A stretch of 64,000 nt of DNA from Bacillota bacterium (lineage in GTDB: Bacteria; Bacillota; Clostridia; Peptostreptococcales; Anaerovoracaceae). Both the position numbers and the translations under genes were made by a program. A model generated the notes under the pieces. It was not told the DNA's origin. It saw nothing but the letters and a program-made list of their open reading frames with translations, and did no database searches. Below are positions 1-64,000 of the stretch, in pieces (the stretch's first letter is position 1; every line of letters starts with the position of its first letter). The stretch spans positions 1-64,000 of the forward strand of contig JAFUCA010000037.1 of assembly GCA_017459895.1 (NCBI GenBank). The letters run 5' to 3'.

Positions 1-528
1 ATGGGAACCGTTTCCTTCCCTTATGAATATGTACCGTTCCCGGAAAAAGGACAGACTGTGAAGGCGGGGAGCCGCAAGGGAGAAGTGGTCTGTGACGCGG
101 AAGTCGTCAAGGTCATGAACCCGAAGTCCTTCGACCGGACACCGGTGGTCACACTGAAGATCCCGGTGGACTATGTGGACGAGGTCCGCTCCATGCAGAG
201 AAGGCCCGAGACAGAACTTACCGCCGGCGGCGAGGCCGTCCAGAGATTCGATGATGATATGCTGGTCTGCCGGTGCGAGGAAGTCACCGTAGCGGAGATC
301 CGGCAGGCCATCGCGGACGGAGCCAGAGACGTGACCGGCGTCAAGAGAAGAACCAGAGCCGGCATGGGCCTCTGTCAGGGCAGGACCTGCGAGAAGATGG
401 TCCAGGCCATCCTCCGGGCAGAGCTGGGCGAGACCCCGCAGGAGATCGGACACAACACAGCAAGGCCTCCGGTCAGACCGGTTACCTTCGGATCATTAGC
501 AGGAGGTGCGGACAATGGCAATGAATAA
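1..528 (+). CDS. Fe-S/BFD subunit of amino-acid dehydrogenase, copy A (5' truncated)
   Basis: This is the 3' part of a gene whose start lies before the window. The ATG at base 1 is internal: it corresponds to Met97 of the full paralogue at 7617-8432. The visible part holds a beta-rich stretch and a C-terminal BFD-type [2Fe-2S] domain with a CRC pair and a later CQGRTC motif. Such domains pass electrons between the flavin subunits of HcnABC/opine-oxidase-type dehydrogenases. The last 14 bases overlap the start of the next gene. DNA is about 98% identical to the second copy (about ten differences counted by eye), far closer than the genes downstream. Missing from view are the N-terminal ferredoxin-like cysteines seen in the paralogue. 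Confidence 0.9.
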   Translation: MGTVSFPYEYVPFPEKGQTVKAGSRKGEVVCDAEVVKVMNPKSFDRTPVVTLKIPVDYVDEVRSMQRRPETELTAGGEAVQRFDDDMLVCRCEEVTVAEIRQAIADGARDVTGVKRRTRAGMGLCQGRTCEKMVQAILRAELGETPQEIGHNTARPPVRPVTFGSLAGGADNGNE

Positions 529-1693
529 TTACGATGTCATGGTGATCGGCGCCGGTGCCATCGGCTCCAGTGTCGCATACCACCTGGCGAAAAAAGGATA
601 CAAGACAGCCCTGGTCGAAAAAGGCGATCTGGCCAGCGGGACCTCCAGCCACTGCGACGCAGTAGCGCTGATCTGCGACAAGGACCCAGGCATCGACACA
701 CAGATGGGCTACTCCAGCATCGAGCGTTATCTGGAACTGCAGGAGGAACTATCCTACGACTTCGAATTCCATCAGAGAGGCTGCCTGTACGTATGTGAGA
801 CCGAGCCGGAGATGGAGGCGGCGAAACAGTACGTCGACGCCCAGGTGGCCGACGGCTACGACATGCGGATGCTGGATACGAAGGAGATCTTCGAGATGGA
901 ACCGAATCTGGCCCGTGATCTGATCGGCGGATTCTGGTCCGATCCGGACTGCTCCATGAACCCCTACAAGCTCTGCTACGCCTACGCGGACGCGGGAAAG
1001 AGGCTGGGTATGGACGTCCTGACCCACCACGAGGTCAAGGGTATCACCCTGGAAAACGGCAAGGTCGCTGCCCTGGTCACCGATCAGGGAACGTATAAGA
1101 CCGAACGCATCATCAACTGCGCCGGTGTCTGGGCTCCCTTCATCGGACAGATGGTGGGCATCGATATCCCCATCAAGCCGAGAAAGGGCATCGTCATGAT
1201 CTCCGAGAGAGGCGTACCCATCGTCAATCAGAAGATCCAGGAGTTCGGTTACATGATGTCCAAGTTCGAGGATCTGAATTTCACGAGAAACGTCAGCGAG
1301 AGAGTCGAACGGAACAACGTCGCCATGGTCATCGAGCCGACGGATGCCAGCAACGTGCTCATCGGCGGCAACCGTGACTTCCACGGATACAACATCGACA
1401 GCGAGATCGAAGTCATGCAGGCAGTCGCAGAGAGAGCCATCCGGTTCTTCCCGATCCTGAAGGACATCAACTGCATCCGGACCTATTCCGGCCTCAGACC
1501 ATGGGTCGTCGATCATCTTCCGATCGTATCGGAGGTGGACGGCATTCCGGGATTCTACATCGCCGCAGGTCACGAAGGAGACGGCATCAGCCTTTCCGCG
1601 ATCACCGGCAAGATGGTATCCCAGCTCGTCGCAGGCGAAGAGACCGACTTCGATATTTCCAAGCTGAACTTCAGAAGGTTTCAGCAGGCATAA
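515..1693 (+). CDS. DAO-family FAD-dependent dehydrogenase subunit, copy A
   Basis: FAD-dependent oxidoreductase of the D-amino-acid/glycine/sarcosine oxidase (DAO) family, 392 residues, the normal size. A Rossmann GxGxxG lies at residues 12-17 and the C-terminal FAD-contact region reads AAGHEGDGISLSAITGK. Start chosen at ATG 515, eight bases after AGGAGG at 501-506; a GTG at 506 would overlap that site. With the Fe-S and NAD-type flavin subunits it should form an HcnABC or D-hydroxyproline-dehydrogenase-like complex that oxidises a D-amino or imino acid and passes electrons to an Fe-S chain instead of oxygen. The substrate cannot be read from sequence. A close paralogue lies at 8419-9600. 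Confidence 0.88.
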   Translation: MAMNNYDVMVIGAGAIGSSVAYHLAKKGYKTALVEKGDLASGTSSHCDAVALICDKDPGIDTQMGYSSIERYLELQEELSYDFEFHQRGCLYVCETEPEMEAAKQYVDAQVADGYDMRMLDTKEIFEMEPNLARDLIGGFWSDPDCSMNPYKLCYAYADAGKRLGMDVLTHHEVKGITLENGKVAALVTDQGTYKTERIINCAGVWAPFIGQMVGIDIPIKPRKGIVMISERGVPIVNQKIQEFGYMMSKFEDLNFTRNVSERVERNNVAMVIEPTDASNVLIGGNRDFHGYNIDSEIEVMQAVAERAIRFFPILKDINCIRTYSGLRPWVVDHLPIVSEVDGIPGFYIAAGHEGDGISLSAITGKMVSQLVAGEETDFDISKLNFRRFQQA

Positions 1694-1722
1694 ATCAACA
1701 AACTTAGGAAGGAGAAAGAACA

Positions 1723-2628
1723 ATGGCAGAGAAAAAAATCCCTTATGGCGTAATGGTACCCTTGGTGACCCCGTTCCACGATGACGAGAGCATCGATTGG
1801 GAAGGTTACAAGAAGATCATCGATTACTGCATCGATGGCGGACTGCACGGCATTCTGGTCGGCGGATCCACCGGTGAATATCACATGATGACACTGGAAG
1901 AAAGAAAAGAACTGATCAAGAAGGGCTGTGAGTTTGCGGAGGGCAGAGTCCCGGTAATGTGCGGGACAGGCGAGTACACAGCGAAGGAGACCATCGAACT
2001 GACCAACTACGCGGCTGACTGCGGCGCGACCTGGGGCCTGGTGCTCCCGCCATTCTATCAGCAGACGACGGACGAGGGCATCTATGAGTTCTTCAAAGAG
2101 ATCGCTGAGAATTCGAAGATCGGCATCGTGATCTATCACAATCCGGGCGCAACGAACGTCGAGCTGTCCGTACCCCTCTGCAAGAGACTGGCGGAGATCG
2201 ACAACATCGTCGCGATCAAGGATACCACGGATGAGAGACATACGGCGCAGACCATCGCAGCCACCAGAGGCATTCCGAACTTCACAGTTATGGAAGCGGA
2301 AGAGCACCTGCTTCTGCCGACCTACTCCGTCGGCGGTACCGCGGCCTTCTCCATCCTGTTCAACCTTCTGCCGAAGGAAATGCGTCAGATGTTCGATCTG
2401 GCGGTTGAGCAGAACGACTTCAAGGCAGCGATGGAACTGAACGCGAAGCTGGTTCCCTTCTATGATCTGATGGAAGCAGAACCCTATCCGGGTCCTGTAA
2501 AGGCTGGCCTGGACTGTCTGGGACTTCCGGGCGGCATCGTTCGCAAGCCTCTGACCCAGCCGACCGACTGGATGAGAGAGACCATGGCGAAGCTGCTGAC
2601 GGACATCGGTTACGAAGTAGTGAAATAA
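1723..2628 (+). CDS. DapA/NanA-family lyase or deaminase, copy A
   Basis: Class I aldolase of the dihydrodipicolinate synthase / N-acetylneuraminate lyase family, 301 residues. The Schiff-base lysine is K166 (IVAIKDTTD), the helper tyrosine Y138 (IVIYHNPG), and a GGSTGEY motif near residue 50 replaces the usual GTTGE. It lies 29 bases after the DAO-like gene. In hydroxyproline clusters a DapA-family enzyme deaminates the pyrroline product of the dehydrogenase, so a lyase or deaminase acting on the dehydrogenase product fits better than lysine biosynthesis. That assignment is inference. Paralogue at 9652-10539. Confidence 0.85.
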   Translation: MAEKKIPYGVMVPLVTPFHDDESIDWEGYKKIIDYCIDGGLHGILVGGSTGEYHMMTLEERKELIKKGCEFAEGRVPVMCGTGEYTAKETIELTNYAADCGATWGLVLPPFYQQTTDEGIYEFFKEIAENSKIGIVIYHNPGATNVELSVPLCKRLAEIDNIVAIKDTTDERHTAQTIAATRGIPNFTVMEAEEHLLLPTYSVGGTAAFSILFNLLPKEMRQMFDLAVEQNDFKAAMELNAKLVPFYDLMEAEPYPGPVKAGLDCLGLPGGIVRKPLTQPTDWMRETMAKLLTDIGYEVVK

Positions 2629-2653
2629 AAACAAAATAAGTACATTCATCACG

Positions 2654-2702
2654 GGGAGAGGCACTGACATCAAGTATATAATCAACAGAGTGAGCCTCTC
2701 CC
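2654..2702 (+). other. Intercistronic stem-loop between dapA-like gene and transporter
   Basis: GGGAGAGGC at 2654-2662 pairs with GCCTCTCCC at 2694-2702. The 31-base loop contains a TATAAT at 2677-2682, without an evident -35. There is no T-run, so this is not a plain terminator. It could be a processing or stability element that sets transporter expression apart from the upstream enzymes. The other operon has a different gene order and lacks it. Confidence 0.4.
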
Positions 2703-2745
2703 TGTTCTGCAAAAGGAAGATCCTGAAGGATCAGGAGGTGTGAAA

Positions 2746-4080
2746 GTGGCTGACAATCTGAACAAAGCGGCGGGAAGCGAGAGCTTCGCGAGTAAATTCG
2801 GCGCGATCATGTCCATGACAGGTATGGCCATCGGACTCGGAAATGTATGGAGATTCCCGTACATGGTCGGATCCTACGGCGGCGGTGCCTTCGTTCTGGC
2901 ATATCTGATCTGCGTCATTCTGATCGTAATGCCTCTGGCTATCATGGAGGCAGGTTATGGTAAGCTGACAGGCAAAGGCCTGATGGAAGCTTACGAGGAA
3001 GCAACACATAAAAAGACATTCAGTAAGATCATAGGAGGCTTCTGCGCCTTTGTCTACGGCAGCATGAACTTCTATTTCATCGCTATCATGGGCACATGTC
3101 TTTACTTCATGTACGCGTGCCTGACCAGCAAGTGGAAGACGGTCGATCCGGCAACACTGTATGATCTTTCGAATTCCCATACTGTGCTGATGCCGGTCCT
3201 GACCGGTCTGGTCACACTGCTCATCATCTTCGTCGTTTACAAAGGCGTACAGTCCGGTATCGAGGCTGTATCCAAGGTCATGGTTCCGCTGATGTTCCTT
3301 TTCTTCATCATCGTGATCTTCTTCTCGCTGTTCGCGATCGACGGCATCGGCAAGGGGTATGACTTCTATCTGCATCCGGACTTCAGTCAGTGGGCTCATC
3401 CCAGCCTTTGGGTAGCGGCCATGGGACAGGCTCTGTTCTCCATCGGCGTCGGCCCCGGATGCGTACTGATCTACGGATCCCATATCGCTAAGAGAGATGA
3501 TGTCACCGTATCACTGACATCGGTCTGCCTGCTGGATACCTCCATCGCGACCATCGCAGGCATGGCTATGATTCCGGCATGTATCGCTATGGGTCTGGAT
3601 CCGGAATCCGGCTCCGGTCTGATTTTCATTATCCTGCCGTCCCTGTTCGCGCAGCTTCCGCTGGGCAGCATCATCGGATTCCTGGTCTTCGCGGCTATCT
3701 TCTTCGCGGCGATCACATCCGCAATCGCGCAGCTGGAGATTCCGGTAGCGACCTTCATGCACGGCTTCGGTCTGTCCAGAGCCAAGACCACAGCGATCAT
3801 CGGTCTGATCACTCTGGTCTGCGCGATCATCTCCGCCATCAGCACCGGATTCCTGGACTTCTGGTCCAACTTCTCCGGAAACTACGGATTCATCGTTACG
3901 GCGGGCATCGGCTCCATCGTATACGGCTGGGTCTACGGCGTCGACAAGATCCGGACCAATACCCTGAACGCGGTAGGCGACGTTCCGCTGGGCAAGTGGT
4001 ATACTTACTGGGTAAGATATATCGCCATCCCGATCCTGATCATCATCATGGCGAATTCACTGTTCCCGTTCCTGGGATAG
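2746..4080 (+). CDS. Sodium-dependent NSS-family amino-acid transporter, copy A
   Basis: Sodium symporter of the neurotransmitter:sodium symporter (SNF) family, about 444 residues with roughly 11-12 membrane helices. The unwound TM1 that binds Na+ and substrate is recognisable as GLGNVWRFPYMVGSYGGG. GTG 2746 is preferred to GTG 2740 because AGGAGG (2733-2738) is then 7 bases away instead of 1. It is followed by a very short membrane protein of the MetS type, the usual partner of bacterial methionine/alanine NSS carriers. It should import the substrate of the surrounding dehydrogenase operon. Its paralogue at 11355-12686 is very similar along most of the length. Confidence 0.92.
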   Translation: MADNLNKAAGSESFASKFGAIMSMTGMAIGLGNVWRFPYMVGSYGGGAFVLAYLICVILIVMPLAIMEAGYGKLTGKGLMEAYEEATHKKTFSKIIGGFCAFVYGSMNFYFIAIMGTCLYFMYACLTSKWKTVDPATLYDLSNSHTVLMPVLTGLVTLLIIFVVYKGVQSGIEAVSKVMVPLMFLFFIIVIFFSLFAIDGIGKGYDFYLHPDFSQWAHPSLWVAAMGQALFSIGVGPGCVLIYGSHIAKRDDVTVSLTSVCLLDTSIATIAGMAMIPACIAMGLDPESGSGLIFIILPSLFAQLPLGSIIGFLVFAAIFFAAITSAIAQLEIPVATFMHGFGLSRAKTTAIIGLITLVCAIISAISTGFLDFWSNFSGNYGFIVTAGIGSIVYGWVYGVDKIRTNTLNAVGDVPLGKWYTYWVRYIAIPILIIIMANSLFPFLG

Positions 4081-4100
4081 GATAAAGGAGGTAAGAGAAA

Positions 4101-4229
4101 ATGATGACAAGCACTTTGATCACGCTCATATGCGTAGTAGTCTTCCTCTTTGGAGGAACGGTCGCCGTCACAGCGAAGGCGATGAACCAGAAGAACTTCG
4201 GTGACGAGGACGAAGGGAAAGCGGAATAA
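4101..4229 (+). CDS. MetS-type NSS transporter small subunit, copy A
   Basis: A 42-residue protein: one predicted membrane helix (about residues 5-27) and an acidic tail ending GDEDEGKAE. It starts 20 bases after the transporter stop, with AGGAGG at 4086-4091. MetS-like small subunits are needed for activity of some bacterial NSS carriers; position, length and helix match that family. The same small gene follows the second NSS transporter at 12707-12808, which supports it as real. Confidence 0.75.
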   Translation: MMTSTLITLICVVVFLFGGTVAVTAKAMNQKNFGDEDEGKAE

Positions 4230-4254
4230 ATCGGAGAGAAGCAGGGAGGTCAAT

Positions 4255-5043
4255 ATGCCGGAATACTTGAAAGACAGAAGATACGGGTTCATCAGCCCGG
4301 AGAACAGAGGAACGAAGATCGCGACCCTGGATCATCAGCAGGTGTCAGGCTACGGCATCGGGATCGTCTACATCGAGAACGTCAATTATCCGCTGATCCC
4401 GGGGAACGTGGTCAATGCCTACACCTATGATTTTCCTGTCCGCATGGCGCCGGTGAAGAACCTGACCAACGACCGCCTGTTCAACGCAGATCCCACCATC
4501 AAGGACGACATCATCGAAGCGGCACAGCACATGGTGCGCTGCGACGGCGTCCGGGCGATCTGCTCTGCTTGCGGCTTTTTCGGGAACTATCACAAGGACG
4601 TGGCAGCGGCGGTGGATGTACCGGTGGCGATGTCCTCGCTGGTGCAGATCCCCTGGATCCGCACCCTGCTAAAACCGGATCAGAAGATTGCCATCCTCAC
4701 TGCCAACGGGGCGTCTCTCAACGAGAATCTGCTGGCTCAGTGCGGTGTGGGGGATACGAAAAACCTGATCTGGAAGGGATTTGAGGATACGAAGGAGTTC
4801 TCCGCGGTCGTCAGCATGACACCGGTATTCGATAACGAAGTGGCGAAACAGGAAGTCGTGGACGGAGCGCTGGAGCTGATCCGGGAGGAGAACGTGGGAG
4901 CCATCCTGCTGGAGTGCAGTGATATGCCGCCCTACGCCGCGGATATCCAGGCTGCCACCCAGCTTCCGGTCTTTGACTTTATTACCCTGATCAAGTGGAT
5001 GCACAGCGCGGTCATGCAGCGGCCTTACGCGGGGTGGATGTAG
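4255..5043 (+). CDS. Aspartate/glutamate-racemase-family protein, copy A
   Basis: 262 residues, of the Asp/Glu/hydantoin racemase and maleate isomerase superfamily. Both candidate catalytic cysteines are present: one in AICSACGFFG (residues 103/106) and one in LLECSDMPP (about 221). Start ATG 4255 follows GGGAGG and gives the same length as the paralogue at 10555-11343. In this operon it could epimerise the imported L-amino or imino acid to the D-form used by the DAO-like dehydrogenase. That role is inference; isomerase or amidase-like chemistry is possible in this superfamily. It ends eight bases before the convergent LysR gene. Confidence 0.8.
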   Translation: MPEYLKDRRYGFISPENRGTKIATLDHQQVSGYGIGIVYIENVNYPLIPGNVVNAYTYDFPVRMAPVKNLTNDRLFNADPTIKDDIIEAAQHMVRCDGVRAICSACGFFGNYHKDVAAAVDVPVAMSSLVQIPWIRTLLKPDQKIAILTANGASLNENLLAQCGVGDTKNLIWKGFEDTKEFSAVVSMTPVFDNEVAKQEVVDGALELIREENVGAILLECSDMPPYAADIQAATQLPVFDFITLIKWMHSAVMQRPYAGWM

Positions 5044-5051
5044 AATCGGGA

Positions 5052-5918
5052 TCAGAGGCTTTCGGCGCAGGCTTTCGCGAACCGAATGAACTCCCTCTGG
5101 GCGGGAGACGCATCCTTTTCGGATCGGAGACTGATCCCCATGTTGCGGTAGAAACCCTCCTGAAATTCCCGGAAGGTGACGTTTGCCGGCAGCAGCTTGG
5201 TCTGGAGCTTCGAAAAGGGAAACACCCCCATCCCATGGGAGACCAGGGAAATACTGGCTGTTTCACTGGCCGTATAGTGACGGACATTGGGTGGGGTGTC
5301 CAGCGCATCCAGCAGGGGGCGCGCCAGATCATCCCAGCCGACCTCCGGCATGATAAAATCGCTGGAGCTCAGCTTACCCACAGGGATCCGGTCGTACCGG
5401 GCAAAGGGATGATCCTCCCGCATGATCAGACCGATCGGATCGGTGAACAAGGGGATGAAATCGAGGGTGTCCGGAACTCCATCAGTTCCGAACAGCAGGT
5501 CCATCTGACCGGATAACACCGCCTGAATACCATCTTCGATGGCAAACTCATGCATGACCACATTGATTCCGGAGAAAGCGTGGGTGAAATTCAGGACGAT
5601 CTCCGGCAGAAAATCAACGGCCATGCTGTTCAGGGTCGCTGCTTTGATGGTTCCGGTCATCAATCCCTTGATGGCGTCCACGGTCTCCAGAAGCTCCCGT
5701 TCATCCTGAAGCAGCCGATAGCAATAATGTAATATTTTTTCACCATCGTTCGTTGGGACGATGGTGTTTTTTTCTCTTCGGAGCAGCGGGAAACCAAATT
5801 CTTTCTCCAGAGTATCGATCATATGACTGATGCCGGGCTGTGAATAACCCATGGCTTTGGCAGCCTTTGTATAATTTCCTTTTTCTGCGACTTCGATAAA
5901 TGCCTTGTATTTGATCAT
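5052..5918 (-). CDS. LysR-family transcriptional regulator
   Basis: 288 residues with an N-terminal winged helix-turn-helix (NYTKAAKAMGYSQPGISHMI) and a periplasmic-binding-like effector domain. Start chosen at the codon complementary to 5916-5918, because GGAGG sits seven bases upstream of it; an in-frame ATG six codons earlier overlaps that site. The gene is divergent from the operon beginning at 6177 and convergent with the racemase gene of copy A. Divergent LysR genes commonly control their neighbour, so it probably activates the second operon, and perhaps both, in response to the substrate. Confidence 0.9.
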   Translation of the reverse strand: MIKYKAFIEVAEKGNYTKAAKAMGYSQPGISHMIDTLEKEFGFPLLRREKNTIVPTNDGEKILHYCYRLLQDERELLETVDAIKGLMTGTIKAATLNSMAVDFLPEIVLNFTHAFSGINVVMHEFAIEDGIQAVLSGQMDLLFGTDGVPDTLDFIPLFTDPIGLIMREDHPFARYDRIPVGKLSSSDFIMPEVGWDDLARPLLDALDTPPNVRHYTASETASISLVSHGMGVFPFSKLQTKLLPANVTFREFQEGFYRNMGISLRSEKDASPAQREFIRFAKACAESL

Positions 5919-6032
5919 TTCGCTGCCTCCATTCAAAATCAGAATCCAGTCAATAACAGATTTAGATCATGGCTCCCACAAGTGGTGAGAAACCGCAAAG
6001 ATGAGCCCTAAAAGGACAAGATAGTTCCAAAG

Positions 6033-6061
6033 TTCATTGTACTATTCAAATTATTTATAAT
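6033..6061 (+). promoter_or_regulatory. Candidate promoter for operon B
   Basis: A perfect TATAAT at 6056-6061 lies 17 bases after TTCATT at 6033-6038, a weak -35 as expected for an activator-dependent promoter. The surrounding 240-base LysR/operon B gap is clearly AT-rich. Confidence 0.4.
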
Positions 6062-6086
6062 CAAGATAAATTTAATTCTGTTTTCA

Positions 6087-6101
6087 AATTATCTGACAAT
6101 A
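6087..6101 (+). promoter_or_regulatory. CodY-box-like site, operon B
   Basis: AATTATCTGACAATA matches 12 of 15 positions of the CodY consensus AATTTTCWGAAAATT. It lies about 25 bases downstream of the candidate -10, a place suited to repression. CodY is encoded at the end of this window. Confidence 0.4.
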
Positions 6102-6176
6102 TCTAAAATTGACTTAAAGAAAGGGGCAGGAGACGAAAAATCACAGATACGCAAAAGGAAAAGGAGGCGACGTGCG

Positions 6177-6503
6177 ATGAGCACCAGAGTTACAGACCAC
6201 GTGATCCTGGGTCATCAGGAAGAATCGAAAATGGTAACGATCACGGTGGACGGTGAGCCGATGCAGGCCAGAGAAGGAGAAATGATCCTGGCAGCGCTGC
6301 TGGCCGAGGGCAAGATCATCAGCCGTTACACGACCAAGAGAAATGAGCCGAGAGGATTGTTCTGCGGGATCGGACAGTGCACCGACTGCGCCATGATCGT
6401 CAATGGCAAGCCGAATGTCAGAACGTGCATCACCCCGGTCAAGGAGGGAATGGTCATCCAGACCCAGCACGGGTTCACAGGAAAGGAGGCCGCCAATGAT
6501 TAA
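6177..6503 (+). CDS. [2Fe-2S] ferredoxin-like subunit (HcnA type), copy B
   Basis: 108 residues of the (2Fe-2S)-binding fold. Cys63, Cys68, Cys71 and Cys84 (CGIGQCTDC plus a later C) are the cluster ligands. It matches the small HcnA / sarcosine-oxidase-alpha N-terminal module. AAGGAGG is nine bases before ATG 6177. It is the first gene of operon B and overlaps the next gene by eight bases. Its role is electron transfer in the amino-acid dehydrogenase complex. The copy A equivalent would lie before the window. Confidence 0.88.
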   Translation: MSTRVTDHVILGHQEESKMVTITVDGEPMQAREGEMILAALLAEGKIISRYTTKRNEPRGLFCGIGQCTDCAMIVNGKPNVRTCITPVKEGMVIQTQHGFTGKEAAND

Positions 6504-7617
6504 GAAGCAGGTAGTCGTCATCGGCGGGGGCCCGTCGGGTATGGCCGCCGCCATCGAAGCCGCCAGAAGAGGCGCGGAGGTACTGGTAGTCGACGCGAAC
6601 CTGAAGGCGGGCGGACAGCTGTTCAAGCAGATCCACAAGTTCTTCGGATCCAGCGCCCACAGAGCCGGCGTCAGAGGCATCGACATCGGGACCCAGCTTT
6701 TGCAGGAAGCAGAGGATGCGGGCGTGGAGATCTGGCTGAACGCGCTGGCCATCGGCCTGTTCGATGAGAAGGTCGTTGCCGTGGAGATCGGCACCGACGA
6801 TACGGATAAGAGAGTCGTCAACGTCCGGGCGGAGAAGATCGTCATCTGCTCCGGCGCATCGGAGAATGTGGTCCGGTTCAAAGGCTGGACCCTGCCGGGG
6901 GTCATGGGCGCAGGCGCGGCCCAGACCATGATCAACGTCAACCGGGTGCTCCCGGGAAAGAGAGTCCTGATGATCGGAACCGGCAACGTGGGACTGATCG
7001 TCTCCTATCAGCTGATGCAGGCAGGCGCGGACGTGGTCAGCCTGGTGGATGTCGCACCCTCCATCGGAGGATACGCGGTCCATGCATCCAAGATCACCCG
7101 GGCAGGCGTTCCCATCCGGACCAGACATACCGTTCTGGAAGCCAGAGGGGAAGAGAGAGTCGAGCAGGCGGTGATCGTGGAAGTCGATGAGAAATTCCAG
7201 CCGATACCGGGCACCGAAGAGGTCATCGACTGCGATACCATCGCCATCGGCGCGGGCCTCAAGCCCGTGGCGGAGCTGGCCCTCATGTACGGCTGCAAGA
7301 TGGACTTCAACCCGATCCAGGGCGGATGGGTCCCCCTCCACAATGAAAACATGGAAACCAGCAAGGAAGGCATCTATGTGGCGGGAGACATCACCGGCGT
7401 AGAGGAAGCCAATACCGCTCTCGAGGAAGGCCGGCTCTCCGGCATCGACATCGCCGAAAAGCTGGGGCTGATCGAAGAAGCCGAGGCCGAGGCGGAGAAA
7501 GCGGCCGTCTGGGAGAGACTGGACGGGCTCCGGCTCGGACCCCACGGCGAGAAGCGGCATGAAGCCAAGATGAACCAGATCGCGAAATTCAAAAAAGCAG
7601 TGGGAGGTGAAGCGTAA
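6496..7617 (+). CDS. FAD/NAD(P)-type oxidoreductase subunit (HcnB type), copy B
   Basis: 373 residues of the pyridine-nucleotide-disulfide oxidoreductase fold: FAD GxGxxG near residue 9 (VVVIGGGPSGMAA), a second dinucleotide fold (VLMIGTGNVG), and the FAD-closing segment IYVAGDITGVEEANTA. It lacks the C-terminal BFD domain that HcnB proteins carry; that domain is in the next gene instead. ATG 6496 follows AAGGAGG and is preferred to an in-frame start at 6403 inside the previous gene. It overlaps the preceding gene by 8 bases and the following one by 1, so translation is coupled. Confidence 0.9.
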   Translation: MIKKQVVVIGGGPSGMAAAIEAARRGAEVLVVDANLKAGGQLFKQIHKFFGSSAHRAGVRGIDIGTQLLQEAEDAGVEIWLNALAIGLFDEKVVAVEIGTDDTDKRVVNVRAEKIVICSGASENVVRFKGWTLPGVMGAGAAQTMINVNRVLPGKRVLMIGTGNVGLIVSYQLMQAGADVVSLVDVAPSIGGYAVHASKITRAGVPIRTRHTVLEARGEERVEQAVIVEVDEKFQPIPGTEEVIDCDTIAIGAGLKPVAELALMYGCKMDFNPIQGGWVPLHNENMETSKEGIYVAGDITGVEEANTALEEGRLSGIDIAEKLGLIEEAEAEAEKAAVWERLDGLRLGPHGEKRHEAKMNQIAKFKKAVGGEA

Positions 7618-8432
7618 TGTCATTGGCAAGTGAAGGATATCTGACGCTGGCAGAACTGAAAGAAGCGGGAATGTACCCTTCGGAAGAGCGCATGGCCAAA
7701 GGCCCGGTTGCCATTGCGGAATGCGTTCAGCAGATTCCCTGCAATCCGTGTGAAACAGCCTGCCGGTTCGGCGCCATCAAGGTGGGCGAGCCGATCATCA
7801 ATCTGCCCTGTGTCGACGAAGGCACCTGCACCGGATGCGGCGTATGCATCGCCCAGTGCTCGGGACTTGCGATCTTCGTAGTCGACAAATCCCTGGGAGA
7901 CGGAATGGGAACCGTTTCCTTCCCTTATGAATATGTACCGTTACCGGAAAAAGGACAGACTGTGAAGGCGGTGAGCCGCAAGGGAGAAGTGGTCTGTGAC
8001 GCGGAAGTCGTCAAGGTCATGAACCCGAAGTCCTTCGACCGGACACCGGTGGTCACACTGAAGATCCCGGTGGAATATGTGGACGAGGTCCGCTCCATGC
8101 AGAGAAGGCCCGAGACAGAACTTACCGCCGGCGGCGAGGCCGTCCAGAGATTCGATGATGACATGCTGGTGTGCCGGTGCGAGGAAGTCACCGTAGCGGA
8201 GATCCGGCAGGCCATCGCGGACGGAGCAAGAGACGTGACCGGCGTCAAGAGAAGAACCAGAGCCGGCATGGGCCTCTGTCAGGGCAGGACCTGCGAGAAG
8301 ATGGTTCAGGCCATCCTCCGGGCAGAGCTGGGAGAGACCCCGCAGGAGATTGGACACAACACAGCAAGGCCTCCGGTCAGACCGGTTACCTTCGGATCAT
8401 TAGCAGGAGGTGAATCTAATGGCAATGAATAA
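7617..8432 (+). CDS. Ferredoxin-BFD fusion subunit, copy B
   Basis: 271 residues. N-terminal cysteines at 36, 42, 45, 49 and 65, 71, 74, 77, 81 (CNPCETAC and CTGCGVCIAQC) suggest one or two [4Fe-4S] clusters. A middle beta domain follows, then a BFD-type [2Fe-2S] domain with Cys186, 188, 221 and 226. The joining of ferredoxin and BFD modules in one polypeptide, split from the FAD subunit, differs from the classic HcnABC layout. The DNA from 7905 onward is almost identical to 1-528, which suggests recent duplication or gene conversion. Confidence 0.88.
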   Translation: MSLASEGYLTLAELKEAGMYPSEERMAKGPVAIAECVQQIPCNPCETACRFGAIKVGEPIINLPCVDEGTCTGCGVCIAQCSGLAIFVVDKSLGDGMGTVSFPYEYVPLPEKGQTVKAVSRKGEVVCDAEVVKVMNPKSFDRTPVVTLKIPVEYVDEVRSMQRRPETELTAGGEAVQRFDDDMLVCRCEEVTVAEIRQAIADGARDVTGVKRRTRAGMGLCQGRTCEKMVQAILRAELGETPQEIGHNTARPPVRPVTFGSLAGGESNGNE

Positions 8433-9600
8433 TTACGACGTAGTCGTCATCGGTGCCGGGGTCATCGGCACCAGTGTGGCATACCACATTCAGAAGAAGG
8501 GTTACAGCGTATGTCTCGTGGAAAACGGCGACGTTGCCAGCGGAACCTCCAGCCACTGCGACGCGGTCGCGCTGATCTGCGACAAGGATCCCGGCATCGA
8601 TACGAAACAGGGATATGCCAGCCTTTTGCGATTCAAAGAGCTGAGAGAGGAACTGTCCTACGATTTTGACTTCGTGCAGAGGGGCTGTCTGTACGTCTGT
8701 GAATCCGAACCGGAGATGGAGGCGGCGAAGCAGTACGTGGAGGCCCAGGTGGCGGACGGCTACGATATGTGGATGCTGGACCGAAAGGAGATCTTCGAGA
8801 AGGAGCCTTATCTGGCCCGGGATCTGATCGGCGGATTTTGGTCCGATCCCGATGCCGGGGTCAATCCGTATAAGCTGTGTTTCGCTTTCGTCAATGAGCT
8901 GAAAAAGCTGGGCGCTGCGGTGATGCCCCATACCGAGGTGCTGGACATCCGTCTGAAGGATGGCAGGGTGGATGCGGTCATCACGGATCAGGGAGAGATC
9001 GGCTGCGAGAAGGTGGTGAACTGCGCCGGTGTCTGGGCTCCCTTCATCGGACGGATGGTGGGCATCGACATCCCCATCCAGCCGAGAAAGGGCTGCATCA
9101 TGATTTCCGAGAGGGGCAATCCCGTTGTACACCAGAAAGTGCAGGAGTTCGGCTACATGATGTCCAAATTCGACAGCATCAGTTATACGAGAAATGTGGA
9201 CCCGATCATCGAGGAGAACAATGTGGCCATGGTCATTGAGCCGACCCCGGCGGACAACTTCATGCTGGGATCCAACCGGGCCCTCAAGGGATATAACATC
9301 GCCTCGGAGATCGACGTTATGAAGGCGGAGGCGATGCGGGGGATCCGGTTCTTCCCGATCCTGAAGGAGATCAACTGTATCCGGACCTACGCCGGGATGC
9401 GCCCCTTCGTCGTGGACCATCTGCCCATCGTATCGGAGGTGGAGGAGATCCCGGGCTTCTATATCGCCGCAGGTCACGAGGGAGATGGCATCAGCCTTTC
9501 CGCGATCACCGGCAAAATGATGAGCCAGATCATCGCCGGCGAAGAGACCGACTTCAATATCGACCAGCTGAAGTTCAGCCGGTTCCGTAAAAAAGCGTAA
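8419..9600 (+). CDS. DAO-family FAD-dependent dehydrogenase subunit, copy B
   Basis: 393 residues, the paralogue of 515-1693, with GxGxxG near residues 12-17 and the same C-terminal motif AAGHEGDGISLSAITGK. ATG 8419 is eight bases after AGGAGG and overlaps the upstream stop by 14 bases, exactly as in copy A. Protein similarity to copy A is high but clearly lower than in the preceding gene. It should be the substrate-oxidising subunit of the complex, acting on a D-amino or imino acid. Confidence 0.88.
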   Translation: MAMNNYDVVVIGAGVIGTSVAYHIQKKGYSVCLVENGDVASGTSSHCDAVALICDKDPGIDTKQGYASLLRFKELREELSYDFDFVQRGCLYVCESEPEMEAAKQYVEAQVADGYDMWMLDRKEIFEKEPYLARDLIGGFWSDPDAGVNPYKLCFAFVNELKKLGAAVMPHTEVLDIRLKDGRVDAVITDQGEIGCEKVVNCAGVWAPFIGRMVGIDIPIQPRKGCIMISERGNPVVHQKVQEFGYMMSKFDSISYTRNVDPIIEENNVAMVIEPTPADNFMLGSNRALKGYNIASEIDVMKAEAMRGIRFFPILKEINCIRTYAGMRPFVVDHLPIVSEVEEIPGFYIAAGHEGDGISLSAITGKMMSQIIAGEETDFNIDQLKFSRFRKKA

Positions 9601-9651
9601 GCGTTGTACCTGATTATAAGTAACTGATTAGAAAAAGAGGAGGAAAAACCA

Positions 9652-10539
9652 ATGAAAACACCAAAAGGAATGTTCGTACCCGTTGTCACCCCGTTCAAAG
9701 AAGATCAGAGCATCGATTTTGAGGCATTCAAGGAAGTTATTGACTACGTTGTGGGATCCGGCCTTGACGGCATTCTGATCGCAGGCTCCACCGGTGAGTA
9801 CCATACGATGACACTGGAAGAGCAGATGGAGGTCATCAAAAAGGGAATCGAGTACGTCGATGGGAGAGTTCCGGTGATGGCGGGTGTCGGCAGATATACC
9901 GCCGCGGAAACCATTGATCTGGCCAAGTTCGCAGGGGATTGCGGCGCGACCTGGGGTCTGGTGCTGCCGCCTTACTATCAGGCGACCACCGATGAGAATG
10001 TCATCGAATTTTTCACAGAGATCGCGGACAACTCTCCGGTAGGCATCGTCATCTACAACAATCCCCTGTCCACCGGCGTGGAGCTGGATCCGGAGCTGGT
10101 GGCGACGCTGGCGAAGCATCCGAACATCGTTTCCATCAAGGACACCTCGGATATGATCCATACGGCCCAGACCATCGCGCTGACCAGAGACATTGAGGAC
10201 TTCACCGTTTTCCAGGGATATGAGCACACCATCCTGCCGGCGCTGGCCATCGGAGCAGAGGGCGGATTCGCGATTCTGATGAACGCGCTGCCGAAGGAGT
10301 ACGTGAAGCTCTACGATCTGGTGAAGCAGAACAAGTGGAAGGAAGCCGCGGATTTCAGCATGGATATGGCGAAGCTGTACACGGCAATGGAGGCTGAGCC
10401 CTACCCGGCGCCGGTCAAGGCGATGATGCAGCTGCTGGGCGTTCCGGGCGGTGTCTGCAGAAAGCCGCTCCCCGACGCGTCGGCGGAACTGAAGGCTTCC
10501 ATGAAGGAGGAACTGAAAAAGCTGGGATATGATCTGTAG
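9652..10539 (+). CDS. DapA/NanA-family lyase or deaminase, copy B
   Basis: 295 residues, with Schiff-base Lys163 (IVSIKDTSD), Tyr135 (IVIYNNP) and the GSTGEYHTMTLEE segment shared with copy A. GAGGAGG precedes the ATG. It follows the DAO-like gene by 51 bases and precedes the racemase-family gene by 15 bases. A role in processing the dehydrogenase product is inferred from context; true dihydrodipicolinate synthase activity is less likely in this operon. Confidence 0.85.
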   Translation: MKTPKGMFVPVVTPFKEDQSIDFEAFKEVIDYVVGSGLDGILIAGSTGEYHTMTLEEQMEVIKKGIEYVDGRVPVMAGVGRYTAAETIDLAKFAGDCGATWGLVLPPYYQATTDENVIEFFTEIADNSPVGIVIYNNPLSTGVELDPELVATLAKHPNIVSIKDTSDMIHTAQTIALTRDIEDFTVFQGYEHTILPALAIGAEGGFAILMNALPKEYVKLYDLVKQNKWKEAADFSMDMAKLYTAMEAEPYPAPVKAMMQLLGVPGGVCRKPLPDASAELKASMKEELKKLGYDL

Positions 10540-10554
10540 ACGGAGGAATGCGTC

Positions 10555-11343
10555 ATGACGATTGAGAGGAAGAGACCGTATGGATATATGTCCGCGGAGC
10601 CAAAGGAAAGAGAATGGATTGATATGCCGAAGGGACAGAACATTTCCGGCTACGGTGTGGGCATTCTGCATCTGGACGATGTCTGGTATCCCATGGTCCC
10701 CGGCAATGTGGTCAATGCCTGGACGTATGATTTTCCCGTACGGCTGAAGGCAGTGAAGGGGCTGGATACCCCCACGCTGCACAGCGGCAGTCCGGAAGTG
10801 TTCGAGCTGATTCTGGCAGCGGCGAAGGAACTGGAGAAGGAAGGCTGCAGAGCGATCTCAGCTGCCTGCGGATTTTTCGGACACTTCCATCGCCAGCTGG
10901 CAGATGAGATGGATATGCCGGTGGGACTGTCATCCCTGGTGCAGATCCCCTGGATCCGCGCTACAATGAAGACGGGTTCCAGGATCGGGATCTTAACGGC
11001 TAATGCGGCTGCCGTATCGGACAGCCTGCTGCAGCAATGCGGCGTCACGGGAAGCGACGATCTGGTCATCGCCGATCTCAGGCATGGGGAAAACTTCTCC
11101 GCCATCATGGAGGACCGGGGGAGCTTCGATAACGCAGGAACCCGCCGCGAGGTAACCGAGGCTGCCCGGAAACTGGTGGAGGAGGATCCTCGGATCGGCG
11201 CAATCCTGCTGGAGTGCAGCGATATGCCGCCATACGCCTGGGCGGTTCAGGCGGTGACCGGGCGACCGGTGTATGATTTTATTACTCTGATCCGATGGCT
11301 GAATAACGCGGCCATGCAGCGTCCATACGATGGGTGGATATAA
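10555..11343 (+). CDS. Aspartate/glutamate-racemase-family protein, copy B
   Basis: 262 residues, paralogue of 4255-5043. Both cysteines are conserved (AISAACGFFG and LLECSDMPP). ACGGAGG precedes the ATG. In this operon the gene lies before the transporter, whereas in copy A it lies after it, so gene order has been reshuffled since duplication. Probable amino- or imino-acid epimerase feeding the D-specific dehydrogenase (inference). Confidence 0.8.
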   Translation: MTIERKRPYGYMSAEPKEREWIDMPKGQNISGYGVGILHLDDVWYPMVPGNVVNAWTYDFPVRLKAVKGLDTPTLHSGSPEVFELILAAAKELEKEGCRAISAACGFFGHFHRQLADEMDMPVGLSSLVQIPWIRATMKTGSRIGILTANAAAVSDSLLQQCGVTGSDDLVIADLRHGENFSAIMEDRGSFDNAGTRREVTEAARKLVEEDPRIGAILLECSDMPPYAWAVQAVTGRPVYDFITLIRWLNNAAMQRPYDGWI

Positions 11344-11354
11344 GGAGAATTATC

Positions 11355-12686
11355 ATGAATGAGAATAAACTGAATCAGAATAGTGAGAATTTCGCCGGAC
11401 GATTCGGAGCCATCATGTCCATGGCCGGCATGGCTATCGGACTGGGCAACGTCTGGAGATTCCCCTATATGGTCGGATCCTACGGGGGCGGAGCATTCGT
11501 TCTTGCCTACCTGATCTGCGTTATCCTGATCGTTATGCCTCTGGCCATCATGGAGGCAGGACTGGGAAAAGGAATCGGCGGCGGACTGATGGAGGCCTAT
11601 GAGGCTGCAACTCATAACAAGAAGCTGAGCCGTTTTATCGGGGGTCTGTTCTCCGCAGTGTACGGTACGATGAACTTCTACTTCGTGGCGGTCATGTGCG
11701 CTTCACTGTATTTCATGTATGTCTGTGCGACAAGTATGTGGAACCGCAAGCCCGCAGAAACGATCTACGACGACGCCATGTCCAACTTCGGCCTGATGAT
11801 CCCTCTGGCGATCATTATTTCGGCAGCGGTAGGCTTCATCGTTTACAAAGGTGTTCAGAAGGGAATCGAAGCGGTATCAAAGGTCATGGTTCCATTGATG
11901 TTCCTGTTCTTTGTCCTGGTGGTCTTCTTCGCGATCTTTGCGATTGATGGCATCGGCAAGGGATATGATTTCTATCTGCATCCGGACTTCAGTCAGTGGG
12001 CACATCCCAGCCTTTGGGTGGCAGCCATGGGACAGGCGCTGTTCTCCATCGGCGTCGGACCGGGGTGCGTGTTGATCTACGGCTCCCATCTGGGAAAGGA
12101 TGAGGATGTGACGATTTCCCTGACGACGGTCTGTCTGCTGGACACATCCATTGCAACCGTAGTGGGCATGGCACTGATTCCGGCCTGTATCGCGATGGGA
12201 CTGGATCCGGAATCCGGCTCGGGGCTGATCTTCATCGTTCTGCCGGCGCTGTTCCAGCAGCTGCCCTTCGGGAACATCATCGGGCTGCTCGTGTTCGCGG
12301 CCATCTTCTTCGCGGCGATCACCTCAGCGGTGGCGCAGCTGGAGGTTCCGGTGGCAACGTACTTCAACGGGCTCGGATTTTCCAGGGGGAAGGTTGCGGT
12401 CATCGCCACCATCGTGACGGCCATTGAGGCGGTTCACTGCGTGGTCAGCCCGAACGTCCTGAACTTCTGGTCGGATTTCTCGGGCAACTACGGCTTCATT
12501 GTGACCGCCGGCATCGGCGCCATCGTGTACGGATGGGTCTACGGTGTGAACCGGATCAGAGAGGAGCACATCAATCCCACATCCGATATTCGGCTGGGTA
12601 GCTGGTATTCCAACTGGTGTAAGTTTATCGCGATCCCGATCCTGATCATCATCATGATCAACTCACTGTTCCCGTTCCTGGGATAA
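11355..12686 (+). CDS. Sodium-dependent NSS-family amino-acid transporter, copy B
   Basis: 443 residues of the NSS/SNF family, with the TM1 motif GLGNVWRFPYMVGSYGGG shared with copy A. ATG 11355 follows AAGGAG, and starts further upstream are not supported. Strong similarity to copy A is maintained in the helices, with more change in loops (about residues 105-150) and near the C-terminus, which may mean a related but distinct substrate. A MetS-type small gene follows. Confidence 0.92.
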   Translation: MNENKLNQNSENFAGRFGAIMSMAGMAIGLGNVWRFPYMVGSYGGGAFVLAYLICVILIVMPLAIMEAGLGKGIGGGLMEAYEAATHNKKLSRFIGGLFSAVYGTMNFYFVAVMCASLYFMYVCATSMWNRKPAETIYDDAMSNFGLMIPLAIIISAAVGFIVYKGVQKGIEAVSKVMVPLMFLFFVLVVFFAIFAIDGIGKGYDFYLHPDFSQWAHPSLWVAAMGQALFSIGVGPGCVLIYGSHLGKDEDVTISLTTVCLLDTSIATVVGMALIPACIAMGLDPESGSGLIFIVLPALFQQLPFGNIIGLLVFAAIFFAAITSAVAQLEVPVATYFNGLGFSRGKVAVIATIVTAIEAVHCVVSPNVLNFWSDFSGNYGFIVTAGIGAIVYGWVYGVNRIREEHINPTSDIRLGSWYSNWCKFIAIPILIIIMINSLFPFLG

Positions 12687-12706
12687 AGCGCAAGGAGGTT
12701 CTTATT

Positions 12707-12808
12707 ATGATGGCAAGTACAATCGTCACGCTGGTCTGCCTGGTCGTGATCCTGTACGGAGGTACCGGATTCATACTGACGAAAGCTCTGGCGAAAAAGA
12801 ATAAATAA
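12707..12808 (+). CDS. MetS-type NSS transporter small subunit, copy B
   Basis: 33 residues: one hydrophobic helix (about residues 5-25), then a basic end (ALAKKNK). It begins 20 bases after the transporter stop with AAGGAGG upstream, the same spacing as the copy A small gene. The first residues (MMAST, MMTST) and the VCLVV/ICVVV core are alike in both copies. Confidence 0.72.
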   Translation: MMASTIVTLVCLVVILYGGTGFILTKALAKKNK

Positions 12809-12816
12809 AAACGGTC

Positions 12817-12842
12817 ACAGGGGATCGGTTTCGATCCTCTGT
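12817..12842 (+). terminator. Terminator-like hairpin ending operon B
   Basis: ACAGGGGATCG (12817-12827) pairs with CGATCCTCTGT (12832-12842) around a GTTT loop, with one G-T pair. The downstream T-tract is weak (TTCCGTAT). Confidence 0.55.
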
Positions 12843-12883
12843 TTCCGTATAGGGTCCCGGAGGAAAAGGACTCTTGACAGCTG

Positions 12884-12892
12884 TGATATACT
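12884..12892 (+). promoter_or_regulatory. Candidate extended -10 before flavodoxin-like gene
   Basis: TGATATACT forms an extended -10. A TTGACA at 12874-12879 is only seven bases upstream and so cannot be its -35. Confidence 0.3.
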
Positions 12893-12943
12893 GAAATCGA
12901 ATCATATCAGACCATAATACACAACCGCAAGGAGGAAAGAATA

Positions 12944-13456
12944 ATGAAAATCACTGTATTAAACGGAAGCCCGAGAAAACAGAACACGACGTTCATGGTG
13001 GACGCCTTCGTGAAGGGCGCGGAGGAAGCCGGCCATACCGTTGAGGTCATCCAGGTGGGCAAGATGAAGATCGCAGGCTGCCTGGGCTGTGAATACTGCC
13101 ACGGCAAGGGGGAAGGCCAGTGCATCCAGAAGGACGATATGGAGAAGGTCTACCCGGCGTATCAGGACAGCGACATGATCGTCTTCGCGTCCCCGATCTA
13201 TTACTTCGGCATGACCGCGCAGATCATGGCAGCGATCCAGCGTGTCTACGCCCTGATGAAGTGGCCGAAGGCAACGAAGGCGGCGCTGCTGCTCAGCTCC
13301 ATGTCTCCGAATGTCTATGACGGAGCCATTGGAACCTACAAGGGCATCCTGGCCTTCACCGGTATTGAGGACGCGGGCATCTTCACCGCCAAGGATCCGG
13401 AGAACGGCTCCGAGGCTCTGCAGAAGGAGATCTACGACTTTGCGAAGGGGCTGTAG
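12944..13456 (+). CDS. NADPH-dependent FMN reductase / flavodoxin-like protein
   Basis: 170 residues of the flavodoxin-like fold, with the FMN phosphate loop LNGSPRKQNTTF at the N-terminus and ASPIYYFGMTAQ in the middle. A CLGCEYCHGKGEGQC segment near residues 46-60 resembles the cysteine-rich stretch of iron-sulfur flavoproteins, so it may bind a cluster as well as FMN. AAGGAGG precedes the ATG. It is a single gene between two terminators. Its partner is unknown. Confidence 0.82.
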   Translation: MKITVLNGSPRKQNTTFMVDAFVKGAEEAGHTVEVIQVGKMKIAGCLGCEYCHGKGEGQCIQKDDMEKVYPAYQDSDMIVFASPIYYFGMTAQIMAAIQRVYALMKWPKATKAALLLSSMSPNVYDGAIGTYKGILAFTGIEDAGIFTAKDPENGSEALQKEIYDFAKGL

Positions 13457-13482
13457 AGGATCATTCCTCTGAAATGAAAACG

Positions 13483-13512
13483 GCGGCACGGATTCGGTCT
13501 GTGCCGCTTTTT
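13483..13512 (+). terminator. Rho-independent terminator after flavodoxin-like gene
   Basis: GCGGCAC (13483-13489) pairs with GTGCCGC (13501-13507), followed by TTTTTG. Confidence 0.8.
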
Positions 13513-13515
13513 GTG

Positions 13516-13545
13516 TTGGCCGGAGGTGTTCCGCCGTGTTAGAAT
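13516..13545 (+). promoter_or_regulatory. Promoter giving a probably leaderless MFS transcript
   Basis: TTGGCC (13516-13521) is 18 bases from TAGAAT (13540-13545), with TG at 13537-13538 making an extended -10. Only six bases separate the -10 from ATG 13552, so transcription would start at or next to the start codon. Confidence 0.5.
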
Positions 13546-13551
13546 CATCCT

Positions 13552-14748
13552 ATGAGAATCCGGTTCAGTTTATTATACACATTCGTTTTTATGGGCTTCG
13601 GCGTGATGGCGACCCTGATCGGTGCACATCTGGATGAGATCGGCTTCACCGGAGATCAGATCGGGATTGTGACAGCCTCGGGGACCTTTGTGGCGATGTT
13701 CGCCGTTCCGTTCTGGGGCCATCGGTATACGTCCATTTCCCGTCCCCGGAGCCGGTATGTGCTGGTGGCGGGGATATTTGCCGCGGCGGCGGCTGTGGCG
13801 ATGATCCTGCCGCAGGTCCGCTCCTTTCTCTGGTTTCTGCCCATATTCATCGTGCTCTATGTGTTTCAGTCTCCATCCTCGTCTCTGATGGACTCCCTTG
13901 TGATCGACGCAAAGCAGGAGTTCGGATCGGTGCGTACCTTCGGCGCTCTGGGGTTTGCGGTTTCCTGCTTCGGTGCGGCATTTCTGGCAGACCGCATCGG
14001 TACTTCGGTGATCTTTCCGATCTATGCCGGATGTTTTCTGATGAGCGCAGGGCTCGTGTGGGCGATGCGCAGAGGCGCGGAGGTTCCTGCAAAGGCTGGA
14101 CTACCCGGGACCGATCCGGCGGCTGGCACAAAGACTGGCGGCGCGACCGCGGCCTCCGGCCGGCAGATGGCCCGGCAGCTTCTGGGCAGCCGTGCCTATG
14201 TGCTCATCGTCCTGTGCGCCTTCTTTATCAACGGGACGGACAATGCCAACAACACGTTCTTTAATTTCCTTTACCTGGATGGGGGCGGGACGCTGTCCGG
14301 GGTCGGGATCGCCTTCCTTCTCATGGCGGGAAGCGAAGCTCCCTTCATGGCAGCGTCCATGTGGCTCTGCCGAAAGTTCGGCCAGGACCGGGTCCTGCTG
14401 GTGGCGATGATCTTCTCAATCATCCGGTTCGGTCTGTTCGCCCTGGGTCTTCCGGCGCCGGTTCTGATCGCGCTGTTTCCGCTGCAGGGACTGGTCAACG
14501 GGATCACCCTGGTGGAATACGTGAAATACGTGGCCCGCGTCATCCCCCGGGAGCTTTCCGGCATCGGCATCGCCATTTATTATGCCGTCGGGTCCAGCCT
14601 CAGCACCATCGTCTGCCAGCTGATCGGAGGACACCTGCTGGATCAGGCGCTGTTTTCCCTGTCCGGTCCCCAGAGCGTGTACCTGTTCTTCGCCGTGTTC
14701 AATATCGCAGGCGTTCTCATCTTCTGGTTCGGCTGCCGCCGCAGTTAG
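13552..14748 (+). CDS. MFS transporter
   Basis: 398 residues with about 12 membrane helices and the layout of the MFS_1-like/PPP group of major facilitator transporters. The substrate is unknown. There is no ribosome-binding site before ATG 13552; in-frame codons upstream reach a TAG at once, and the next candidate starts lie inside the first helix, so a leaderless mRNA is likely. The central loop (about residues 178-200: AKAGLPGTDPAAGTKTGG) carries an exact copy of the dispersed 12-base word at 14088-14099. Confidence 0.85.
   Translation: MRIRFSLLYTFVFMGFGVMATLIGAHLDEIGFTGDQIGIVTASGTFVAMFAVPFWGHRYTSISRPRSRYVLVAGIFAAAAAVAMILPQVRSFLWFLPIFIVLYVFQSPSSSLMDSLVIDAKQEFGSVRTFGALGFAVSCFGAAFLADRIGTSVIFPIYAGCFLMSAGLVWAMRRGAEVPAKAGLPGTDPAAGTKTGGATAASGRQMARQLLGSRAYVLIVLCAFFINGTDNANNTFFNFLYLDGGGTLSGVGIAFLLMAGSEAPFMAASMWLCRKFGQDRVLLVAMIFSIIRFGLFALGLPAPVLIALFPLQGLVNGITLVEYVKYVARVIPRELSGIGIAIYYAVGSSLSTIVCQLIGGHLLDQALFSLSGPQSVYLFFAVFNIAGVLIFWFGCRRS
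14088..14099 (+). repeat. Dispersed word TGCAAAGGCTGG
   Basis: Exact 12-base copy inside the MFS gene, read as (P)AKAG in the cytoplasmic central loop. Confidence 0.8.
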
Positions 14749-15063
14749 GCTGGCAGGAGAACAGCGGCAATGTCAGGAATTGTACATAACTGGTGGTTTC
14801 AGCTCTGGATTTACAAAAAATCAGGCAAAAATTGTACATAAGCTTCTCTTGAGATGAATTAATACAAAAATAATTACAATAATATGGTAGGAAAACTAAT
14901 ATTTACCAATTATTGGCGCTAATAAGACACTTTAAGGCTCTTCAAGTCGATGTTTTTGTAAATCCTCATTCGAAAAGACCATTAGGTACAATTTTCGAAT
15001 TGGATTTTGTACAATTCGCATGTGAAACTCAGATTATGTACAAAATCGCAAGGAGCGGGACAG
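14749..15063. other. AT-rich gene-free region with TGTACA repeats
   Basis: No convincing gene. It contains AATTGTACATAA twice as an exact direct repeat (14778-14789 and 14830-14841), then GGTACAAT near 14987, TTGTACAA near 15008 and ATGTACAA near 15037. A TTG-initiated frame (14913-15167) has no start signal and no recognisable similarity. The repeats may be operator sites or the remains of a mobile or degraded element. Confidence 0.5.
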
Positions 15064-15090
15064 GAAAAAAGCTGCGCCCGGGAGCGCAGC
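15064..15090 (-). terminator. Terminator of the hisD-side operon
   Basis: On the minus strand GCTGCGC, a short loop and GCGCAGC are followed by six T's (15065-15070 on the plus strand are A's). It lies 74 bases beyond the hisD stop. Confidence 0.85.
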
Positions 15091-15163
15091 CTGTATCAGG
15101 TCTCAGATTACCGCCGGTCTTAGCGCCAGTGGCTTCAGCATCAATAGCCTCAGCACCGCCGAC

Positions 15164-16423
15164 CTAGAACCGCTTCTCAGCGGCGATGGCGTGTCCCATC
15201 AGACCTTCGCCTTTGGCCATGCGGTTTACCAGCGGCGCAATGGCGGCGGATGCCTCCGGGGTCATGCGCTGGTTGGTACAGGTCTTCAGGAAGGTGCCCA
15301 CCCAGACTCCGCCGGTGTAGCGGGCCGCCTTGACGGTGGGCAGGGTGTGATTGGTTCCGGATGCATAGTCGCCGAAAACTTCAGCCGTGTTGCCGCCGAT
15401 GAAGAGGGAACCGTAGTTGACCAGCTCGTCCAGGATCCGGTCCGGATCGGCGATGTTGACTTCCAGGTGCTCCGGCGCGTAGTCATTGCACACGCGGACG
15501 GCTTCCGCCAGATCATCCACCACGACGACCTCCCCGTAGTCCTCCCAGCTGCGGCGGGCGATACCCGCGGTCTCCAGCGTTTCCAGCTCCGCTTCCACCG
15601 CGGCAATGACAGCCTTTGCAAGAGACTCATCCGTCGCCAGAAGATATCCCTTCGCGTTGGGGTCGTGCTCGCACTGGGCCAGAAGGTCGGCGGCCAGAAC
15701 GTCGGGGCGCGCCGTTTCATCAGCGATGATCAGAACCTCGCTGGGACCGGCGATAAAATCGATGCCCACCTGGCCGTAGCACTGGCGCTTGGCTTCGGCG
15801 ACAAACTGATTGCCGGGGCCGACGATGACATCCACCGGCCGGATCTGCTCCGTCCCATAGGAAAAGGCTGCGATGGCCTGGGCTCCGCCGACGGCGTAGA
15901 TCTCATCCGCGCCGGCAAGATCCATGGCGACCAGCGTTTTGTAGTGGATGCTCCCGGTGCCGTGAACCACCGGCGCCGCAGCGCAGACCCGGCCGACACC
16001 GGCGACCCTGGCGGGAGTGATCAGCATCAGAGCTGTCGAGAACAGGGGATAACTTCCGCCGGGAACGTAGCAGCAGCAGGACTGGACCGGGATGATCCGG
16101 TGTCCGAGAAAGATTCCCGGCTGCGGGCTGAAGTCCCGGATCTCCGTCATGGACTGCCGCTGGGCCTTCGCGAAGGCCTCAATATTGGCCCGGGCGGCCT
16201 TCAGATCCTCGAGATCCGCCGGATCCATCTGCGCGTAAGCCGCGTCGATTTCCTCCCGGCTGACCTGAAAGGCGCCGCGGACGAATCCGTCGAAGCGCTC
16301 GCTGTATTCCCGGAGGGCTTCGTCGCCGTTCTGGCAGACGTTGTCAATGATGTCGGAAACGGTGTTCCGCAGATTGCGGCGGTCCTCCGCGGTACGTTCT
16401 TTTGCTTTCTTGATGATCTTCAT
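15164..16423 (-). CDS. hisD: Histidinol dehydrogenase family protein
   Basis: 419 residues, full length for HisD. The zinc and catalytic residues of the family are seen: LLAQCEHD (Gln and His ligands), YAPEHLEV (catalytic Glu-His), FGDYASGTNHTLPT (Asp ligand) and a C-terminal GHA. HisD oxidises L-histidinol to histidine using NAD+. No other his gene is in view; it follows radA by 18 bases, probably at the end of a four-gene operon with a two-component system. Orphan HisD homologues can oxidise other alcohols (for example sulfopropanediol), so the true substrate is uncertain. A one-mismatch copy of the dispersed word lies at 15609-15620. Confidence 0.85.
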   Translation of the reverse strand: MKIIKKAKERTAEDRRNLRNTVSDIIDNVCQNGDEALREYSERFDGFVRGAFQVSREEIDAAYAQMDPADLEDLKAARANIEAFAKAQRQSMTEIRDFSPQPGIFLGHRIIPVQSCCCYVPGGSYPLFSTALMLITPARVAGVGRVCAAAPVVHGTGSIHYKTLVAMDLAGADEIYAVGGAQAIAAFSYGTEQIRPVDVIVGPGNQFVAEAKRQCYGQVGIDFIAGPSEVLIIADETARPDVLAADLLAQCEHDPNAKGYLLATDESLAKAVIAAVEAELETLETAGIARRSWEDYGEVVVVDDLAEAVRVCNDYAPEHLEVNIADPDRILDELVNYGSLFIGGNTAEVFGDYASGTNHTLPTVKAARYTGGVWVGTFLKTCTNQRMTPEASAAIAPLVNRMAKGEGLMGHAIAAEKRF

Positions 16424-16441
16424 GGTTTGCCTTTCTGCAGA

Positions 16442-17848
16442 TCACAGCAGTGATCTGACTTCCTTGATATTGCGCACGCCGGCGATGCGAATGCCGGTTT
16501 CGTTCTTTCTTAAGCGTTCGGCGTTCCGGATCGGGAGCACGACCCGGGCGAACCCCAGACGCTCCGCCTCCCGGACGATCTTCTCCGCGTTCTGAATGGA
16601 CCGCAGATCTCCCGTCAGACCGATCTCACCCAGGACCAGGGTCTTGCTGTCCAGGGGCTTTCCCAGCAGGGAAGAGATCACGGCCATCGCGACGGCCAGA
16701 TCGGTATAGGTCCCTTCCGGACGGAGGCCGCCGACGATATTGACGTAAACGTCCTGATCCGCCAGCCGCAGCCCCATTTTTTTCTCCAGGACGGCGAGGA
16801 TCATGTTGAGCCGAGCGTTGTCCACTCCCAGCGCAGTCCTGCGGGCAAAGCCCACGCTGCAGGGTGAGGTCAGAGCCTGCACCTCCAGGATCAGGGGCCG
16901 GGTGCCCTCGTAGACAGCCGTGGCCACCGCGCCTTCATTTTCCCGGTCCATCTCCTCCATCAGGACCCCGGACAGATTCTCGATCTCCATCAGACCTTCC
17001 TGCGCCATCTCGAAGGCGCCGATCTCGCTGGTGGTGCCGAACCGGTTCTTCTGGGCGCGCAGGATCCGCATCTCGTGGCTGCGGTCGCCGGTGAAGCTGA
17101 GCACGCAGTCCACCATGTGCTCCACGATCCGCGGGCCGGCAAGATCGCCGCTCTTGGTCACGTGGGCGACGATGAATACGGGGATGCCGTCGGTTTTGCC
17201 GATCCGCATCAGCTCATTGCCGCAGGTCCGGACCTGAGAGACGCTGCCCGGCGCCGATTCCAGCTGGGCCGTGTACATGGTCTGGATGGAGTCGATGATC
17301 AGAAACACCGGTTTCAGGCTCTGGCACACGGCGCTGATGTTCTCCATGTTGGTTTCGGACAGGATGAAGAGCTGCTCCGACAGTTCCCCGCAGACCCGGT
17401 CCGCCCGCATCTTGATCTGCTCCTCGGATTCTTCTCCGGACACATAGAGCACCGTCCCCTGGGAGCGCGCGATATGGGATGCCGCCTGAATGATGATGGT
17501 GGATTTACCGATGCCCGGCTCGCCGGAGATCAGGGTCAGGGATCCGGGAACCAGTCCTCCCCCCAGCACCCGGTTCAGCTCGCCGATGCCGGTGTCGATC
17601 CGCTGCGCCTCTCCGGAGCGGATCTCCGACAGCTTCGCCGGCCGGCCGGCATGATCGGGCAGGCCGATGCCGGATGCCGGACCGCTGCGGCTGCCGGACG
17701 TGCGGCGGCGCGGGTCTTCCGCGGAGACGGGGACGATCTTCTCTTCGACCATGGAATTCCACGCGCCGCAGATGCACTGGCCCATCCATTTGGAACTTTC
17801 ATATCCGCATTCCTGACAGACATATACGGTTTTCGCTTTTTTCGCCAT
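16442..17848 (-). CDS. radA: DNA repair protein RadA
   Basis: 468 residues with all RadA parts: an N-terminal four-cysteine zinc finger (CQECG...CICG), Walker A (GEPGIGKST), the RadA-specific KNRFG motif and a C-terminal Lon-like domain. RadA is a RecA-like branch-migration helicase for recombination intermediates, important in natural transformation of several Firmicutes. It starts two bases after the histidine kinase stop, so it shares that operon. Confidence 0.96.
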   Translation of the reverse strand: MAKKAKTVYVCQECGYESSKWMGQCICGAWNSMVEEKIVPVSAEDPRRRTSGSRSGPASGIGLPDHAGRPAKLSEIRSGEAQRIDTGIGELNRVLGGGLVPGSLTLISGEPGIGKSTIIIQAASHIARSQGTVLYVSGEESEEQIKMRADRVCGELSEQLFILSETNMENISAVCQSLKPVFLIIDSIQTMYTAQLESAPGSVSQVRTCGNELMRIGKTDGIPVFIVAHVTKSGDLAGPRIVEHMVDCVLSFTGDRSHEMRILRAQKNRFGTTSEIGAFEMAQEGLMEIENLSGVLMEEMDRENEGAVATAVYEGTRPLILEVQALTSPCSVGFARRTALGVDNARLNMILAVLEKKMGLRLADQDVYVNIVGGLRPEGTYTDLAVAMAVISSLLGKPLDSKTLVLGEIGLTGDLRSIQNAEKIVREAERLGFARVVLPIRNAERLRKNETGIRIAGVRNIKEVRSLL

Positions 17849-17850
17849 AA

Positions 17851-19332
17851 TTACGTTTCCTCTTCATCCGGCGGAGCGGGCAGCAGTTTCTCTGATCGGA
17901 CCAGATCCAGTTCGAACCAGAATGTGGAGCCCTGTCCCAGAGTGCTGTCCACTCCGAAGGTTGCCTTGTGCAGTGTCAGGATCTCCTTGACGATGGAAAG
18001 CCCCAGGCCGGAGCCTTCACTGGCCCGGACGGTATTGGAACTGGAGCGGTAGTACCGTTCCCAGATGTGATCCAGATCCTCCGCGGCGATGCCGCTGCCG
18101 TGATCCTCCACGCTGACGCGGACCAGCCGGCCCCTTCGCTGCAGAGCGATGTTGATCTGCTTGTCTTCGCCGCAGAACTTCATGGCGTTGGTCACCAGAT
18201 TGGAGACCACCTGTTTCAGCTTCTCTTCATCGCCGTTGACGATGAAATTCGCGGGACAGTTCACCTGGAAACGATACCCCTGTTCCACCTCCAGGACCCG
18301 GTAGGTCCGGGCGATGGAGAGCACCGCTTCGGAAATGCTGAAATCTTTTTTCTCGATAGAAATCTTGCCGGACTGCATGCGGGAGACCGTCAGCAGGTCC
18401 TCCACCAGATCGTTCAGCCGCTTCGATTCGTCGATGATCACCTGCAGATGCTGCTGCCGTTTCTGCGGATCGTCTCCGGAAAGGTCACGGATCATCTCCG
18501 CGTAAGAGCGGATCATCGTCAGAGGGGTTCTCAGATCATGGGAGACATTGGCGATCAGATCCTTCTGGATCAGGTCCGATTTCTCCAGCTCGATCGAGGC
18601 GGAGGTCAGCGTGTCGGCGAGATTGTTGATCTCGGTATAGTGGCCGCCCTTAAACACGATGCCGTATTCCCCCCGGGCCAGACGCTCGGCTGAGGATGTG
18701 ATCTTTCGGATCGGCCGCGTGATGCGGGCGGACAGGTACAGGGACATGAAAAACGCCAGGATCAGTGAGATGATCGTAACATAGATCAGGATGGTCGTCA
18801 TGATCTTGCTGGTGGAGGTGACCGGACGCAGGGGTGAGAAAATGTAGAGCACGCAGGCATCCCCGAAATCCTCGCTGCAGTCCTCCTTGTTGATCACCGT
18901 CGCGTAGGCGTAGGCGTCCTTCTCAGCGGTGCGGCCGATGCGGGAGATCTGCGTGTCCGCTCCGTTTCCGTCGACGATTGTCTCATACATGGAGACGATC
19001 GCGTTGCCGTAGTGGGAGAGCATCGTATCTCCCGTCGGCGCATAGAGCAGGGCAGGCTCGCCCCCATAATAGGAAATGACATAGATGTGCAGATCATAGG
19101 AACGGGACAGGTCAGCGACCTCCGCGCGGAAGTCCGATTCCTGATCGCTGTGGTAGGAATCCTGCAGCTGCTGGGCGACCATTTTCGTCTGATTGATCTT
19201 CATGGCACCATAAAAGTTGTTCAGGAACAGGACCTGCAGCGACCATAACAGAAGCATCAGAAACCCTGCGAACAGTACGAAGTACATGAAGGTTTTGAAT
19301 TTGATACTCTTGAAATCGGGTTTAAGCTTCAA
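17851..19332 (-). CDS. Sensor histidine kinase (HAMP)
   Basis: 493 residues: TM helix at about 13-35, an extracytoplasmic sensor of roughly 140 residues, TM helix at about 178-200, HAMP (ARITRPIRKITSS), HisKA with the phospho-acceptor in NVSHDLRTPL, and an HATPase domain (N box LVTNAMKF, G boxes GSGIAAED and GSGLGLSIV). The start appears to be TTG (LKLKPDF), overlapping the response-regulator end by 11 bases. It pairs with the regulator at 19322-19993; the signal is unknown. Confidence 0.92.
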   Translation of the reverse strand: MKLKPDFKSIKFKTFMYFVLFAGFLMLLLWSLQVLFLNNFYGAMKINQTKMVAQQLQDSYHSDQESDFRAEVADLSRSYDLHIYVISYYGGEPALLYAPTGDTMLSHYGNAIVSMYETIVDGNGADTQISRIGRTAEKDAYAYATVINKEDCSEDFGDACVLYIFSPLRPVTSTSKIMTTILIYVTIISLILAFFMSLYLSARITRPIRKITSSAERLARGEYGIVFKGGHYTEINNLADTLTSASIELEKSDLIQKDLIANVSHDLRTPLTMIRSYAEMIRDLSGDDPQKRQQHLQVIIDESKRLNDLVEDLLTVSRMQSGKISIEKKDFSISEAVLSIARTYRVLEVEQGYRFQVNCPANFIVNGDEEKLKQVVSNLVTNAMKFCGEDKQINIALQRRGRLVRVSVEDHGSGIAAEDLDHIWERYYRSSSNTVRASEGSGLGLSIVKEILTLHKATFGVDSTLGQGSTFWFELDLVRSEKLLPAPPDEEET

Positions 19333-19993
19333 ATTTATATCCTACCCCCCGCATGGTTACGATGTAATCGCGGTATTTCCCCAGGTTGTTTCGCAGGTTC
19401 TTGATGTGGGTGTCGATGGTGCGGTCATCGCCGTAAAAATCATAACCCCAGATATCCGACAGGAGCTTGTCTCTGGACAGAGCAATGTTCCGGTTCTCCA
19501 CCAGATAGAACAGCAGGTCGTATTCCTTCGGGGTCAGATCCACCTTCTCGCCGTCGATGCAGACCGTGCGGGCCGGGATGTTGATCTCCAGTCCGTCAAA
19601 AGTCAGGGCAGCGGACGCCGGCTGCTCGGCAGCGGTGCGTCTGGATAAAACTGCGTTGACGCGGGCCATCAGTTCCTTCGGGCTGAAGGGCTTGACCACA
19701 TAATCATCAATGCCCAGCTCGAAGCCGAAGAGCTTATCGTATTCCTCGCTGCGGGCGGAAAGCATAATGATCGGTGTATCCTTGACCTTGCGGATTTCCT
19801 TGCAGGCGGTGTAGCCGTCCAGCTTCGGCATCATGATGTCCATAATGATCAGATCGAAGTCGTTCAGCTTGCAGAGGCCGACGGCCTGCATCCCGTCAGC
19901 GGCTTCGGTCACTTCATGCCCGTTAAACTCAGAATATTCCCGGATGACCTCGCGGATCATCTGCTCGTCATCGGCAACCAGTATTTTAGCCAT
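19322..19993 (-). CDS. OmpR-family response regulator
   Basis: About 223 residues: receiver domain with DDE acidic pocket, phospho-acceptor Asp in IIMDIMMPKLDG and switch Lys in VKPFSPKEL, then an OmpR/PhoB winged-helix domain (DDRTIDTHIKNLRNNLG). The ATG at 19991-19993 is preferred over one three codons earlier, which would directly abut AGGAGG. It heads the leftward operon RR-kinase-radA-hisD. Confidence 0.93.
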   Translation of the reverse strand: MAKILVADDEQMIREVIREYSEFNGHEVTEAADGMQAVGLCKLNDFDLIIMDIMMPKLDGYTACKEIRKVKDTPIIMLSARSEEYDKLFGFELGIDDYVVKPFSPKELMARVNAVLSRRTAAEQPASAALTFDGLEINIPARTVCIDGEKVDLTPKEYDLLFYLVENRNIALSRDKLLSDIWGYDFYGDDRTIDTHIKNLRNNLGKYRDYIVTMRGVGYKFEA

Positions 19994-20076
19994 AGTATTC
20001 ATCCTCCTGCAGACATGATAGACGAATAATGTGAAGTATTTGTGTTCTTTGGTTCATTTCATGATAGCACATTTTG

Positions 20077-20106
20077 TTGGGCAGCGGTAAGGATTTGTGA
20101 TATAAT
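20077..20106 (+). promoter_or_regulatory. Promoter of carD
   Basis: TTGGGC (20077-20082), an 18-base spacer, and TATAAT (20101-20106) with an extended TG. It lies 40 bases upstream of the carD ATG, in the divergent gap with the response regulator. Confidence 0.65.
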
Positions 20107-20146
20107 ATCAAATAAGTATGACCAGAAGGCAATGCGGGAGGAATGC

Positions 20147-20620
20147 ATGTACCAGGAAGGCGATAAGATCCTGTATCCGATGCACGGAGCAGGAATCATC
20201 AAACACATCGAGAAACGGGAAATACTGGGCAGCGTCAAGGATTATTATATCCTGCACGTTCCTTGTGGTGACATGAAAGTCATGATACCGGTGGATAACT
20301 GTGATTCCATAGGCGTCCGTCCCATCGTCACCGAGGAGGAGATTCAGGGGGCCATTGAGATCCTGAAACAGGACTCGACCGAAATGGTCGGGAACTGGAA
20401 CAAGCGGTATCGTGAGAACATGGAGAAGATCAAGACCGGCAATATTCAGCTGGTGGCGGAGATCGTCCGCAATCTGACGCGGATCGACCGGGAGAACCGT
20501 CTGTCCGCCGGTGAGAAAAAAATGCTCACCAACGTCCGGAAGATCCTGCAGAGCGAGATCATGCTCGTTCGCAATATTGACGAGAAGGAAGCCCGCAGGA
20601 TCATTGAGGAAGCGATCTGA
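20147..20620 (+). CDS. CarD/CdnL family transcriptional regulator
   Basis: 157 residues. The N-terminal RNA-polymerase-interacting domain begins MYQEGDKILYPMHGAGII, typical of CarD/TRCF-like proteins, and a helical DNA-binding domain follows. CarD-type factors bind the RNA polymerase beta subunit and stabilise open complexes at ribosomal and housekeeping promoters. ATG 20147, with GGGAGG upstream, is chosen over an in-frame ATG at 20132. It precedes yacL and ispDF, a common clostridial order. Confidence 0.9.
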   Translation: MYQEGDKILYPMHGAGIIKHIEKREILGSVKDYYILHVPCGDMKVMIPVDNCDSIGVRPIVTEEEIQGAIEILKQDSTEMVGNWNKRYRENMEKIKTGNIQLVAEIVRNLTRIDRENRLSAGEKKMLTNVRKILQSEIMLVRNIDEKEARRIIEEAI

Positions 20621-20621
20621 C

Positions 20622-20632
20622 GCAAAGGCTGG
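20622..20632 (+). repeat. Dispersed word GCAAAGGCTGG, intergenic
   Basis: An 11-base match two bases after the carD stop, in the short gap before yacL. Confidence 0.75.
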
Positions 20633-20675
20633 AGATGCTCCGGCGAAAAATTCCAGAGAGAGGAGGTGAGAAGGA

Positions 20676-21785
20676 ATGCTGAAGAAATTATGGAGAGTCG
20701 TATTTACGATCATCGGCATGGTCATCGGCTACGGCGCGTATCAGCTGACCGCGTTTATTGCGGCCGGCAGGGGTTATGATTTTGAAGAGCACTTCGGTAT
20801 AGTAGAGCAGATATTCATCTTCATCGTTTTTGTAATTATTTTTGGATTAATATTTTTTAAGATGACCCCGATGCTGACCCGTCAGGGCCAGAAAGCGGCA
20901 GTGACCATTGAATCGGATCTGAAGAAGACATCGGCGAACGATATCGTCTTCACCTCCGGAGGACTGATCGTCGGACTGATCGCAGCGTATCTGCTGACGG
21001 GACTGTACGGCGGGATCAATATCCCGATCCTTCAGGTGGTGCTGAACATCATCACCTACCTGATCCTGGGTTCTCTCGGCGTGCTGGTGGCCAACACCCG
21101 GGGCAAGGACATCCGGGAGACGATGCTGTCCATGCGGCGGGGAACATCTTCCGGCAAGGGCGGCAGGCACAAGCCGGAGTCGGTCCCGAAGATCCTGGAT
21201 ACCAGCGTCATCATTGACGGCAGGATCTTTGACATCATGAAGACCGGTTTCCTGGAGGGACCGATCATCATTGCCGAGTTCGTTCTGGTGGAGCTGCAGC
21301 ACGTGGCGGATTCCTCGGATTCACTGAAGCGAAACCGCGGCCGCCGCGGTCTGGATATACTGAACAAGATCCAGACGGAATACGGAGTGGAGATCTACAA
21401 TACGGCAGAAGACAAGTCTCTGGAGGAGATCCCGGAGGTGGATGTGAAGCTGCTCAAGCTGGCGCAGAACATCGGGGGCAAGGTCGTGACAAACGATTTC
21501 AACCTGAACAAGGTCGCCGCCATCAAAGGCGTGCCGGTGCTGAACATCAATGAGCTGGCCAACACGCTGAAGCCGGTGGTACTGCCGGGAGAGGAGATGA
21601 TCCTGTCCCTGGTCAAAGAAGGCAAGGAGCGGGGTCAGGCCGTCGCCTACCTGGACGACGGAACCATGATCGTCGTCGAGGACGGCAGACGCTTCATCGG
21701 CCAGACCATCAAGGTAACGGTGACCAGTGTACTTCAGACGACCGCGGGAAGAATGATTTTCGCGAAGCCCTCCGGAGACCGGTGA
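20676..21785 (+). CDS. PIN/TRAM domain membrane protein, YacL type
   Basis: 369 residues: four membrane helices in the first ~150 residues, then a PIN nuclease domain with its acidic residues (LDTSVIIDGR, ELQHVAD, VTNDFNLN), then a C-terminal TRAM domain. This is the layout of B. subtilis YacL. PIN domains are Mg-dependent RNases and TRAM binds RNA; the cellular target of YacL is not settled. AGGAGG is nine bases before ATG 20676. It is followed by ispDF. Confidence 0.9.
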   Translation: MLKKLWRVVFTIIGMVIGYGAYQLTAFIAAGRGYDFEEHFGIVEQIFIFIVFVIIFGLIFFKMTPMLTRQGQKAAVTIESDLKKTSANDIVFTSGGLIVGLIAAYLLTGLYGGINIPILQVVLNIITYLILGSLGVLVANTRGKDIRETMLSMRRGTSSGKGGRHKPESVPKILDTSVIIDGRIFDIMKTGFLEGPIIIAEFVLVELQHVADSSDSLKRNRGRRGLDILNKIQTEYGVEIYNTAEDKSLEEIPEVDVKLLKLAQNIGGKVVTNDFNLNKVAAIKGVPVLNINELANTLKPVVLPGEEMILSLVKEGKERGQAVAYLDDGTMIVVEDGRRFIGQTIKVTVTSVLQTTAGRMIFAKPSGDR

Positions 21786-21810
21786 CCTACAGAAGACAGG
21801 AGGACCTGAT

Positions 21811-22962
21811 ATGTATCATGGCAAACGCGTTGCGGTCATTATCGCGGCAGCGGGGCAGGGCACCAGAGTCGGCGCATCTGTGCCGAAACAGTATCTGAAG
21901 ATCGGCGGGCAGCCGGTGATCATTAAAGCCATGAAGGTTTTTGATCATATGGAGGCGGTCGATCATATCTTCGTCGTTGCCGGAGAGGACTATGTGCATT
22001 ACTGCAGGGGACTGATCGATCAGCACGGGTTTGAGAAAATGGAATCCGTGGTGGCAGGAGGCGCGCAGCGTCAGGACTCGGTCTACAATGCTCTGCAGGA
22101 GATGAACCGCCGCAAGCCCGGCGTCGAGTATGTGCTGATCCACGATGCGGCAAGGCCGTTCATCAGCGAAGAGGTCGTGCTCAATGTGCTGCAGGCGACG
22201 GAAGAGAGCGGCGCGGCGGTAGCCTGTGTCGCCATGACCAGCAGCGTCCGCCGGATGGGCAGCGGAGATGAAACGAGCGAAAGCGTGGACCGCAGCGAAT
22301 ACTATACCGTGCAGACGCCTCAGGGATTCCGCAAGTCGCTGCTGATCGATGCCTACGAGAAGGCCTATGATGACAGCTTTTTCGGTACGGACGACGCTGC
22401 GGTGGTAGAGCACGCGGGCGGACAGATCGCCATGGTGGACGGAGAGTATCAGAATATCAAGATCACAACAAAAGAGGACCTTCCTATGGAAAATCGCGTT
22501 GGAACCGGATTTGATGTACATGCATTGACCGAGGGCAGGAAACTGATCCTTGGCGGTGTGGATATTCCCTATGAGCGGGGGCTCGCGGGTCACTCCGATG
22601 CGGATGTCCTGACCCATGCGGTGATGGACGCGCTTCTGGGCGCAGCGGGACTGGGGGACATCGGCATGCACTTCCCGGATTCCGATCCGGCCTATGAGGG
22701 GATCAGCAGTCTCCAGCTTTTGCAGGAGGTGAAGCAAAAGCTGGAGGAAGCGTTCTATGAGATCGGCAACATCGATGTGACCCTGATCGCACAGCGGCCG
22801 AAGATCCGCCCCTTCGTCGATGAGATGAGGAAGAACCTTTCGGAGGTGCTCGAAATCGACGTCAGCCGGATCAACATCAAGGGCACGACCACCGAAAGGC
22901 TGGGGTTTGCCGGAAGAGAAGAAGGCATTGCCTGTGAGGCAGTCGCTTCTATATACAGATAA
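21811..22962 (+). CDS. ispDF: Bifunctional IspD/IspF isoprenoid enzyme
   Basis: 383 residues made of two enzymes of the MEP isoprenoid pathway. Residues 1-~225 are IspD (2-C-methylerythritol 4-phosphate cytidylyltransferase; AAAGQGTRVGASVPKQYL). Residues ~228-383 are IspF (2,4-cyclodiphosphate synthase; GFDVHAL, LAGHSDADVLTHA, GDIGMHFPD). In many Firmicutes these are adjacent separate genes; here they are fused in one frame. Product: MEcPP for IPP/DMAPP synthesis. The IspF part contains a perfect 13-base inverted repeat related to the dispersed word. Confidence 0.95.
   Translation: MYHGKRVAVIIAAAGQGTRVGASVPKQYLKIGGQPVIIKAMKVFDHMEAVDHIFVVAGEDYVHYCRGLIDQHGFEKMESVVAGGAQRQDSVYNALQEMNRRKPGVEYVLIHDAARPFISEEVVLNVLQATEESGAAVACVAMTSSVRRMGSGDETSESVDRSEYYTVQTPQGFRKSLLIDAYEKAYDDSFFGTDDAAVVEHAGGQIAMVDGEYQNIKITTKEDLPMENRVGTGFDVHALTEGRKLILGGVDIPYERGLAGHSDADVLTHAVMDALLGAAGLGDIGMHFPDSDPAYEGISSLQLLQEVKQKLEEAFYEIGNIDVTLIAQRPKIRPFVDEMRKNLSEVLEIDVSRINIKGTTTERLGFAGREEGIACEAVASIYR
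22711..22746 (+). repeat. Inverted pair of the dispersed-word variant inside ispDF
   Basis: CTCCAGCTTTTGC (22711-22723) and its exact complement GCAAAAGCTGGAG (22734-22746) are separated by ten bases. Each arm is the C-to-T variant of the dispersed word. Confidence 0.6.
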
Positions 22963-22988
22963 ACTATTTACGAGGAGAACGAAGACAC

Positions 22989-24734
22989 ATGAAATTATCA
23001 AAAGCGCACTTAAAAACACTGAGAGAGGTTCCGACGGAAGCGGAGATTCCGAGCCATATTTTGCTGCTGCGGACGGGGATGATCCGCAAGCTGGTATCCG
23101 GCGTGTACGGTTTCATGCCGATGGGACGCAGAACCCTGGCGAAGATCGAGAATATCATCCGCGAGGAGATGGACGCGGCCGGAGGGCAGGAGATTCTGAT
23201 GTCCGCGGTTCAGCCGGCGGAGCTGTGGCAGGAGTCCGGCCGCTGGTACGCCTACGGGCCGGAACTGTGGCGGCTGAAGGACAGAAACGGCAGAGATTTC
23301 TGTCTGGGACCGACGCATGAAGAAATATTCACGGACATTGTCCGAAATGACATCTCATCCTATCGTCAGCTGCCGATGAATCTCTATCAGATCCAGACGA
23401 AGTACCGGGACGAAGCCCGTCCCAGGTTCGGTCTGATGCGCAGCCGTGAATTCATCATGAAGGATGCCTATTCCTTCGACCGGGATGAAGCGGGACTGGA
23501 CGAGAGCTACCGGATCATGTACGAGGCCTATGAGAAGATCTTTACCAGATGCGGTCTTGTATTCCGGCCGGTGGAAGCGGATTCCGGAGCCATCGGCGGA
23601 AGCAATTCTCACGAGTTCACCGCCCTTTCTGAAGTAGGCGAAAGCGAGATCGCGTACTGCGAGAAGTGCGATATGGCGGCCACGGTGGAGCGGGCAGCCT
23701 GCACCGATGCTCCCGCCTCCGATGAGGAGATGCTCCCGCTGGAGGAGGTCTATACACCGGGAACGACGACCATCGATGCCGTGGCGGAGTACCTTGGTCT
23801 GGATACGAAGCAGACCCTCAAAGCGCTGCTCTTCGTGAAATACAATGAGCAGGGCGAGGAGGACGGCTACGTGGCAGCCTTTGTGCGGGGCGACCGGGAA
23901 CTGAATATGACCAAGCTGGTCAACGCGCTGGATATCCCGGAGCACGCCATCGAATTTGCCGATGAAGAGAGAATGCATGAAGCGACCGGCTGCGTCGGAG
24001 GCTTCACAGGACCGGTGGGACTGCACGACTGCACCATCGTCGTCGACAGCGAAGTGCCGGGACTGAAGAACCTGTGCGCGGGAGCATGCAAAAAAGATCA
24101 TCACATGAAGAATGTGAATTACGGCCGCGACTACGAAGCGGACATCGTGACGGACATCAAGGTCCTGGCCGAGGGTGAGCCGTGTCCTGTCTGCGGTGCT
24201 CCCGTGAAATATGCCCGGGGCATCGAGGTGGGCCAGGTGTTCAAGCTGGGCACCAAGTACAGCGAGTCCATGGGAGCCTATTACAAGGATGAGAATATGG
24301 AGAACCATCCGATCGTTATGGGCTGTTACGGCATCGGTGTGACCCGGACCATGGCCGCGGTGGTGGAACAGCATCACGACGAGAACGGCATCATCTGGCC
24401 GATCTCCGTGGCGCCGTACCATGTGATCATCACCCTGATGAAGCCGGAGGATGAGACTCAGGCGGCGGTGGCAGGCCGCATCTATGAGGAGCTGCGGCGC
24501 CGGGGCGTGGAGGTCATCCTGGATGACCGCAAGGAGCGTCCGGGTGTCAAGTTCAAGGACGCCGATCTGCTGGGGATTCCGATCCGGATCACCGTCGGCA
24601 GAGGCGCGGCGGACGGCATGATCGAGTATAAGATGCGCCGGGATGCGGACCGGACGGATATGACCGTTGAGGAAGGCATCGAAACCGCCGTGAAGACGGT
24701 CGAGGCGGAGCGGTTTGGCGGCGTGAAGGAATGA
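22989..24734 (+). CDS. proS: Prolyl-tRNA synthetase
   Basis: 581 residues, the bacterial-type ProRS with an inserted YbaK-like editing domain. Class II motifs are visible: motif 2 (YRDEARPRFGLMRSREFIMKD, split here as YRDEARPRFG and SREFIMKD), motif 3 (GCYGIGVTRTMAA), and an anticodon-binding domain at the C-terminus. It charges tRNA-Pro. Its ATGA overlaps the following chromate transporter gene by four bases. Confidence 0.96.
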   Translation: MKLSKAHLKTLREVPTEAEIPSHILLLRTGMIRKLVSGVYGFMPMGRRTLAKIENIIREEMDAAGGQEILMSAVQPAELWQESGRWYAYGPELWRLKDRNGRDFCLGPTHEEIFTDIVRNDISSYRQLPMNLYQIQTKYRDEARPRFGLMRSREFIMKDAYSFDRDEAGLDESYRIMYEAYEKIFTRCGLVFRPVEADSGAIGGSNSHEFTALSEVGESEIAYCEKCDMAATVERAACTDAPASDEEMLPLEEVYTPGTTTIDAVAEYLGLDTKQTLKALLFVKYNEQGEEDGYVAAFVRGDRELNMTKLVNALDIPEHAIEFADEERMHEATGCVGGFTGPVGLHDCTIVVDSEVPGLKNLCAGACKKDHHMKNVNYGRDYEADIVTDIKVLAEGEPCPVCGAPVKYARGIEVGQVFKLGTKYSESMGAYYKDENMENHPIVMGCYGIGVTRTMAAVVEQHHDENGIIWPISVAPYHVIITLMKPEDETQAAVAGRIYEELRRRGVEVILDDRKERPGVKFKDADLLGIPIRITVGRGAADGMIEYKMRRDADRTDMTVEEGIETAVKTVEAERFGGVKE

Positions 24735-25318
24735 AACGGGCAGCGGGAGCGAGAGAACTGGCATCGCTGTTTCTGGCGTTCCTGAAGCTGGGTCTGTTCA
24801 CCATCGGCGGCGGTTATGCCATGATTCCGCAGATGCAGCAGCTGGCCGTGGAGGAGCATCACTGGCTGACGGACGAGGAGGTCGTGGACTGCATCGCGGT
24901 GAGCCAGTCGCTGCCGGGCATCATCGCCATCAATATGGCAACGTACATCGGACGGAAGCTGTATGGGCTGCGGGGTGCCGTCTGCGCGTGTGTCGGGGTG
25001 GTCCTGCCATCCTTCGTGATCATTTCTCTGGCGGTGCTGGTTCTGGGGGCCATCGGCGAGAACCCCTGGGTGCGCGGAGCGTTTCTGGGGATCAAGGCAG
25101 CGATCTGCGGTCTGATCCTGGTGTCCGCGATCCGGCTGGGCAGGCAGGTGCTGCGCACCCCGTTTCAGTGGGTGCTGATGCTGGCCTCGCTGGCTGCCAT
25201 CGGATTTGCCGGGATCAACGCGGTCTGGGTGATTCTGGCGGCGGCGCTGCTCGGGATCGTCTACAGTTCCGTCCGCAGCGGCAGGGCCTCCGGCGATAAC
25301 GGAAAGGGGGCGGACTGA
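24731..25318 (+). CDS. Chromate transporter family half-protein 1
   Basis: 195 residues, one CHR domain with about five to six helices: FLKLGLFTIGGGYAMIPQMQ and SQSLPG are family marks. It forms a pair with the next gene; two short CHR proteins together equal the long ChrA. ChrA exports chromate in exchange or import modes, but many CHR pairs transport other anions, and in an anaerobe the substrate is not clear. Confidence 0.85.
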   Translation: MKRAAGARELASLFLAFLKLGLFTIGGGYAMIPQMQQLAVEEHHWLTDEEVVDCIAVSQSLPGIIAINMATYIGRKLYGLRGAVCACVGVVLPSFVIISLAVLVLGAIGENPWVRGAFLGIKAAICGLILVSAIRLGRQVLRTPFQWVLMLASLAAIGFAGINAVWVILAAALLGIVYSSVRSGRASGDNGKGAD

Positions 25319-25905
25319 TGGGATTTGTGAATCTGTTCGCGGCGTTTTTCCGAATCGGCCTCTTCGGCTTTGGCGGAGGACTGGCGATGCTCCCCCTGAT
25401 CTATCAGAGCGTGCAGCAGTTCGGATTTATGGACGCGGCGGAGTTTTCGGATCTTCTGGCGCTGTCCCAGGTGACGCCGGGTCCGATCGCCGTGAATGCG
25501 GCAACCTATGTGGGACTGCATTTCGCGGGCCTTCCCGGGGCAGCAGTAGCGACCCTGGGCGTCGTGCTGCCGGAGTTCATCATTATGCTGATCGTTTGCC
25601 GGTTTCTGGACCGGTTTCGGGAAAACAGGCTGGTGGAAGGTATGTTTACCGGGATCCGCCCGGTGACCATCGGGCTGCTTCTGGCGGCGGTGCTGTTTGT
25701 CAGCGATGGCGTACTGGTGCAGGGGCCGGTCGTCTCGAAAGCGCTTCTGAGCGCGGGAACGGAGTATTATAATTTCTTTGCCATCGGGATCGCCGCGGTG
25801 ACTGTGCTTCTGATGGCAGGTGCTAAGATGAAACCGATCCGGGTCATGCTGCTGATGGCGGCAGCCGGAGCGATCGCCGGGGGAACGGGATTGATCCAAG
25901 TATAG
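25318..25905 (+). CDS. Chromate transporter family half-protein 2
   Basis: 195 residues, the second CHR domain (FFRIGLFGFGGGLAMLPL, LSQVTPGPIAVNAATYVG). It begins within the stop of the first half (one-base overlap), so the two are made together and probably dimerise with opposite membrane orientation. Confidence 0.85.
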   Translation: MGFVNLFAAFFRIGLFGFGGGLAMLPLIYQSVQQFGFMDAAEFSDLLALSQVTPGPIAVNAATYVGLHFAGLPGAAVATLGVVLPEFIIMLIVCRFLDRFRENRLVEGMFTGIRPVTIGLLLAAVLFVSDGVLVQGPVVSKALLSAGTEYYNFFAIGIAAVTVLLMAGAKMKPIRVMLLMAAAGAIAGGTGLIQV

Positions 25906-25920
25906 CAGAGGAGTGATATC

Positions 25921-26379
25921 ATGTGGACTGGAGGAGTCAGAGCCATCGTGCTCGATGACAGCAAGAGGATGCTGCTGGTGCGCCAGCACCATGACGGCAG
26001 GGATATCTGGATGGTGCCCGGGGGCGGTATTGAAGAAGGAGAGAATGCAGCCGAAGCGGCGATCCGGGAAGTTGAGGAGGAAACGGGACTGGAGATCGGT
26101 ATCGACGGTCTGCTCTGGCATGTGGAGGAGGTGTCCGGCCGGGGCCAGCGGTTCGTCAATTTCTTCCTCGGCCATGTGAAGGGCGACATCCAAAACCTGG
26201 AGCTCGGCTATGATCCGGAGCTGGCGGAGGACGCGCAGGTCCTGCGGGAGGTCGCGTTCCTGGACCGGCAGGAGGTGGCGAAGCTGGAGGTGCTGTACCC
26301 GGAGTATCTCAAGGATGAGTTCTGGCAGTTGCTGGACAGCGGGAAGCTGCAGTACAATGCGTTCCGAATGAGGGACTGA
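25921..26379 (+). CDS. NUDIX hydrolase
   Basis: 152 residues with a full NUDIX box from GGIEEGENAAEAAIREVEEE to TGL, at about residues 38-60. NUDIX enzymes cleave nucleoside diphosphates linked to another moiety; the substrate is not predictable here. GAGGAG precedes the ATG, 15 bases after the transporter stop. Confidence 0.88.
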   Translation: MWTGGVRAIVLDDSKRMLLVRQHHDGRDIWMVPGGGIEEGENAAEAAIREVEEETGLEIGIDGLLWHVEEVSGRGQRFVNFFLGHVKGDIQNLELGYDPELAEDAQVLREVAFLDRQEVAKLEVLYPEYLKDEFWQLLDSGKLQYNAFRMRD

Positions 26380-26404
26380 AATAAACTTACGGAGGAAACG
26401 AACT

Positions 26405-26887
26405 ATGAAGTATGTAAGAATCGAAATGGAAAACGGCGATGTCATGCGCGGGGAACTCTATCCGGAGATCGCGCCGATCACCGTTGAGAATTTTATCAAA
26501 CTGGTAGAGGACGGATTCTATGACGGCCTGATCTTCCACCGGGTCATTCCCGGATTCATGATCCAGGGCGGATGCCCGAACGGGACCGGCATGGGCGGCC
26601 CGGGCTGGAGCATCAAGGGCGAGTTCGCAATGAACGGCGTCAAAAACGATCTGAAGCATGAGAGAGGAGTCCTGTCCATGGCCCGTTCCATGATGCCGGA
26701 CTCCGCCGGATCCCAGTTCTTCATCATGGTCGCGGATGCGCCGCATCTGGACGGCCAGTATGCTGCCTTCGGCAAGATCATCGAAGGCATGGAAGCGGCT
26801 GATGCCATCGTGAACCAGCCGAGAAATGCCATGGATAAGCCGAATGCGCCCCAGGTCATGAAGAAGGTTACGATCGAGGAAGAGTAG
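26405..26887 (+). CDS. Peptidyl-prolyl cis-trans isomerase, cyclophilin type
   Basis: 160 residues, a single cyclophilin domain with FHRVIPGFMIQGG, MARSMMPDSAGSQFFIM and the closing ATVEE-like strand. No signal peptide, so cytoplasmic. It catalyses proline isomerisation during folding. A strong terminator follows. Confidence 0.93.
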   Translation: MKYVRIEMENGDVMRGELYPEIAPITVENFIKLVEDGFYDGLIFHRVIPGFMIQGGCPNGTGMGGPGWSIKGEFAMNGVKNDLKHERGVLSMARSMMPDSAGSQFFIMVADAPHLDGQYAAFGKIIEGMEAADAIVNQPRNAMDKPNAPQVMKKVTIEEE

Positions 26888-26904
26888 GCAGAGGTGAGAT
26901 CGAA

Positions 26905-26958
26905 AGGAGCAGGTCTTGCTGAACGGAAACGGTTCGGTAAGACGCTGCTCCTGTTTTT
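26905..26958 (+). terminator. Terminator after cyclophilin gene
   Basis: AGGAGCAG (26905-26912) pairs with CTGCTCCT (26945-26952); inner GTCTT and AAGAC extend the stem, and GTTTTT follows. Confidence 0.85.
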
Positions 26959-27305
26959 CTGAAACCGGCGGTACGAAACGAACGTAAAATTCAGCAATTT
27001 TGACGATGACGGAACGAAACGCCGCATTTCTTTCGCTGGTTCGATCCATATGCTCTGTCCCGGTCCAATCGAACTCACAAAATACAAATAATCGGGACAA
27101 ATTCCATTCGCTGATGTTTGAAATCGAGGATTTTTCCCAAAGGATCCTAAGATATACGAGTTTTCGATCCACACGCATCAAAAACGCCCATATTGTCGTT
27201 GCTTTTGGACGGAGTCAGGCAAGCCTTTGCATCTCACAGGCGATGTGTGCGATCTGTGAACAGCAGCCGTTTGTGAATAATTAACAAAAATCATTAAAAA
27301 ACTTG
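26959..27305. other. Gene-free spacer before the T-box promoter
   Basis: About 350 bases without a supported gene; short frames lack start signals. A one-mismatch copy of the dispersed word (CAAGCCTTTGCA) is at 27220-27231. Otherwise I see nothing defined. Confidence 0.5.
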
Positions 27306-27334
27306 TTGACAACAAACGAAAACTATAGTACGAT
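27306..27334 (+). promoter_or_regulatory. Promoter of the T-box/trpB transcript
   Basis: TTGACA (27306-27311), a 17-base spacer, TACGAT (27329-27334). Confidence 0.7.
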
Positions 27335-27335
27335 A

Positions 27336-27659
27336 AAGCCAACTTAAGAACGAAACCGATGACGGGGGAGTAAAACTGAGAGGCGATCGCCCAGAGAGTC
27401 CGGGATGGTGGGATCCGGACGGATGCAGCTTCAGTACAATGGGCCCCGGAGGGCGAGGTGAACAGTTGGCCGGACGATCGAAGGGCTGGCTAAGTAGCTG
27501 AGACGTGACGCCGGCGTTACGGGCGAGGAGTGTGATGGCACTCTGCAGAGAGGATGCGATGGAATCCGGCCGCGGGAGCGGGATCGGAGGAAGGCATCAA
27601 TCAAGGTGGTACCGCAGGCTGACGCCTGTCCTTGGATGAGGACAGGCGTTTCTTTTTTG
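27336..27659 (+). promoter_or_regulatory. T-box leader, probably tRNA-Trp responsive
   Basis: The canonical T-box AAGGTGGTACCGCAG is at 27603-27617. It is followed by a terminator hairpin: ACGCCTGTCCT (27622-27632) with AGGACAGGCGT (27639-27649), then TTCTTTTTT. Upstream, the AGAGAGTCCGG...GGTG...CCGG elements of Stem I lie near 27391-27420. A TGG in the 3' side of Stem I (27440-27442) is a suitable tryptophan specifier, matching the trpB-like gene downstream. Uncharged tRNA would favour the antiterminator and read-through. Specifier assignment was made by eye. Confidence 0.9.
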
Positions 27660-27728
27660 TCGGTAAGCGAACCAGACTTTGCAGAGACTCCAAAAAGAAG
27701 AAACTCTAATTAAGGAAGGAGTCAAACA

Positions 27729-29108
27729 ATGACAAAGACAAACGAAATCCCGTACAAAATCTACCTCTCCGAAGAAGAGATGCCGACCCAGTACTACAAC
27801 GTCCGGGCGGACATGATAAACAAACCGGCGCCGCTGCTGAACCCGGGCACCGGCGAGCCCATGAAGGCGGAGGAGCTGGAAGCCGTCTTCTGCAAGGAAC
27901 TGGTGCAGCAGGAACTGGACAACGATACCAGATACATCGACATTCCGGAGGAGATCCGGGAATTTTACAAGATGTACCGGCCGTCCCCGCTGGTGAGAGC
28001 GTACTGCCTCGAGAAAAAGCTGGACACCCCGGCGGAGATCTACTACAAGTACGAGGGCGGCAATACCAGCGGCAGCCATAAGCTGAACTCCGCCATCGCT
28101 CAGGCATACTACGCCAAGAAGCAGGGCCTGAAGGGCGTCACCACCGAGACCGGAGCCGGTCAGTGGGGTACCGCGCTCTCCATGGCTTGCTCCTATTTCG
28201 ATCTGGAATGCGACGTCTACATGGTCAAGGTCTCCTATGAGCAGAAGCCTTTCCGCAGAGACGTGATGAGAACCTACGGCGCCACCGTGACCCCGTCTCC
28301 GTCCGAGACCACCGAAGTGGGCAAGAAGATCCTGGCGGAGCATCCGGGAACCACCGGCAGCCTGGGCTGCGCCATCTCCGAAGCCGTGGAGTCCGCGGTC
28401 AGCAGAGAAGGCTACAGATACGTCCTGGGCAGCGTTCTGAATCAGGTGCTCCTGCACCAGTCGGTCATCGGCCAGGAGACAAAGATCGCTCTGGAGAAGT
28501 ACGGCATTGAGCCGGATATGATCATCGGCTGCTGCGGCGGCGGATCCAACTTCGGCGGACTGATCTCCCCGTTCATGGGTGAGAAGATCCGCGGAGAGAA
28601 GGACTACCGGATCATCGGCGTAGAGCCGGCATCCTGCCCGTCCCTGACCCGCGGCAAGTACGCTTACGACTTCTGCGATACAGGCATGGTCTGCCCGCTG
28701 GCGAAGATGTACACCCTGGGCAGCGGCTTCATCCCGTCCCCGAACCACGCCGGCGGTCTGCGTTACCACGGCATGAGCGGAATCATCTCGCAGCTGTACG
28801 ACGACGGACTCATTGAGGCCAGATCCTATGAGCAGACCGAGGTGTTCAAGGCGGCGGTGGAGTTCGCCAGAGTCGAGGGGACTCTGCCCGCGCCGGAGAG
28901 CAGCCACGCTATCAAGGCGGCCATCGACGAAGCTCTGAAGTGCAAGGAGACCGGCGAGAAGAAGGTCATCGTCCTCGGCCTCACCGGCACCGGCTATTTC
29001 GACATGGTGGCTTACCAGAAATACCTGGACGGCGAGATGGACGATTACATCCCCACGGATGAAGAGCTGGAGAAGGGATTCGCCACGCTGCCCCCGATCG
29101 AGGGCTGA
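27729..29108 (+). CDS. Tryptophan synthase beta-like protein (TrpB2 type)
   Basis: 459 residues, PLP-dependent; K118 in GGNTSGSHKLNSA is the Schiff-base lysine and IIGCCGGGSNFGG holds the phosphate loop. The length and N-terminal extension match TrpB2, which joins indole and serine and often acts without TrpA. It stands alone behind a T-box with a likely Trp specifier and no other trp genes are near, suggesting indole salvage or a scattered pathway. A terminator follows. Confidence 0.92.
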   Translation: MTKTNEIPYKIYLSEEEMPTQYYNVRADMINKPAPLLNPGTGEPMKAEELEAVFCKELVQQELDNDTRYIDIPEEIREFYKMYRPSPLVRAYCLEKKLDTPAEIYYKYEGGNTSGSHKLNSAIAQAYYAKKQGLKGVTTETGAGQWGTALSMACSYFDLECDVYMVKVSYEQKPFRRDVMRTYGATVTPSPSETTEVGKKILAEHPGTTGSLGCAISEAVESAVSREGYRYVLGSVLNQVLLHQSVIGQETKIALEKYGIEPDMIIGCCGGGSNFGGLISPFMGEKIRGEKDYRIIGVEPASCPSLTRGKYAYDFCDTGMVCPLAKMYTLGSGFIPSPNHAGGLRYHGMSGIISQLYDDGLIEARSYEQTEVFKAAVEFARVEGTLPAPESSHAIKAAIDEALKCKETGEKKVIVLGLTGTGYFDMVAYQKYLDGEMDDYIPTDEELEKGFATLPPIEG

Positions 29109-29170
29109 GAACCCGGACCGGACGGCCTTCCGCCGGAACGCGCAGGAAACAACAAAGAAACATCCGAAGG

Positions 29171-29205
29171 AAACGTCGAAAGTATTCTGTTCGGCGTTTC
29201 TTTTT
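29171..29205 (+). terminator. Terminator after trpB-like gene
   Basis: AAACGTCGAA (29171-29180) pairs with TTCGGCGTTT (29190-29199) with one G-T pair, then CTTTTT. Confidence 0.75.
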
Positions 29206-29258
29206 GCGCGGGAAAATGCTATACTGACTCTGTATAAACTTTGATGGGAGGAATCAGC

Positions 29259-29981
29259 TTGAGACGAGGCAATATCGACATATCATTTATTATAATTATC
29301 ATTCTCCTGGCAGGATCGTCCTTCCGGGAGGGGCTTTCTGCCGATCCCCAGGGGTGGATCCTGGACAAGATCCTGATCGTTCCGGGCATCATCATCGGCC
29401 TGACGTTCCATGAATTCGCCCATGCCTTTATGGCGGACCGTCTGGGAGATAACACGCCCCGGATGCAGGGACGGGTGACGCTCAACCCCATGGCGCACAT
29501 CGACTGGATGGGTCTGGCAGCCCTGTTTTTTGTCGGCTTCGGCTGGGGACAGCCGGTGCAGATCAATCCGTACAATTTCCGGAAACGGCGCAGGGATGAA
29601 TTCCTGGTGTCCATCGCCGGCGTTGCCATGAATCTGCTGCTCGCCATCCTGTTCACGGTGGTGGCGAAGATCATCGTCATGGTGACCGGCGTGTACTGGG
29701 GTGCCGATGGATTTACCGGCGATCTCTGGCTCATGCTCATCTACATCATCCAGATCAATCTGGTCCTGATGATCTTCAATCTGATCCCGGTACCGCCGCT
29801 GGACGGATTCAATATCATTGCGCAGATCTTTAACTTCGGACAGAAGGAAGTGTACTGGCAGATCTACCGTTACGGCAACTGGCTGCTGGTCATCCTGATC
29901 ATTACCGGGATCACCGGCATGATCATTTCCCCGTGCGTCAATTTCCTGTTCCGCCTTCTGGTGAACACGATCCTTATTTAA
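29259..29981 (+). CDS. Site-2 protease family (M50) membrane metalloprotease
   Basis: About 240 residues and five to six helices. The zinc motif HEFAH is at about residues 51-55 and the third ligand motif is in PPLDGFNI. TTG 29259 is chosen because GGGAGG lies seven bases upstream; an ATG at 29244 overlaps that site. Short M50B proteases of this type lie next to many bacterial housekeeping genes, with unknown substrates. Confidence 0.88.
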   Translation: MRRGNIDISFIIIIILLAGSSFREGLSADPQGWILDKILIVPGIIIGLTFHEFAHAFMADRLGDNTPRMQGRVTLNPMAHIDWMGLAALFFVGFGWGQPVQINPYNFRKRRRDEFLVSIAGVAMNLLLAILFTVVAKIIVMVTGVYWGADGFTGDLWLMLIYIIQINLVLMIFNLIPVPPLDGFNIIAQIFNFGQKEVYWQIYRYGNWLLVILIITGITGMIISPCVNFLFRLLVNTILI

Positions 29982-29996
29982 CCGGCGGGAGGGAGC

Positions 29997-32234
29997 ATGG
30001 ACTATCTGAGCAGACTTAATGACAAGCAGCGGCAGGCGGCGGTTTATACGGAAGGCCCCCTTCTGATCCTGGCAGGGGCCGGCAGCGGCAAGACCAGCAC
30101 GATGACCTGCCGGATCGCCTATCTGATCGAGGAGATGGGCGTCAGCCCGTACAATATTCTGGCAGTTACCTTCACCAACAAGGCGGCGAAGGAGATGAGG
30201 GACCGGGTGGAGAATCTGGTGGGATCCGATCTGAACATGTGGATCCTGACCTTTCATTCGGCGTGCCTTCGGATCCTGCGCAGCCACGCGGACGTACTGG
30301 GGTACGGCCGGGATTTTGCCGTCTATGATCCGGCGGATCAGAAGACGCTGGTCCGGAACATCTGCAAGGACCTGCAGATCGACACGAAGAAATTCTCACC
30401 GGCCTATTTTCTCGGCGTGATCAGCAGCTGCAAGGAGAAGCGGATCACCCCGCAGCAGTATCCCCGGGAGTATGGGACGGATTATCGCGAGCAGCTGATC
30501 CACAAGGTTTATACCGCCTATGAGCTTCAGCTGAAGAAGAACAATGCCATGGATTTCGACGATCTGCTGCTGAACGCGGTGCGGGTTCTGGAGCAGGATG
30601 AAGCGGTGCTGCTGAAATACCAGAACCGGTTCCGGTATATCATGGTGGACGAGTATCAGGATACCAACCAGATCCAGTACACCTTCGTACGGATGCTGGC
30701 GGAGGAGCACCGCAACATCTGCGTGGTCGGCGATGACGATCAGTGCATCTATCAGTGGCGGGGGGCGGATATCCGCAACATTCTGGAGTTCGAAAAGGAT
30801 TTTCCCGGAGCGAAGGTGGTCAAGCTGGAGCAGAACTACCGGTCCACGGGCAATATTCTGGAGGCGGCCCACAGCGTCATCCGTCATAACGCGGCCCGCA
30901 AGGCGAAGAAGCTGTGGACCGACGCGGCGGGCGGCAGCCGGATCACCTATTTCCGCGCCCAGGACGAGCGGGAGGAGGCTCACTACATCGCCAGCGAGAT
31001 CGGCCGCCTGACCTCCGGCAGCTATACACTGCAGGAAGGCCGCCGGGACGGGCGAAAGTACAGCGATTTCGCGATTCTCTACCGGACCAATGCCCAGTCC
31101 AGAACCTTTGAGGAAGCGCTCTCCCGCAGAGACATTCCCTACCGGGTGCTGGGAGGCCTGCGTTATTACGATCGGAAGGAAGTCAAGGATCTCATGTGCT
31201 ACATGCGGCTGGTGCAGAACCGGGCCGATGATCTGGCACTGGTCCGGATCGTCAACGAACCGAAACGGGGCATCGGCGCGAAGACCCTGGAGAAGCTGCA
31301 GACACTGGCACGGGTCCGGGGGGAGAGTCTGTTCGATACCCTCTGCGATGAGGCGGTTGTGTCGTCTCTTTCTGCAAAGGCTGGAGCCGGCATCCGGGAA
31401 CTGACGGAGCTGATCGGAAGCTTTGCCGCAGAAAAAGAAAATATGCGGGTCTCGGATATCTACGACGGACTGCTGGTCCGCTCCGGATACATGAAGATGC
31501 TGGAGGATCAGAACACCATCGAAAGCGAGAGCCGGATCGAAAACCTGATGGAATTCAAATCCGTCATTTACGATTACGAAGAAGAGGACCAGAACATTTC
31601 GCTGGCCGATTTTATGGAGCGGATCGCTCTGCTGGCGGATGTGGATAATCACGATGCCGGAGAGAACGCGGTAGTTCTGATGACGCTGCACAGCGCCAAG
31701 GGGCTGGAGTTCCCCTTTGTCTTCATGCCGGGCATGGAGGACGGACTGTTCCCCGGATGGCGCGCCTTTGACCGCCCGGACGGGCTGGAGGAGGAGCGGC
31801 GGCTCTGTTACGTCGGTATCACCCGGGCGAAGGAGCGGCTCTGGATGACCAGCGCCCAGACCAGGACGCTGTACGGCAAGACCGATTTCACCCGGGAATC
31901 CCAGTTCATGCGGGAGATCGATCCGAAGCTGCTGGACGGCGACGGGGTCTATCAGCAGAAGCGGCCGCAGGGCGGAGCGTTCCGGGACGGCGCGGGAAGT
32001 CCCGCCGCGGCAAGACCCTTTGATCAGCTGAAGTACGCCCGGCAGAGGACCAAGCAGAACGCGGCTGCCATGCAGCAGTCCGCGGGAGACACCTTCGCTG
32101 CGGGGGACCGGGTCTCCCATCCGAAGTTCGGTGCGGGAGAGGTGCTGAGCTGTGACGGGAAGATCATTCGGGTCCGGTTCGGCGATGGAGAGAAGAAACT
32201 GGCGATCGGATTTGCGCCGCTGAAGAAACTATGA
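29997..32234 (+). CDS. pcrA: ATP-dependent DNA helicase PcrA/UvrD
   Basis: 745 residues, SF1A helicase with the Q motif at the N-terminus, Walker A GAGSGKTSTM, DEYQDTNQIQ (motif II), QWRGADI (motif III) and VTRAK-like GITRAKERLW (motif VI). The C-terminal Tudor-like domain (SHPKFGAGEV) is typical of PcrA. It acts in repair, plasmid rolling-circle replication and removal of RecA or stalled polymerases. The ATGA overlap with ligA mirrors the common pcrA-ligA operon. It contains an exact dispersed word (31373-31384). Confidence 0.96.
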   Translation: MDYLSRLNDKQRQAAVYTEGPLLILAGAGSGKTSTMTCRIAYLIEEMGVSPYNILAVTFTNKAAKEMRDRVENLVGSDLNMWILTFHSACLRILRSHADVLGYGRDFAVYDPADQKTLVRNICKDLQIDTKKFSPAYFLGVISSCKEKRITPQQYPREYGTDYREQLIHKVYTAYELQLKKNNAMDFDDLLLNAVRVLEQDEAVLLKYQNRFRYIMVDEYQDTNQIQYTFVRMLAEEHRNICVVGDDDQCIYQWRGADIRNILEFEKDFPGAKVVKLEQNYRSTGNILEAAHSVIRHNAARKAKKLWTDAAGGSRITYFRAQDEREEAHYIASEIGRLTSGSYTLQEGRRDGRKYSDFAILYRTNAQSRTFEEALSRRDIPYRVLGGLRYYDRKEVKDLMCYMRLVQNRADDLALVRIVNEPKRGIGAKTLEKLQTLARVRGESLFDTLCDEAVVSSLSAKAGAGIRELTELIGSFAAEKENMRVSDIYDGLLVRSGYMKMLEDQNTIESESRIENLMEFKSVIYDYEEEDQNISLADFMERIALLADVDNHDAGENAVVLMTLHSAKGLEFPFVFMPGMEDGLFPGWRAFDRPDGLEEERRLCYVGITRAKERLWMTSAQTRTLYGKTDFTRESQFMREIDPKLLDGDGVYQQKRPQGGAFRDGAGSPAAARPFDQLKYARQRTKQNAAAMQQSAGDTFAAGDRVSHPKFGAGEVLSCDGKIIRVRFGDGEKKLAIGFAPLKKL
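31373..31384 (+). repeat. Dispersed word TGCAAAGGCTGG
   Basis: Exact 12-base copy in pcrA, read as SAKAG. Confidence 0.8.
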
Positions 32235-34192
32235 ACGAAAAAAGAGAACGGATCAAAGAACTGGTCGCCCTGCTGAATCAGGCGTCCAGAGCATACTATC
32301 AGGCAGACGGGGAGATCATGTCCAACCGGGAATACGACCGGCTCTACGATGAGCTGGTTCGTCTGGAGGAGGAGACGGGGATCGTTCTGTCCGCCAGTCC
32401 CACGGTCAATGTGGGCTACGAGGTGGTCAGCAGCCTGCCGAAGAAGCGGCATCCGTCGCCGATGCTGTCTCTGGACAAGACCAAGGACCCGGCAGCGCTG
32501 GCAGCGTGGCTGGGGGATCAGGAAGGCCTGCTTTCCTGGAAGCTGGACGGACTGACCATCGTGCTGACTTATACCGACGGGCAGCTGTCCGATGCGGTGA
32601 CCCGGGGGGACGGCATCACCGGAGAGGTCATTACCGGCAACGCGAAGGTGTTCGACAATGTGCCGCTGACCATTCCGGCGAAAGAGGAGACGGTCGTCCG
32701 GGGAGAAGCGGTGATCAGCTATCCGCAGTTTGAACAGATCAACGCCTCCATCGAGGATGCGGAGGCGAGGTACAAGAACCCGCGCAATCTCTGCAGCGGT
32801 ACGGTGCGGCAGCTGGACAGCAGCGTGACGGCCAGCCGTCATGTCCTGTTCTACGCCTTTTCCCTGGCTTCCGGCGGCGGTGATCTGAAGCGGCGGCGGG
32901 ATCAGATGGACTGGCTGCGCGCCCAGGGGTTTGAGACCGTCGAAAACATACCGGTCACGAAGGATACCGTCGAAGAGGCGGTGGCATCCTTCGCGGAGCG
33001 GATCGGAGAATTCGAGATCCCTTCCGACGGACTGGTGCTGACCTTTGATGACATCGCCTACGGCAGATCGCTGGGATCGACCGCGAAATTTCCGCGGGAT
33101 TCCATTGCCTTCAAATGGCAGGATGAGCTGGCGGAGACGACGCTGCGGGAGATTCTGTGGAATCCCTCCCGAACCGGGCTGATCAATCCCATCGCGGTAT
33201 TCGATCCGGTGGAGCTGGAGGGAACTACGGTCAGCCGGGCCTCAGTTCACAACCTGAGCATCGTTGGTCAGCTCCAGCTGAACCCCGGGGACCGGATCCA
33301 GGTCTACAAGGCCAACATGATCATTCCCCAGATCGAGAGGAATCTCTCTGCAAAGGCTGGACGGCCGGCTTGTGAGCCGCCGGGGACATGCCCGGCCTGC
33401 GGACAGGAGACCGTCGTCCGGGATGAGAACGGGATCCAGACCCTGCGCTGCCCCAATCCGGACTGCCCGGCGAAGAAGATCAAGTCCTTCACCCATTTTG
33501 TCGGGCGGACCGCCATGAACATCGAAGGATTGTCCGAGATGACGCTGGAAAAGCTGATCGGCATTGGCGCGCTGCATGAGCCGGCGGATATCTTCCGGCT
33601 GGACCGGTTTCGGGATACCATCATCGGGATGGAAGGCTTCGGAGAGAAGTCCTTCGATAATCTGATCGCGGCCTGCAGGAATGCGGCGCACACGACTCCG
33701 GACCGCCTGCTGAACAGTCTGGGGATCCCCGGCATCGGTACGGCAAACGCCCAGATGATCTGCCGTGCAGCGGCAAATCAGTGGGACAGGATCTCTCACC
33801 TGACCGAGGAAGAGCTCCTGGCGATCGACGGGATCGGAGAGGTGCTGGCCGGGGATTTCACCGCCTTCTTCGCAGAGGAAGGCCATCAGAGGATGCTGGA
33901 GAATCTGCTGAAGCAGCTGACGCTGGATGAGAGCTTTGAAGAGAGGACAGACCAGCCTTTGCAGGGGAAGACCTTCGTCATTACCGGGAGCCTGAACACC
34001 TTCGAAAACCGGGACGCGGCGAAGGAACGGATCCAGCAGCTGGGCGGCAAGGTGGCCGGATCCGTCAGCAAAAAAACCGACTACCTGGTCAACAACGACA
34101 TCGGTTCCGGTTCCTCCAAGAACAAAAAGGCCAAGGAACTGGGGATACCGATCATAACAGAGGAAGAATTACTGGAGATGATCGAGCAATGA
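32231..34192 (+). CDS. ligA: NAD+-dependent DNA ligase LigA
   Basis: 653 residues, full length. The adenylated lysine is K104 in SWKLDG; then OB fold, a four-cysteine zinc finger (CPACG...CPNPDC), helix-hairpin-helix repeats and a C-terminal BRCT domain. It seals nicks in replication and repair. It overlaps pcrA upstream and the AIR-synthase-like gene downstream by four bases each. It carries two exact copies of the dispersed word in opposite orientations, before the zinc finger and just before BRCT, both between-domain positions. Confidence 0.97.
   Translation: MNEKRERIKELVALLNQASRAYYQADGEIMSNREYDRLYDELVRLEEETGIVLSASPTVNVGYEVVSSLPKKRHPSPMLSLDKTKDPAALAAWLGDQEGLLSWKLDGLTIVLTYTDGQLSDAVTRGDGITGEVITGNAKVFDNVPLTIPAKEETVVRGEAVISYPQFEQINASIEDAEARYKNPRNLCSGTVRQLDSSVTASRHVLFYAFSLASGGGDLKRRRDQMDWLRAQGFETVENIPVTKDTVEEAVASFAERIGEFEIPSDGLVLTFDDIAYGRSLGSTAKFPRDSIAFKWQDELAETTLREILWNPSRTGLINPIAVFDPVELEGTTVSRASVHNLSIVGQLQLNPGDRIQVYKANMIIPQIERNLSAKAGRPACEPPGTCPACGQETVVRDENGIQTLRCPNPDCPAKKIKSFTHFVGRTAMNIEGLSEMTLEKLIGIGALHEPADIFRLDRFRDTIIGMEGFGEKSFDNLIAACRNAAHTTPDRLLNSLGIPGIGTANAQMICRAAANQWDRISHLTEEELLAIDGIGEVLAGDFTAFFAEEGHQRMLENLLKQLTLDESFEERTDQPLQGKTFVITGSLNTFENRDAAKERIQQLGGKVAGSVSKKTDYLVNNDIGSGSSKNKKAKELGIPIITEEELLEMIEQ
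33349..33360 (+). repeat. Dispersed word TGCAAAGGCTGG
   Basis: Exact copy in ligA before the zinc finger, read as SAKAG. Confidence 0.8.
33952..33963 (-). repeat. Dispersed word CCAGCCTTTGCA
   Basis: Exact copy in ligA in the opposite orientation, read as DQPLQ just before the BRCT domain. Confidence 0.8.
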
Positions 34193-35259
34193 TATTACCA
34201 ACAGGGAAACTGGACAGCGATCTGCTGAAACGGATCGTGTTTGAGAAAATACAGTACCGAAGCGAAGAGGTGAAGGTCCGGCCGGGGATCGGAGAGGACT
34301 GCGCCTGTGTCGACTTCGGTGACTTCGACTGCGTCATGTCCACGGATCCGATCACATCGGCCGTCAGCGACATCGGCCGGCTGTCGATTCACATCACCTG
34401 CAACGATATCGCCTCCAACGGCGTGCAGCCGCTGGGCATCATGCTTGCCGTCATGCTGCCGGAGGGAACGACGGAAGAAGACGTGGAGCACATCATGGGC
34501 CAGGCAGCGGAGACAGCCGCGCAGCTTCAGGTGGAGATCATCGGAGGACATACGGAGATCACCCCGGCGGTGAAACAGCCGGTCATCGTATCCACCGCCA
34601 TCGGCAAGACTCCTGCCGGAAGCTCCCAGAGCGGCGATAACATGGAGCCGGGGGATTACATTATGATGACCAAGGCGGCAGGTCTGGAGGGAAGCGGGAT
34701 CATCGCCTGCGATTACGCAGGACGGCTGCGGCAGGAGAAGAATCCGGACGGAAGCCCGTTGCTGAGCGAAGAGGAGATCCTGCGGGCGAAGTCCTTCCTG
34801 GACCGGGTCAGCGTCGTTTCAGAGGGCGTTGCCGCCGGACGGGTCGGAACCCACGGGATGCACGATATTACCGAGGGCGGGATCCTCGGCGCGGTATGGG
34901 AAATGTGTCAGATCTCCGGAACCGGAGCCGAAGTCTGGGAGGAGGCCATTCCCATTGAACCGGAGACGAGAAAGATCTGCGTTGTGTTCGGCATCAATCC
35001 ACTGCGGCTGATCTCCAGCGGCTCGATGGTGATCATCGTGCCGAAGGCGCTGCGCCGGCAGATGGAGCAGGCGATGGAGGAAGCAGGCGTGCCGGCTGCC
35101 ATCATCGGCGTGATCCGCGACAAGGAAGACGGAATCCGGATGGCGCGCAGGACCAAAACCTGCGGTGCCGAGGGAGAAGGCCGGATCAGCGTCGCGGTGG
35201 ATCCGCCCTATGCGGATGAGATCTATAAGGTGGCGGGCCGGGAGAAGACCGGCGATTAA
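34189..35259 (+). CDS. AIR synthase-related protein
   Basis: 356 residues with the PurM/HypE fold: an N-terminal ATP-binding AIRS domain (RPGIGEDCACVDFG, NDIASNGVQPLGIM, EIIGGHTEIT) and a C-terminal AIRS_C domain. It does not end in the PRIC motif of hydrogenase-maturation HypE, so despite the Ech operon in this window I do not call it hypE. Family members of this size are of unknown function. It is coupled to ligA by a four-base overlap. Confidence 0.85.
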   Translation: MILPTGKLDSDLLKRIVFEKIQYRSEEVKVRPGIGEDCACVDFGDFDCVMSTDPITSAVSDIGRLSIHITCNDIASNGVQPLGIMLAVMLPEGTTEEDVEHIMGQAAETAAQLQVEIIGGHTEITPAVKQPVIVSTAIGKTPAGSSQSGDNMEPGDYIMMTKAAGLEGSGIIACDYAGRLRQEKNPDGSPLLSEEEILRAKSFLDRVSVVSEGVAAGRVGTHGMHDITEGGILGAVWEMCQISGTGAEVWEEAIPIEPETRKICVVFGINPLRLISSGSMVIIVPKALRRQMEQAMEEAGVPAAIIGVIRDKEDGIRMARRTKTCGAEGEGRISVAVDPPYADEIYKVAGREKTGD

Positions 35260-35273
35260 CGGAGGAGGATGTT

Positions 35274-36224
35274 ATGAGCAATACGCTGTTGATGCTGGCG
35301 ATTCTGCCCGGCATACTCATCATAATATATGTTTACCGGATGGATAAGGTCGAGAAGGAGCCCTGGAGGCTGATCTTCAAGCTGATGGTTTTCGGCGCTC
35401 TGTCCTGCATTCCGGCATCCGTAATGGAGATGGCCATCGACTCGGCGATGCCGGCCTATCCGGAGGGCTCTCTTTCCTACGCGGTCACAATGGCCTTCTG
35501 TTCGGCCGCATTCTGCGAGGAACTCTGCAAATTCGCCTTCCTGCGCTTCGGCACATGGAAGAATCCGGAATTCGGATACCGGTTTGACGGCATCGTTTAC
35601 GGCGTTGCGGTGGCGGTGGGCTTCGCGGTCCTGGAGAACATCATGTACGTCGGTCAGTACGGACTCTATACGGGGATCGTCCGCGCGGTCATGGCGGTGC
35701 CCCTGCACGCGTTCTGCGGAGTGTTTATGGGAATCTTCTACGGCGCAGCAAAGCAGGCCCGGATCCAGGGCAAAGGCGCGGGGAAATTCCTGCTGCTGGC
35801 GCTGATCGTGCCTATGATGATCCATGGCGTCTACGACACGCTGGCATTTCTGGGAAATACCGCCGCTTCGGTTGTTTTGCTTGCCTTCGTCGTGCTGATG
35901 TACATCGTATCCATTCGCTACATTCGCCGGTTTTCCAGAGATGACTGGAAGGCGGGGTTTTATCCGGACACCCAGCCGCTTTCCGCAGGCCAGGATCAGG
36001 GCGGTCACCAGCAGCCTCTCAGCGGACGGGGAGGCAGCGGTTCGGCAGCGTCTCAGAGACGGCAGGCTGCCGCCGGATACAGGGCCTACCCCGGACAGGT
36101 GCAGGACGGAAAGATCGTCCTGCTTTGCCCGCACTGCGGCTGCGGTCTTCGGGTGCCGGTGGGCATGGGGCGGATCCGCGTTCGCTGCCCCCACTGCGGC
36201 CGCGAATTTTCCCAGGATACATAA
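35274..36224 (+). CDS. PrsW-family intramembrane protease with C-terminal zinc ribbon
   Basis: 316 residues. About seven helices carry the PrsW motifs FCEELCKF, AVLENIMY, PLHAF and HGVYD; PrsW proteases cleave membrane proteins such as anti-sigma factors. Unusually, a low-complexity linker (residues ~230-280) leads to a C-terminal ribbon with two CPHCG knuckles (residues ~285-310). GGAGGAGG precedes the ATG. The target is unknown; no sigma/anti-sigma pair is adjacent. Confidence 0.85.
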   Translation: MSNTLLMLAILPGILIIIYVYRMDKVEKEPWRLIFKLMVFGALSCIPASVMEMAIDSAMPAYPEGSLSYAVTMAFCSAAFCEELCKFAFLRFGTWKNPEFGYRFDGIVYGVAVAVGFAVLENIMYVGQYGLYTGIVRAVMAVPLHAFCGVFMGIFYGAAKQARIQGKGAGKFLLLALIVPMMIHGVYDTLAFLGNTAASVVLLAFVVLMYIVSIRYIRRFSRDDWKAGFYPDTQPLSAGQDQGGHQQPLSGRGGSGSAASQRRQAAAGYRAYPGQVQDGKIVLLCPHCGCGLRVPVGMGRIRVRCPHCGREFSQDT

Positions 36225-36276
36225 TCCGGGCAGACAATACCATCACGCCGTCTTACTCGAAGAATGATCCTGCAGC

Positions 36277-36504
36277 AATTACCGGCATTCCTTAAATCCG
36301 CGCCATATGCCCTTCTTTTTAAGGAATTCTTCTTCCGGGCAGGCTTTCACTTCTAACCGATTCCTTAAAACAGCCCGAATCAACGGCCATTTTAATGAAA
36401 TCGGAGAGAGCTCCTCTTATCGAAATGCTCTCTCCGAAGGGAAATCATGATAGATTCCTTATTTTACTGGCCAGATCGGGATAAATTAAGGAATCCCGGT
36501 AATT
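36277..36504. repeat. Inverted-repeat element with five ATTCCTTA boxes
   Basis: Ends form a 19-base inverted repeat with one mismatch (AATTACCGG-C/G-ATTCCTTAA). ATTCCTTAA boxes: 36287-36295 (+), 36319-36327 (-), 36360-36368 (+), 36454-36462 (+, last base T), 36486-36494 (-). Two inverted box pairs have the same 23-base gap. A perfect 9-base hairpin (GGAGAGAGC 36403-36411, GCTCTCTCC 36427-36435) sits centrally. It could be a MITE-like insertion or a regulator-binding array. It fills most of the 300-base gap between prsW and the SRP RNA promoter. Confidence 0.6.
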
Positions 36505-36542
36505 ATTATTAAAAATAGAAATTGTCAAGACAGGGGTTGTCC

Positions 36543-36571
36543 TTGACGGTGTAGGCGAAAAATACTATAAT
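36543..36571 (+). promoter_or_regulatory. Promoter of the SRP RNA gene
   Basis: TTGACG (36543-36548), a 17-base spacer, TATAAT (36566-36571), placing the start near 36578. Confidence 0.8.
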
Positions 36572-36579
36572 GGTTAAGC

Positions 36580-36745
36580 ATGAAATTGCCTTTTGATGGT
36601 TCCGCATGCATGGTTTGGGTCCTGCGCAATAGGACGCCGTGAACCTTGTCAGGTCCGGAAGGAAGCAGCAATAAGCGGAAGCTCTTATGTGCCGCAGATC
36701 AGCCTTCTCCTAGCCGTGCGGAGCTTTCAAAGGGCAATTTCCATT
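36580..36745 (+). ncRNA. ffs: Signal recognition particle RNA
   Basis: The conserved SRP helix 8 region is unmistakable: GTCAGGTCCGGAAGGAAGCA (36649-36668), followed by the AGCAATAA loop. The ends GAAATTGCC (36582-36590) and GGCAATTTC (36733-36741) close a long outer stem. The RNA is about 160 bases, between E. coli 4.5S and Bacillus scRNA. With Ffh it targets membrane and secreted proteins. It lies directly upstream of dnaX, the Firmicute arrangement. Ends are approximate. Confidence 0.93.
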
Positions 36746-36769
36746 TTGTAACAGAGAAGAGATGAATCC

Positions 36770-38470
36770 ATGTACACTGCGCTTTATCGTGCCTACCGTC
36801 CGGAGGTCTTCGAGCAGCTTCTCGGGCAGGAGCACATCACCAGAATCCTGAAAAATCAAATCGCTTCCGGAACGACAAGCCACGCCTATCTTTTTTGCGG
36901 GACCCGGGGAACCGGTAAGACGACGACGGCCAGGCTGTTGGCCAAAGGGCTGAACTGTCTTTCGGAAGGGGAACGTCCCTGCGGCGAGTGCGCGGCCTGT
37001 CAGGCCATCAAAAATGGCACCTTTCTGGATGTGGTGGAGATCGATGCGGCCTCCAACCGCGGCATCGATGATATCCGTCAGCTGAGGGACAGCGTCAACT
37101 ACCCGCCGGCTGCGGGAAGGAACAAGGTCTACATCATCGATGAGGTTCACATGTTGTCAACCGAGGCCTTCAACGCGCTGCTGAAAACTCTGGAGGAGCC
37201 GCCGGAATACGTCACGTTTATCCTGGCGACCACCGAACCGAGGAAGCTGCCGGCGACCATCCTTTCCAGATGTCTGCGGTTGGATTTCAAACGGATCCCG
37301 GAGACGGTCCTGATCGATGGGATGAAACGGATCTGTGCGGAGATCGGCATCGATGTCACGGACGCGGCGCTGCGGATCATTGCGGCCAATGCCGACGGTT
37401 CCGTGCGGGACGGACTCAGCATTCTGGACCAGTGCATTTCCGGAGGAGACCGGAGGGTGGACGCGCCTCAGGTACTGGATTTCCTGGGAGCATCCGGGGA
37501 AGAGGTCTTCATCCGTCTGACGGATCTGGTGTCAAAGCGAAGGACGGCGGAGGCTCTGGAATACCTGGCTCAGGTTCTGGCGGACGGCAAGGACGTCAGG
37601 CAGCTGATCCGCGACTGGATCAGCCATTACCGGAATCTGATGATGACGAAATTCATAAGGGATCCTCAGGCGGTCATCAACCTGTCGGTGGAGAACATCG
37701 ACCGGATCCGGCAGCAGTGCTCCGTCATGGAGCTGGAGGACATCAACCGGGGCATCATGGAGCTGTCAAAGACCGCCGATGCTGCCCGCTGGTCCAGCCA
37801 GCCGAGGATTCTGCTGGAGGTCTGCATCGTTCGTCTCTGTCAGGGAGGGGGAGCATCACCTTCCCGGGCGGCGGAGCGGCAGGCAGTCCGGCCTGCTCCA
37901 AAGGCTGCAGCGCCTGCGCCAAAGCAGGCAGCGCCGGCAGAAACGACAGCGCCGCCTGCGGTAAAACCGGCAGCGCCAGCGCCAGCGCCGCCTGTGACGG
38001 AAGCGGCGGTCTCTGTGCCGAGAGCGGAGAAGCAGGAGCCGGACGCAGAGGATGCGGGAGCATCCCTTGATACACTGGACGCACTGATCGCGGCTGCAAT
38101 GCCGCAGGGTGAACAAAGTCCGGACCAGCCTTTGCAGGAACCGGCGGCGGAGCACGGGGATCTGATGGCTCTCTGGGACGAGGTGTTCGCGGATGGGGAG
38201 CACGCGAAGGGGAGCATCTATCTGATCCGCAGCAACAGCATGCTGACTGACATGGATGAGGGAACTTTTACTGTGACCGTCCGAAATGATATGACCCGGC
38301 GCCATACGGAGCGCAGCCGCGATCTGCTGGAGGATCTGATGGAGGCGCGGACCGGGAAGCGGCGGATCATGCGGGTCGTGACAGACGACCATCCCGAAGG
38401 GGAAATATCCGTCGAAGAGGCGGCAGCCAAGGCCTCAGATGTTCTGGGGGTCAAGGTCGGAATCGAATAA
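36770..38470 (+). CDS. dnaX: DNA polymerase III subunit gamma/tau
   Basis: 566 residues. Clamp-loader AAA+ domain with Walker A GTRGTGKTTTAR, a zinc knuckle (CGECAACQ), sensor-1 and SRC motifs (LSRCLRLDF), then domain III, an Ala/Pro-rich disordered stretch (about residues 365-445) and a C-terminal domain. It loads the sliding clamp and links the polymerase. No A-rich slippery site for a gamma form was seen. An exact dispersed word (38125-38136) lies in the disordered linker. Confidence 0.96.
   Translation: MYTALYRAYRPEVFEQLLGQEHITRILKNQIASGTTSHAYLFCGTRGTGKTTTARLLAKGLNCLSEGERPCGECAACQAIKNGTFLDVVEIDAASNRGIDDIRQLRDSVNYPPAAGRNKVYIIDEVHMLSTEAFNALLKTLEEPPEYVTFILATTEPRKLPATILSRCLRLDFKRIPETVLIDGMKRICAEIGIDVTDAALRIIAANADGSVRDGLSILDQCISGGDRRVDAPQVLDFLGASGEEVFIRLTDLVSKRRTAEALEYLAQVLADGKDVRQLIRDWISHYRNLMMTKFIRDPQAVINLSVENIDRIRQQCSVMELEDINRGIMELSKTADAARWSSQPRILLEVCIVRLCQGGGASPSRAAERQAVRPAPKAAAPAPKQAAPAETTAPPAVKPAAPAPAPPVTEAAVSVPRAEKQEPDAEDAGASLDTLDALIAAAMPQGEQSPDQPLQEPAAEHGDLMALWDEVFADGEHAKGSIYLIRSNSMLTDMDEGTFTVTVRNDMTRRHTERSRDLLEDLMEARTGKRRIMRVVTDDHPEGEISVEEAAAKASDVLGVKVGIE
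38125..38136 (-). repeat. Dispersed word CCAGCCTTTGCA
   Basis: Exact copy in dnaX, read as DQPLQ in the low-complexity linker. Confidence 0.8.
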
Positions 38471-38497
38471 ATAACCGAATCGAATAAGGAGGAAATT

Positions 38498-38857
38498 ATG
38501 GGCAAAGGAATGAGAGCCGGCAAGAAGCCGAAGAAGCAGGGCGCGGGCGGCGGCAATATGCAGCAGCAGATGGCGCAGATGCAGGCCATGCAGAGAGAAA
38601 TGGACAAGGTGCAGGCAGAGATCGACGAGATGGAAGCCACCGCCACGGCCGGCGGCGGCGCGGTGACGGTTACAGTCAGCGGCAAGAAAGAGATCACGGA
38701 TCTGCAGATCAAACCGGAAGTCTGTGATCCGGATGATGTGGAAATGCTGCAGGATCTGGTGATCGCGGCGGTCAATGAAGCGCTGCGGCAGATGGAGGAG
38801 ATCTCCCAGGCGGAGATGAGCAAGTTCACCTCCGGACTTGGCATTCCGGGACTGTAG
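38498..38857 (+). CDS. YbaB/EbfC family nucleoid-associated protein
   Basis: 119 residues: Met/Gln-rich helix (QQQMAQMQAMQREM), then the YbaB fold (VTVTVSGKKEITDLQIKPE). A small dimeric DNA-binding protein encoded between dnaX and recR in most bacteria. GGAGG precedes ATG 38498. Confidence 0.95.
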   Translation: MGKGMRAGKKPKKQGAGGGNMQQQMAQMQAMQREMDKVQAEIDEMEATATAGGGAVTVTVSGKKEITDLQIKPEVCDPDDVEMLQDLVIAAVNEALRQMEEISQAEMSKFTSGLGIPGL

Positions 38858-38875
38858 GCGAATGCGGAGGCCGAG

Positions 38876-39475
38876 ATGAAGTATTACGCGAAGCCATTGA
38901 ACCGGCTGATCGGGGAACTGTCCAGACTGCCGGGCATCGGCGGCAAGACGGCGCAGCGGCTGGCGTTCCATATTCTTTCCATGGAGGACCGGGAAGCCTT
39001 CGCGCTGGCGGACGCCATCCGGGAGGCGAAGCAGACGATGAAGTACTGCACCGTCTGCGGCAACCTGACGGACGAGGACCCCTGCAGCATCTGCCGGGAT
39101 GAGTCCAGGGACCGCAGCATGATCTGCGTAGTGGAGAGTCCGAAGGATGTGATCGCCATGGAGAAGATCCGGGAGTACAAGGGGCTGTACCATGTGCTGC
39201 ACGGGGCCATCTCGCCGATGGACGGCATCGGGCCGGAGGACATCAATCTGAAAAGCCTGATCGAGCGGCTGTCGGACGCGCAGGTGCAGGAGCTGATCAT
39301 CGCGACGAATCCCACCATTGAAGGGGAGGCGACAGCAATGTACATTGCCCGGCTGATCAAGCCCAGCGGCATCAAGGTAACCAGGATCGCCCACGGCATC
39401 CCGGTGGGCGGCGATCTGGAGTACGCCGATGAGGTTACGCTGCTGAAGGCGATGGAGGGAAGAAGGCAGCTGTAA
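38876..39475 (+). CDS. recR: Recombination mediator RecR
   Basis: 199 residues: helix-hairpin-helix ([15 protein letters not shown]), a four-cysteine zinc finger (CTVCGN...CSICRD) and a Toprim domain ([23 protein letters not shown]). RecR with RecO loads RecA on SSB-coated gaps. A copy of the dispersed word lies 40 bases after its stop. Confidence 0.96.
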
Positions 39476-39508
39476 CCGGCGCGGATCCGGGCAGGCGGAG
39501 CGCGGCTG

Positions 39509-39528
39509 CGGCAGGCCAGCCTTTGTAT
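39509..39528 (-). repeat. Dispersed word within a 20-base repeat, downstream of recR
   Basis: CCAGCCTTTG at 39516-39525. The whole 20-base context (39509-39528) is repeated exactly at 58100-58119 inside dprA, although one site is intergenic and the other coding. Confidence 0.75.
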
Positions 39529-39565
39529 ATTTATTCAGGAACGAACGGAATTAGGGAGTACGAAC

Positions 39566-39754
39566 ATGCAGATGCTTGAAGAAATCGGCAGCAATCCTGC
39601 CGTGATGAAATGGACCGGAGCGGTGATCCTCGCTCTGATCGGATTCGGATTCATGAGAGTCCGCAAACATCCGATGCGGGACAGCCTGGCGTTTGGCGGG
39701 GGGATCCTCGGAATGTGCATCATTCTGAGCCTGATCAAAGCATTCCTCTTTTGA
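39566..39754 (+). CDS. Small membrane protein of unknown function
   Basis: 62 residues with two hydrophobic segments (about 16-30 and 41-60) and a short basic loop (RVRKHPMRD). GGGAG lies upstream of ATG 39566. Its position after recR recalls bofA in Bacillus, but I see no clear similarity, so no function is assigned. Confidence 0.6.
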   Translation: MQMLEEIGSNPAVMKWTGAVILALIGFGFMRVRKHPMRDSLAFGGGILGMCIILSLIKAFLF

Positions 39755-39792
39755 TACCACAAGATAATCATACAAAAAAGCATATTGATTTA

Positions 39793-39821
39793 TTGACGTT
39801 GACCGAGTGAGTGAATATAAT
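39793..39821 (+). promoter_or_regulatory. Promoter of first APC permease
   Basis: TTGACG (39793-39798), a 17-base spacer, TATAAT (39816-39821). Confidence 0.75.
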
Positions 39822-39822
39822 T

Positions 39823-39837
39823 AATTGTCTGAAAAAT
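39823..39837 (+). promoter_or_regulatory. CodY-box-like operator, first APC permease
   Basis: AATTGTCTGAAAAAT matches 13 of 15 positions of the CodY consensus. It begins two bases after the -10, over the likely transcription start, a repressing position. Confidence 0.55.
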
Positions 39838-39893
39838 TATTCATCATGCATTTTTTATTCGCTATTATCTGAACAAGCTTTTAGGAGGAATCT

Positions 39894-41507
39894 ATGGACG
39901 AAGAAAAAAAGGCAGTAGCAACTGCTGAAGAAGGTTCACAGGATCTAAAGCGAGGTATTGCCGAATGGCAGGTCGCGTTCATCGGCCTGGGCGGCGTTAT
40001 CGGATCCTGCTACTTCCTGGGCGTTGGCTGGACCATTGAGGTTATGGGTCCTGCGGTATTCTGGGCATTCCTGCTGGTAGGTGTCATCGTATTTGGACTG
40101 ATGATCTCCTATGCGGAGCTGCTGGTCAACCTGCCGCGTTCCGGATCATTCATCGCTTACACCAATGAATTCCTTGGGCCGACGGTATCCACCGGTTTCG
40201 GCTGGGCATTCTGGTTCAACTGGGTCTGCTATGTACCGTCGGAAGCGATCGCAGTATCGGCGGCATTGCAGGCGATCACAGGCATCACAAGTACCGTGGC
40301 CTATCTGGCCTTCGCCATCGGCACCATGCTGGCGCTGACCATCATCAACTGCGCGGCGGTAGATATCTTCGCGAAGATCGAGTCCGGACTTGCGATCACC
40401 AAGGTAATCATCATCATCCTGTTCATCCTGGTAGGTCTGGGTATCTGGGTCGGCTTCTGGGGAAGCCCGCAGGGCGATCTGGCAGCGTACAACATCACCG
40501 AAGGATTCAAGGGCGTTGGCATCAACTTCCCGGCAGAGATGAGCGTATTCCAGAACTGGTTCCCGCACGGCATTCTGATCATCACCGTTATGATGGTCGT
40601 CGTACTGGTCACCATGCAGGGTACCGAGATCGTCGGTCTGGCGGCAGCCGAGTCCAAGAACCCGGAAGTTGCGGTACCGAAGGCCTGCAGAAGCGTTACC
40701 TATCGTATCGTAGCACTGTACCTGGCACCGATCCTGCTGGTCCTGCTGATCTATCCGACCGCACTGGCGGACGACAGCACACCGGTATTCGCGGAGGTCG
40801 CGAGAGACTACGGATTAACGCCGTTCTTCTACATCTTCGCCGCGATCGTAATGGTAGCTGCGTTCAGCTGCGGCAACACCGGATTCTACGGAACCGTCCG
40901 TGCGATGTACGGCCTGTCCACCGAGGGTCTGGCGCCGAAGTTCCTGAGCCACCTGTCAAAGAACCAGGCTCCGAGAAATGCGGTTATCTTCACCATGGCA
41001 TTCATGTGGGTCGTTCTGATCGTTGGTCTGATCTCCGAGGTCACCGGCGCGCTGTCCGACCTGTACGGTTCCCTGCTGTGCATGTCCGGATTCACCGGCA
41101 CACTGGCCTGGGTAGGAATCATCGCTTCTCAGAAGCGGTTCCGTGTACGGCTTAAGAGAAACGGATATGAGCCGGACAAGATCCTGAAGGCCCGCGTCAA
41201 GCCGGGCATGGCATGGATCCCCTGGTTCGCCCTGATCGCACAGATCCTGTGCCTGATCATGCTGGCCTTCGCGACACCGGTCGAGAAAGCATATGTCTCC
41301 AAGATGGAAGCGCTCTATGGCGAATCTGACCTGGCGGTCGGTGACACCGGTGGCGGCATCGTGATCTTCTGTATCGCGACGGCGGCCATCGTCATCCCGA
41401 TGATCGTTTATCAGATCCAGAACAAGCGGGGCAAGGTCGGTCATCTTGCCACACTGCACGGCGATGAGAAGACCTTCGAGGAGGCTTTCCCGCCGATCAA
41501 TAAGTAA
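39894..41507 (+). CDS. APC-superfamily amino-acid permease 1
   Basis: 537 residues with about 12 helices. The TM1 glycine-rich motif GLGGVIGSCYFLGVG and the next segments (ELLVNLPRSGSFIAYTNEF) match the AAT family of amino acid/H+ symporters. Substrate unknown. TAGGAGG precedes the ATG. It has its own promoter, a CodY-like operator and a terminator, so it is a single-gene nutritional unit. Confidence 0.92.
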   Translation: MDEEKKAVATAEEGSQDLKRGIAEWQVAFIGLGGVIGSCYFLGVGWTIEVMGPAVFWAFLLVGVIVFGLMISYAELLVNLPRSGSFIAYTNEFLGPTVSTGFGWAFWFNWVCYVPSEAIAVSAALQAITGITSTVAYLAFAIGTMLALTIINCAAVDIFAKIESGLAITKVIIIILFILVGLGIWVGFWGSPQGDLAAYNITEGFKGVGINFPAEMSVFQNWFPHGILIITVMMVVVLVTMQGTEIVGLAAAESKNPEVAVPKACRSVTYRIVALYLAPILLVLLIYPTALADDSTPVFAEVARDYGLTPFFYIFAAIVMVAAFSCGNTGFYGTVRAMYGLSTEGLAPKFLSHLSKNQAPRNAVIFTMAFMWVVLIVGLISEVTGALSDLYGSLLCMSGFTGTLAWVGIIASQKRFRVRLKRNGYEPDKILKARVKPGMAWIPWFALIAQILCLIMLAFATPVEKAYVSKMEALYGESDLAVGDTGGGIVIFCIATAAIVIPMIVYQIQNKRGKVGHLATLHGDEKTFEEAFPPINK

Positions 41508-41559
41508 CCGGGTCTGATCTGCAGAAGATCATAATCAATCGATGAATAATTGACTTCGA

Positions 41560-41590
41560 AACAGGGAAGCTGACCGGCTTCCCTGTTTTA
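41560..41590 (+). terminator. Terminator after APC permease 1
   Basis: AACAGGGAAGC (41560-41570) pairs perfectly with GCTTCCCTGTT (41577-41587), then TTA. Confidence 0.75.
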
Positions 41591-41607
41591 ACAGGTGAGT
41601 GTGTACT

Positions 41608-42006
41608 ATGACAGAACGACAGAGCGTAAGCGACAATCAGCAGCTTCAGATCACCGCGGCAAGGCCGCTGAATCCCAGATCTCTGAGACTGGAATTCAGC
41701 AACGGTGAAATACGGCTGTTTGACAGCCACCGGCTGCGGGGACCCCAGTTCATTCCACTGATGAATGAAGAGTATTTCAAGCGGCCAGTGATCCGGAACG
41801 GAGATCTGGGATGGGAGGAGCTGGAGGTCACCGCCAGCGCCCGGTACATCTACGACCGCAGCGTTCCCTACGATGACAACGCGGTAGCGAAGGAGCACAT
41901 CCCGACGAAAAAGGAAATCATGGAGGAGAGGCTGGCAGCGATCCTGTTCCCGCTGATGGCTATCGCCGGAATCTTCGGGCTCGTATGGTGGTATATCCAT
42001 CAGTAA
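41608..42006 (+). CDS. DUF2442 protein with C-terminal membrane anchor
   Basis: 132 residues. Residues ~12-85 look like a DUF2442 domain (LRLEFSNGEIRLFD, EEYFKRPVI). The C-terminus (about 112-129) is a membrane helix ending WWYIHQ, an unusual addition for this small cytosolic family. The start at ATG 41608 has a modest AGGTGAG upstream. Function unknown. It lies between two APC permeases and ends at a terminator. Confidence 0.7.
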   Translation: MTERQSVSDNQQLQITAARPLNPRSLRLEFSNGEIRLFDSHRLRGPQFIPLMNEEYFKRPVIRNGDLGWEELEVTASARYIYDRSVPYDDNAVAKEHIPTKKEIMEERLAAILFPLMAIAGIFGLVWWYIHQ

Positions 42007-42010
42007 TTTT

Positions 42011-42034
42011 GCGGCGTGGAAACGCCGCTTTTTT
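42011..42034 (+). terminator. Terminator after DUF2442 gene
   Basis: GCGGCGT (42011-42017), GGAA loop, ACGCCGC (42022-42028), then six T's. Confidence 0.88.
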
Positions 42035-42052
42035 GTTACCTGGAAAAAGCAA

Positions 42053-42067
42053 AATAGTCAGAAAAAT
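42053..42067 (+). promoter_or_regulatory. CodY-box-like operator, second APC permease
   Basis: AATAGTCAGAAAAAT matches 12 of 15 CodY consensus positions and lies directly upstream of the -35 at 42071. Confidence 0.45.
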
Positions 42068-42070
42068 TTC

Positions 42071-42098
42071 TTGAAACAACTTATACAGGTGATATAAT
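42071..42098 (+). promoter_or_regulatory. Promoter of second APC permease
   Basis: TTGAAA (42071-42076), a 16-base spacer, TATAAT (42093-42098) with extended TG. Confidence 0.75.
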
Positions 42099-42173
42099 TC
42101 TGGTAGAGGGCTTCTTCGGGAGCTTCTGCGTTATTATCATCATCATACGTTTATTTCAAAGGAGGTATAAGTT

Positions 42174-43988
42174 ATGAGTCAGGCACAGACAGCGGTGGCT
42201 GAGACCGGCGCTCATGGGTTAAAAAAACATGAGATCCGGGTCTCGACCGTCGTATTCATGATCTTCTGCCTGGTCGCAGCAGGATGCTATGGCATCGAGG
42301 AAATGATTCCGGAGTGCGGTCCGGGACTGACCATCATCATGCTGTGCGTGCTCCCGTTCGTATGGGGACTGCCCTTCGGGCTGGTCGCTTCCGAGCTCGG
42401 TTCGGTCCGGCCGCAGGAAGGCGGTTACTACAAATGGGTGCAGGAGGCCCTGGGAGAATTCTGGGGATTCCAGGCAGGCTGGTGGAGAACGATCTCCATC
42501 TACATCGATAATACTTCATACGTTATCCTGGCCGGCGGCTATGCGGCGACCGTCTGGGATATGGGCATCGGCGGAGAATTCGCGCTGAAGTTTTGCATGA
42601 TCGCCATCTTCACACTGATCAACATCCGGGGCGTCAAGGACGTCGGCTGGGTCAGCACGGTGCTGTCGATCCTGGTCATGGTCGCCTTCGGCGTGGTCGC
42701 GCTGTGCGGCTTCCTGAACTGGGGCGGCGACGCGGCGACGATGGATACCATCTCCTTCCGGATCACGCCGGAACCGGCGGAGGGCATTTCCGACTGGTTC
42801 TTCTACATCGCCGGCGGCATCTCCATCGGCATGTGGATGTACTCCGGATATGAATCCATGTCCACCATCGCGGGGGAGGTTTCCAATCCGCAGGTCATCC
42901 CGAAGGGAACGCTGATCACCATTCCGCTGATCATGGCCGTTTATATCCTGCCGACCACCGCGGGACTGGGATCCCTCGGTATGTGGGAAGACTGGGGAAC
43001 CGACGGCGAGAGCGTCGGATACGCGGATGTGGTATCCCATTTCTGGGGACCGGTCTGGGGCATCATCTTCGTCGTCGTAGCGATCCTGGCCCAGTGCTCG
43101 ATCTACAATACCTACATCGCATCCGGGTCCAGAGGATTCTTCGCGCTGGCGGATGACTATCTGACCCCGAAGGTCATGGTCAAGGTCGATAAGAAGTACG
43201 GCGTTCCGTATGTGGCGGTTCTGTCCGTGGGTATCTTCAACCTGATCTTCTGCATGTTCCCCTTCGGATTTATCATCGTACTGGATGTAGCTCTGCTGCT
43301 GGCATCCTACGTGATGGTCTACATCTCGGCGATGATCCTGCGCCGGCGGATCCCGGAGGAGGAATACATCTTCCGCATCCCCGGAGGAGGCGGCTTCCTG
43401 AAGGTGCTGTGCATCGTCCCGATCTGTGTTGCGATCTTCGCGTTCTTCGTCAACGGCTCCGACTACTATACCGGCGGTATGGTCGGTATCCTGACCGGAC
43501 CGATCCTGTACTTCATCTGGAGACGGATGTACGGAGGCCTTTCGAAGAAGGATCCGGAGAGCTTCGTAGGCAACCCGAAGACCGGCCTTGCCGTAGGCGA
43601 CACCCGCAGGATCTCCTTCCTGCTGCTGATCGTAACGATCATGAACATCCTGGCGCTGCTGTTCGAGCCCTGGTATGAGGGCTGGGGCACGGAGGATGCC
43701 TGGGAATCCGGTGACTACTTCGACGGCATTCTGGAGGCCGCCAATGTGGACGTGATCGTCGGCACCATCAAGATCGTTCTGTGGGTCATGACCATCGTCT
43801 GCGCCATCGCCTGCATCCTGATCTATCTGCTCTCCAAGAAGGTGGAGCCTTCGGTAGAGGAATGCAGGGCTGCGTTCCGCAAGAGCTGCGATGCCATTTC
43901 CGAGAGACATAACAAGGAACTGGAGGAAATGATCGCAGAAGAGGAGCAGGTCGAAACCGCGAATCCGGCAACACCGGCGGATCAGTAA
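42174..43988 (+). CDS. APC-superfamily amino-acid permease 2
   Basis: 604 residues, about 12-14 helices, with AAGCYGIEEMIPECGPG in TM1 and VRPQEGGYYKWVQEALG between TM2 and TM3. It is longer than usual, with an acidic C-terminal tail of about 40 residues. Similar to amino-acid/polyamine permeases; substrate unknown. AAGGAGG precedes ATG 42174. Own promoter, CodY-like box and terminator. Confidence 0.9.
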   Translation: MSQAQTAVAETGAHGLKKHEIRVSTVVFMIFCLVAAGCYGIEEMIPECGPGLTIIMLCVLPFVWGLPFGLVASELGSVRPQEGGYYKWVQEALGEFWGFQAGWWRTISIYIDNTSYVILAGGYAATVWDMGIGGEFALKFCMIAIFTLINIRGVKDVGWVSTVLSILVMVAFGVVALCGFLNWGGDAATMDTISFRITPEPAEGISDWFFYIAGGISIGMWMYSGYESMSTIAGEVSNPQVIPKGTLITIPLIMAVYILPTTAGLGSLGMWEDWGTDGESVGYADVVSHFWGPVWGIIFVVVAILAQCSIYNTYIASGSRGFFALADDYLTPKVMVKVDKKYGVPYVAVLSVGIFNLIFCMFPFGFIIVLDVALLLASYVMVYISAMILRRRIPEEEYIFRIPGGGGFLKVLCIVPICVAIFAFFVNGSDYYTGGMVGILTGPILYFIWRRMYGGLSKKDPESFVGNPKTGLAVGDTRRISFLLLIVTIMNILALLFEPWYEGWGTEDAWESGDYFDGILEAANVDVIVGTIKIVLWVMTIVCAIACILIYLLSKKVEPSVEECRAAFRKSCDAISERHNKELEEMIAEEEQVETANPATPADQ

Positions 43989-44000
43989 AACAATATTAAA

Positions 44001-44040
44001 ACAAAGTGGGGGCCAGCCTTTGCGCGGCCCTTATTTTGTT
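44001..44040 (+). terminator. Terminator after APC permease 2, containing the dispersed word
   Basis: GGGCC (44010-44014) pairs with GGCCC (44026-44030), flanked by ACAAA and TTATTTTGT. CCAGCCTTTGC (44013-44023) forms part of the stem and loop. Confidence 0.55.
44013..44024 (-). repeat. Dispersed word CCAGCCTTTGCG in terminator
   Basis: 11 of 12 bases match the consensus word, within the hairpin after APC permease 2. Confidence 0.75.
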
Positions 44041-44093
44041 GCGTATTTGTTTGCTTTATATCCCCGGAGAGGGGATTGTATCTCCTTTCGTAC

Positions 44094-44123
44094 TTGATTC
44101 CGGAAGGGTCTTTTATGTATAAT
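44094..44123 (+). promoter_or_regulatory. Promoter of the ech operon
   Basis: TTGATT (44094-44099), an 18-base spacer, TATAAT (44118-44123), 51 bases before the echA ATG. Confidence 0.65.
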
Positions 44124-44174
44124 AGGCTGAAAAGATATTTTTCATCAAAGCTATATTATTATTAGGAGGATTAA

Positions 44175-46103
44175 ATGGGCACAATATTATTCCTGATTTT
44201 TTTCCCGATGATAATTGCCTTCATTCTGTTGGCGGCTAAAAACGACAAGGCAAGGGACATGATCGTCTACGTTGCGACCGCAGTGATCGCAGCAGGAGCG
44301 ATCGTCACGGCCTTCCAGTTTTTCCGCTCCAGCGGCGAGTTCTTCACCTTTAACGGGGAGACGGTTGGATACGTGATGATGGTGATCGAGGCAGGGCTTG
44401 CGATCTATATCATCTGCACCGGTATCAAACACAAGAAGTATCTCGCCTCGCTGCTTGCGATCGTCCAGACACCGCTGATGATCTGGTTCGAGCTCAAGCA
44501 CGGTCATGGGATCGAAGTTCAGTACAACATGTACATCGATAAGCTTTCGGTCATCATGATCCTGATCATAGGCATCATCGGAAGCCTGATCTGCGTTTAC
44601 GCACTGGGCTACATGAAAGACTTCCAGCATCATCATGCCGGAGAGAAAGACAGAAGACCATGGTTCTTCTTCGTTATGTTCCTGTTCCTGGGAGCAATGG
44701 TCGGACTGGTCACATCCAACAACATGATCTGGATGTACTTCTTCTGGGAGATCACTTCCCTCTCGTCCTTCTGGCTCATTGGCTACACCAGAACCGAAGA
44801 AGCGATCAACAACTCCTTCCGGGCGCTGATCATGAACCTGCTCGGAGGACTCGGATTTGTCGTAGGTATCATCATCCTCGGCATCGTCTTCGGAACAGTC
44901 GAACTCAGCACCATGCTGGTCTACGGAACCATCTACGGCGATCTGGTTGCCATCCCGGCTGCGTTCTTCGCATTCGCGGGTATCACCAAGGCTGCCCAGA
45001 TGCCGTTCAATAGCTGGCTGCTCGGCGCGATGGTAGCACCGACGCCGACATCCGCATTACTCCACTCGTCCACCATGGTCAAGGCGGGCGTCTTCATGAT
45101 CATCAAGCTGGCTCCGGTACTCGGTATTTCCAACTTCGCCGGTATCATGGTCATGATGGTGGGAGGCATCACATTCCTGTTCGCGTCCTGCGCGGCGATT
45201 TCGCAGAACAACGCCAAGAGAGTTCTGGCATATTCCACCATCGCCAACCTGGGACTGATCGTCGCCTGCGGCGGCGTCGGAACCGCGGAGGCTGTATGGG
45301 CCGGAATCATGCTGATCATCTTCCACGCAATCACCAAGTCTCTCCTGTTCCTGTGCGTAGGTACAGCGGAGCACCACATCGGAAGCAGAATGATCGAGGA
45401 CATGGACGGCCTGTTCGTCAGAATGCCGAGACTTGCTATGTGCATGATCATCGGTATCGCGGGCATGTTCCTGGCCCCCTTCGGAATGCTGATTTCCAAG
45501 TGGGCAACCATGACATCCTTTGTCGACTCCGGCAATTTCCTGCTGGTGGGCATCATCTGCTTCGGCAGTGCGGTCACCGCGTTCTACTGGGTCAAGTGGC
45601 TCGGTAAGCTGTCCGCCGTTGTTGCCAACGAGACAAACATTGAGCACGATGTCTGGAAGTCCGAGACTTTTGTTCACATCACGCTGACGATCCTGACGGT
45701 CATCGTCTGCCTGAGCTTCCCGCTGATCTCCACCTATGCGCTGGTTCCGTATCTGGAAGGCGCCTTCGGCGGAGTCGCCACCGGCATCCTGTCCAGCAGC
45801 AACATGCTGATCATGGTCATCATGCTGGCAGTGCTCGTCCTTCTGGCAGCCATGTTCTTTGGCAAGTCGAAGAAGGAACAGGTCCCGATCTATCTGGCTG
45901 GTGTCAACACCGGAGACAACCGGACCTACTATGGTTCCATGCAGAAGGAAGTCGAGTTCTCTCTGAGAAACTGGCATATGGAGAGCATTTTCGGCGAACA
46001 CAGAATGAATGTGATCGGCGACATCCTTTCCATCGCGATGCTGGTCATCGGAATCGGATACGTTATTGCCACACTGGTTAGTCTGATGGGAGGTATGGCA
46101 TAA
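44175..46103 (+). CDS. echA: Energy-converting hydrogenase EchA-like (NuoL family) subunit
   Basis: 642 residues, about 14-16 helices, of the NuoL/MrpA antiporter family: the TM5 glutamate segment MYFFWEITSLSSFWLIGY and TKAAQMPFNSWLLGAMVAPT with its lysine are typical of ion-pumping subunits. In Ech it couples electron flow from ferredoxin to protons with outward H+ or Na+ pumping. TAGGAGG precedes the ATG. First of six genes in the canonical echABCDEF order. Confidence 0.92.
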   Translation: MGTILFLIFFPMIIAFILLAAKNDKARDMIVYVATAVIAAGAIVTAFQFFRSSGEFFTFNGETVGYVMMVIEAGLAIYIICTGIKHKKYLASLLAIVQTPLMIWFELKHGHGIEVQYNMYIDKLSVIMILIIGIIGSLICVYALGYMKDFQHHHAGEKDRRPWFFFVMFLFLGAMVGLVTSNNMIWMYFFWEITSLSSFWLIGYTRTEEAINNSFRALIMNLLGGLGFVVGIIILGIVFGTVELSTMLVYGTIYGDLVAIPAAFFAFAGITKAAQMPFNSWLLGAMVAPTPTSALLHSSTMVKAGVFMIIKLAPVLGISNFAGIMVMMVGGITFLFASCAAISQNNAKRVLAYSTIANLGLIVACGGVGTAEAVWAGIMLIIFHAITKSLLFLCVGTAEHHIGSRMIEDMDGLFVRMPRLAMCMIIGIAGMFLAPFGMLISKWATMTSFVDSGNFLLVGIICFGSAVTAFYWVKWLGKLSAVVANETNIEHDVWKSETFVHITLTILTVIVCLSFPLISTYALVPYLEGAFGGVATGILSSSNMLIMVIMLAVLVLLAAMFFGKSKKEQVPIYLAGVNTGDNRTYYGSMQKEVEFSLRNWHMESIFGEHRMNVIGDILSIAMLVIGIGYVIATLVSLMGGMA

Positions 46104-46969
46104 TGGTAGTAAGAATCATCTCAATCATCGCATACCTTGTTCTGGCTCCGATCATCGGATGTATTCTGGCAGGTCTGGATCGTAAGATGTCCGCCAGAAT
46201 GCAGCGGAGAGTCGGACCTCCGGTCCTGCAGCCGTACTACGATGTACGCAAGCTGTTTGAGAAGGAGAAACAGGCCCCGACCAGATTCCAGGATTTCTAT
46301 ATCATCGCATATCTGATCTTCCTGATCGGCGCCGGTGCGATCTTCTTCGGCGGCGGCGACCTGCTGCTGGTCATCTTCACAGAGACCATCGGAGCGGTCT
46401 TCCTGATCATCGCGGCGTACTCCTCCAACTCTCCCTACGCGGAGGTCGGTGCGGAGCGTGAACTGCTGCAGATGATGGCATATGAGCCAATGATGCTGCT
46501 GACAGCCATCGGATTCTATATGTATCACGGAAGCTTCACCGTAGGCGATCTGGTGGCAGCTGACAACATGGCATTCCTGCCTCTGGTCGGCATCTTCATC
46601 GGATTCGTTTACATCCTGACCATCAAGTTCAGGAAATCCCCGTTTGACCTGTCCATGTCTCACCATGCGCACCAGGAACTGGTCAGAGGTGTGACGACAG
46701 AGTTCGTCGGAAGAACCATGGGCTGGATCGAGATCTCTCACTGGTTTGAGAACATCTTCATCCTCGGCTTCATCTTCCTGTTCTTCTGCAACGGGACCGC
46801 ATGGGGTTATGTGATCGGTGCAGTTGTGTGCATCATCGCATACTTCTTCGAAGTGTTCATCGACAACTGCTTCGCGAGAATGAAGTGGCAGTTCGCGTTC
46901 AAGTCCGCTTGGATCGTTGCCATCGTTCTGGGCGTTGTCAATGTGTTCGTACTGCAGTTAATGTTTTAA
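46103..46969 (+). CDS. echB: EchB-like (NuoH family) membrane subunit
   Basis: 288 residues, about eight helices, NuoH/HyfC family: GLDRKMSARMQRRVGPPVLQ and the acidic loop EVGAERELLQMMAYEPMML match the quinone-site-like region shared with complex I. It links the soluble hydrogenase arm to the antiporter. One-base overlap with echA. Confidence 0.93.
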   Translation: MVVRIISIIAYLVLAPIIGCILAGLDRKMSARMQRRVGPPVLQPYYDVRKLFEKEKQAPTRFQDFYIIAYLIFLIGAGAIFFGGGDLLLVIFTETIGAVFLIIAAYSSNSPYAEVGAERELLQMMAYEPMMLLTAIGFYMYHGSFTVGDLVAADNMAFLPLVGIFIGFVYILTIKFRKSPFDLSMSHHAHQELVRGVTTEFVGRTMGWIEISHWFENIFILGFIFLFFCNGTAWGYVIGAVVCIIAYFFEVFIDNCFARMKWQFAFKSAWIVAIVLGVVNVFVLQLMF

Positions 46970-46981
46970 GGAGGTGTAGGA

Positions 46982-47503
46982 ATGTCATATATTGCAAAGT
47001 CACCTTGGGTCGTACATTATGACGGTTCGAGCTGTAACGGATGCGACATCGAAGTTCTGGCATGTCTCACCCCTATGTACGATGTAGAAAGATTCGGTAT
47101 TATCAATACCGGTAACCCGAAGCACGCGGACGTATTTCTCGTCACCGGCTCCGTCAACGAGCAGAACAAGAATGTCGTCAAGCAGATCTACGATCAGATG
47201 CCGGAACCGAAGGTCGTTGTGGCCGTTGGTATCTGCGCGTGCACCGGCGGCGTGTTCAGAGATGCCTATAACATCCTGGGCGGCGTTGATTCGGTCATTC
47301 CGGTCGACTGTTATGTCCCGGGATGCGCGGCCAGACCGGAAGCCATCATTGATGGTGTCGTCAAAGGTCTGGGCGTTCTCGCACAGAAGCGCGAAGCGAT
47401 GCTGAGAGGCGAGCTTCCTGCAAAGGCTGCCGAGGCTCCGGCAGAGGAGCCGGAGGCTGAAGCTGCAGCTGCAGAAGTAACGGAAGAAGGAGGGGAAGAG
47501 TAA
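46982..47503 (+). CDS. echC: EchC-like [NiFe]-hydrogenase small subunit
   Basis: 173 residues, NuoB family. Cys18 and Cys21 (SSCNGCDIEV), a Cys in GICACTGG (about 85/87) and Cys115 (VPGCAARPE) bind the proximal [4Fe-4S] cluster. The family domain ends near residue 140; an Ala/Glu-rich acidic tail of about 30 residues is added. A one-mismatch copy of the dispersed word (47419-47430) lies at the start of that tail. Confidence 0.93.
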   Translation: MSYIAKSPWVVHYDGSSCNGCDIEVLACLTPMYDVERFGIINTGNPKHADVFLVTGSVNEQNKNVVKQIYDQMPEPKVVVAVGICACTGGVFRDAYNILGGVDSVIPVDCYVPGCAARPEAIIDGVVKGLGVLAQKREAMLRGELPAKAAEAPAEEPEAEAAAAEVTEEGGEE

Positions 47504-47862
47504 TGGAATATGTACATGTAGAACAGAACTTTGAAACTGTTGATGCTTCCCAGATCTTTTCCAGAGCTGCGGACATGAAGGCGGGCGGCTACAGATTAGG
47601 ACAGATGTGCGGCGTGGTCCTGGATGATGAAACCTATGAGATCATCTACACGTTCGATAAGGACCATCAGCTGTTCAACCTGAAGATCGACATCCCCATC
47701 GATGCCGAGGTCGAGAGCATCACGAAGATCTACTGGCCGGCATTCATCTATGAGAATGAGATCCAGGATCTGTTCGGAGTGAAATTCAATCACAGCGAAC
47801 TGGATTACGGCGGCACCTTCTTCAAGGTCGCTGAACCGACTCCATGGAAGCCAAAGAAGTAA
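47503..47862 (+). CDS. echD: EchD-like (NuoC family) subunit
   Basis: 119 residues, short NuoC-type protein: YEIIYTFDKDHQLFNLKIDI and WPAFIYENEIQDLFGVKF are the family signature. One-base overlap with echC. It joins small and large subunits in the soluble arm. Confidence 0.9.
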   Translation: MEYVHVEQNFETVDASQIFSRAADMKAGGYRLGQMCGVVLDDETYEIIYTFDKDHQLFNLKIDIPIDAEVESITKIYWPAFIYENEIQDLFGVKFNHSELDYGGTFFKVAEPTPWKPKK

Positions 47863-47883
47863 GAAAGAAAGGAAGGTAATAAA

Positions 47884-48972
47884 ATGAGCAAAAGAACAAT
47901 CATTCCTTTCGGACCACAGCATCCGGTGCTTCCTGAACCAATCCACCTCGATCTGGTTTGTGAGGACGAGACAGTCGTAGAAGCAATCCCTTCTATCGGA
48001 TACATCCATAGAGGTCTGGAAAAGCTCTGTGAGAAGAAAGATTATAATCAGATGGTTTACGTCATCGAACGTATCTGCGGTATCTGCAGCTTCGGCCACG
48101 GCTGGGGCGCATGCGCTGCGATCGAGGGCGTTATGAACGTCGAGATTCCCGAAAGAGCGGAATATCTGAGAACCATCCTGCACGAGCTGGGCAGAATCCA
48201 CAGCCACCTGCTGTGGCTCGGCCTTCTGGCTGACGGATTCGGTTTCGAGTCCCTGTTCAACCACTGCTGGAGAATCAGAGAATCCGTTCTGGACCTGTTT
48301 GAGAAGAATACCGGCGGCAGAGTCGTATTCTCCATCTGCAAGGTCGGCGGAATGAGAAAAGATATCAGCGACGAGAACCTGAAGGAAATGGTTCAGGTCC
48401 TGAATGGTATCAAGAAAGAAACAAAGGAACTGACCGACGTATTCATGAACGATATTTCGGTCAAGAACCGGTTGGTCGGCATCGGCTACCTGTCCAAGGA
48501 AGATGCGATCGAGCTGTGCGCTGTCGGACCGATGGCGAGAGCATCCGGCGTTGCGCAGGATATGCGTCTGACCACCAACCACGGTGTATATGACAAGCTG
48601 GGATTCGAGCCGTGCGTTGAAGAGGCCGGCGACAGCTATGCCAGATGCGTTGTCAGAATCAGAGAGATCTTCCAGTCCATCGAACTGATTGAGAAGGCGG
48701 TCAGCATGATCCCGGACGGTCCGGTGGAGGTTGCGGTCAAGGGCAATGTGGAAGACGGCGCTGAGTTCATCACCAGAATGGAACAGCCCAGAGGCGAGGC
48801 CTACTACTATGCGAGAGGCGCCGGCTCCAAGTTCCTGAAGAGAATGCGTGTCAGAACACCGACCAACATGAACATTCCTGCAATGGTTAAAACTCTGGCC
48901 GGATGCGACCTGGCTGACGTACCGATGCTGGTACTCACCATCGACCCGTGCATCAGCTGTACAGAAAGGTAG
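47884..48972 (+). CDS. echE: EchE-like [NiFe]-hydrogenase large subunit
   Basis: 362 residues. Both nickel-binding CxxC motifs are present: ERICGICSFGHG (Cys65, Cys68) and the C-terminal DPCISC (Cys356, Cys359), so it is a real [NiFe] hydrogenase and not a NuoD relative. The protein stops three residues after the last Cys (TER), so there is no C-terminal extension for a maturation protease to remove. It evolves or takes up H2 with ferredoxin as partner. Confidence 0.95.
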   Translation: MSKRTIIPFGPQHPVLPEPIHLDLVCEDETVVEAIPSIGYIHRGLEKLCEKKDYNQMVYVIERICGICSFGHGWGACAAIEGVMNVEIPERAEYLRTILHELGRIHSHLLWLGLLADGFGFESLFNHCWRIRESVLDLFEKNTGGRVVFSICKVGGMRKDISDENLKEMVQVLNGIKKETKELTDVFMNDISVKNRLVGIGYLSKEDAIELCAVGPMARASGVAQDMRLTTNHGVYDKLGFEPCVEEAGDSYARCVVRIREIFQSIELIEKAVSMIPDGPVEVAVKGNVEDGAEFITRMEQPRGEAYYYARGAGSKFLKRMRVRTPTNMNIPAMVKTLAGCDLADVPMLVLTIDPCISCTER

Positions 48973-48979
48973 GTGCGAT

Positions 48980-49990
48980 ATGGGAGTATTTTCACTCGGT
49001 AAAGTAGTCTTGGGAAGCCTCTTCAAGAAGCCTTCCACGCTGATGTATCCTGTCATTCCCAGAGAGTGGGAGGAGAGAACCAGAGGAGCAGTCTCCATTA
49101 ACGTCGACGGATGCGTTCTGTGCGGCGCCTGCGCGAGAGCCTGCCCGACCAATGCCATTGAAGTCGACCGCAAGGGATCAACCTGGCAGATCGAGAGAAT
49201 GGCCTGTATCCAGTGCAGAGGCTGCGTAGACAACTGCCCGCCGAAGTGCCTGGAAATGGATCAGAAGTACACAGAGCCAGGCGGAGAGAAGGTCATCGAC
49301 AAGTTCGATATCCCGCCGAGGAAGAAGGCGGCCAAGAAGGACGCTCCGAAGAAGGATGCGCCTGCGAAGGAAGCGCCGAAGAAGGAAGAAGCCGCTAAGG
49401 AAGCTCCGAAGGACGAGGCTCCTGCGAAGGAAGCTCCGGCCAAGGAAGAGCCCAAGGCAGAAGCCGCGGCTCCTGCAGCGGCTGCAGCAGCTGCTCCGGC
49501 GGAAGGCGGACTGCAGTGTGACGTAGATTCCTGCGTATTCTGCGGTGCCTGCGCGGAAGCCTGCCCGGTCAGCGCGATCGAAGTCGGCGATGACAGCTGG
49601 GCGGTCGATAAGGATACCTGCATCGAGTGCGGGGCCTGCATCGATCAGTGTCCGGCGGGATGCCTGTCCATGGCAGAAGCAGCACCGGCAGAGGCTCCGG
49701 CGGCAGAAGCAGCTCCGGCTGAAGCGGCTAAGGCGGAAGAAGCTCCGAAGGCTGAGGAACCGGCGAAGGCGGAAGAAGCAGCCAAGGAAGCTCCGAGAGC
49801 GGCGGCTCCGGTCGATCCGAGACTGGAAGGTTATGTCGCGGACGTCAAGGAAGCTCTGGTCAAGGAATTCGGCCTGTCTGAGGATGATGCCGCTGCGAAG
49901 CTGGACAAGTCCGGCCTGGCGGATCAGCTGAAGGCGTTCCCGTACCTGATGAACAAGGCAGCGAAGGAAACAGCCGAAAGGATCAAATAA
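48980..49990 (+). CDS. echF: EchF-like polyferredoxin with extra ferredoxin domain
   Basis: 336 residues, much longer than usual EchF. Residues 1-~110 are a normal EchF with two [4Fe-4S] motifs (Cys45/48/51/55 and 76/79/82/86). A charged Ala/Pro/Lys/Glu linker (~115-175) leads to a second 2x[4Fe-4S] ferredoxin (Cys185/188/191/195 and 214/217/220/224), another linker (~232-278), and a 57-residue helical C-terminal domain. The added part could be a tethered electron shuttle bringing electrons from amino-acid oxidation. Last gene of the operon. Confidence 0.92.
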   Translation: MGVFSLGKVVLGSLFKKPSTLMYPVIPREWEERTRGAVSINVDGCVLCGACARACPTNAIEVDRKGSTWQIERMACIQCRGCVDNCPPKCLEMDQKYTEPGGEKVIDKFDIPPRKKAAKKDAPKKDAPAKEAPKKEEAAKEAPKDEAPAKEAPAKEEPKAEAAAPAAAAAAAPAEGGLQCDVDSCVFCGACAEACPVSAIEVGDDSWAVDKDTCIECGACIDQCPAGCLSMAEAAPAEAPAAEAAPAEAAKAEEAPKAEEPAKAEEAAKEAPRAAAPVDPRLEGYVADVKEALVKEFGLSEDDAAAKLDKSGLADQLKAFPYLMNKAAKETAERIK

Positions 49991-50007
49991 GCTTATTTGA
50001 AATGACG

Positions 50008-50049
50008 AAGAGGATATCGCGTCAGAGATGATGTGATGTCCTCTTTTTT
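50008..50049 (+). terminator. Terminator of the ech operon
   Basis: AAGAGGATATC (50008-50018) pairs with GATGTCCTCTT (50035-50045, one G-T pair), ending in six T's. Confidence 0.75.
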
Positions 50050-50097
50050 ATGTCCTCATTCACGCTGCGATCTTAATTCACAAAACAGGACGATCCT

Positions 50098-51567
50098 CTA
50101 CCGGTTCTTCCCCCAGAAATTCCTCGTGAACAGGATGATGACCGTGAAGAGCTCGAGACGGCCGGTGATCATCAGGGCGCAGAGATATAGCTTCAGGCCG
50201 GGATGATACATGGAGAAGTCCCCCGTGGCGACGGCATGGGTTACCGCGGTGCCCGTATTGGACAGCATGGCGATGGCGGTGGTCAGATTGGTTTCCATGT
50301 CGAAGCCCTGCAGAGAGAGGATCAGACCGGAAAGGCCGATGATCCCTGCGAAGGTGAGAAGGAATGCGGTAATGTTCGAAACGACCGGCGCGGACACAGC
50401 ATTTCCCCCCAGCTTGACCGCAACGACCGATCGGGGATGGATCCGGCGAATGCAGTTCCTGCTGATCAGACGCAGCATGACCAGGATCCGGACGACCTTG
50501 ATGGATCCGGCGGTGGAGGCGGAACATCCTCCGATGATCATCAGGGTCAGAAGAATAAACTGACAGGATACGGGCCAGACCAGACCGGCGGTCTTCACAT
50601 AGCCGGCGGTGCTGGCCATGCTGGCCGTCTGGAAGAACGCCTCCACAAAGGCGTGGCGGACATCATAGGCCCCGGTCTGCATCAGAGAGAAGGTGCAGAG
50701 CAGGCTGGCGCCCGCGATGATCACCAGATAGGCGCGCAGCTCCACATCCCTGAGGGCCTGAGAGATCCGGCCGGTCACCGTATAATGGTAAAGAATGAAG
50801 TTGATGGAGGCCAGGATGCAGAACACAGCGACCACCATCTCAACGTAGAGGCTGCCGAAGGAGGAGATCCCTCCGCTGACCGGGGCCAGTCCTCCCGTGC
50901 TGATGCATCCCAGCGTCGTAACGGCGGCTTCGAAACAGCTCATTTTCCCGGACAACAACAGAAGAATAAATTCAGCTACCGAGAACGTGAAATAGGTGAC
51001 ATACAGCATCCGTGCGGAATTGGTGGCCCGGGTGGTTGTTTTCTGATAGACCGGTCCGGGGGTCTCTGCCCGGACGATGGACTGGCCGCTGATTCCCAGA
51101 GCCGGCAGGACGGATATGACAAAAACCAGGATTCCCATTCCGCCCAGCCAGTGACTGAGCGCCTTCCAAAGAAGCAGGGAGGAAGAGGAGATCCCGCCGT
51201 AAATGGCGGTTGCTCCGGTAGTGGTCATCCCGGAAGTGGACTCAAAAAACGCGTCGGTCCAGCTGGCGGTTTCCCCGGACAGCTGGTAGGGGAACATGCC
51301 GATCACAGAGGCCAGAATCCAGCACAGGGTCACGATCAGAAAACCGTCCCGGCTGTGGAATCTGGAGTGATCGGAGCGAAACAGTACCGTGATCACGAGC
51401 CCCGCCAGCAGAGTTGCCGGGGTGCAGATACGGAATGCGTGCGCAGCCGCAGCATCTCCTGTGACCTCCGAATAGATCCAGGGGATCAGCATGGAGGTCC
51501 CGATGATCAGGATGATCGTCCCCAGAATCTTGACGAGGGCGCTGTTGTTGGCTTTTCTGGAATTCAT
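50098..51567 (-). CDS. TrkH-family potassium transporter 2
   Basis: 489 residues of the TrkH/KtrB family, eight or more helices with four pore-loop repeats (first filter ESTSGMTTTGAT). AAGGAGG precedes the ATG. It imports K+ with gating by the TrkA protein encoded upstream. It is the second of two TrkH genes in one operon; they are clearly diverged in sequence, so they may differ in affinity or cation. Confidence 0.92.
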   Translation of the reverse strand: MNSRKANNSALVKILGTIILIIGTSMLIPWIYSEVTGDAAAAHAFRICTPATLLAGLVITVLFRSDHSRFHSRDGFLIVTLCWILASVIGMFPYQLSGETASWTDAFFESTSGMTTTGATAIYGGISSSSLLLWKALSHWLGGMGILVFVISVLPALGISGQSIVRAETPGPVYQKTTTRATNSARMLYVTYFTFSVAEFILLLLSGKMSCFEAAVTTLGCISTGGLAPVSGGISSFGSLYVEMVVAVFCILASINFILYHYTVTGRISQALRDVELRAYLVIIAGASLLCTFSLMQTGAYDVRHAFVEAFFQTASMASTAGYVKTAGLVWPVSCQFILLTLMIIGGCSASTAGSIKVVRILVMLRLISRNCIRRIHPRSVVAVKLGGNAVSAPVVSNITAFLLTFAGIIGLSGLILSLQGFDMETNLTTAIAMLSNTGTAVTHAVATGDFSMYHPGLKLYLCALMITGRLELFTVIILFTRNFWGKNR

Positions 51568-51579
51568 AAGCGCGCCTCC

Positions 51580-53040
51580 TTAATGACTCTGGGTCCAGTA
51601 TTTCGGACTCAGCACGATAACGATCGCATACAGCTCCAGCCGGCCGCCGATCATCAGCAGGGAAAGAAGGCATTTGGACGGTGCGCCGAAGGAAGCGAAG
51701 CTCGCCCCCTGGCCCAGATCGCCCAGCGCATGCCCTGTATTGCACAGGCAGCTGATGGCAGCATTGAAAGCCTGCGCCAGGGAAACATCGCCGAAGGTCA
51801 GAAGGAAGACCCCGGCGAACAGAGCGCTCAGATACAGGAAGGGCATGGTGGCCGTTCCGGATACGGTATCCGCCGCCAGCCCCTGTCCGTTCATCTTGAT
51901 GGTCTCCAGAAAGTTGGCGTGCAGGCGGGTCGAGATTCCGTGACGGACCAGCTTCAGCAGAATGGCGAGCCGGGCGACTTTGATCCCGCCGCCGGGAGAA
52001 GCTGTGCAGGCGCCGCAGAACATCAGAAACAACAGGATCCCCTGAGCGATCTGAGGCCAGCTGCCGTAATCGGCACTGACGAATCCGGTGGTCGTCAGAA
52101 ATGACGCGCTCTGAAACAGGGCATCGCAGACGGTCCGGCCGGGATCGGTCCGATCCGGTCCGATCAGTGCCAGGACAATGACGCCGAAGGAGGCCGCCAG
52201 AAGCACCGCATACAGGCGAAGCTCCGAATTGCGGACCAGCATACGGATATTTGCCAGCCGCCGGGTGAGCAGAAGGTTGTAATTCAGCCCGCTGAGGATC
52301 ATGAAACAGGTGATGATCAGCGGGACCGCGAGTCCGTCAAAGTGGGCGATGCCCTCATCGTAACGGCAGAAGCCTCCGGTGCTGACGGTGGACATGCTGT
52401 GAATCAGTGCATTGAACAGGCTCATGCCGCTCGCCGTCAGAAGGATGGTCTCCGCGAAGGTCATGCCGGTGTAGACAAAAATGATCGTACGGATGCCGTC
52501 GACCATCCGGGGGGAGACTTTCTCCAGCACCGGTCCGTAGTGTTCCGGCGTGTTCAGCCTTTGTCCGTTCAGGCTCAGGGTAGGCATCAGCGTAATGGCA
52601 ATCAGAAGGATGCCGACTCCGCCCAGCCAGCTGGTCATGGACCGCCAGAAGACAATGCCATGGGGGAGGCTGCGGATGGAATCGAGCACCGTGGCTCCGG
52701 TGGTCGTAAACCCGGAGCAGGATTCAAAAAAAGCGGACGCAGGATCGGAAATGGTTCCCGTCGCCAGGTAGGGAACCGCGCCGGCTGCGGACATCAGGAT
52801 CCAGAGAATGAGGACGATCAGAAACCCGTCTCCCAGCTGCAGCTTGTTTTTTTTGCTTCGGCACAGGATGCGGCTGATGATTCCCATCAGACCGATGGCG
52901 GCCCCCAGGATCAGAAAGCACAGACCATCCCGCCACTGCCCGCTGAGTACGGATACGACGAACGTCAGAAGCAGGGCCGCGCCTACAATGATCAGCATCA
53001 GAGCGCAGATCCGGATCACAGAACGAAAGACATGGTCCAT
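51580..53040 (-). CDS. trkH: TrkH-family potassium transporter 1
   Basis: 486 residues, TrkH family with first filter ESCSGFTTTGAT. It begins four bases after trkA and ends 12 bases before the second TrkH gene. Membrane pore of the K+ uptake system. Confidence 0.93.
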   Translation of the reverse strand: MDHVFRSVIRICALMLIIVGAALLLTFVVSVLSGQWRDGLCFLILGAAIGLMGIISRILCRSKKNKLQLGDGFLIVLILWILMSAAGAVPYLATGTISDPASAFFESCSGFTTTGATVLDSIRSLPHGIVFWRSMTSWLGGVGILLIAITLMPTLSLNGQRLNTPEHYGPVLEKVSPRMVDGIRTIIFVYTGMTFAETILLTASGMSLFNALIHSMSTVSTGGFCRYDEGIAHFDGLAVPLIITCFMILSGLNYNLLLTRRLANIRMLVRNSELRLYAVLLAASFGVIVLALIGPDRTDPGRTVCDALFQSASFLTTTGFVSADYGSWPQIAQGILLFLMFCGACTASPGGGIKVARLAILLKLVRHGISTRLHANFLETIKMNGQGLAADTVSGTATMPFLYLSALFAGVFLLTFGDVSLAQAFNAAISCLCNTGHALGDLGQGASFASFGAPSKCLLSLLMIGGRLELYAIVIVLSPKYWTQSH

Positions 53041-53044
53041 GGTA

Positions 53045-54418
53045 TCACCTGCGGAAAAGGAAATGCAGCTTGCTGTTGTCCTTCAGAAGCTTCTCGGTAC
53101 TGGAGATATCGCTGATCAGGCTGAGCATAATGACCCGGTCGTTCTCCCGGATGATCGTCTCGCCGCTGGGGATGATCACGTCGCTGCCCCGGTGAATCGC
53201 CGCGATGATGATGCTCTTCGGAAGATCCAGATCCTTCAGCGGAACTCCGACAAAATCCATGTGGGATCCGGCGATGACCTCCATGATCTCGGCCTGCCCC
53301 TGGATGAGCTGGGAGGACAGGATCTTCTTCTTGCCCTGAACCAGACGCACAATGGTGCTGGTGGTGATGTCCAGCGGATTCAGGACCATATCGATACCCA
53401 GAGCGGATATGATATCGGTATAAGTGGAACGGCTCACCTTGGCGATGACATCCTCGATTCCCCGCTGCTTGGCGGTCAGTGCCAGCAGCAGGTTGTCCTC
53501 GTCGAAGCCGGTGGCAGTGACCACCGCGTCCATGGAGTCCATATTCTCCTCCTCGAGCAGCGTCATGTCCCCGGCGTTGCCCCGCAGGACCATGACGTCG
53601 TCCAGGTGGGTGGACAGGTAGTGGCAGCGCTCCTTATCCTGTTCGATGACCTTGACCGCCGCGCCGAACTCGGACAGCATCTTGGCCAGATAGAAACCGG
53701 TCTTGCCGCCGCCCATGATCATGACCTTCTGCAGATCGGTGTATTTGCCGCGCTCGTGGACTTTTTTGTTCAGCTGCTGGATCGGTTCCTTCTCGCCGAC
53801 CACGTACAGGAAATCGTCGTCCTTGATCACGTCTTCGCCGTGAGGGATGATGACCTTGCCGTTGCGGGAGATCCCGACCACCAGCATGTTCGGGAGCACG
53901 CTGGAAAACTGCGGGATCGGAAGTCCGATCAGCTCTTTGTATTTATTCACGTGAAATTCCAGCAGGGAGATCTTCCCGCTGGAAAAGATGCCGTTGCTCA
54001 GGGTGTATTTCTCCGCCAGATATTTATAGATTTCGACGGTGATGCCAAGGTCCGGATTGACGATGTAGTCGATGTCCATGTTCTCCTTGATGAACTCCAG
54101 CTGCTGCATGTGCTCCGGATCCCGGATCCGGGCGATCACCTTCTCGCAGCCCAGCTTCTTGGCAAATGAAGCGATGACGATATTGGTCTCATCGTTCTTC
54201 GTGGTGGTGATCAGAAAGTCATACGATGAGATGCCCATGGAACGGAGCGCGGAAATCTCCTTCGCGTTGACGTTGATGGTCATAATGTCCATCTGTCCGC
54301 TGATCTTCTGCAGCTTATTCTCATCCGTATCAATGACGGTGACCGCGTTGTCGCCCTCCAGGAGCGCCTTTGCGATATTGACGCCGAGCTTGCCGGCGCC
54401 GACGATAGCGACTTTCAT
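53045..54418 (-). CDS. trkA: Trk system regulatory protein TrkA
   Basis: 457 residues: two tandem RCK units, each with an NAD-binding Rossmann fold (VAIVGAGKLGVNIAKALLEG and VMIMGGGKTGFYLAKML) and a TrkA_C domain. Cytoplasmic gating ring for TrkH; ligand NAD(H) or ATP. First gene of the trkA-trkH-trkH operon. Confidence 0.95.
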   Translation of the reverse strand: MKVAIVGAGKLGVNIAKALLEGDNAVTVIDTDENKLQKISGQMDIMTINVNAKEISALRSMGISSYDFLITTTKNDETNIVIASFAKKLGCEKVIARIRDPEHMQQLEFIKENMDIDYIVNPDLGITVEIYKYLAEKYTLSNGIFSSGKISLLEFHVNKYKELIGLPIPQFSSVLPNMLVVGISRNGKVIIPHGEDVIKDDDFLYVVGEKEPIQQLNKKVHERGKYTDLQKVMIMGGGKTGFYLAKMLSEFGAAVKVIEQDKERCHYLSTHLDDVMVLRGNAGDMTLLEEENMDSMDAVVTATGFDEDNLLLALTAKQRGIEDVIAKVSRSTYTDIISALGIDMVLNPLDITTSTIVRLVQGKKKILSSQLIQGQAEIMEVIAGSHMDFVGVPLKDLDLPKSIIIAAIHRGSDVIIPSGETIIRENDRVIMLSLISDISSTEKLLKDNSKLHFLFRR

Positions 54419-54453
54419 CTCAATACCTTCCCAAACATACTCAAACTTAGTTC

Positions 54454-54482
54454 ATTGTACGACTTCCCGCCGTTGAAATCAA
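54454..54482 (-). promoter_or_regulatory. Promoter of the trk operon
   Basis: On the minus strand TTGATT (54477-54482), a 17-base spacer, TACAAT (54454-54459), 36 bases before the trkA start. Confidence 0.65.
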
Positions 54483-54517
54483 GTACCTGTGTTTTGTTAT
54501 TTGCAGTAGCATTCGGA

Positions 54518-54529
54518 CCAGCTTTTGCA
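54518..54529 (-). repeat. Variant dispersed word CCAGCTTTTGCA, intergenic
   Basis: One mismatch from the consensus, between the trk promoter and the MBL gene start. Confidence 0.55.
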
Positions 54530-54556
54530 GTATACTGATAGCATTGGAGGTTCACG

Positions 54557-55153
54557 ATGCAGATCAAACGTTTTATCGGCGGAATCCTGGAGGCCAACGG
54601 GTATGTGATCAGCGATGAGGCCAGCGGCAGCTGCTGGATCATCGATCCGGGCTACCGGCCGAAGGTCTTTATTCAATATGTCGCAAAGGCTGGCCTTACG
54701 CCGGAGGGGATCCTGCTGACCCATCATCACAGCGACCATACGGGAGCGGCGGAGCAGGTCCGAAGGGCGCTGGACTGTCCGGTCTATATGCACCGGGCGG
54801 ACTGTGATGCCTACGGAGAATGGGTGGACGTCTTCCTCGAGGGAGGAGAGTCGCTGCAGCTTGGGGGCGAACGGTTTCAGGTGCTGCACACCCCCGGACA
54901 TACGAAGGGATGCGTTTGTTTCCTGTTTCGCAAAAGCCGGGCCTGCTTTACGGGAGATTTCGTCTTTAACGTGGATCTGGGACGGACCGATCTGCAGGAC
55001 GGAAGCGAGGAGGAAATGCGGCGGAGCATTTTGACCGTGGCGGACCGGTGGGCCGGGGACATTACGATCTATCCCGGGCACGGAGACTCCTGCACCATGC
55101 GGACCGTGCGCCGGATCAATCAGGAATTCATCGATATTACAGCGAAGAGGTAG
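54557..55153 (+). CDS. MBL-fold metallo-hydrolase
   Basis: 198 residues, glyoxalase-II-like: HHHSDHTGA, TPGHTKGC, FTGDFVF and PGHGDSC are the metal ligands for a dinuclear site. Small hydrolases of this type cleave thioesters or related bonds; substrate unknown. GGAGG precedes the ATG. It carries an 11-of-12 dispersed word (54682-54693) read as VAKAG. Confidence 0.88.
   Translation: MQIKRFIGGILEANGYVISDEASGSCWIIDPGYRPKVFIQYVAKAGLTPEGILLTHHHSDHTGAAEQVRRALDCPVYMHRADCDAYGEWVDVFLEGGESLQLGGERFQVLHTPGHTKGCVCFLFRKSRACFTGDFVFNVDLGRTDLQDGSEEEMRRSILTVADRWAGDITIYPGHGDSCTMRTVRRINQEFIDITAKR
54682..54693 (+). repeat. Dispersed word CGCAAAGGCTGG
   Basis: 11 of 12 match in the MBL hydrolase gene, read as VAKAG. 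Confidence 0.75.
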
Positions 55154-55161
55154 GACAGAAT

Positions 55162-55986
55162 ATGGCAATCAAACTGGTCGCACTCGACCTGGACGGAACA
55201 ACCATCAACAATGACCGGGTCATCAGTCAGCGCAACCGGGCGGCGATGACCGAAGCGGCCCGACAGGGCGTGAACATCGTCGTCGCGACGGGAAGGCCCC
55301 TGGGGGCGCTCCCGAAGGATGTATTTGAAATCGAAGGGATCCGCTACGCCCTGACATCCAACGGAGCATCCATCACGGATATTCGGGAAAACACGACATT
55401 CTATGAGAACTGTCTGTCGCCGGCCGCGGTGCACGCAGCCGTCCGGCTTTTGCAGCAATACGATTACGTGCTGGAGACCTTCGTGAAGGGTGTCGCCTAC
55501 ATCGAGGGGTGGTACTACCGCCAGGTGGAGGAGACCCGCAGCTGCTTCCGGGATGTGAATTACATCCTGAACACCCGCAATCCGGTGGACGACATCTATC
55601 AGTTCATGCTGGACAACGATCGCCATCTGGAGAATATCAATGTCAACTTCGAGGATCTGTCCGAGAAGCCGGGCATGTATGAGAAGCTGATTCAGCTGCC
55701 GGAAGCGACCATCACCAGCTCCTTCGATCACAATCTGGAGATCGGCGGGGCGACCACCAGCAAGGCCGACGCCCTGCGCCAGATGGGGAAGCTGCTGGGG
55801 ATCGACCGGGAGGAGATGATGGCCATCGGGGACAGCCCCAACGACATCGCCATGCTGCTGGAATCCGGAACGCCGGTGGCCGTCGGCAACGCGAAGCCGG
55901 AGGTGAAGGAGATCGCCAGCTACATCGCGCCCTCAAACCATGAGGACGGGGTGGCGGACGCCATCGAGAAATTCGTGCTCCGCTGA
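55162..55986 (+). CDS. Cof-type HAD-IIB phosphatase
   Basis: 274 residues: HAD motif I LDLDGTTI with the nucleophile and general acid Asp, motif II in VVATGRPLG, motif III Lys and motif IV GDSPNDIAML; a C2B cap lies between. Likely a sugar-phosphate or nucleotide phosphatase. ATG 55162 is eight bases after the upstream stop; an earlier in-frame start lies inside that gene. Confidence 0.88.
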   Translation: MAIKLVALDLDGTTINNDRVISQRNRAAMTEAARQGVNIVVATGRPLGALPKDVFEIEGIRYALTSNGASITDIRENTTFYENCLSPAAVHAAVRLLQQYDYVLETFVKGVAYIEGWYYRQVEETRSCFRDVNYILNTRNPVDDIYQFMLDNDRHLENINVNFEDLSEKPGMYEKLIQLPEATITSSFDHNLEIGGATTSKADALRQMGKLLGIDREEMMAIGDSPNDIAMLLESGTPVAVGNAKPEVKEIASYIAPSNHEDGVADAIEKFVLR

Positions 55987-56015
55987 GGGAGCATCGAAGG
56001 AACCGGGGAAACATC

Positions 56016-56056
56016 ATACCGATGCACAAGCGAATCTGTGTGTCGGTATTTTTATT
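56016..56056 (+). terminator. Terminator after HAD phosphatase gene
   Basis: ATACCGATGCACA (56016-56028) pairs with TGTGTGTCGGTAT (56037-56049) with two imperfect positions, then TTTTTATTT. Confidence 0.78.
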
Positions 56057-56077
56057 TGGAATAAGCAATATATTTAC

Positions 56078-56106
56078 TTGACAGGAAATTAATGGTAATT
56101 TATAAT
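56078..56106 (+). promoter_or_regulatory. Consensus promoter of the yraN-yifB-dprA operon
   Basis: Perfect TTGACA (56078-56083), a 17-base spacer and perfect TATAAT (56101-56106). Confidence 0.85.
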
Positions 56107-56155
56107 GAATGTCAGAAAATGTAATTATAAGTAAATAAAAGGAAATGCGTGTGCT

Positions 56156-56494
56156 ATGGACAGAAAGAAACTGGGAGAGATCGGAGAGAACATGGCGGCG
56201 GAGCTGCTGCGGGGCAAGGGGTACGACATCCTGCGGCGAAACTACCGCTGCCGGGAGGGGGAAATCGACATTATCGCGGAACGGTACGGGGAACTCTGCT
56301 TCGTGGAGGTGAAGACCCGGCAGGGCTTCGATTTCGGGCGGCCCTGTGAGTCGATCAACGATGAGAAGAAGCGGCATATCCGGCGCACGGCAGACCGGTA
56401 CATCGAGGAGATGAAGCGGAGAGGGTACTTTCCCAGGAGGGTCGATTTTCAGGTGATCGAGATCGTGACCGAGCACCATGTCAACGCGTTCTGA
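56156..56494 (+). CDS. YraN/UPF0102 family nuclease-like protein
   Basis: 112 residues, a restriction-endonuclease-like fold: GEIDII and FVEVKTR carry the acidic/Lys active-site pattern. Probably Holliday-junction-resolvase-like, exact role unknown. First gene of a DNA-processing cluster with yifB, dprA and topA. The ribosome-binding site is weak. Confidence 0.9.
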   Translation: MDRKKLGEIGENMAAELLRGKGYDILRRNYRCREGEIDIIAERYGELCFVEVKTRQGFDFGRPCESINDEKKRHIRRTADRYIEEMKRRGYFPRRVDFQVIEIVTEHHVNAF

Positions 56495-56508
56495 AAGGAG
56501 ACAGGCAG

Positions 56509-58044
56509 ATGCTGATGAAGATACAGACAGCGACTCTGACCGGAGTCGAGGGATATCCTGTGACGGTGGAAACGGATCTGCGAAGGGGTATGCCCGATTT
56601 CAGCGTGGTAGGCCTTGCGGACGCCACGATCCGGGAATCCTGCAAACGGCTGCGGCCGGCCATTATGAACAGCGGATATCGTTTTCCGAACGAGAGGATC
56701 ACCGTGAATCTGGTGCCCGCCGACCGGCCGAAGGAAGGGAGCCACTTTGATCTGCCCATCGCCGTCAGCATCATCCTGCTGATGGAAGGGATTGAGGCGC
56801 CGGAGGATACCGCTTTGCTGGGAGAGGTCTCGCTGGACGGAACGGTCAATCCGGTGCAGGGCGTGCTGCCCCTGGTGATCAGTCTGCGGGCTGCCGGCCT
56901 GCACACGATCCTGCTGCCGGCGGAGAATGCCGAGGAGGCCGGAGTGCTGCGGGATGTCCGGATCCTGCCGGTACGGACGATCCGTCAGGCAGTGGATCAC
57001 ATCCGCGGGGAGGAGCGGATCCCGGAATACCGCAGTTCCCGGACGCACATCCGGGAACAATACCGGGAGGATTTCTCTCAGGTGATCGGACAGGAGGTCA
57101 CGAAGCGGGCGATGATGATCGGGGCGGCGGGAAGCCACGGTATGCTGATGATGGGAAGTCCCGGCTGCGGCAAGACGATGCTGGCGAAGCGCCTGCCGAC
57201 GATCCTGCCGCCGCTGACCTACGAGGAACGGCTGGAGATCATGGGGATCTACAGCGTCGCGGGACTGCTGGGACCGGGAATGCCGGTGATCACGGAGCGG
57301 CCGTTTCGCAGTCCGCATCATTCCATTACGCTGACGGGTATGGTGGGCGGCGGAGCAAAGGCGAAGCCCGGGGAGCTGTCGCTGGCGCACCGGGGTGTCC
57401 TGTTTCTGGATGAGCTGGGGGAATTCGACAGCCGCGTCATCGACGCGCTGCGGCAGCCGGTGGAAGACGGGTTCGTGCGCATCGTGCGCCGCCAGGAAGA
57501 GGTCGTCTTCCCGGCGGGCGTCATGGTGGTCGTCGCATCCAACCCATGCAAATGCGGATATCTGTGGGATGAGAAGAAGCTGTGCACCTGTACGCCGGGA
57601 CAGCTGGCAGGTCATCGCAGAAGACTGGCCGGTCCGTTTTCCGATCGCATCGACATGCACATCAAGATGATGCCGGTGGAGGGAAAAGATCTGTTCCGTC
57701 CGGAGCAGGCGAAGCGGGGGATGGGATCGCAGCAGATGCGGGATCAGGTCTGCGCTGCCATGCAGCGGCAGGCACAGCGGTACCGGGAAAGCCGGTACCG
57801 GAATAACGGTACGCTGGATGAAAACGGCATCCGAAAGTACTGCGTTCTGAGCGATGCGTGCCGCAGTCTGATGCAGGAGGCATTCACGAATCTGGATCTG
57901 ACGATGCGCGGATACCACAAGGTCCTGAAGATCGCCAGAACCATCGCGGATCTGGAGGGGGAGGACCGGATCCGGGAGGACCATCTGTCGGAGGCTTTGA
58001 TGTACCGGTTTGCGGAAGCTGATATTGGGAGCAGAAGGGAGTGA
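56509..58044 (+). CDS. YifB/ComM-family Mg-chelatase-like AAA+ ATPase
   Basis: 511 residues: N-terminal Lon-like domain (GMPDFSVVGLADATIRES), AAA+ core with Walker A GSPGCGKTMLAKRL and FLDELGEF, a cysteine segment (CKCGYLWDEKKLC) and a C-terminal lid. ComM orthologues are branch-migration helicases that help integrate incoming DNA in natural transformation. It lies directly before dprA, another transformation gene. Confidence 0.93.
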   Translation: MLMKIQTATLTGVEGYPVTVETDLRRGMPDFSVVGLADATIRESCKRLRPAIMNSGYRFPNERITVNLVPADRPKEGSHFDLPIAVSIILLMEGIEAPEDTALLGEVSLDGTVNPVQGVLPLVISLRAAGLHTILLPAENAEEAGVLRDVRILPVRTIRQAVDHIRGEERIPEYRSSRTHIREQYREDFSQVIGQEVTKRAMMIGAAGSHGMLMMGSPGCGKTMLAKRLPTILPPLTYEERLEIMGIYSVAGLLGPGMPVITERPFRSPHHSITLTGMVGGGAKAKPGELSLAHRGVLFLDELGEFDSRVIDALRQPVEDGFVRIVRRQEEVVFPAGVMVVVASNPCKCGYLWDEKKLCTCTPGQLAGHRRRLAGPFSDRIDMHIKMMPVEGKDLFRPEQAKRGMGSQQMRDQVCAAMQRQAQRYRESRYRNNGTLDENGIRKYCVLSDACRSLMQEAFTNLDLTMRGYHKVLKIARTIADLEGEDRIREDHLSEALMYRFAEADIGSRRE

Positions 58045-58047
58045 GGA

Positions 58048-58935
58048 ATGAACGCAGGAAATCATGAAGGACGGGAAGAGGGAAGAATTCAGGTGGTGTC
58101 GGCAGGCCAGCCTTTGTATCCGGCCCTGCTGAAGGAGATCAGAGACTATCCGAAAACCCTCTATTATATAGGACGCGGGGAGCTGCTGAAGGGACGCTGC
58201 GCTTCGGTCGTCGGTTCCAGAACGACGACGAGCTACGGGAGGAATACTGCCAGAGCGATCGCCTCGGCCCTTGCTTCCTGCGGGATCACGGTGGTGAGCG
58301 GGATGGCGGCGGGGATCGACAGCTGCGCTCACAGCGGAGCTTTGGATGCCGGGGGGAAGACCATTGCGGTGCTGGGAACCGGTGTGGATCTTTGCTATCC
58401 GAAGGACAATGCTGTCCTGAAGCAGTCCATCGAAGCGCGGGGACTGGTGCTGTCGGAATATCCCCCGGGAACCGGGGCGGCGCGCCATCATTTCCCCCAG
58501 CGAAACCGGATCATCAGCGGTCTGTCGGAAGTGACCTGCGTGGTACAGGCGCGTCTGCGAAGCGGCGCCCTGATCACAGCGGAACTGGCGGCGGATCAAG
58601 GCAGGGAGGTCCTGGCGGTGCCGGGTAACATCGACAGCCAGTATCATATGGGAACGAACCAGCTGATCCGGGAAGGCGTGCAGGCGGTCACCTCCGTCGA
58701 CGACGTGCTTAGCTTTATGGGGCTCTCCAGGGCTGAGGGAAGGCCGCCCGGGCGGCTGTCACAGACCGAGGAGCTCGTCTATCAGATGCTGCAGCAGAGA
58801 GGGGAAATGAGCGCCGAAGAGATCTGTCTCAGCCTTTCCCGTCCGCCCGGATATCTGATGCCGATCCTCTCATCATTGGAGCTGAAAGGACATATTACTT
58901 CTGCGGCAGGAAAATTTTTTCTTGCAAATCGTTAG
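58048..58935 (+). CDS. dprA: DNA-processing protein DprA
   Basis: 295 residues: Rossmann-like DprA core (VVGSRTTTSYGRNTARAIAS, VSGMAAGIDSCAH, FPQRNRIISGLSE, SGALITAELA) and a C-terminal winged helix. DprA protects incoming single strands and loads RecA during transformation. It carries the dispersed word at 58107-58116, read as GQPLY, in its N-terminal region. Starts three bases after yifB. Confidence 0.95.
   Translation: MNAGNHEGREEGRIQVVSAGQPLYPALLKEIRDYPKTLYYIGRGELLKGRCASVVGSRTTTSYGRNTARAIASALASCGITVVSGMAAGIDSCAHSGALDAGGKTIAVLGTGVDLCYPKDNAVLKQSIEARGLVLSEYPPGTGAARHHFPQRNRIISGLSEVTCVVQARLRSGALITAELAADQGREVLAVPGNIDSQYHMGTNQLIREGVQAVTSVDDVLSFMGLSRAEGRPPGRLSQTEELVYQMLQQRGEMSAEEICLSLSRPPGYLMPILSSLELKGHITSAAGKFFLANR
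58100..58119 (-). repeat. Dispersed word within a 20-base repeat, dprA
   Basis: Identical over 20 bases to the intergenic site 39509-39528 near recR; core CCAGCCTTTG at 58107-58116. Confidence 0.75.
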
Positions 58936-58950
58936 ATTTTTTCCTATAAT
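58922..58950 (+). promoter_or_regulatory. Promoter of topA
   Basis: TTGCAA (58922-58927), a 17-base spacer, TATAAT (58945-58950); it overlaps the dprA end. Confidence 0.7.
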
Positions 58951-58986
58951 AAGCGCCGTATGATGTGAGGAAAAGGAGGAGTTTTC

Positions 58987-61056
58987 ATGGCAGCTAAAAA
59001 AACACCAGCCAAAAAAACACTGGTTATTGTGGAGTCGCCATCGAAGGCTAAAACGATAGGGAAGTTCCTGGGGAGCCGCTATAAGGTCGTCGCTTCTGTA
59101 GGTCATGTCAGGGATCTTCCGAAAAGCAAACTTGGTATCGACATCGAAAATGACTTCGAGCCGCAGTATATCAATATTCGGGGCAAGGGCGATGTGATCA
59201 AAGAGCTGAAGAAGGAAGCCAAAAAAGCTTCCAAAGTTTATCTCGCAACCGACCTTGACCGGGAAGGAGAGGCCATCTCCTGGCATCTGGCATGGATCCT
59301 CGGCATTGACCAGGATACTCCGTGCCGGATCGTTTTTAATGAAATCACCAAGAAGGCGATCAAGGAAGCCATCAAGAATCCCCGGCCCATTGACATCAGC
59401 CTGGTGGATGCACAGCAGGCGAGAAGAGTGCTCGACCGGCTGGTGGGATATCAGATCTCTCCGCTTCTGTGGACGAAAATCCGCAGGGGACTCAGTGCCG
59501 GACGGGTTCAGTCCGCGGCCCTGAAGATCATCTGTGACAGGGAACGTGAGATTCGCAGCTTCGTTCCGGAAGAATTCTGGACGATTACGGCTGCCTTCCG
59601 GAAGGACAGCGCTTTCGAGGCAAAGCTGACGACCAGAAACGGGCGCAGGTGCACCATTCACAGCCGCGAAGAGAGCGACCGGATACTGCAGGAGCTTCGG
59701 GAAGGAACCTTCCAGGTGACCAGGGTCGAGGAGAAGGAACGTCATAGGAAGCCTGCGCCGCCGTTTACCACCAGCAGTCTGCAGCAGGATGCCGCGAACA
59801 AGATCAATTTCAAAACGCGAAAGACGATGATGATCGCGCAGCAGCTGTACGAAGGCGTTGAGATCAAGGGAATGGGGACGGTTGGTCTGGTTTCGTATAT
59901 CAGAACCGACTCGGTGCGTGTATCCGATGAATCCAGAGCAGCGGCGAAGGATTACATTGCGGAGCATCTGGGAGAGGAGTATTACGAGGGAACCGTCTAC
60001 TCCAACCGAAAGAAGGAAGTCCAGGATGCCCATGAGGCGATCCGGCCTTCCCAGGTCGGTCTGAACCCGGAGGATATCAAGGATCAGCTGACGAAGGATC
60101 AATACCAGCTGTACCGGTTGATCTGGAACCGGTTCCTGGCCAGCCAGATGGCTCCGGCCAGATTTCAGGCGGTGGGCATCGAGATCGATAACGGGGAATA
60201 CGGATTCCGGGCGTCCGGTCAGAAGCTGCTGTTTGACGGCTTCCTGAAAATTTACGATGCGGCGAAGAACGAAGAGGAGAATCGCTGGCTTCCGGAGCTT
60301 TCCCGGGAAGAGGTGCTGACGGCGGAGAGGATCGAAGGAGAGCAGAACTTCACACAGCCGCCGGCCAGATTTACCGAAGCCAGTCTCGTCAAGGATCTGG
60401 AGGAGAAGGATATCGGAAGACCCAGTACCTACGCGCCGATCGTGGCGACCCTGACCGACCGCAAATACATTAAACGGGAGAAGAAGTCTCTGGTTCCGAC
60501 GGATCTGGGCTTTATGGTCACGGATATACTGTCGGATTATTTCCGTGAGATCGTCGATGCGGGATTCACGGCGGAGATGGAGGAAAAGCTGGACGATGTC
60601 GAGACAAAGGGCGTGCGCTGGAAGAGCGTCATCGAGGACTTTTACGGTGATTTCGAAGCGGAGCTGAAGCGGGCGAACGATGAGATCGAGAAAATGGAAC
60701 CGGAAATCGAGCTGACGGGAGAGACCTGTGAGAAGTGCGGGAAGCCTCTGGCGATCAAGCACGGCCCCTTCGGGGACTTTATCGGCTGCACCGGTTATCC
60801 TGAGTGCAGAAATACTCGGCCGATCATCATTAAAACCGGAGTGAAATGCCCGTCCTGCGGAGGAGACATTCTCGAAAAGCACAGCAAACGGGGACGCCTG
60901 TTCTACGGATGCTCCGGCTATCCGGACTGCACCCAGGTCTTCTGGAACCGGCCGGTCGATAAGAAGTGTCCGGAGTGCGGAAGCCTTCTGGTGGAGAGAA
61001 AAACGAAGAATTACGATTATCAGTGCTCAAACAGAGAGTGCAAATATAAGGAATAG
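58987..61056 (+). CDS. topA: DNA topoisomerase I
   Basis: 689 residues: Toprim domain (VIVESPSKAKTIGKFLG; DLDREGEAISWHL), catalytic Tyr in GLVSYIRTDSVR (about residue 297), and three C-terminal zinc ribbons (CEKCG, CPSCG, CPECG). Relaxes negative supercoils. AAGGAGG precedes the ATG. Gene order dprA-topA-hslVU-codY is typical of Firmicutes, here without the usual xerC between. Confidence 0.97.
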   Translation: MAAKKTPAKKTLVIVESPSKAKTIGKFLGSRYKVVASVGHVRDLPKSKLGIDIENDFEPQYINIRGKGDVIKELKKEAKKASKVYLATDLDREGEAISWHLAWILGIDQDTPCRIVFNEITKKAIKEAIKNPRPIDISLVDAQQARRVLDRLVGYQISPLLWTKIRRGLSAGRVQSAALKIICDREREIRSFVPEEFWTITAAFRKDSAFEAKLTTRNGRRCTIHSREESDRILQELREGTFQVTRVEEKERHRKPAPPFTTSSLQQDAANKINFKTRKTMMIAQQLYEGVEIKGMGTVGLVSYIRTDSVRVSDESRAAAKDYIAEHLGEEYYEGTVYSNRKKEVQDAHEAIRPSQVGLNPEDIKDQLTKDQYQLYRLIWNRFLASQMAPARFQAVGIEIDNGEYGFRASGQKLLFDGFLKIYDAAKNEEENRWLPELSREEVLTAERIEGEQNFTQPPARFTEASLVKDLEEKDIGRPSTYAPIVATLTDRKYIKREKKSLVPTDLGFMVTDILSDYFREIVDAGFTAEMEEKLDDVETKGVRWKSVIEDFYGDFEAELKRANDEIEKMEPEIELTGETCEKCGKPLAIKHGPFGDFIGCTGYPECRNTRPIIIKTGVKCPSCGGDILEKHSKRGRLFYGCSGYPDCTQVFWNRPVDKKCPECGSLLVERKTKNYDYQCSNRECKYKE

Positions 61057-61079
61057 AGTGTATACTGGGAGTATACACT
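61057..61079 (+). repeat. Perfect inverted repeat between topA and hslV
   Basis: AGTGTATACT (61057-61066) and AGTATACACT (61070-61079) are exact complements with a three-base GGG loop, directly after the topA stop and 18 bases before the hslV ATG. No T-run. Could be an operator or an RNA hairpin. Confidence 0.6.
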
Positions 61080-61097
61080 GAAAACGGAGGGTTACAG

Positions 61098-61637
61098 ATG
61101 GGACAGTTTCATGCAACGACGATCGTGGCAGTCAAGCGCAGCTCCGACGATATCTGCATCGGCGGAGACGGTCAGGTGACCATGGGCGAAACCGCGATCA
61201 TGAAGAACGGAGCCAAGAAAGTCAAAAAAATCTATCGAAACACGATCATTACCGGGTTTGCCGGATCGGTCGCGGATGCCTTTTCCCTGACCGAGAAGTT
61301 TGAAAGCAAGCTGGACGAGCACGGCGGGAATCTGAAGCGGGCTGCCGTCGCGCTGGCGCAGCTGTGGCGATCGGATAAGGCGGCGAGAAACCTGGAGGCG
61401 CTCATGATCGTCGCCGACAGAGAGGATCTGCTGATCATTTCCGGTACCGGTGAGGTCATCGAGCCGGATCAGCCGTTTGTGGCGATCGGCTCCGGGGGCA
61501 ATTATGCTTACGCGGCAGCGAACGCGCTGTACAACAATACGGACCTCGGCGCGGAGGAGATCGTGCGCAAATCCCTGGAGATCGCTGCCTCGATCTGCGT
61601 TTATACCAATGATCACATTTCTGTAGAGAAATTATAG
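61098..61637 (+). CDS. hslV: ATP-dependent protease subunit HslV
   Basis: 179 residues, a proteasome-beta-like threonine peptidase (GDGQVTMGETAIMKN; GSGGNYAYAAANAL). The N-terminus is MGQFHATTIVAV: family alignment places the catalytic Thr at residue 7, implying removal of a six-residue leader instead of Met alone. With residue 2 a Gly, the Ser-nucleophile variant of Bacillus CodW is not available. Partner of HslU. Confidence 0.95.
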   Translation: MGQFHATTIVAVKRSSDDICIGGDGQVTMGETAIMKNGAKKVKKIYRNTIITGFAGSVADAFSLTEKFESKLDEHGGNLKRAAVALAQLWRSDKAARNLEALMIVADREDLLIISGTGEVIEPDQPFVAIGSGGNYAYAAANALYNNTDLGAEEIVRKSLEIAASICVYTNDHISVEKL

Positions 61638-61650
61638 GAGGCAAGGGGTA

Positions 61651-63087
61651 ATGGCAAACAAACTTTACCAGATGACACCGAAGGAGATCGTCGGGGAACT
61701 GGATAAATACATCATCGGACAGGACGATGCCAAGAAGTCTGTGGCGATCGCACTGCGAAACCGCTACAGGAGAAGCCTTCTTCCGGATGAGATGAGAGAA
61801 GAGATCACACCGAAGAATATCCTGATGATGGGTCCCACCGGATGCGGCAAGACCGAGATCGCCCGCCGTCTGGCCAAACTGATGGACGCGCCCTTCGTGA
61901 AGGTGGAGGCGACCAAGTTCACCGAGGTCGGTTATGTCGGCCGGGACGTGGATTCCATGGTGCGGGATCTGATGGAGGCTTCGATCCGGATCACCAAGCA
62001 GGCCATGCTGGAAGAAAAGTATTCCATCGCGGACGAGCTGGTGGAGGAACGTATCATTGAGGCGATCATTCCCGGGAAGGGACGCAGCGCCTCCGCAGCG
62101 ACGAGCCGCGGGCCCTTTGATTTTATTCTGGGCAACAGCGGATACGTCAGCCAGAAGGAACAGTATGAACAGCAGCAGGCCGCTGCCGCGAACAATGAGA
62201 ACGAAATGGACACCGAACTGGCCAGAGAGCAGGTCCGCCAGCAGCTGCGGGACGGGCTTCTGGAGGAGCAGTACATCGAGATCCAGGTCACGGATCAGCC
62301 GAAGACCAACCAGCTGGATATGGGAAATGAGGGCATGAGCATCGCCATCGGCAATATTTTCGGCGACATGGCCCCGAAGAGAAAGAAAAACAAAAAAGTA
62401 CGCGTTCGCGACGCGAGAAAGATCCTGCGGGAGGAAGAGGCGCAGAACCTGATCGATATGGACCAGGTGACGGACGATGCCCTCGAAAACTGCGAGCAGA
62501 ACGGGATCATCTTTATCGATGAGATCGATAAGATCGCTTCCGGCTCCGGATACAGAAGCGGCGCGGATGTTTCCCGGGAGGGCGTGCAGAGGGATATCCT
62601 GCCCATCGTCGAGGGAAGCGTCATCAACACCAAGTACGGACCGGTCAAGACCGATCACATCCTGTTCATCGGCGCCGGTGCATTCCACACCGCGAAGCCG
62701 ACGGATCTGATTCCGGAGCTGCAGGGACGGTTCCCGATCCGGGTCGAACTCGAAAATCTGGATAAGGATACTTTCGTCAAAATTCTCACGATTCCTGAGA
62801 ATGCGCTGCTGAAGCAGCACAAGGCACTTCTCGAAACCGAAGGAATCGAGATCGAATTCACCGATGAAGCGGTGGATGAGATCGCCGAGATGGCGTTCCT
62901 GATGAATGAACAGACAGAGAACATCGGTGCCCGCCGGCTGCACACCATTCTGGAGCGGCTGCTGGAGGACATCTCCTTTAACATCCCGGATATGGAGCAG
63001 GAAAAGATCGTCATCGATCAGGATTACGTCAAGGAGATCTTCGCGGAGAAAATCCATCCCGAAGACATCGACAGGTTCATTCTCTAG
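61651..63087 (+). CDS. hslU: ATP-dependent protease ATPase HslU
   Basis: 478 residues: AAA+ with Walker A GPTGCGKTEIARRL, Walker B IIFIDEIDKIA, the I-domain (about residues 110-250, rich in Glu/Gln/Lys) and a C-terminal end DIDRFIL that docks into HslV. Unfolds substrates for HslV. Starts 13 bases after hslV. Confidence 0.96.
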   Translation: MANKLYQMTPKEIVGELDKYIIGQDDAKKSVAIALRNRYRRSLLPDEMREEITPKNILMMGPTGCGKTEIARRLAKLMDAPFVKVEATKFTEVGYVGRDVDSMVRDLMEASIRITKQAMLEEKYSIADELVEERIIEAIIPGKGRSASAATSRGPFDFILGNSGYVSQKEQYEQQQAAAANNENEMDTELAREQVRQQLRDGLLEEQYIEIQVTDQPKTNQLDMGNEGMSIAIGNIFGDMAPKRKKNKKVRVRDARKILREEEAQNLIDMDQVTDDALENCEQNGIIFIDEIDKIASGSGYRSGADVSREGVQRDILPIVEGSVINTKYGPVKTDHILFIGAGAFHTAKPTDLIPELQGRFPIRVELENLDKDTFVKILTIPENALLKQHKALLETEGIEIEFTDEAVDEIAEMAFLMNEQTENIGARRLHTILERLLEDISFNIPDMEQEKIVIDQDYVKEIFAEKIHPEDIDRFIL

Positions 63088-63126
63088 GAAGAAGGAATCC
63101 TCAGTATGGAAGCAGGGTGCAGGTTG

Positions 63127-63149
63127 CAGGAGGTCGGCATCCTGTTTTT
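63127..63149 (+). terminator. Terminator after hslU
   Basis: CAGGAGG (63127-63133) pairs with CATCCTG (63138-63144, one mismatch), then five T's. Confidence 0.5.
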
Positions 63150-63205
63150 GCTGTCCGCAGGTCAATGCCTCATGAACTATTATCCAAAACACGCAAACTA
63201 GTAAT

Positions 63206-63220
63206 ACTTTTTAGAAAAAT
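63206..63220 (+). promoter_or_regulatory. CodY-box-like site upstream of codY
   Basis: ACTTTTTAGAAAAAT matches 12 of 15 CodY consensus positions and lies just upstream of the codY -35, suggesting autoregulation. Confidence 0.45.
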
Positions 63221-63233
63221 CAAAATTATTTAG

Positions 63234-63263
63234 TTGTCAATTGACAGGGCGGTAGTATATAAT
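63234..63263 (+). promoter_or_regulatory. Promoter of codY with a palindrome on the -35
   Basis: TTGTCA (63234-63239), an 18-base spacer, TATAAT (63258-63263). The perfect palindrome TGTCAATTGACA (63235-63246) overlaps the -35. Confidence 0.65.
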
Positions 63264-63302
63264 AATCCATGTATAGAAATGCAGACAGTAAAGAGGTGAA
63301 CA

Positions 63303-64000
63303 ATGAGCGACATTTTAAGTAAGGTCAGGAAACTAAACTGGTTGCTGCAGGAGAGCCCCACAGGCGCGTTTTCCTTTAACGAAATGTGCGGGATCCTGAG
63401 CGACATGCTTGATGCGAATGTCTACGTTGTCAACGTCCGGGGCAAGGTTCTCGGCGTTGCATATAAAATCAAATCCGACAGCTCCACCATGACGGATTCG
63501 GAAACGGGCGATGAACTGTTCCCGGCGGAGTACAATGAGGAGTTCATGAAGCTTGATCAGACGGCGGCCAATCTGAGCGGGGACAAGGTGCTGGAGATCT
63601 TCAAGTATGATTACGATACGGCGGACAAGCTTCACACCATCATTCCGATCCTCGGCGGCGGCAAACGCTGGGGCACCCTGATCATGGTCCGGCATGATCC
63701 CGCGTTTACCGATGAAGATCTGGTTCTGGGAGAATACGGTGCCACCGTCATCGGGCTGGAGATCCAGAGACGAAAGACCGAAGAAGAGGAGGAGGAGGAA
63801 CGCCAGGTATCCATGGTGCGTATGGCGATCGGGACCCTCTCTTATTCCGAGGTGGAAGCGGTTCAGCAGATCTTTGCCGAGCTGGAAGGAGATGAAGGCC
63901 TTCTGGTTGCCAGCAAGATTGCGGATCGTTCCGGAATCACCCGTTCAGTCATCGTCAACGCCCTCCGCAAGCTGGAGAGCGCCGGCGTGATCGAGTCCAG
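63303..64000 (+). CDS. codY: Global regulator CodY (3' truncated)
   Basis: The first 232 residues are in the window; the family is about 260 long, so the end is cut by the window edge. N-terminal GAF domain for branched-chain amino acids (SPTGAFSFNEMCGILSDML; IIPILGGGKRWGTLI), then the C-terminal winged helix-turn-helix (ASKIADRSGITRSVIVNALR). CodY senses amino acids and GTP and represses nutrient-uptake and catabolic genes in Firmicutes. Own promoter after hslU. Confidence 0.96.
   Translation, partial: MSDILSKVRKLNWLLQESPTGAFSFNEMCGILSDMLDANVYVVNVRGKVLGVAYKIKSDSSTMTDSETGDELFPAEYNEEFMKLDQTAANLSGDKVLEIFKYDYDTADKLHTIIPILGGGKRWGTLIMVRHDPAFTDEDLVLGEYGATVIGLEIQRRKTEEEEEEERQVSMVRMAIGTLSYSEVEAVQQIFAELEGDEGLLVASKIADRSGITRSVIVNALRKLESAGVIES

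Follow-up and report, generated by a model that had tools for sequence, protein, structure and literature searches.

The closest described systems, for which we draw on parts of the cited sources throughout, are the DNA-uptake words of Neisseriaceae and Pasteurellaceae, the only two families for which such words are named in the literature examined. The uptake sequence of Neisseriaceae (DUS) occurs in dialects that are read by the minor pilin ComP (PMC3630211, PMC3868556). For the Pasteurellaceae word (USS), the receptor is suspected to be a minor pilin, with ComN/PpdA predicted for this role (PMC12616744), and the choice between insertion and point mutation as the origin of the sites has been examined via alignment gaps (PMC1626085), as it is here. 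In the parts of the sources consulted, no sequence-specific receptor is reported for the ComG competence pseudopilus or the Tad/Flp pilus (PMC6370729, PMC12236230). Moreover, in the open-licence PubMed Central literature, as far as the text consulted extends, we found no account of uptake sequences from Clostridia or any other Firmicutes, and the preliminary description of the DNA studied here likewise knew of none in Firmicutes.

Here we analyse the 12-base word CCAGCCTTTGCA, which is dispersed over a window of 64 kb (the whole stretch of DNA under analysis) and over the genome from which this window comes (G000; 2.5 Mb in 55 contigs). Judging from sequence comparisons, CCAGCCTTTGCA is the spelling used by this species of a dispersed word that most species of the genus carry, and we consider it probable that this word serves as a DNA-uptake (self-recognition) tag.

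Abundance and placement of the word

Counted on both strands, the window holds 5 exact and 14 one-mismatch copies of CCAGCCTTTGCA, 19 in all, against 0.42 expected from dinucleotide shuffles; the largest count among 100 shuffled windows was 2 at the same tolerance. The exact copies lie at 14088..14099 (minus strand, within the gene at 13552-14748), 31373..31384 (minus, within pcrA, 29997-32234), 33349..33360 (minus) and 33952..33963 (plus), both within ligA (32231-34192), and 38125..38136 (plus, within dnaX, 36770-38470). One-mismatch copies between called genes are found at 20621..20632 (minus) and, on the plus strand, at 27220..27231, 27672..27683 (where a relative, L032, carries an inverted pair at the aligned site), 44013..44024 and 54518..54529; others lie at 6693..6704, 15609..15620 and 22713..22724 (plus) and at 47419..47430 and 54682..54693 (minus). 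All five exact and all ten one-mismatch copies listed in the preliminary description were thus recovered at their positions, as were its two copies of CCAGCCTTTGTAT, at 39516..39527 (plus, between called genes) and 58107..58118 (plus, within dprA), each of which is also a one-mismatch copy, and our count adds two that it had overlooked, at 2496..2507 and 6877..6888 (both minus). With 11 copies on the plus strand and 8 on the minus strand, while the majority of gene calls are on the plus strand, the orientation is mixed despite a nearly uniform gene direction, as had been noted before. Genes of DNA maintenance (pcrA, ligA twice, dnaX) hold four of the five exact words of the window, and dprA holds a one-mismatch copy; this placement may be due to chance, given how many genes of this kind the window contains.

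Whether the excess extends beyond the window had been left to a genome-wide count, and the result is far over expectation: the source genome contains 401 exact copies (206 and 195 in the two orientations) and none of the reversed control word, and 1050 copies with up to one mismatch (649 of them with one) against 16 for the control. The word was further characterised in a sample of 482.8 kb, made up of the window, 20 further stretches and the stretch L190, in which genes were called with a home-made finder. This sample contains 85 exact copies and 207 with up to one mismatch, with 0 and 4, respectively, for the reversed control. The fixed octamer AGCCTTTG is preceded by CC (72% and 97%) and followed by C (75%) and A (63%); outside these approximately 12 positions there are only weak preferences, such as a G (54%) eight bases upstream of the octamer. 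The 10-mer CAGCCTTTGC occurs 172 times in the 483 kb, which extrapolates to approximately 890 copies per genome. As is directly seen from its sequence, CCAGCCTTTGCA is not a palindrome, and its spacing in the sample is near random (CV 0.95). Inspected as possible foreign islands, the two largest word-free gaps, of 11.6 kb on contig C6 and 9.3 kb on contig C10, show no obvious phage genes by eye; the former contains a gene of 2672 codons.

Of the 207 sampled copies, 80 run in the direction of the gene in which they lie (sense), 86 run against it (antisense), and 41 are intergenic. The 166 copies within genes occupy all six frames, and the intergenic share (19.8%) exceeds the 10.4% of the sequence that is intergenic. 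In coding DNA (433 kb), we observed 66 exact copies and 167 with up to one mismatch, whereas 40 synonymous-codon shuffles yielded means of 0.8 and 10.3, with largest values of 3 and 18; in intergenic DNA (51 kb), 19 and 41 copies stand against 0 and 0.2 in 40 simulations. Since the shuffles leave 0.8 of the 66 exact copies, codon use is excluded as the cause of the word, and an origin in coding or codon pairs was rejected. Truly codon-driven words of this genome, AGGAACTG and ACGGCAAG, lie mainly in one frame and on one strand. Similarly, a single conserved protein motif, which the preliminary description had named as an explanation that would overturn its reading, does not account for the copies: they occur in each of the six frames, and few of them survive the shuffling of synonymous codons. 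Its hint at an association with terminators did not hold: six pairs of copies lie within 50 bp of each other, five of them inverted, against 5.8 pairs expected from random spacing, and with no excess of pairs a terminator role was rejected.

Dialects and evolution of the sites

Across the 49 genomes of the genus set, the core of the word, GCCTTTGC (GC[C/T]TTTGC), reaches a density of at least 190/Mb in 34 and at most 126/Mb in 15, with a gap between the two groups (densities are based on rounded genome sizes). Among 147 other genomes sampled across the order, 24 of them from the same family, none reached 190/Mb, the highest value being approximately 152/Mb. The named relatives come mostly from animal guts (goat and others). 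Of the 25 genus genomes searched for the exact CCAGCCTTTGCA, 4 have it in abundance, the source genome included, and one-mismatch counts are high (468 to 1050) in five of the 49 genomes, namely G000, G011, G010, G057 and G001, with 6 to 109 in the other 44; the listed one-mismatch places of G007 are mostly CCTGCCTTTGCA.

De novo word counting in small samples gave a distinct spelling for several groups of species: CCAGCCTTTGC in the G000 clade, TTGCCTTTGC in G003 and G056, TGCCTTTGC in G007, TGCCTTTGCA in G017, G050 and G055, TGC[C/T]TTTGCA in G008, G014 and G044, TGCTTTTGCA in G004 and G063, and TAGCCTTTGCA in G051 (19 sites). A sharp dialect is not present in every species, since some word-bearing ones (G013 with G045, G018, G048 and G052) are loosely spelled, keeping the core with no one clear flank; the samples of G016 (20 kb) and of G049 with G002 (16 kb) were too small for a dialect call. 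Word-poor species may have words of their own, as their sampling was thin apart from G043 (140 kb) and the pooled subclades. One part of the word-poor clade (G022, G023 and G054) carries GCGCTTTGC, a near relative of the core, nine times in 186 kb; possibly, this is a weak or decaying word.

A LigA tree, built with a quick method, covers 46 of the 49 species, the other three having given no LigA match. It unites all 15 word-poor species in a single clade (SH-aLRT 99), so that the label changes state once, and the five with high one-mismatch counts in another (SH-aLRT 99). The fate of a single site can be followed in pcrA, where the word at 31373 is present, as such or respelled, at the aligned position in five relatives: G010 shares CCAGCCTTTGCA with the source genome, while G011 has CCAGCCTTTGCG, G057 CCTGCCTTTGCG, G003 CTTGCCTTTGCG and G060 GCGGCTTTTGCG. 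The spelling in G003 is the dialect found de novo in that species; in the more distant G008 and G020, the aligned site lacks the word.

Over 100 kb aligned with same-dialect relatives (78% identity), 22 of the 43 alignments of sites keep the 9-base centre CAGCCTTTG exactly, compared with a conserved share of 16.5% among other 9-mers (Fisher p=1.8e-7), and over 179 kb aligned with other-dialect relatives (71% identity), it is exact in 0 of 37 against a background of 9.5% (p=0.046); both p-values are optimistic because the alignments, counted site by relative such that one site may recur over several relatives and a few are possibly paralogous, are not all independent. Alignment gaps fall at one of the 43 sites in same-dialect relatives and at 7 of the 37 in the more distant, other-dialect ones. 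With the near-ungapped alignments and the information confined to about 12 positions, a mobile element or MITE was rejected; a recent mobile element was the other explanation that the preliminary description had set against its own reading. The site alignments therefore show that the word arises by substitution in place, is conserved above background within a dialect, and is respelled or absent between dialects.

Competence genes and further dispersed words

The window encodes DprA, the DNA-processing protein of natural transformation (58048..58935, plus strand; TIGR00732, 243.1 bits, cut-off 191.15). The adjoining gene encodes a YifB family AAA ATPase (56509..58044, plus strand; TIGR00368, 503.8 bits, cut-off 362.4), also named ComM. 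Elsewhere in the genome, comEC lies at C8:79351-80136 and comEA on contig C11. The components of an uptake machinery identified here are ComEA, ComEC, DprA and pilus-type ATPases. ComEC occurs in 40 and ComEA, over its cut-off, in 43 of the 49 genus genomes. The presence of this machinery does not discriminate between the two groups of species, since the word-poor ones carry ComEC (11 of 15) and ComEA (14 of 15) too. A PilT-type com locus has orthologues (at least 50% identity) in 20 of the 34 species that bear the word and in 7 of the 15 that are poor in it, with none found in the word-bearing G048, whose genome is 98% complete. Thus, none of ComEC, ComEA and the PilT orthologues tracks the word by presence, and each was rejected in this role.

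The com-like locus encodes PilC- and PilT-like proteins together with a DUF4860 protein whose modelled fold is minor-pilin-like. On contig C34 of the source genome (L190:7070-10891), it is a compact, pilus-like locus of a T2SSF protein, four small proteins including DUF4860, and a PilT-like ATPase; across several word-bearing relatives, the protein with DUF4860 evolves more rapidly than PilT, at about 26-30% identity as compared with 67-71%. In a tblastn search of the loci around PilT orthologues (about 2.6 to 4.2 kb), DUF4860 was found in 12 of 26 species, all of them word-bearing, and no match was obtained in seven other word-bearing species; given these seven, divergence or the shortness of the loci may explain the pattern. 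The candidates for a receptor are so far predicted pilin-like proteins only.

We propose that DNA with a cell's own spelling would be bound and taken in when the cell is competent. The word would be read by a DNA receptor on the cell surface, in all likelihood a minor pilin that belongs to a competence or Tad-type pilus. Because fragments with the word would enter and recombine more frequently than those lacking it, its copies would persist and multiply, and the dialect would be reset whenever the specificity of the receptor changed.

Other dispersed words were found in the family. The word ATGCTCCC (GGGAGCAT on the other strand) occurs 79 times in the sample of the source genome against 22.8 expected, and 341 times genome-wide. 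It is strand-biased, with 20 sense and 50 antisense copies in G000 and 7 sense and 24 antisense in G019, G024 and G042 together, and looks Chi- or KOPS-like. As a replacement word of a word-poor subclade it was rejected, because it is strand-biased and frequent in word-bearing species as well. In G007 (contig C5, L131-L137), GTTTCACGTGAAAC, which we take to be parS-like, was counted four times in 140 kb scanned on both strands, which corresponds to two places because it is a palindrome; possibly, these lie near the replication origin.

Ten genomes of sister genera were sampled at 21-40 kb each. In one of them (G082, L295-L296), GTTTTGAT occurs 19 times in 40 kb against 1.8 expected (8 sense, 7 antisense, 4 intergenic). 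This excess held genome-wide (800 copies in 1.9 Mb, or 421/Mb, with 147 for the reversed control, and none of the other 118 genomes searched exceeding 204/Mb); hence GTTTTGAT may be a second, unrelated word of the uptake type that arose independently in a sister genus. Weaker candidates from small samples are GGCTTTGC in the sister genus G065 (L291-L292; 10 copies against 0.7) and CTTTGATG in the sister genus G090 (L297-L298; 19 against 3.8).

Alternative readings and known systems

Could the word instead serve intracellular machinery (AddAB, FtsK or a relative of these) as a signal in recombination or segregation, like Chi, KOPS and similar words? Such words are also short, abundant and species-specific (for Chi: PMC3630211), and the genus does have a second word, ATGCTCCC, that is strand-biased. 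Moreover, when the core sites of 12 groups of word-bearing species are taken together, antisense sites (379) outnumber sense ones (266), with 78 intergenic; a Chi-type reading could draw chiefly on this result. We take this lean, in an attribution made without a test, to be caused by codon context, because the commonest antisense frame of the core reads GCA AAG GC on the coding strand; two of the 12 groups are individually skewed (p about 0.01), and sites of the G000-clade group are balanced (21 to 27). In the source genome, however, the word shows no polarity relative to genes (80:86), nor does the octamer AGCCTTTG (94 sense, 94 antisense) in the same analysis that shows ATGCTCCC skewed; the doubled intergenic share and the flanks that vary among species of one genus also speak against such a signal. 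We therefore regard it as unlikely, although it comes first in probability among the alternatives, and its poor fit had been pointed out in the preliminary description.

Ranking just behind it, and about as unlikely, is the reading that the word is bound by a protein that organises the chromosome, such as a nucleoid-associated or partition protein, with a specificity that varies between species. The dispersal in both orientations and the conservation over background would suit such a protein, but the spacing is near random, the word is non-palindromic, and the flank changes within the genus would need repeated shifts in the specificity of an intracellular protein. The HIP1 word of cyanobacteria, a palindromic octamer that is abundant and of unclear function, sets a precedent for a functionless or methylation-linked repeat that results from mutational or repair bias. 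The present word lacks that symmetry, and mutation bias does not readily yield a 12-base consensus with conservation above background, so we place this explanation third and consider it improbable. That most copies lie within genes would be expected of a coding artefact or protein motif; this origin, together with a short mobile element, we consider next to impossible in view of the six frames, the near-complete loss of copies on synonymous shuffling and the single gap among same-dialect site alignments.

The absent strand bias in the source genome, the species dialects and the conservation are, by comparison, what a DNA-uptake tag predicts. The original proposal of an uptake or genome tag is thus supported in part: the parts that stand are the genome-wide excess and the mixed orientation, to which dialects and conservation are added, and the part that falls is the link to terminators. 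Going further, we lean modestly to the view that Clostridia of one gut family evolved a dialect-based, self-recognising DNA uptake independently of Proteobacteria, with at least two unrelated words (GC[C/T]TTTGC and, in a sister genus, GTTTTGAT), with receptors on a minimal competence pilus, and with a barrier to gene exchange among gut species. If the word studied here is an uptake tag, it would extend uptake words from Neisseria and Haemophilus to Gram-positive bacteria, and genus-wide dialects in Clostridia would be an independent origin and a genomic sign of present or recent natural transformability. The many pairs of dialect and receptor would help to work out how pilins read DNA, and the dialect word would suggest a handle for genetic access to an isolated strain.

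Compared with the known systems, the Clostridia word differs from the DUS of Neisseriaceae in its sequence and its phylum, and its copies (401 exact 12-mers, or the extrapolated 10-mers) are fewer than the approximately 1900 of the meningococcus. No counterpart of ComP was found here. Unlike in both Neisseriaceae and Pasteurellaceae, inverted pairs are not in excess, including the terminator pairs that are common for USS. In the USS of H. influenzae, the consensus is unusually strong when set against the copies with a single mismatch (PMC1626085), whereas here the 401 exact copies stand against 649 with one mismatch. With Pasteurellaceae the system shares a dispersed self word, and with Gram-positive and Gram-variable bacteria that use the ComG pseudopilus or the Tad/Flp pilus it shares the encoded ComEA, ComEC, DprA and pilus-type ATPases. 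The likeness to the DUS of Neisseriaceae extends to a short, non-palindromic, many-copy word in coding and intergenic DNA, and to dialects that are built on a common core and congruent with phylogeny (PMC3630211, PMC3868556). In combination, the dispersed non-palindromic word, the absent polarity in the source genome, the origin by substitution, the maintenance of sites and the phylogenetic dialects match the DUS of Neisseriaceae (PMC3630211) better than any rival.
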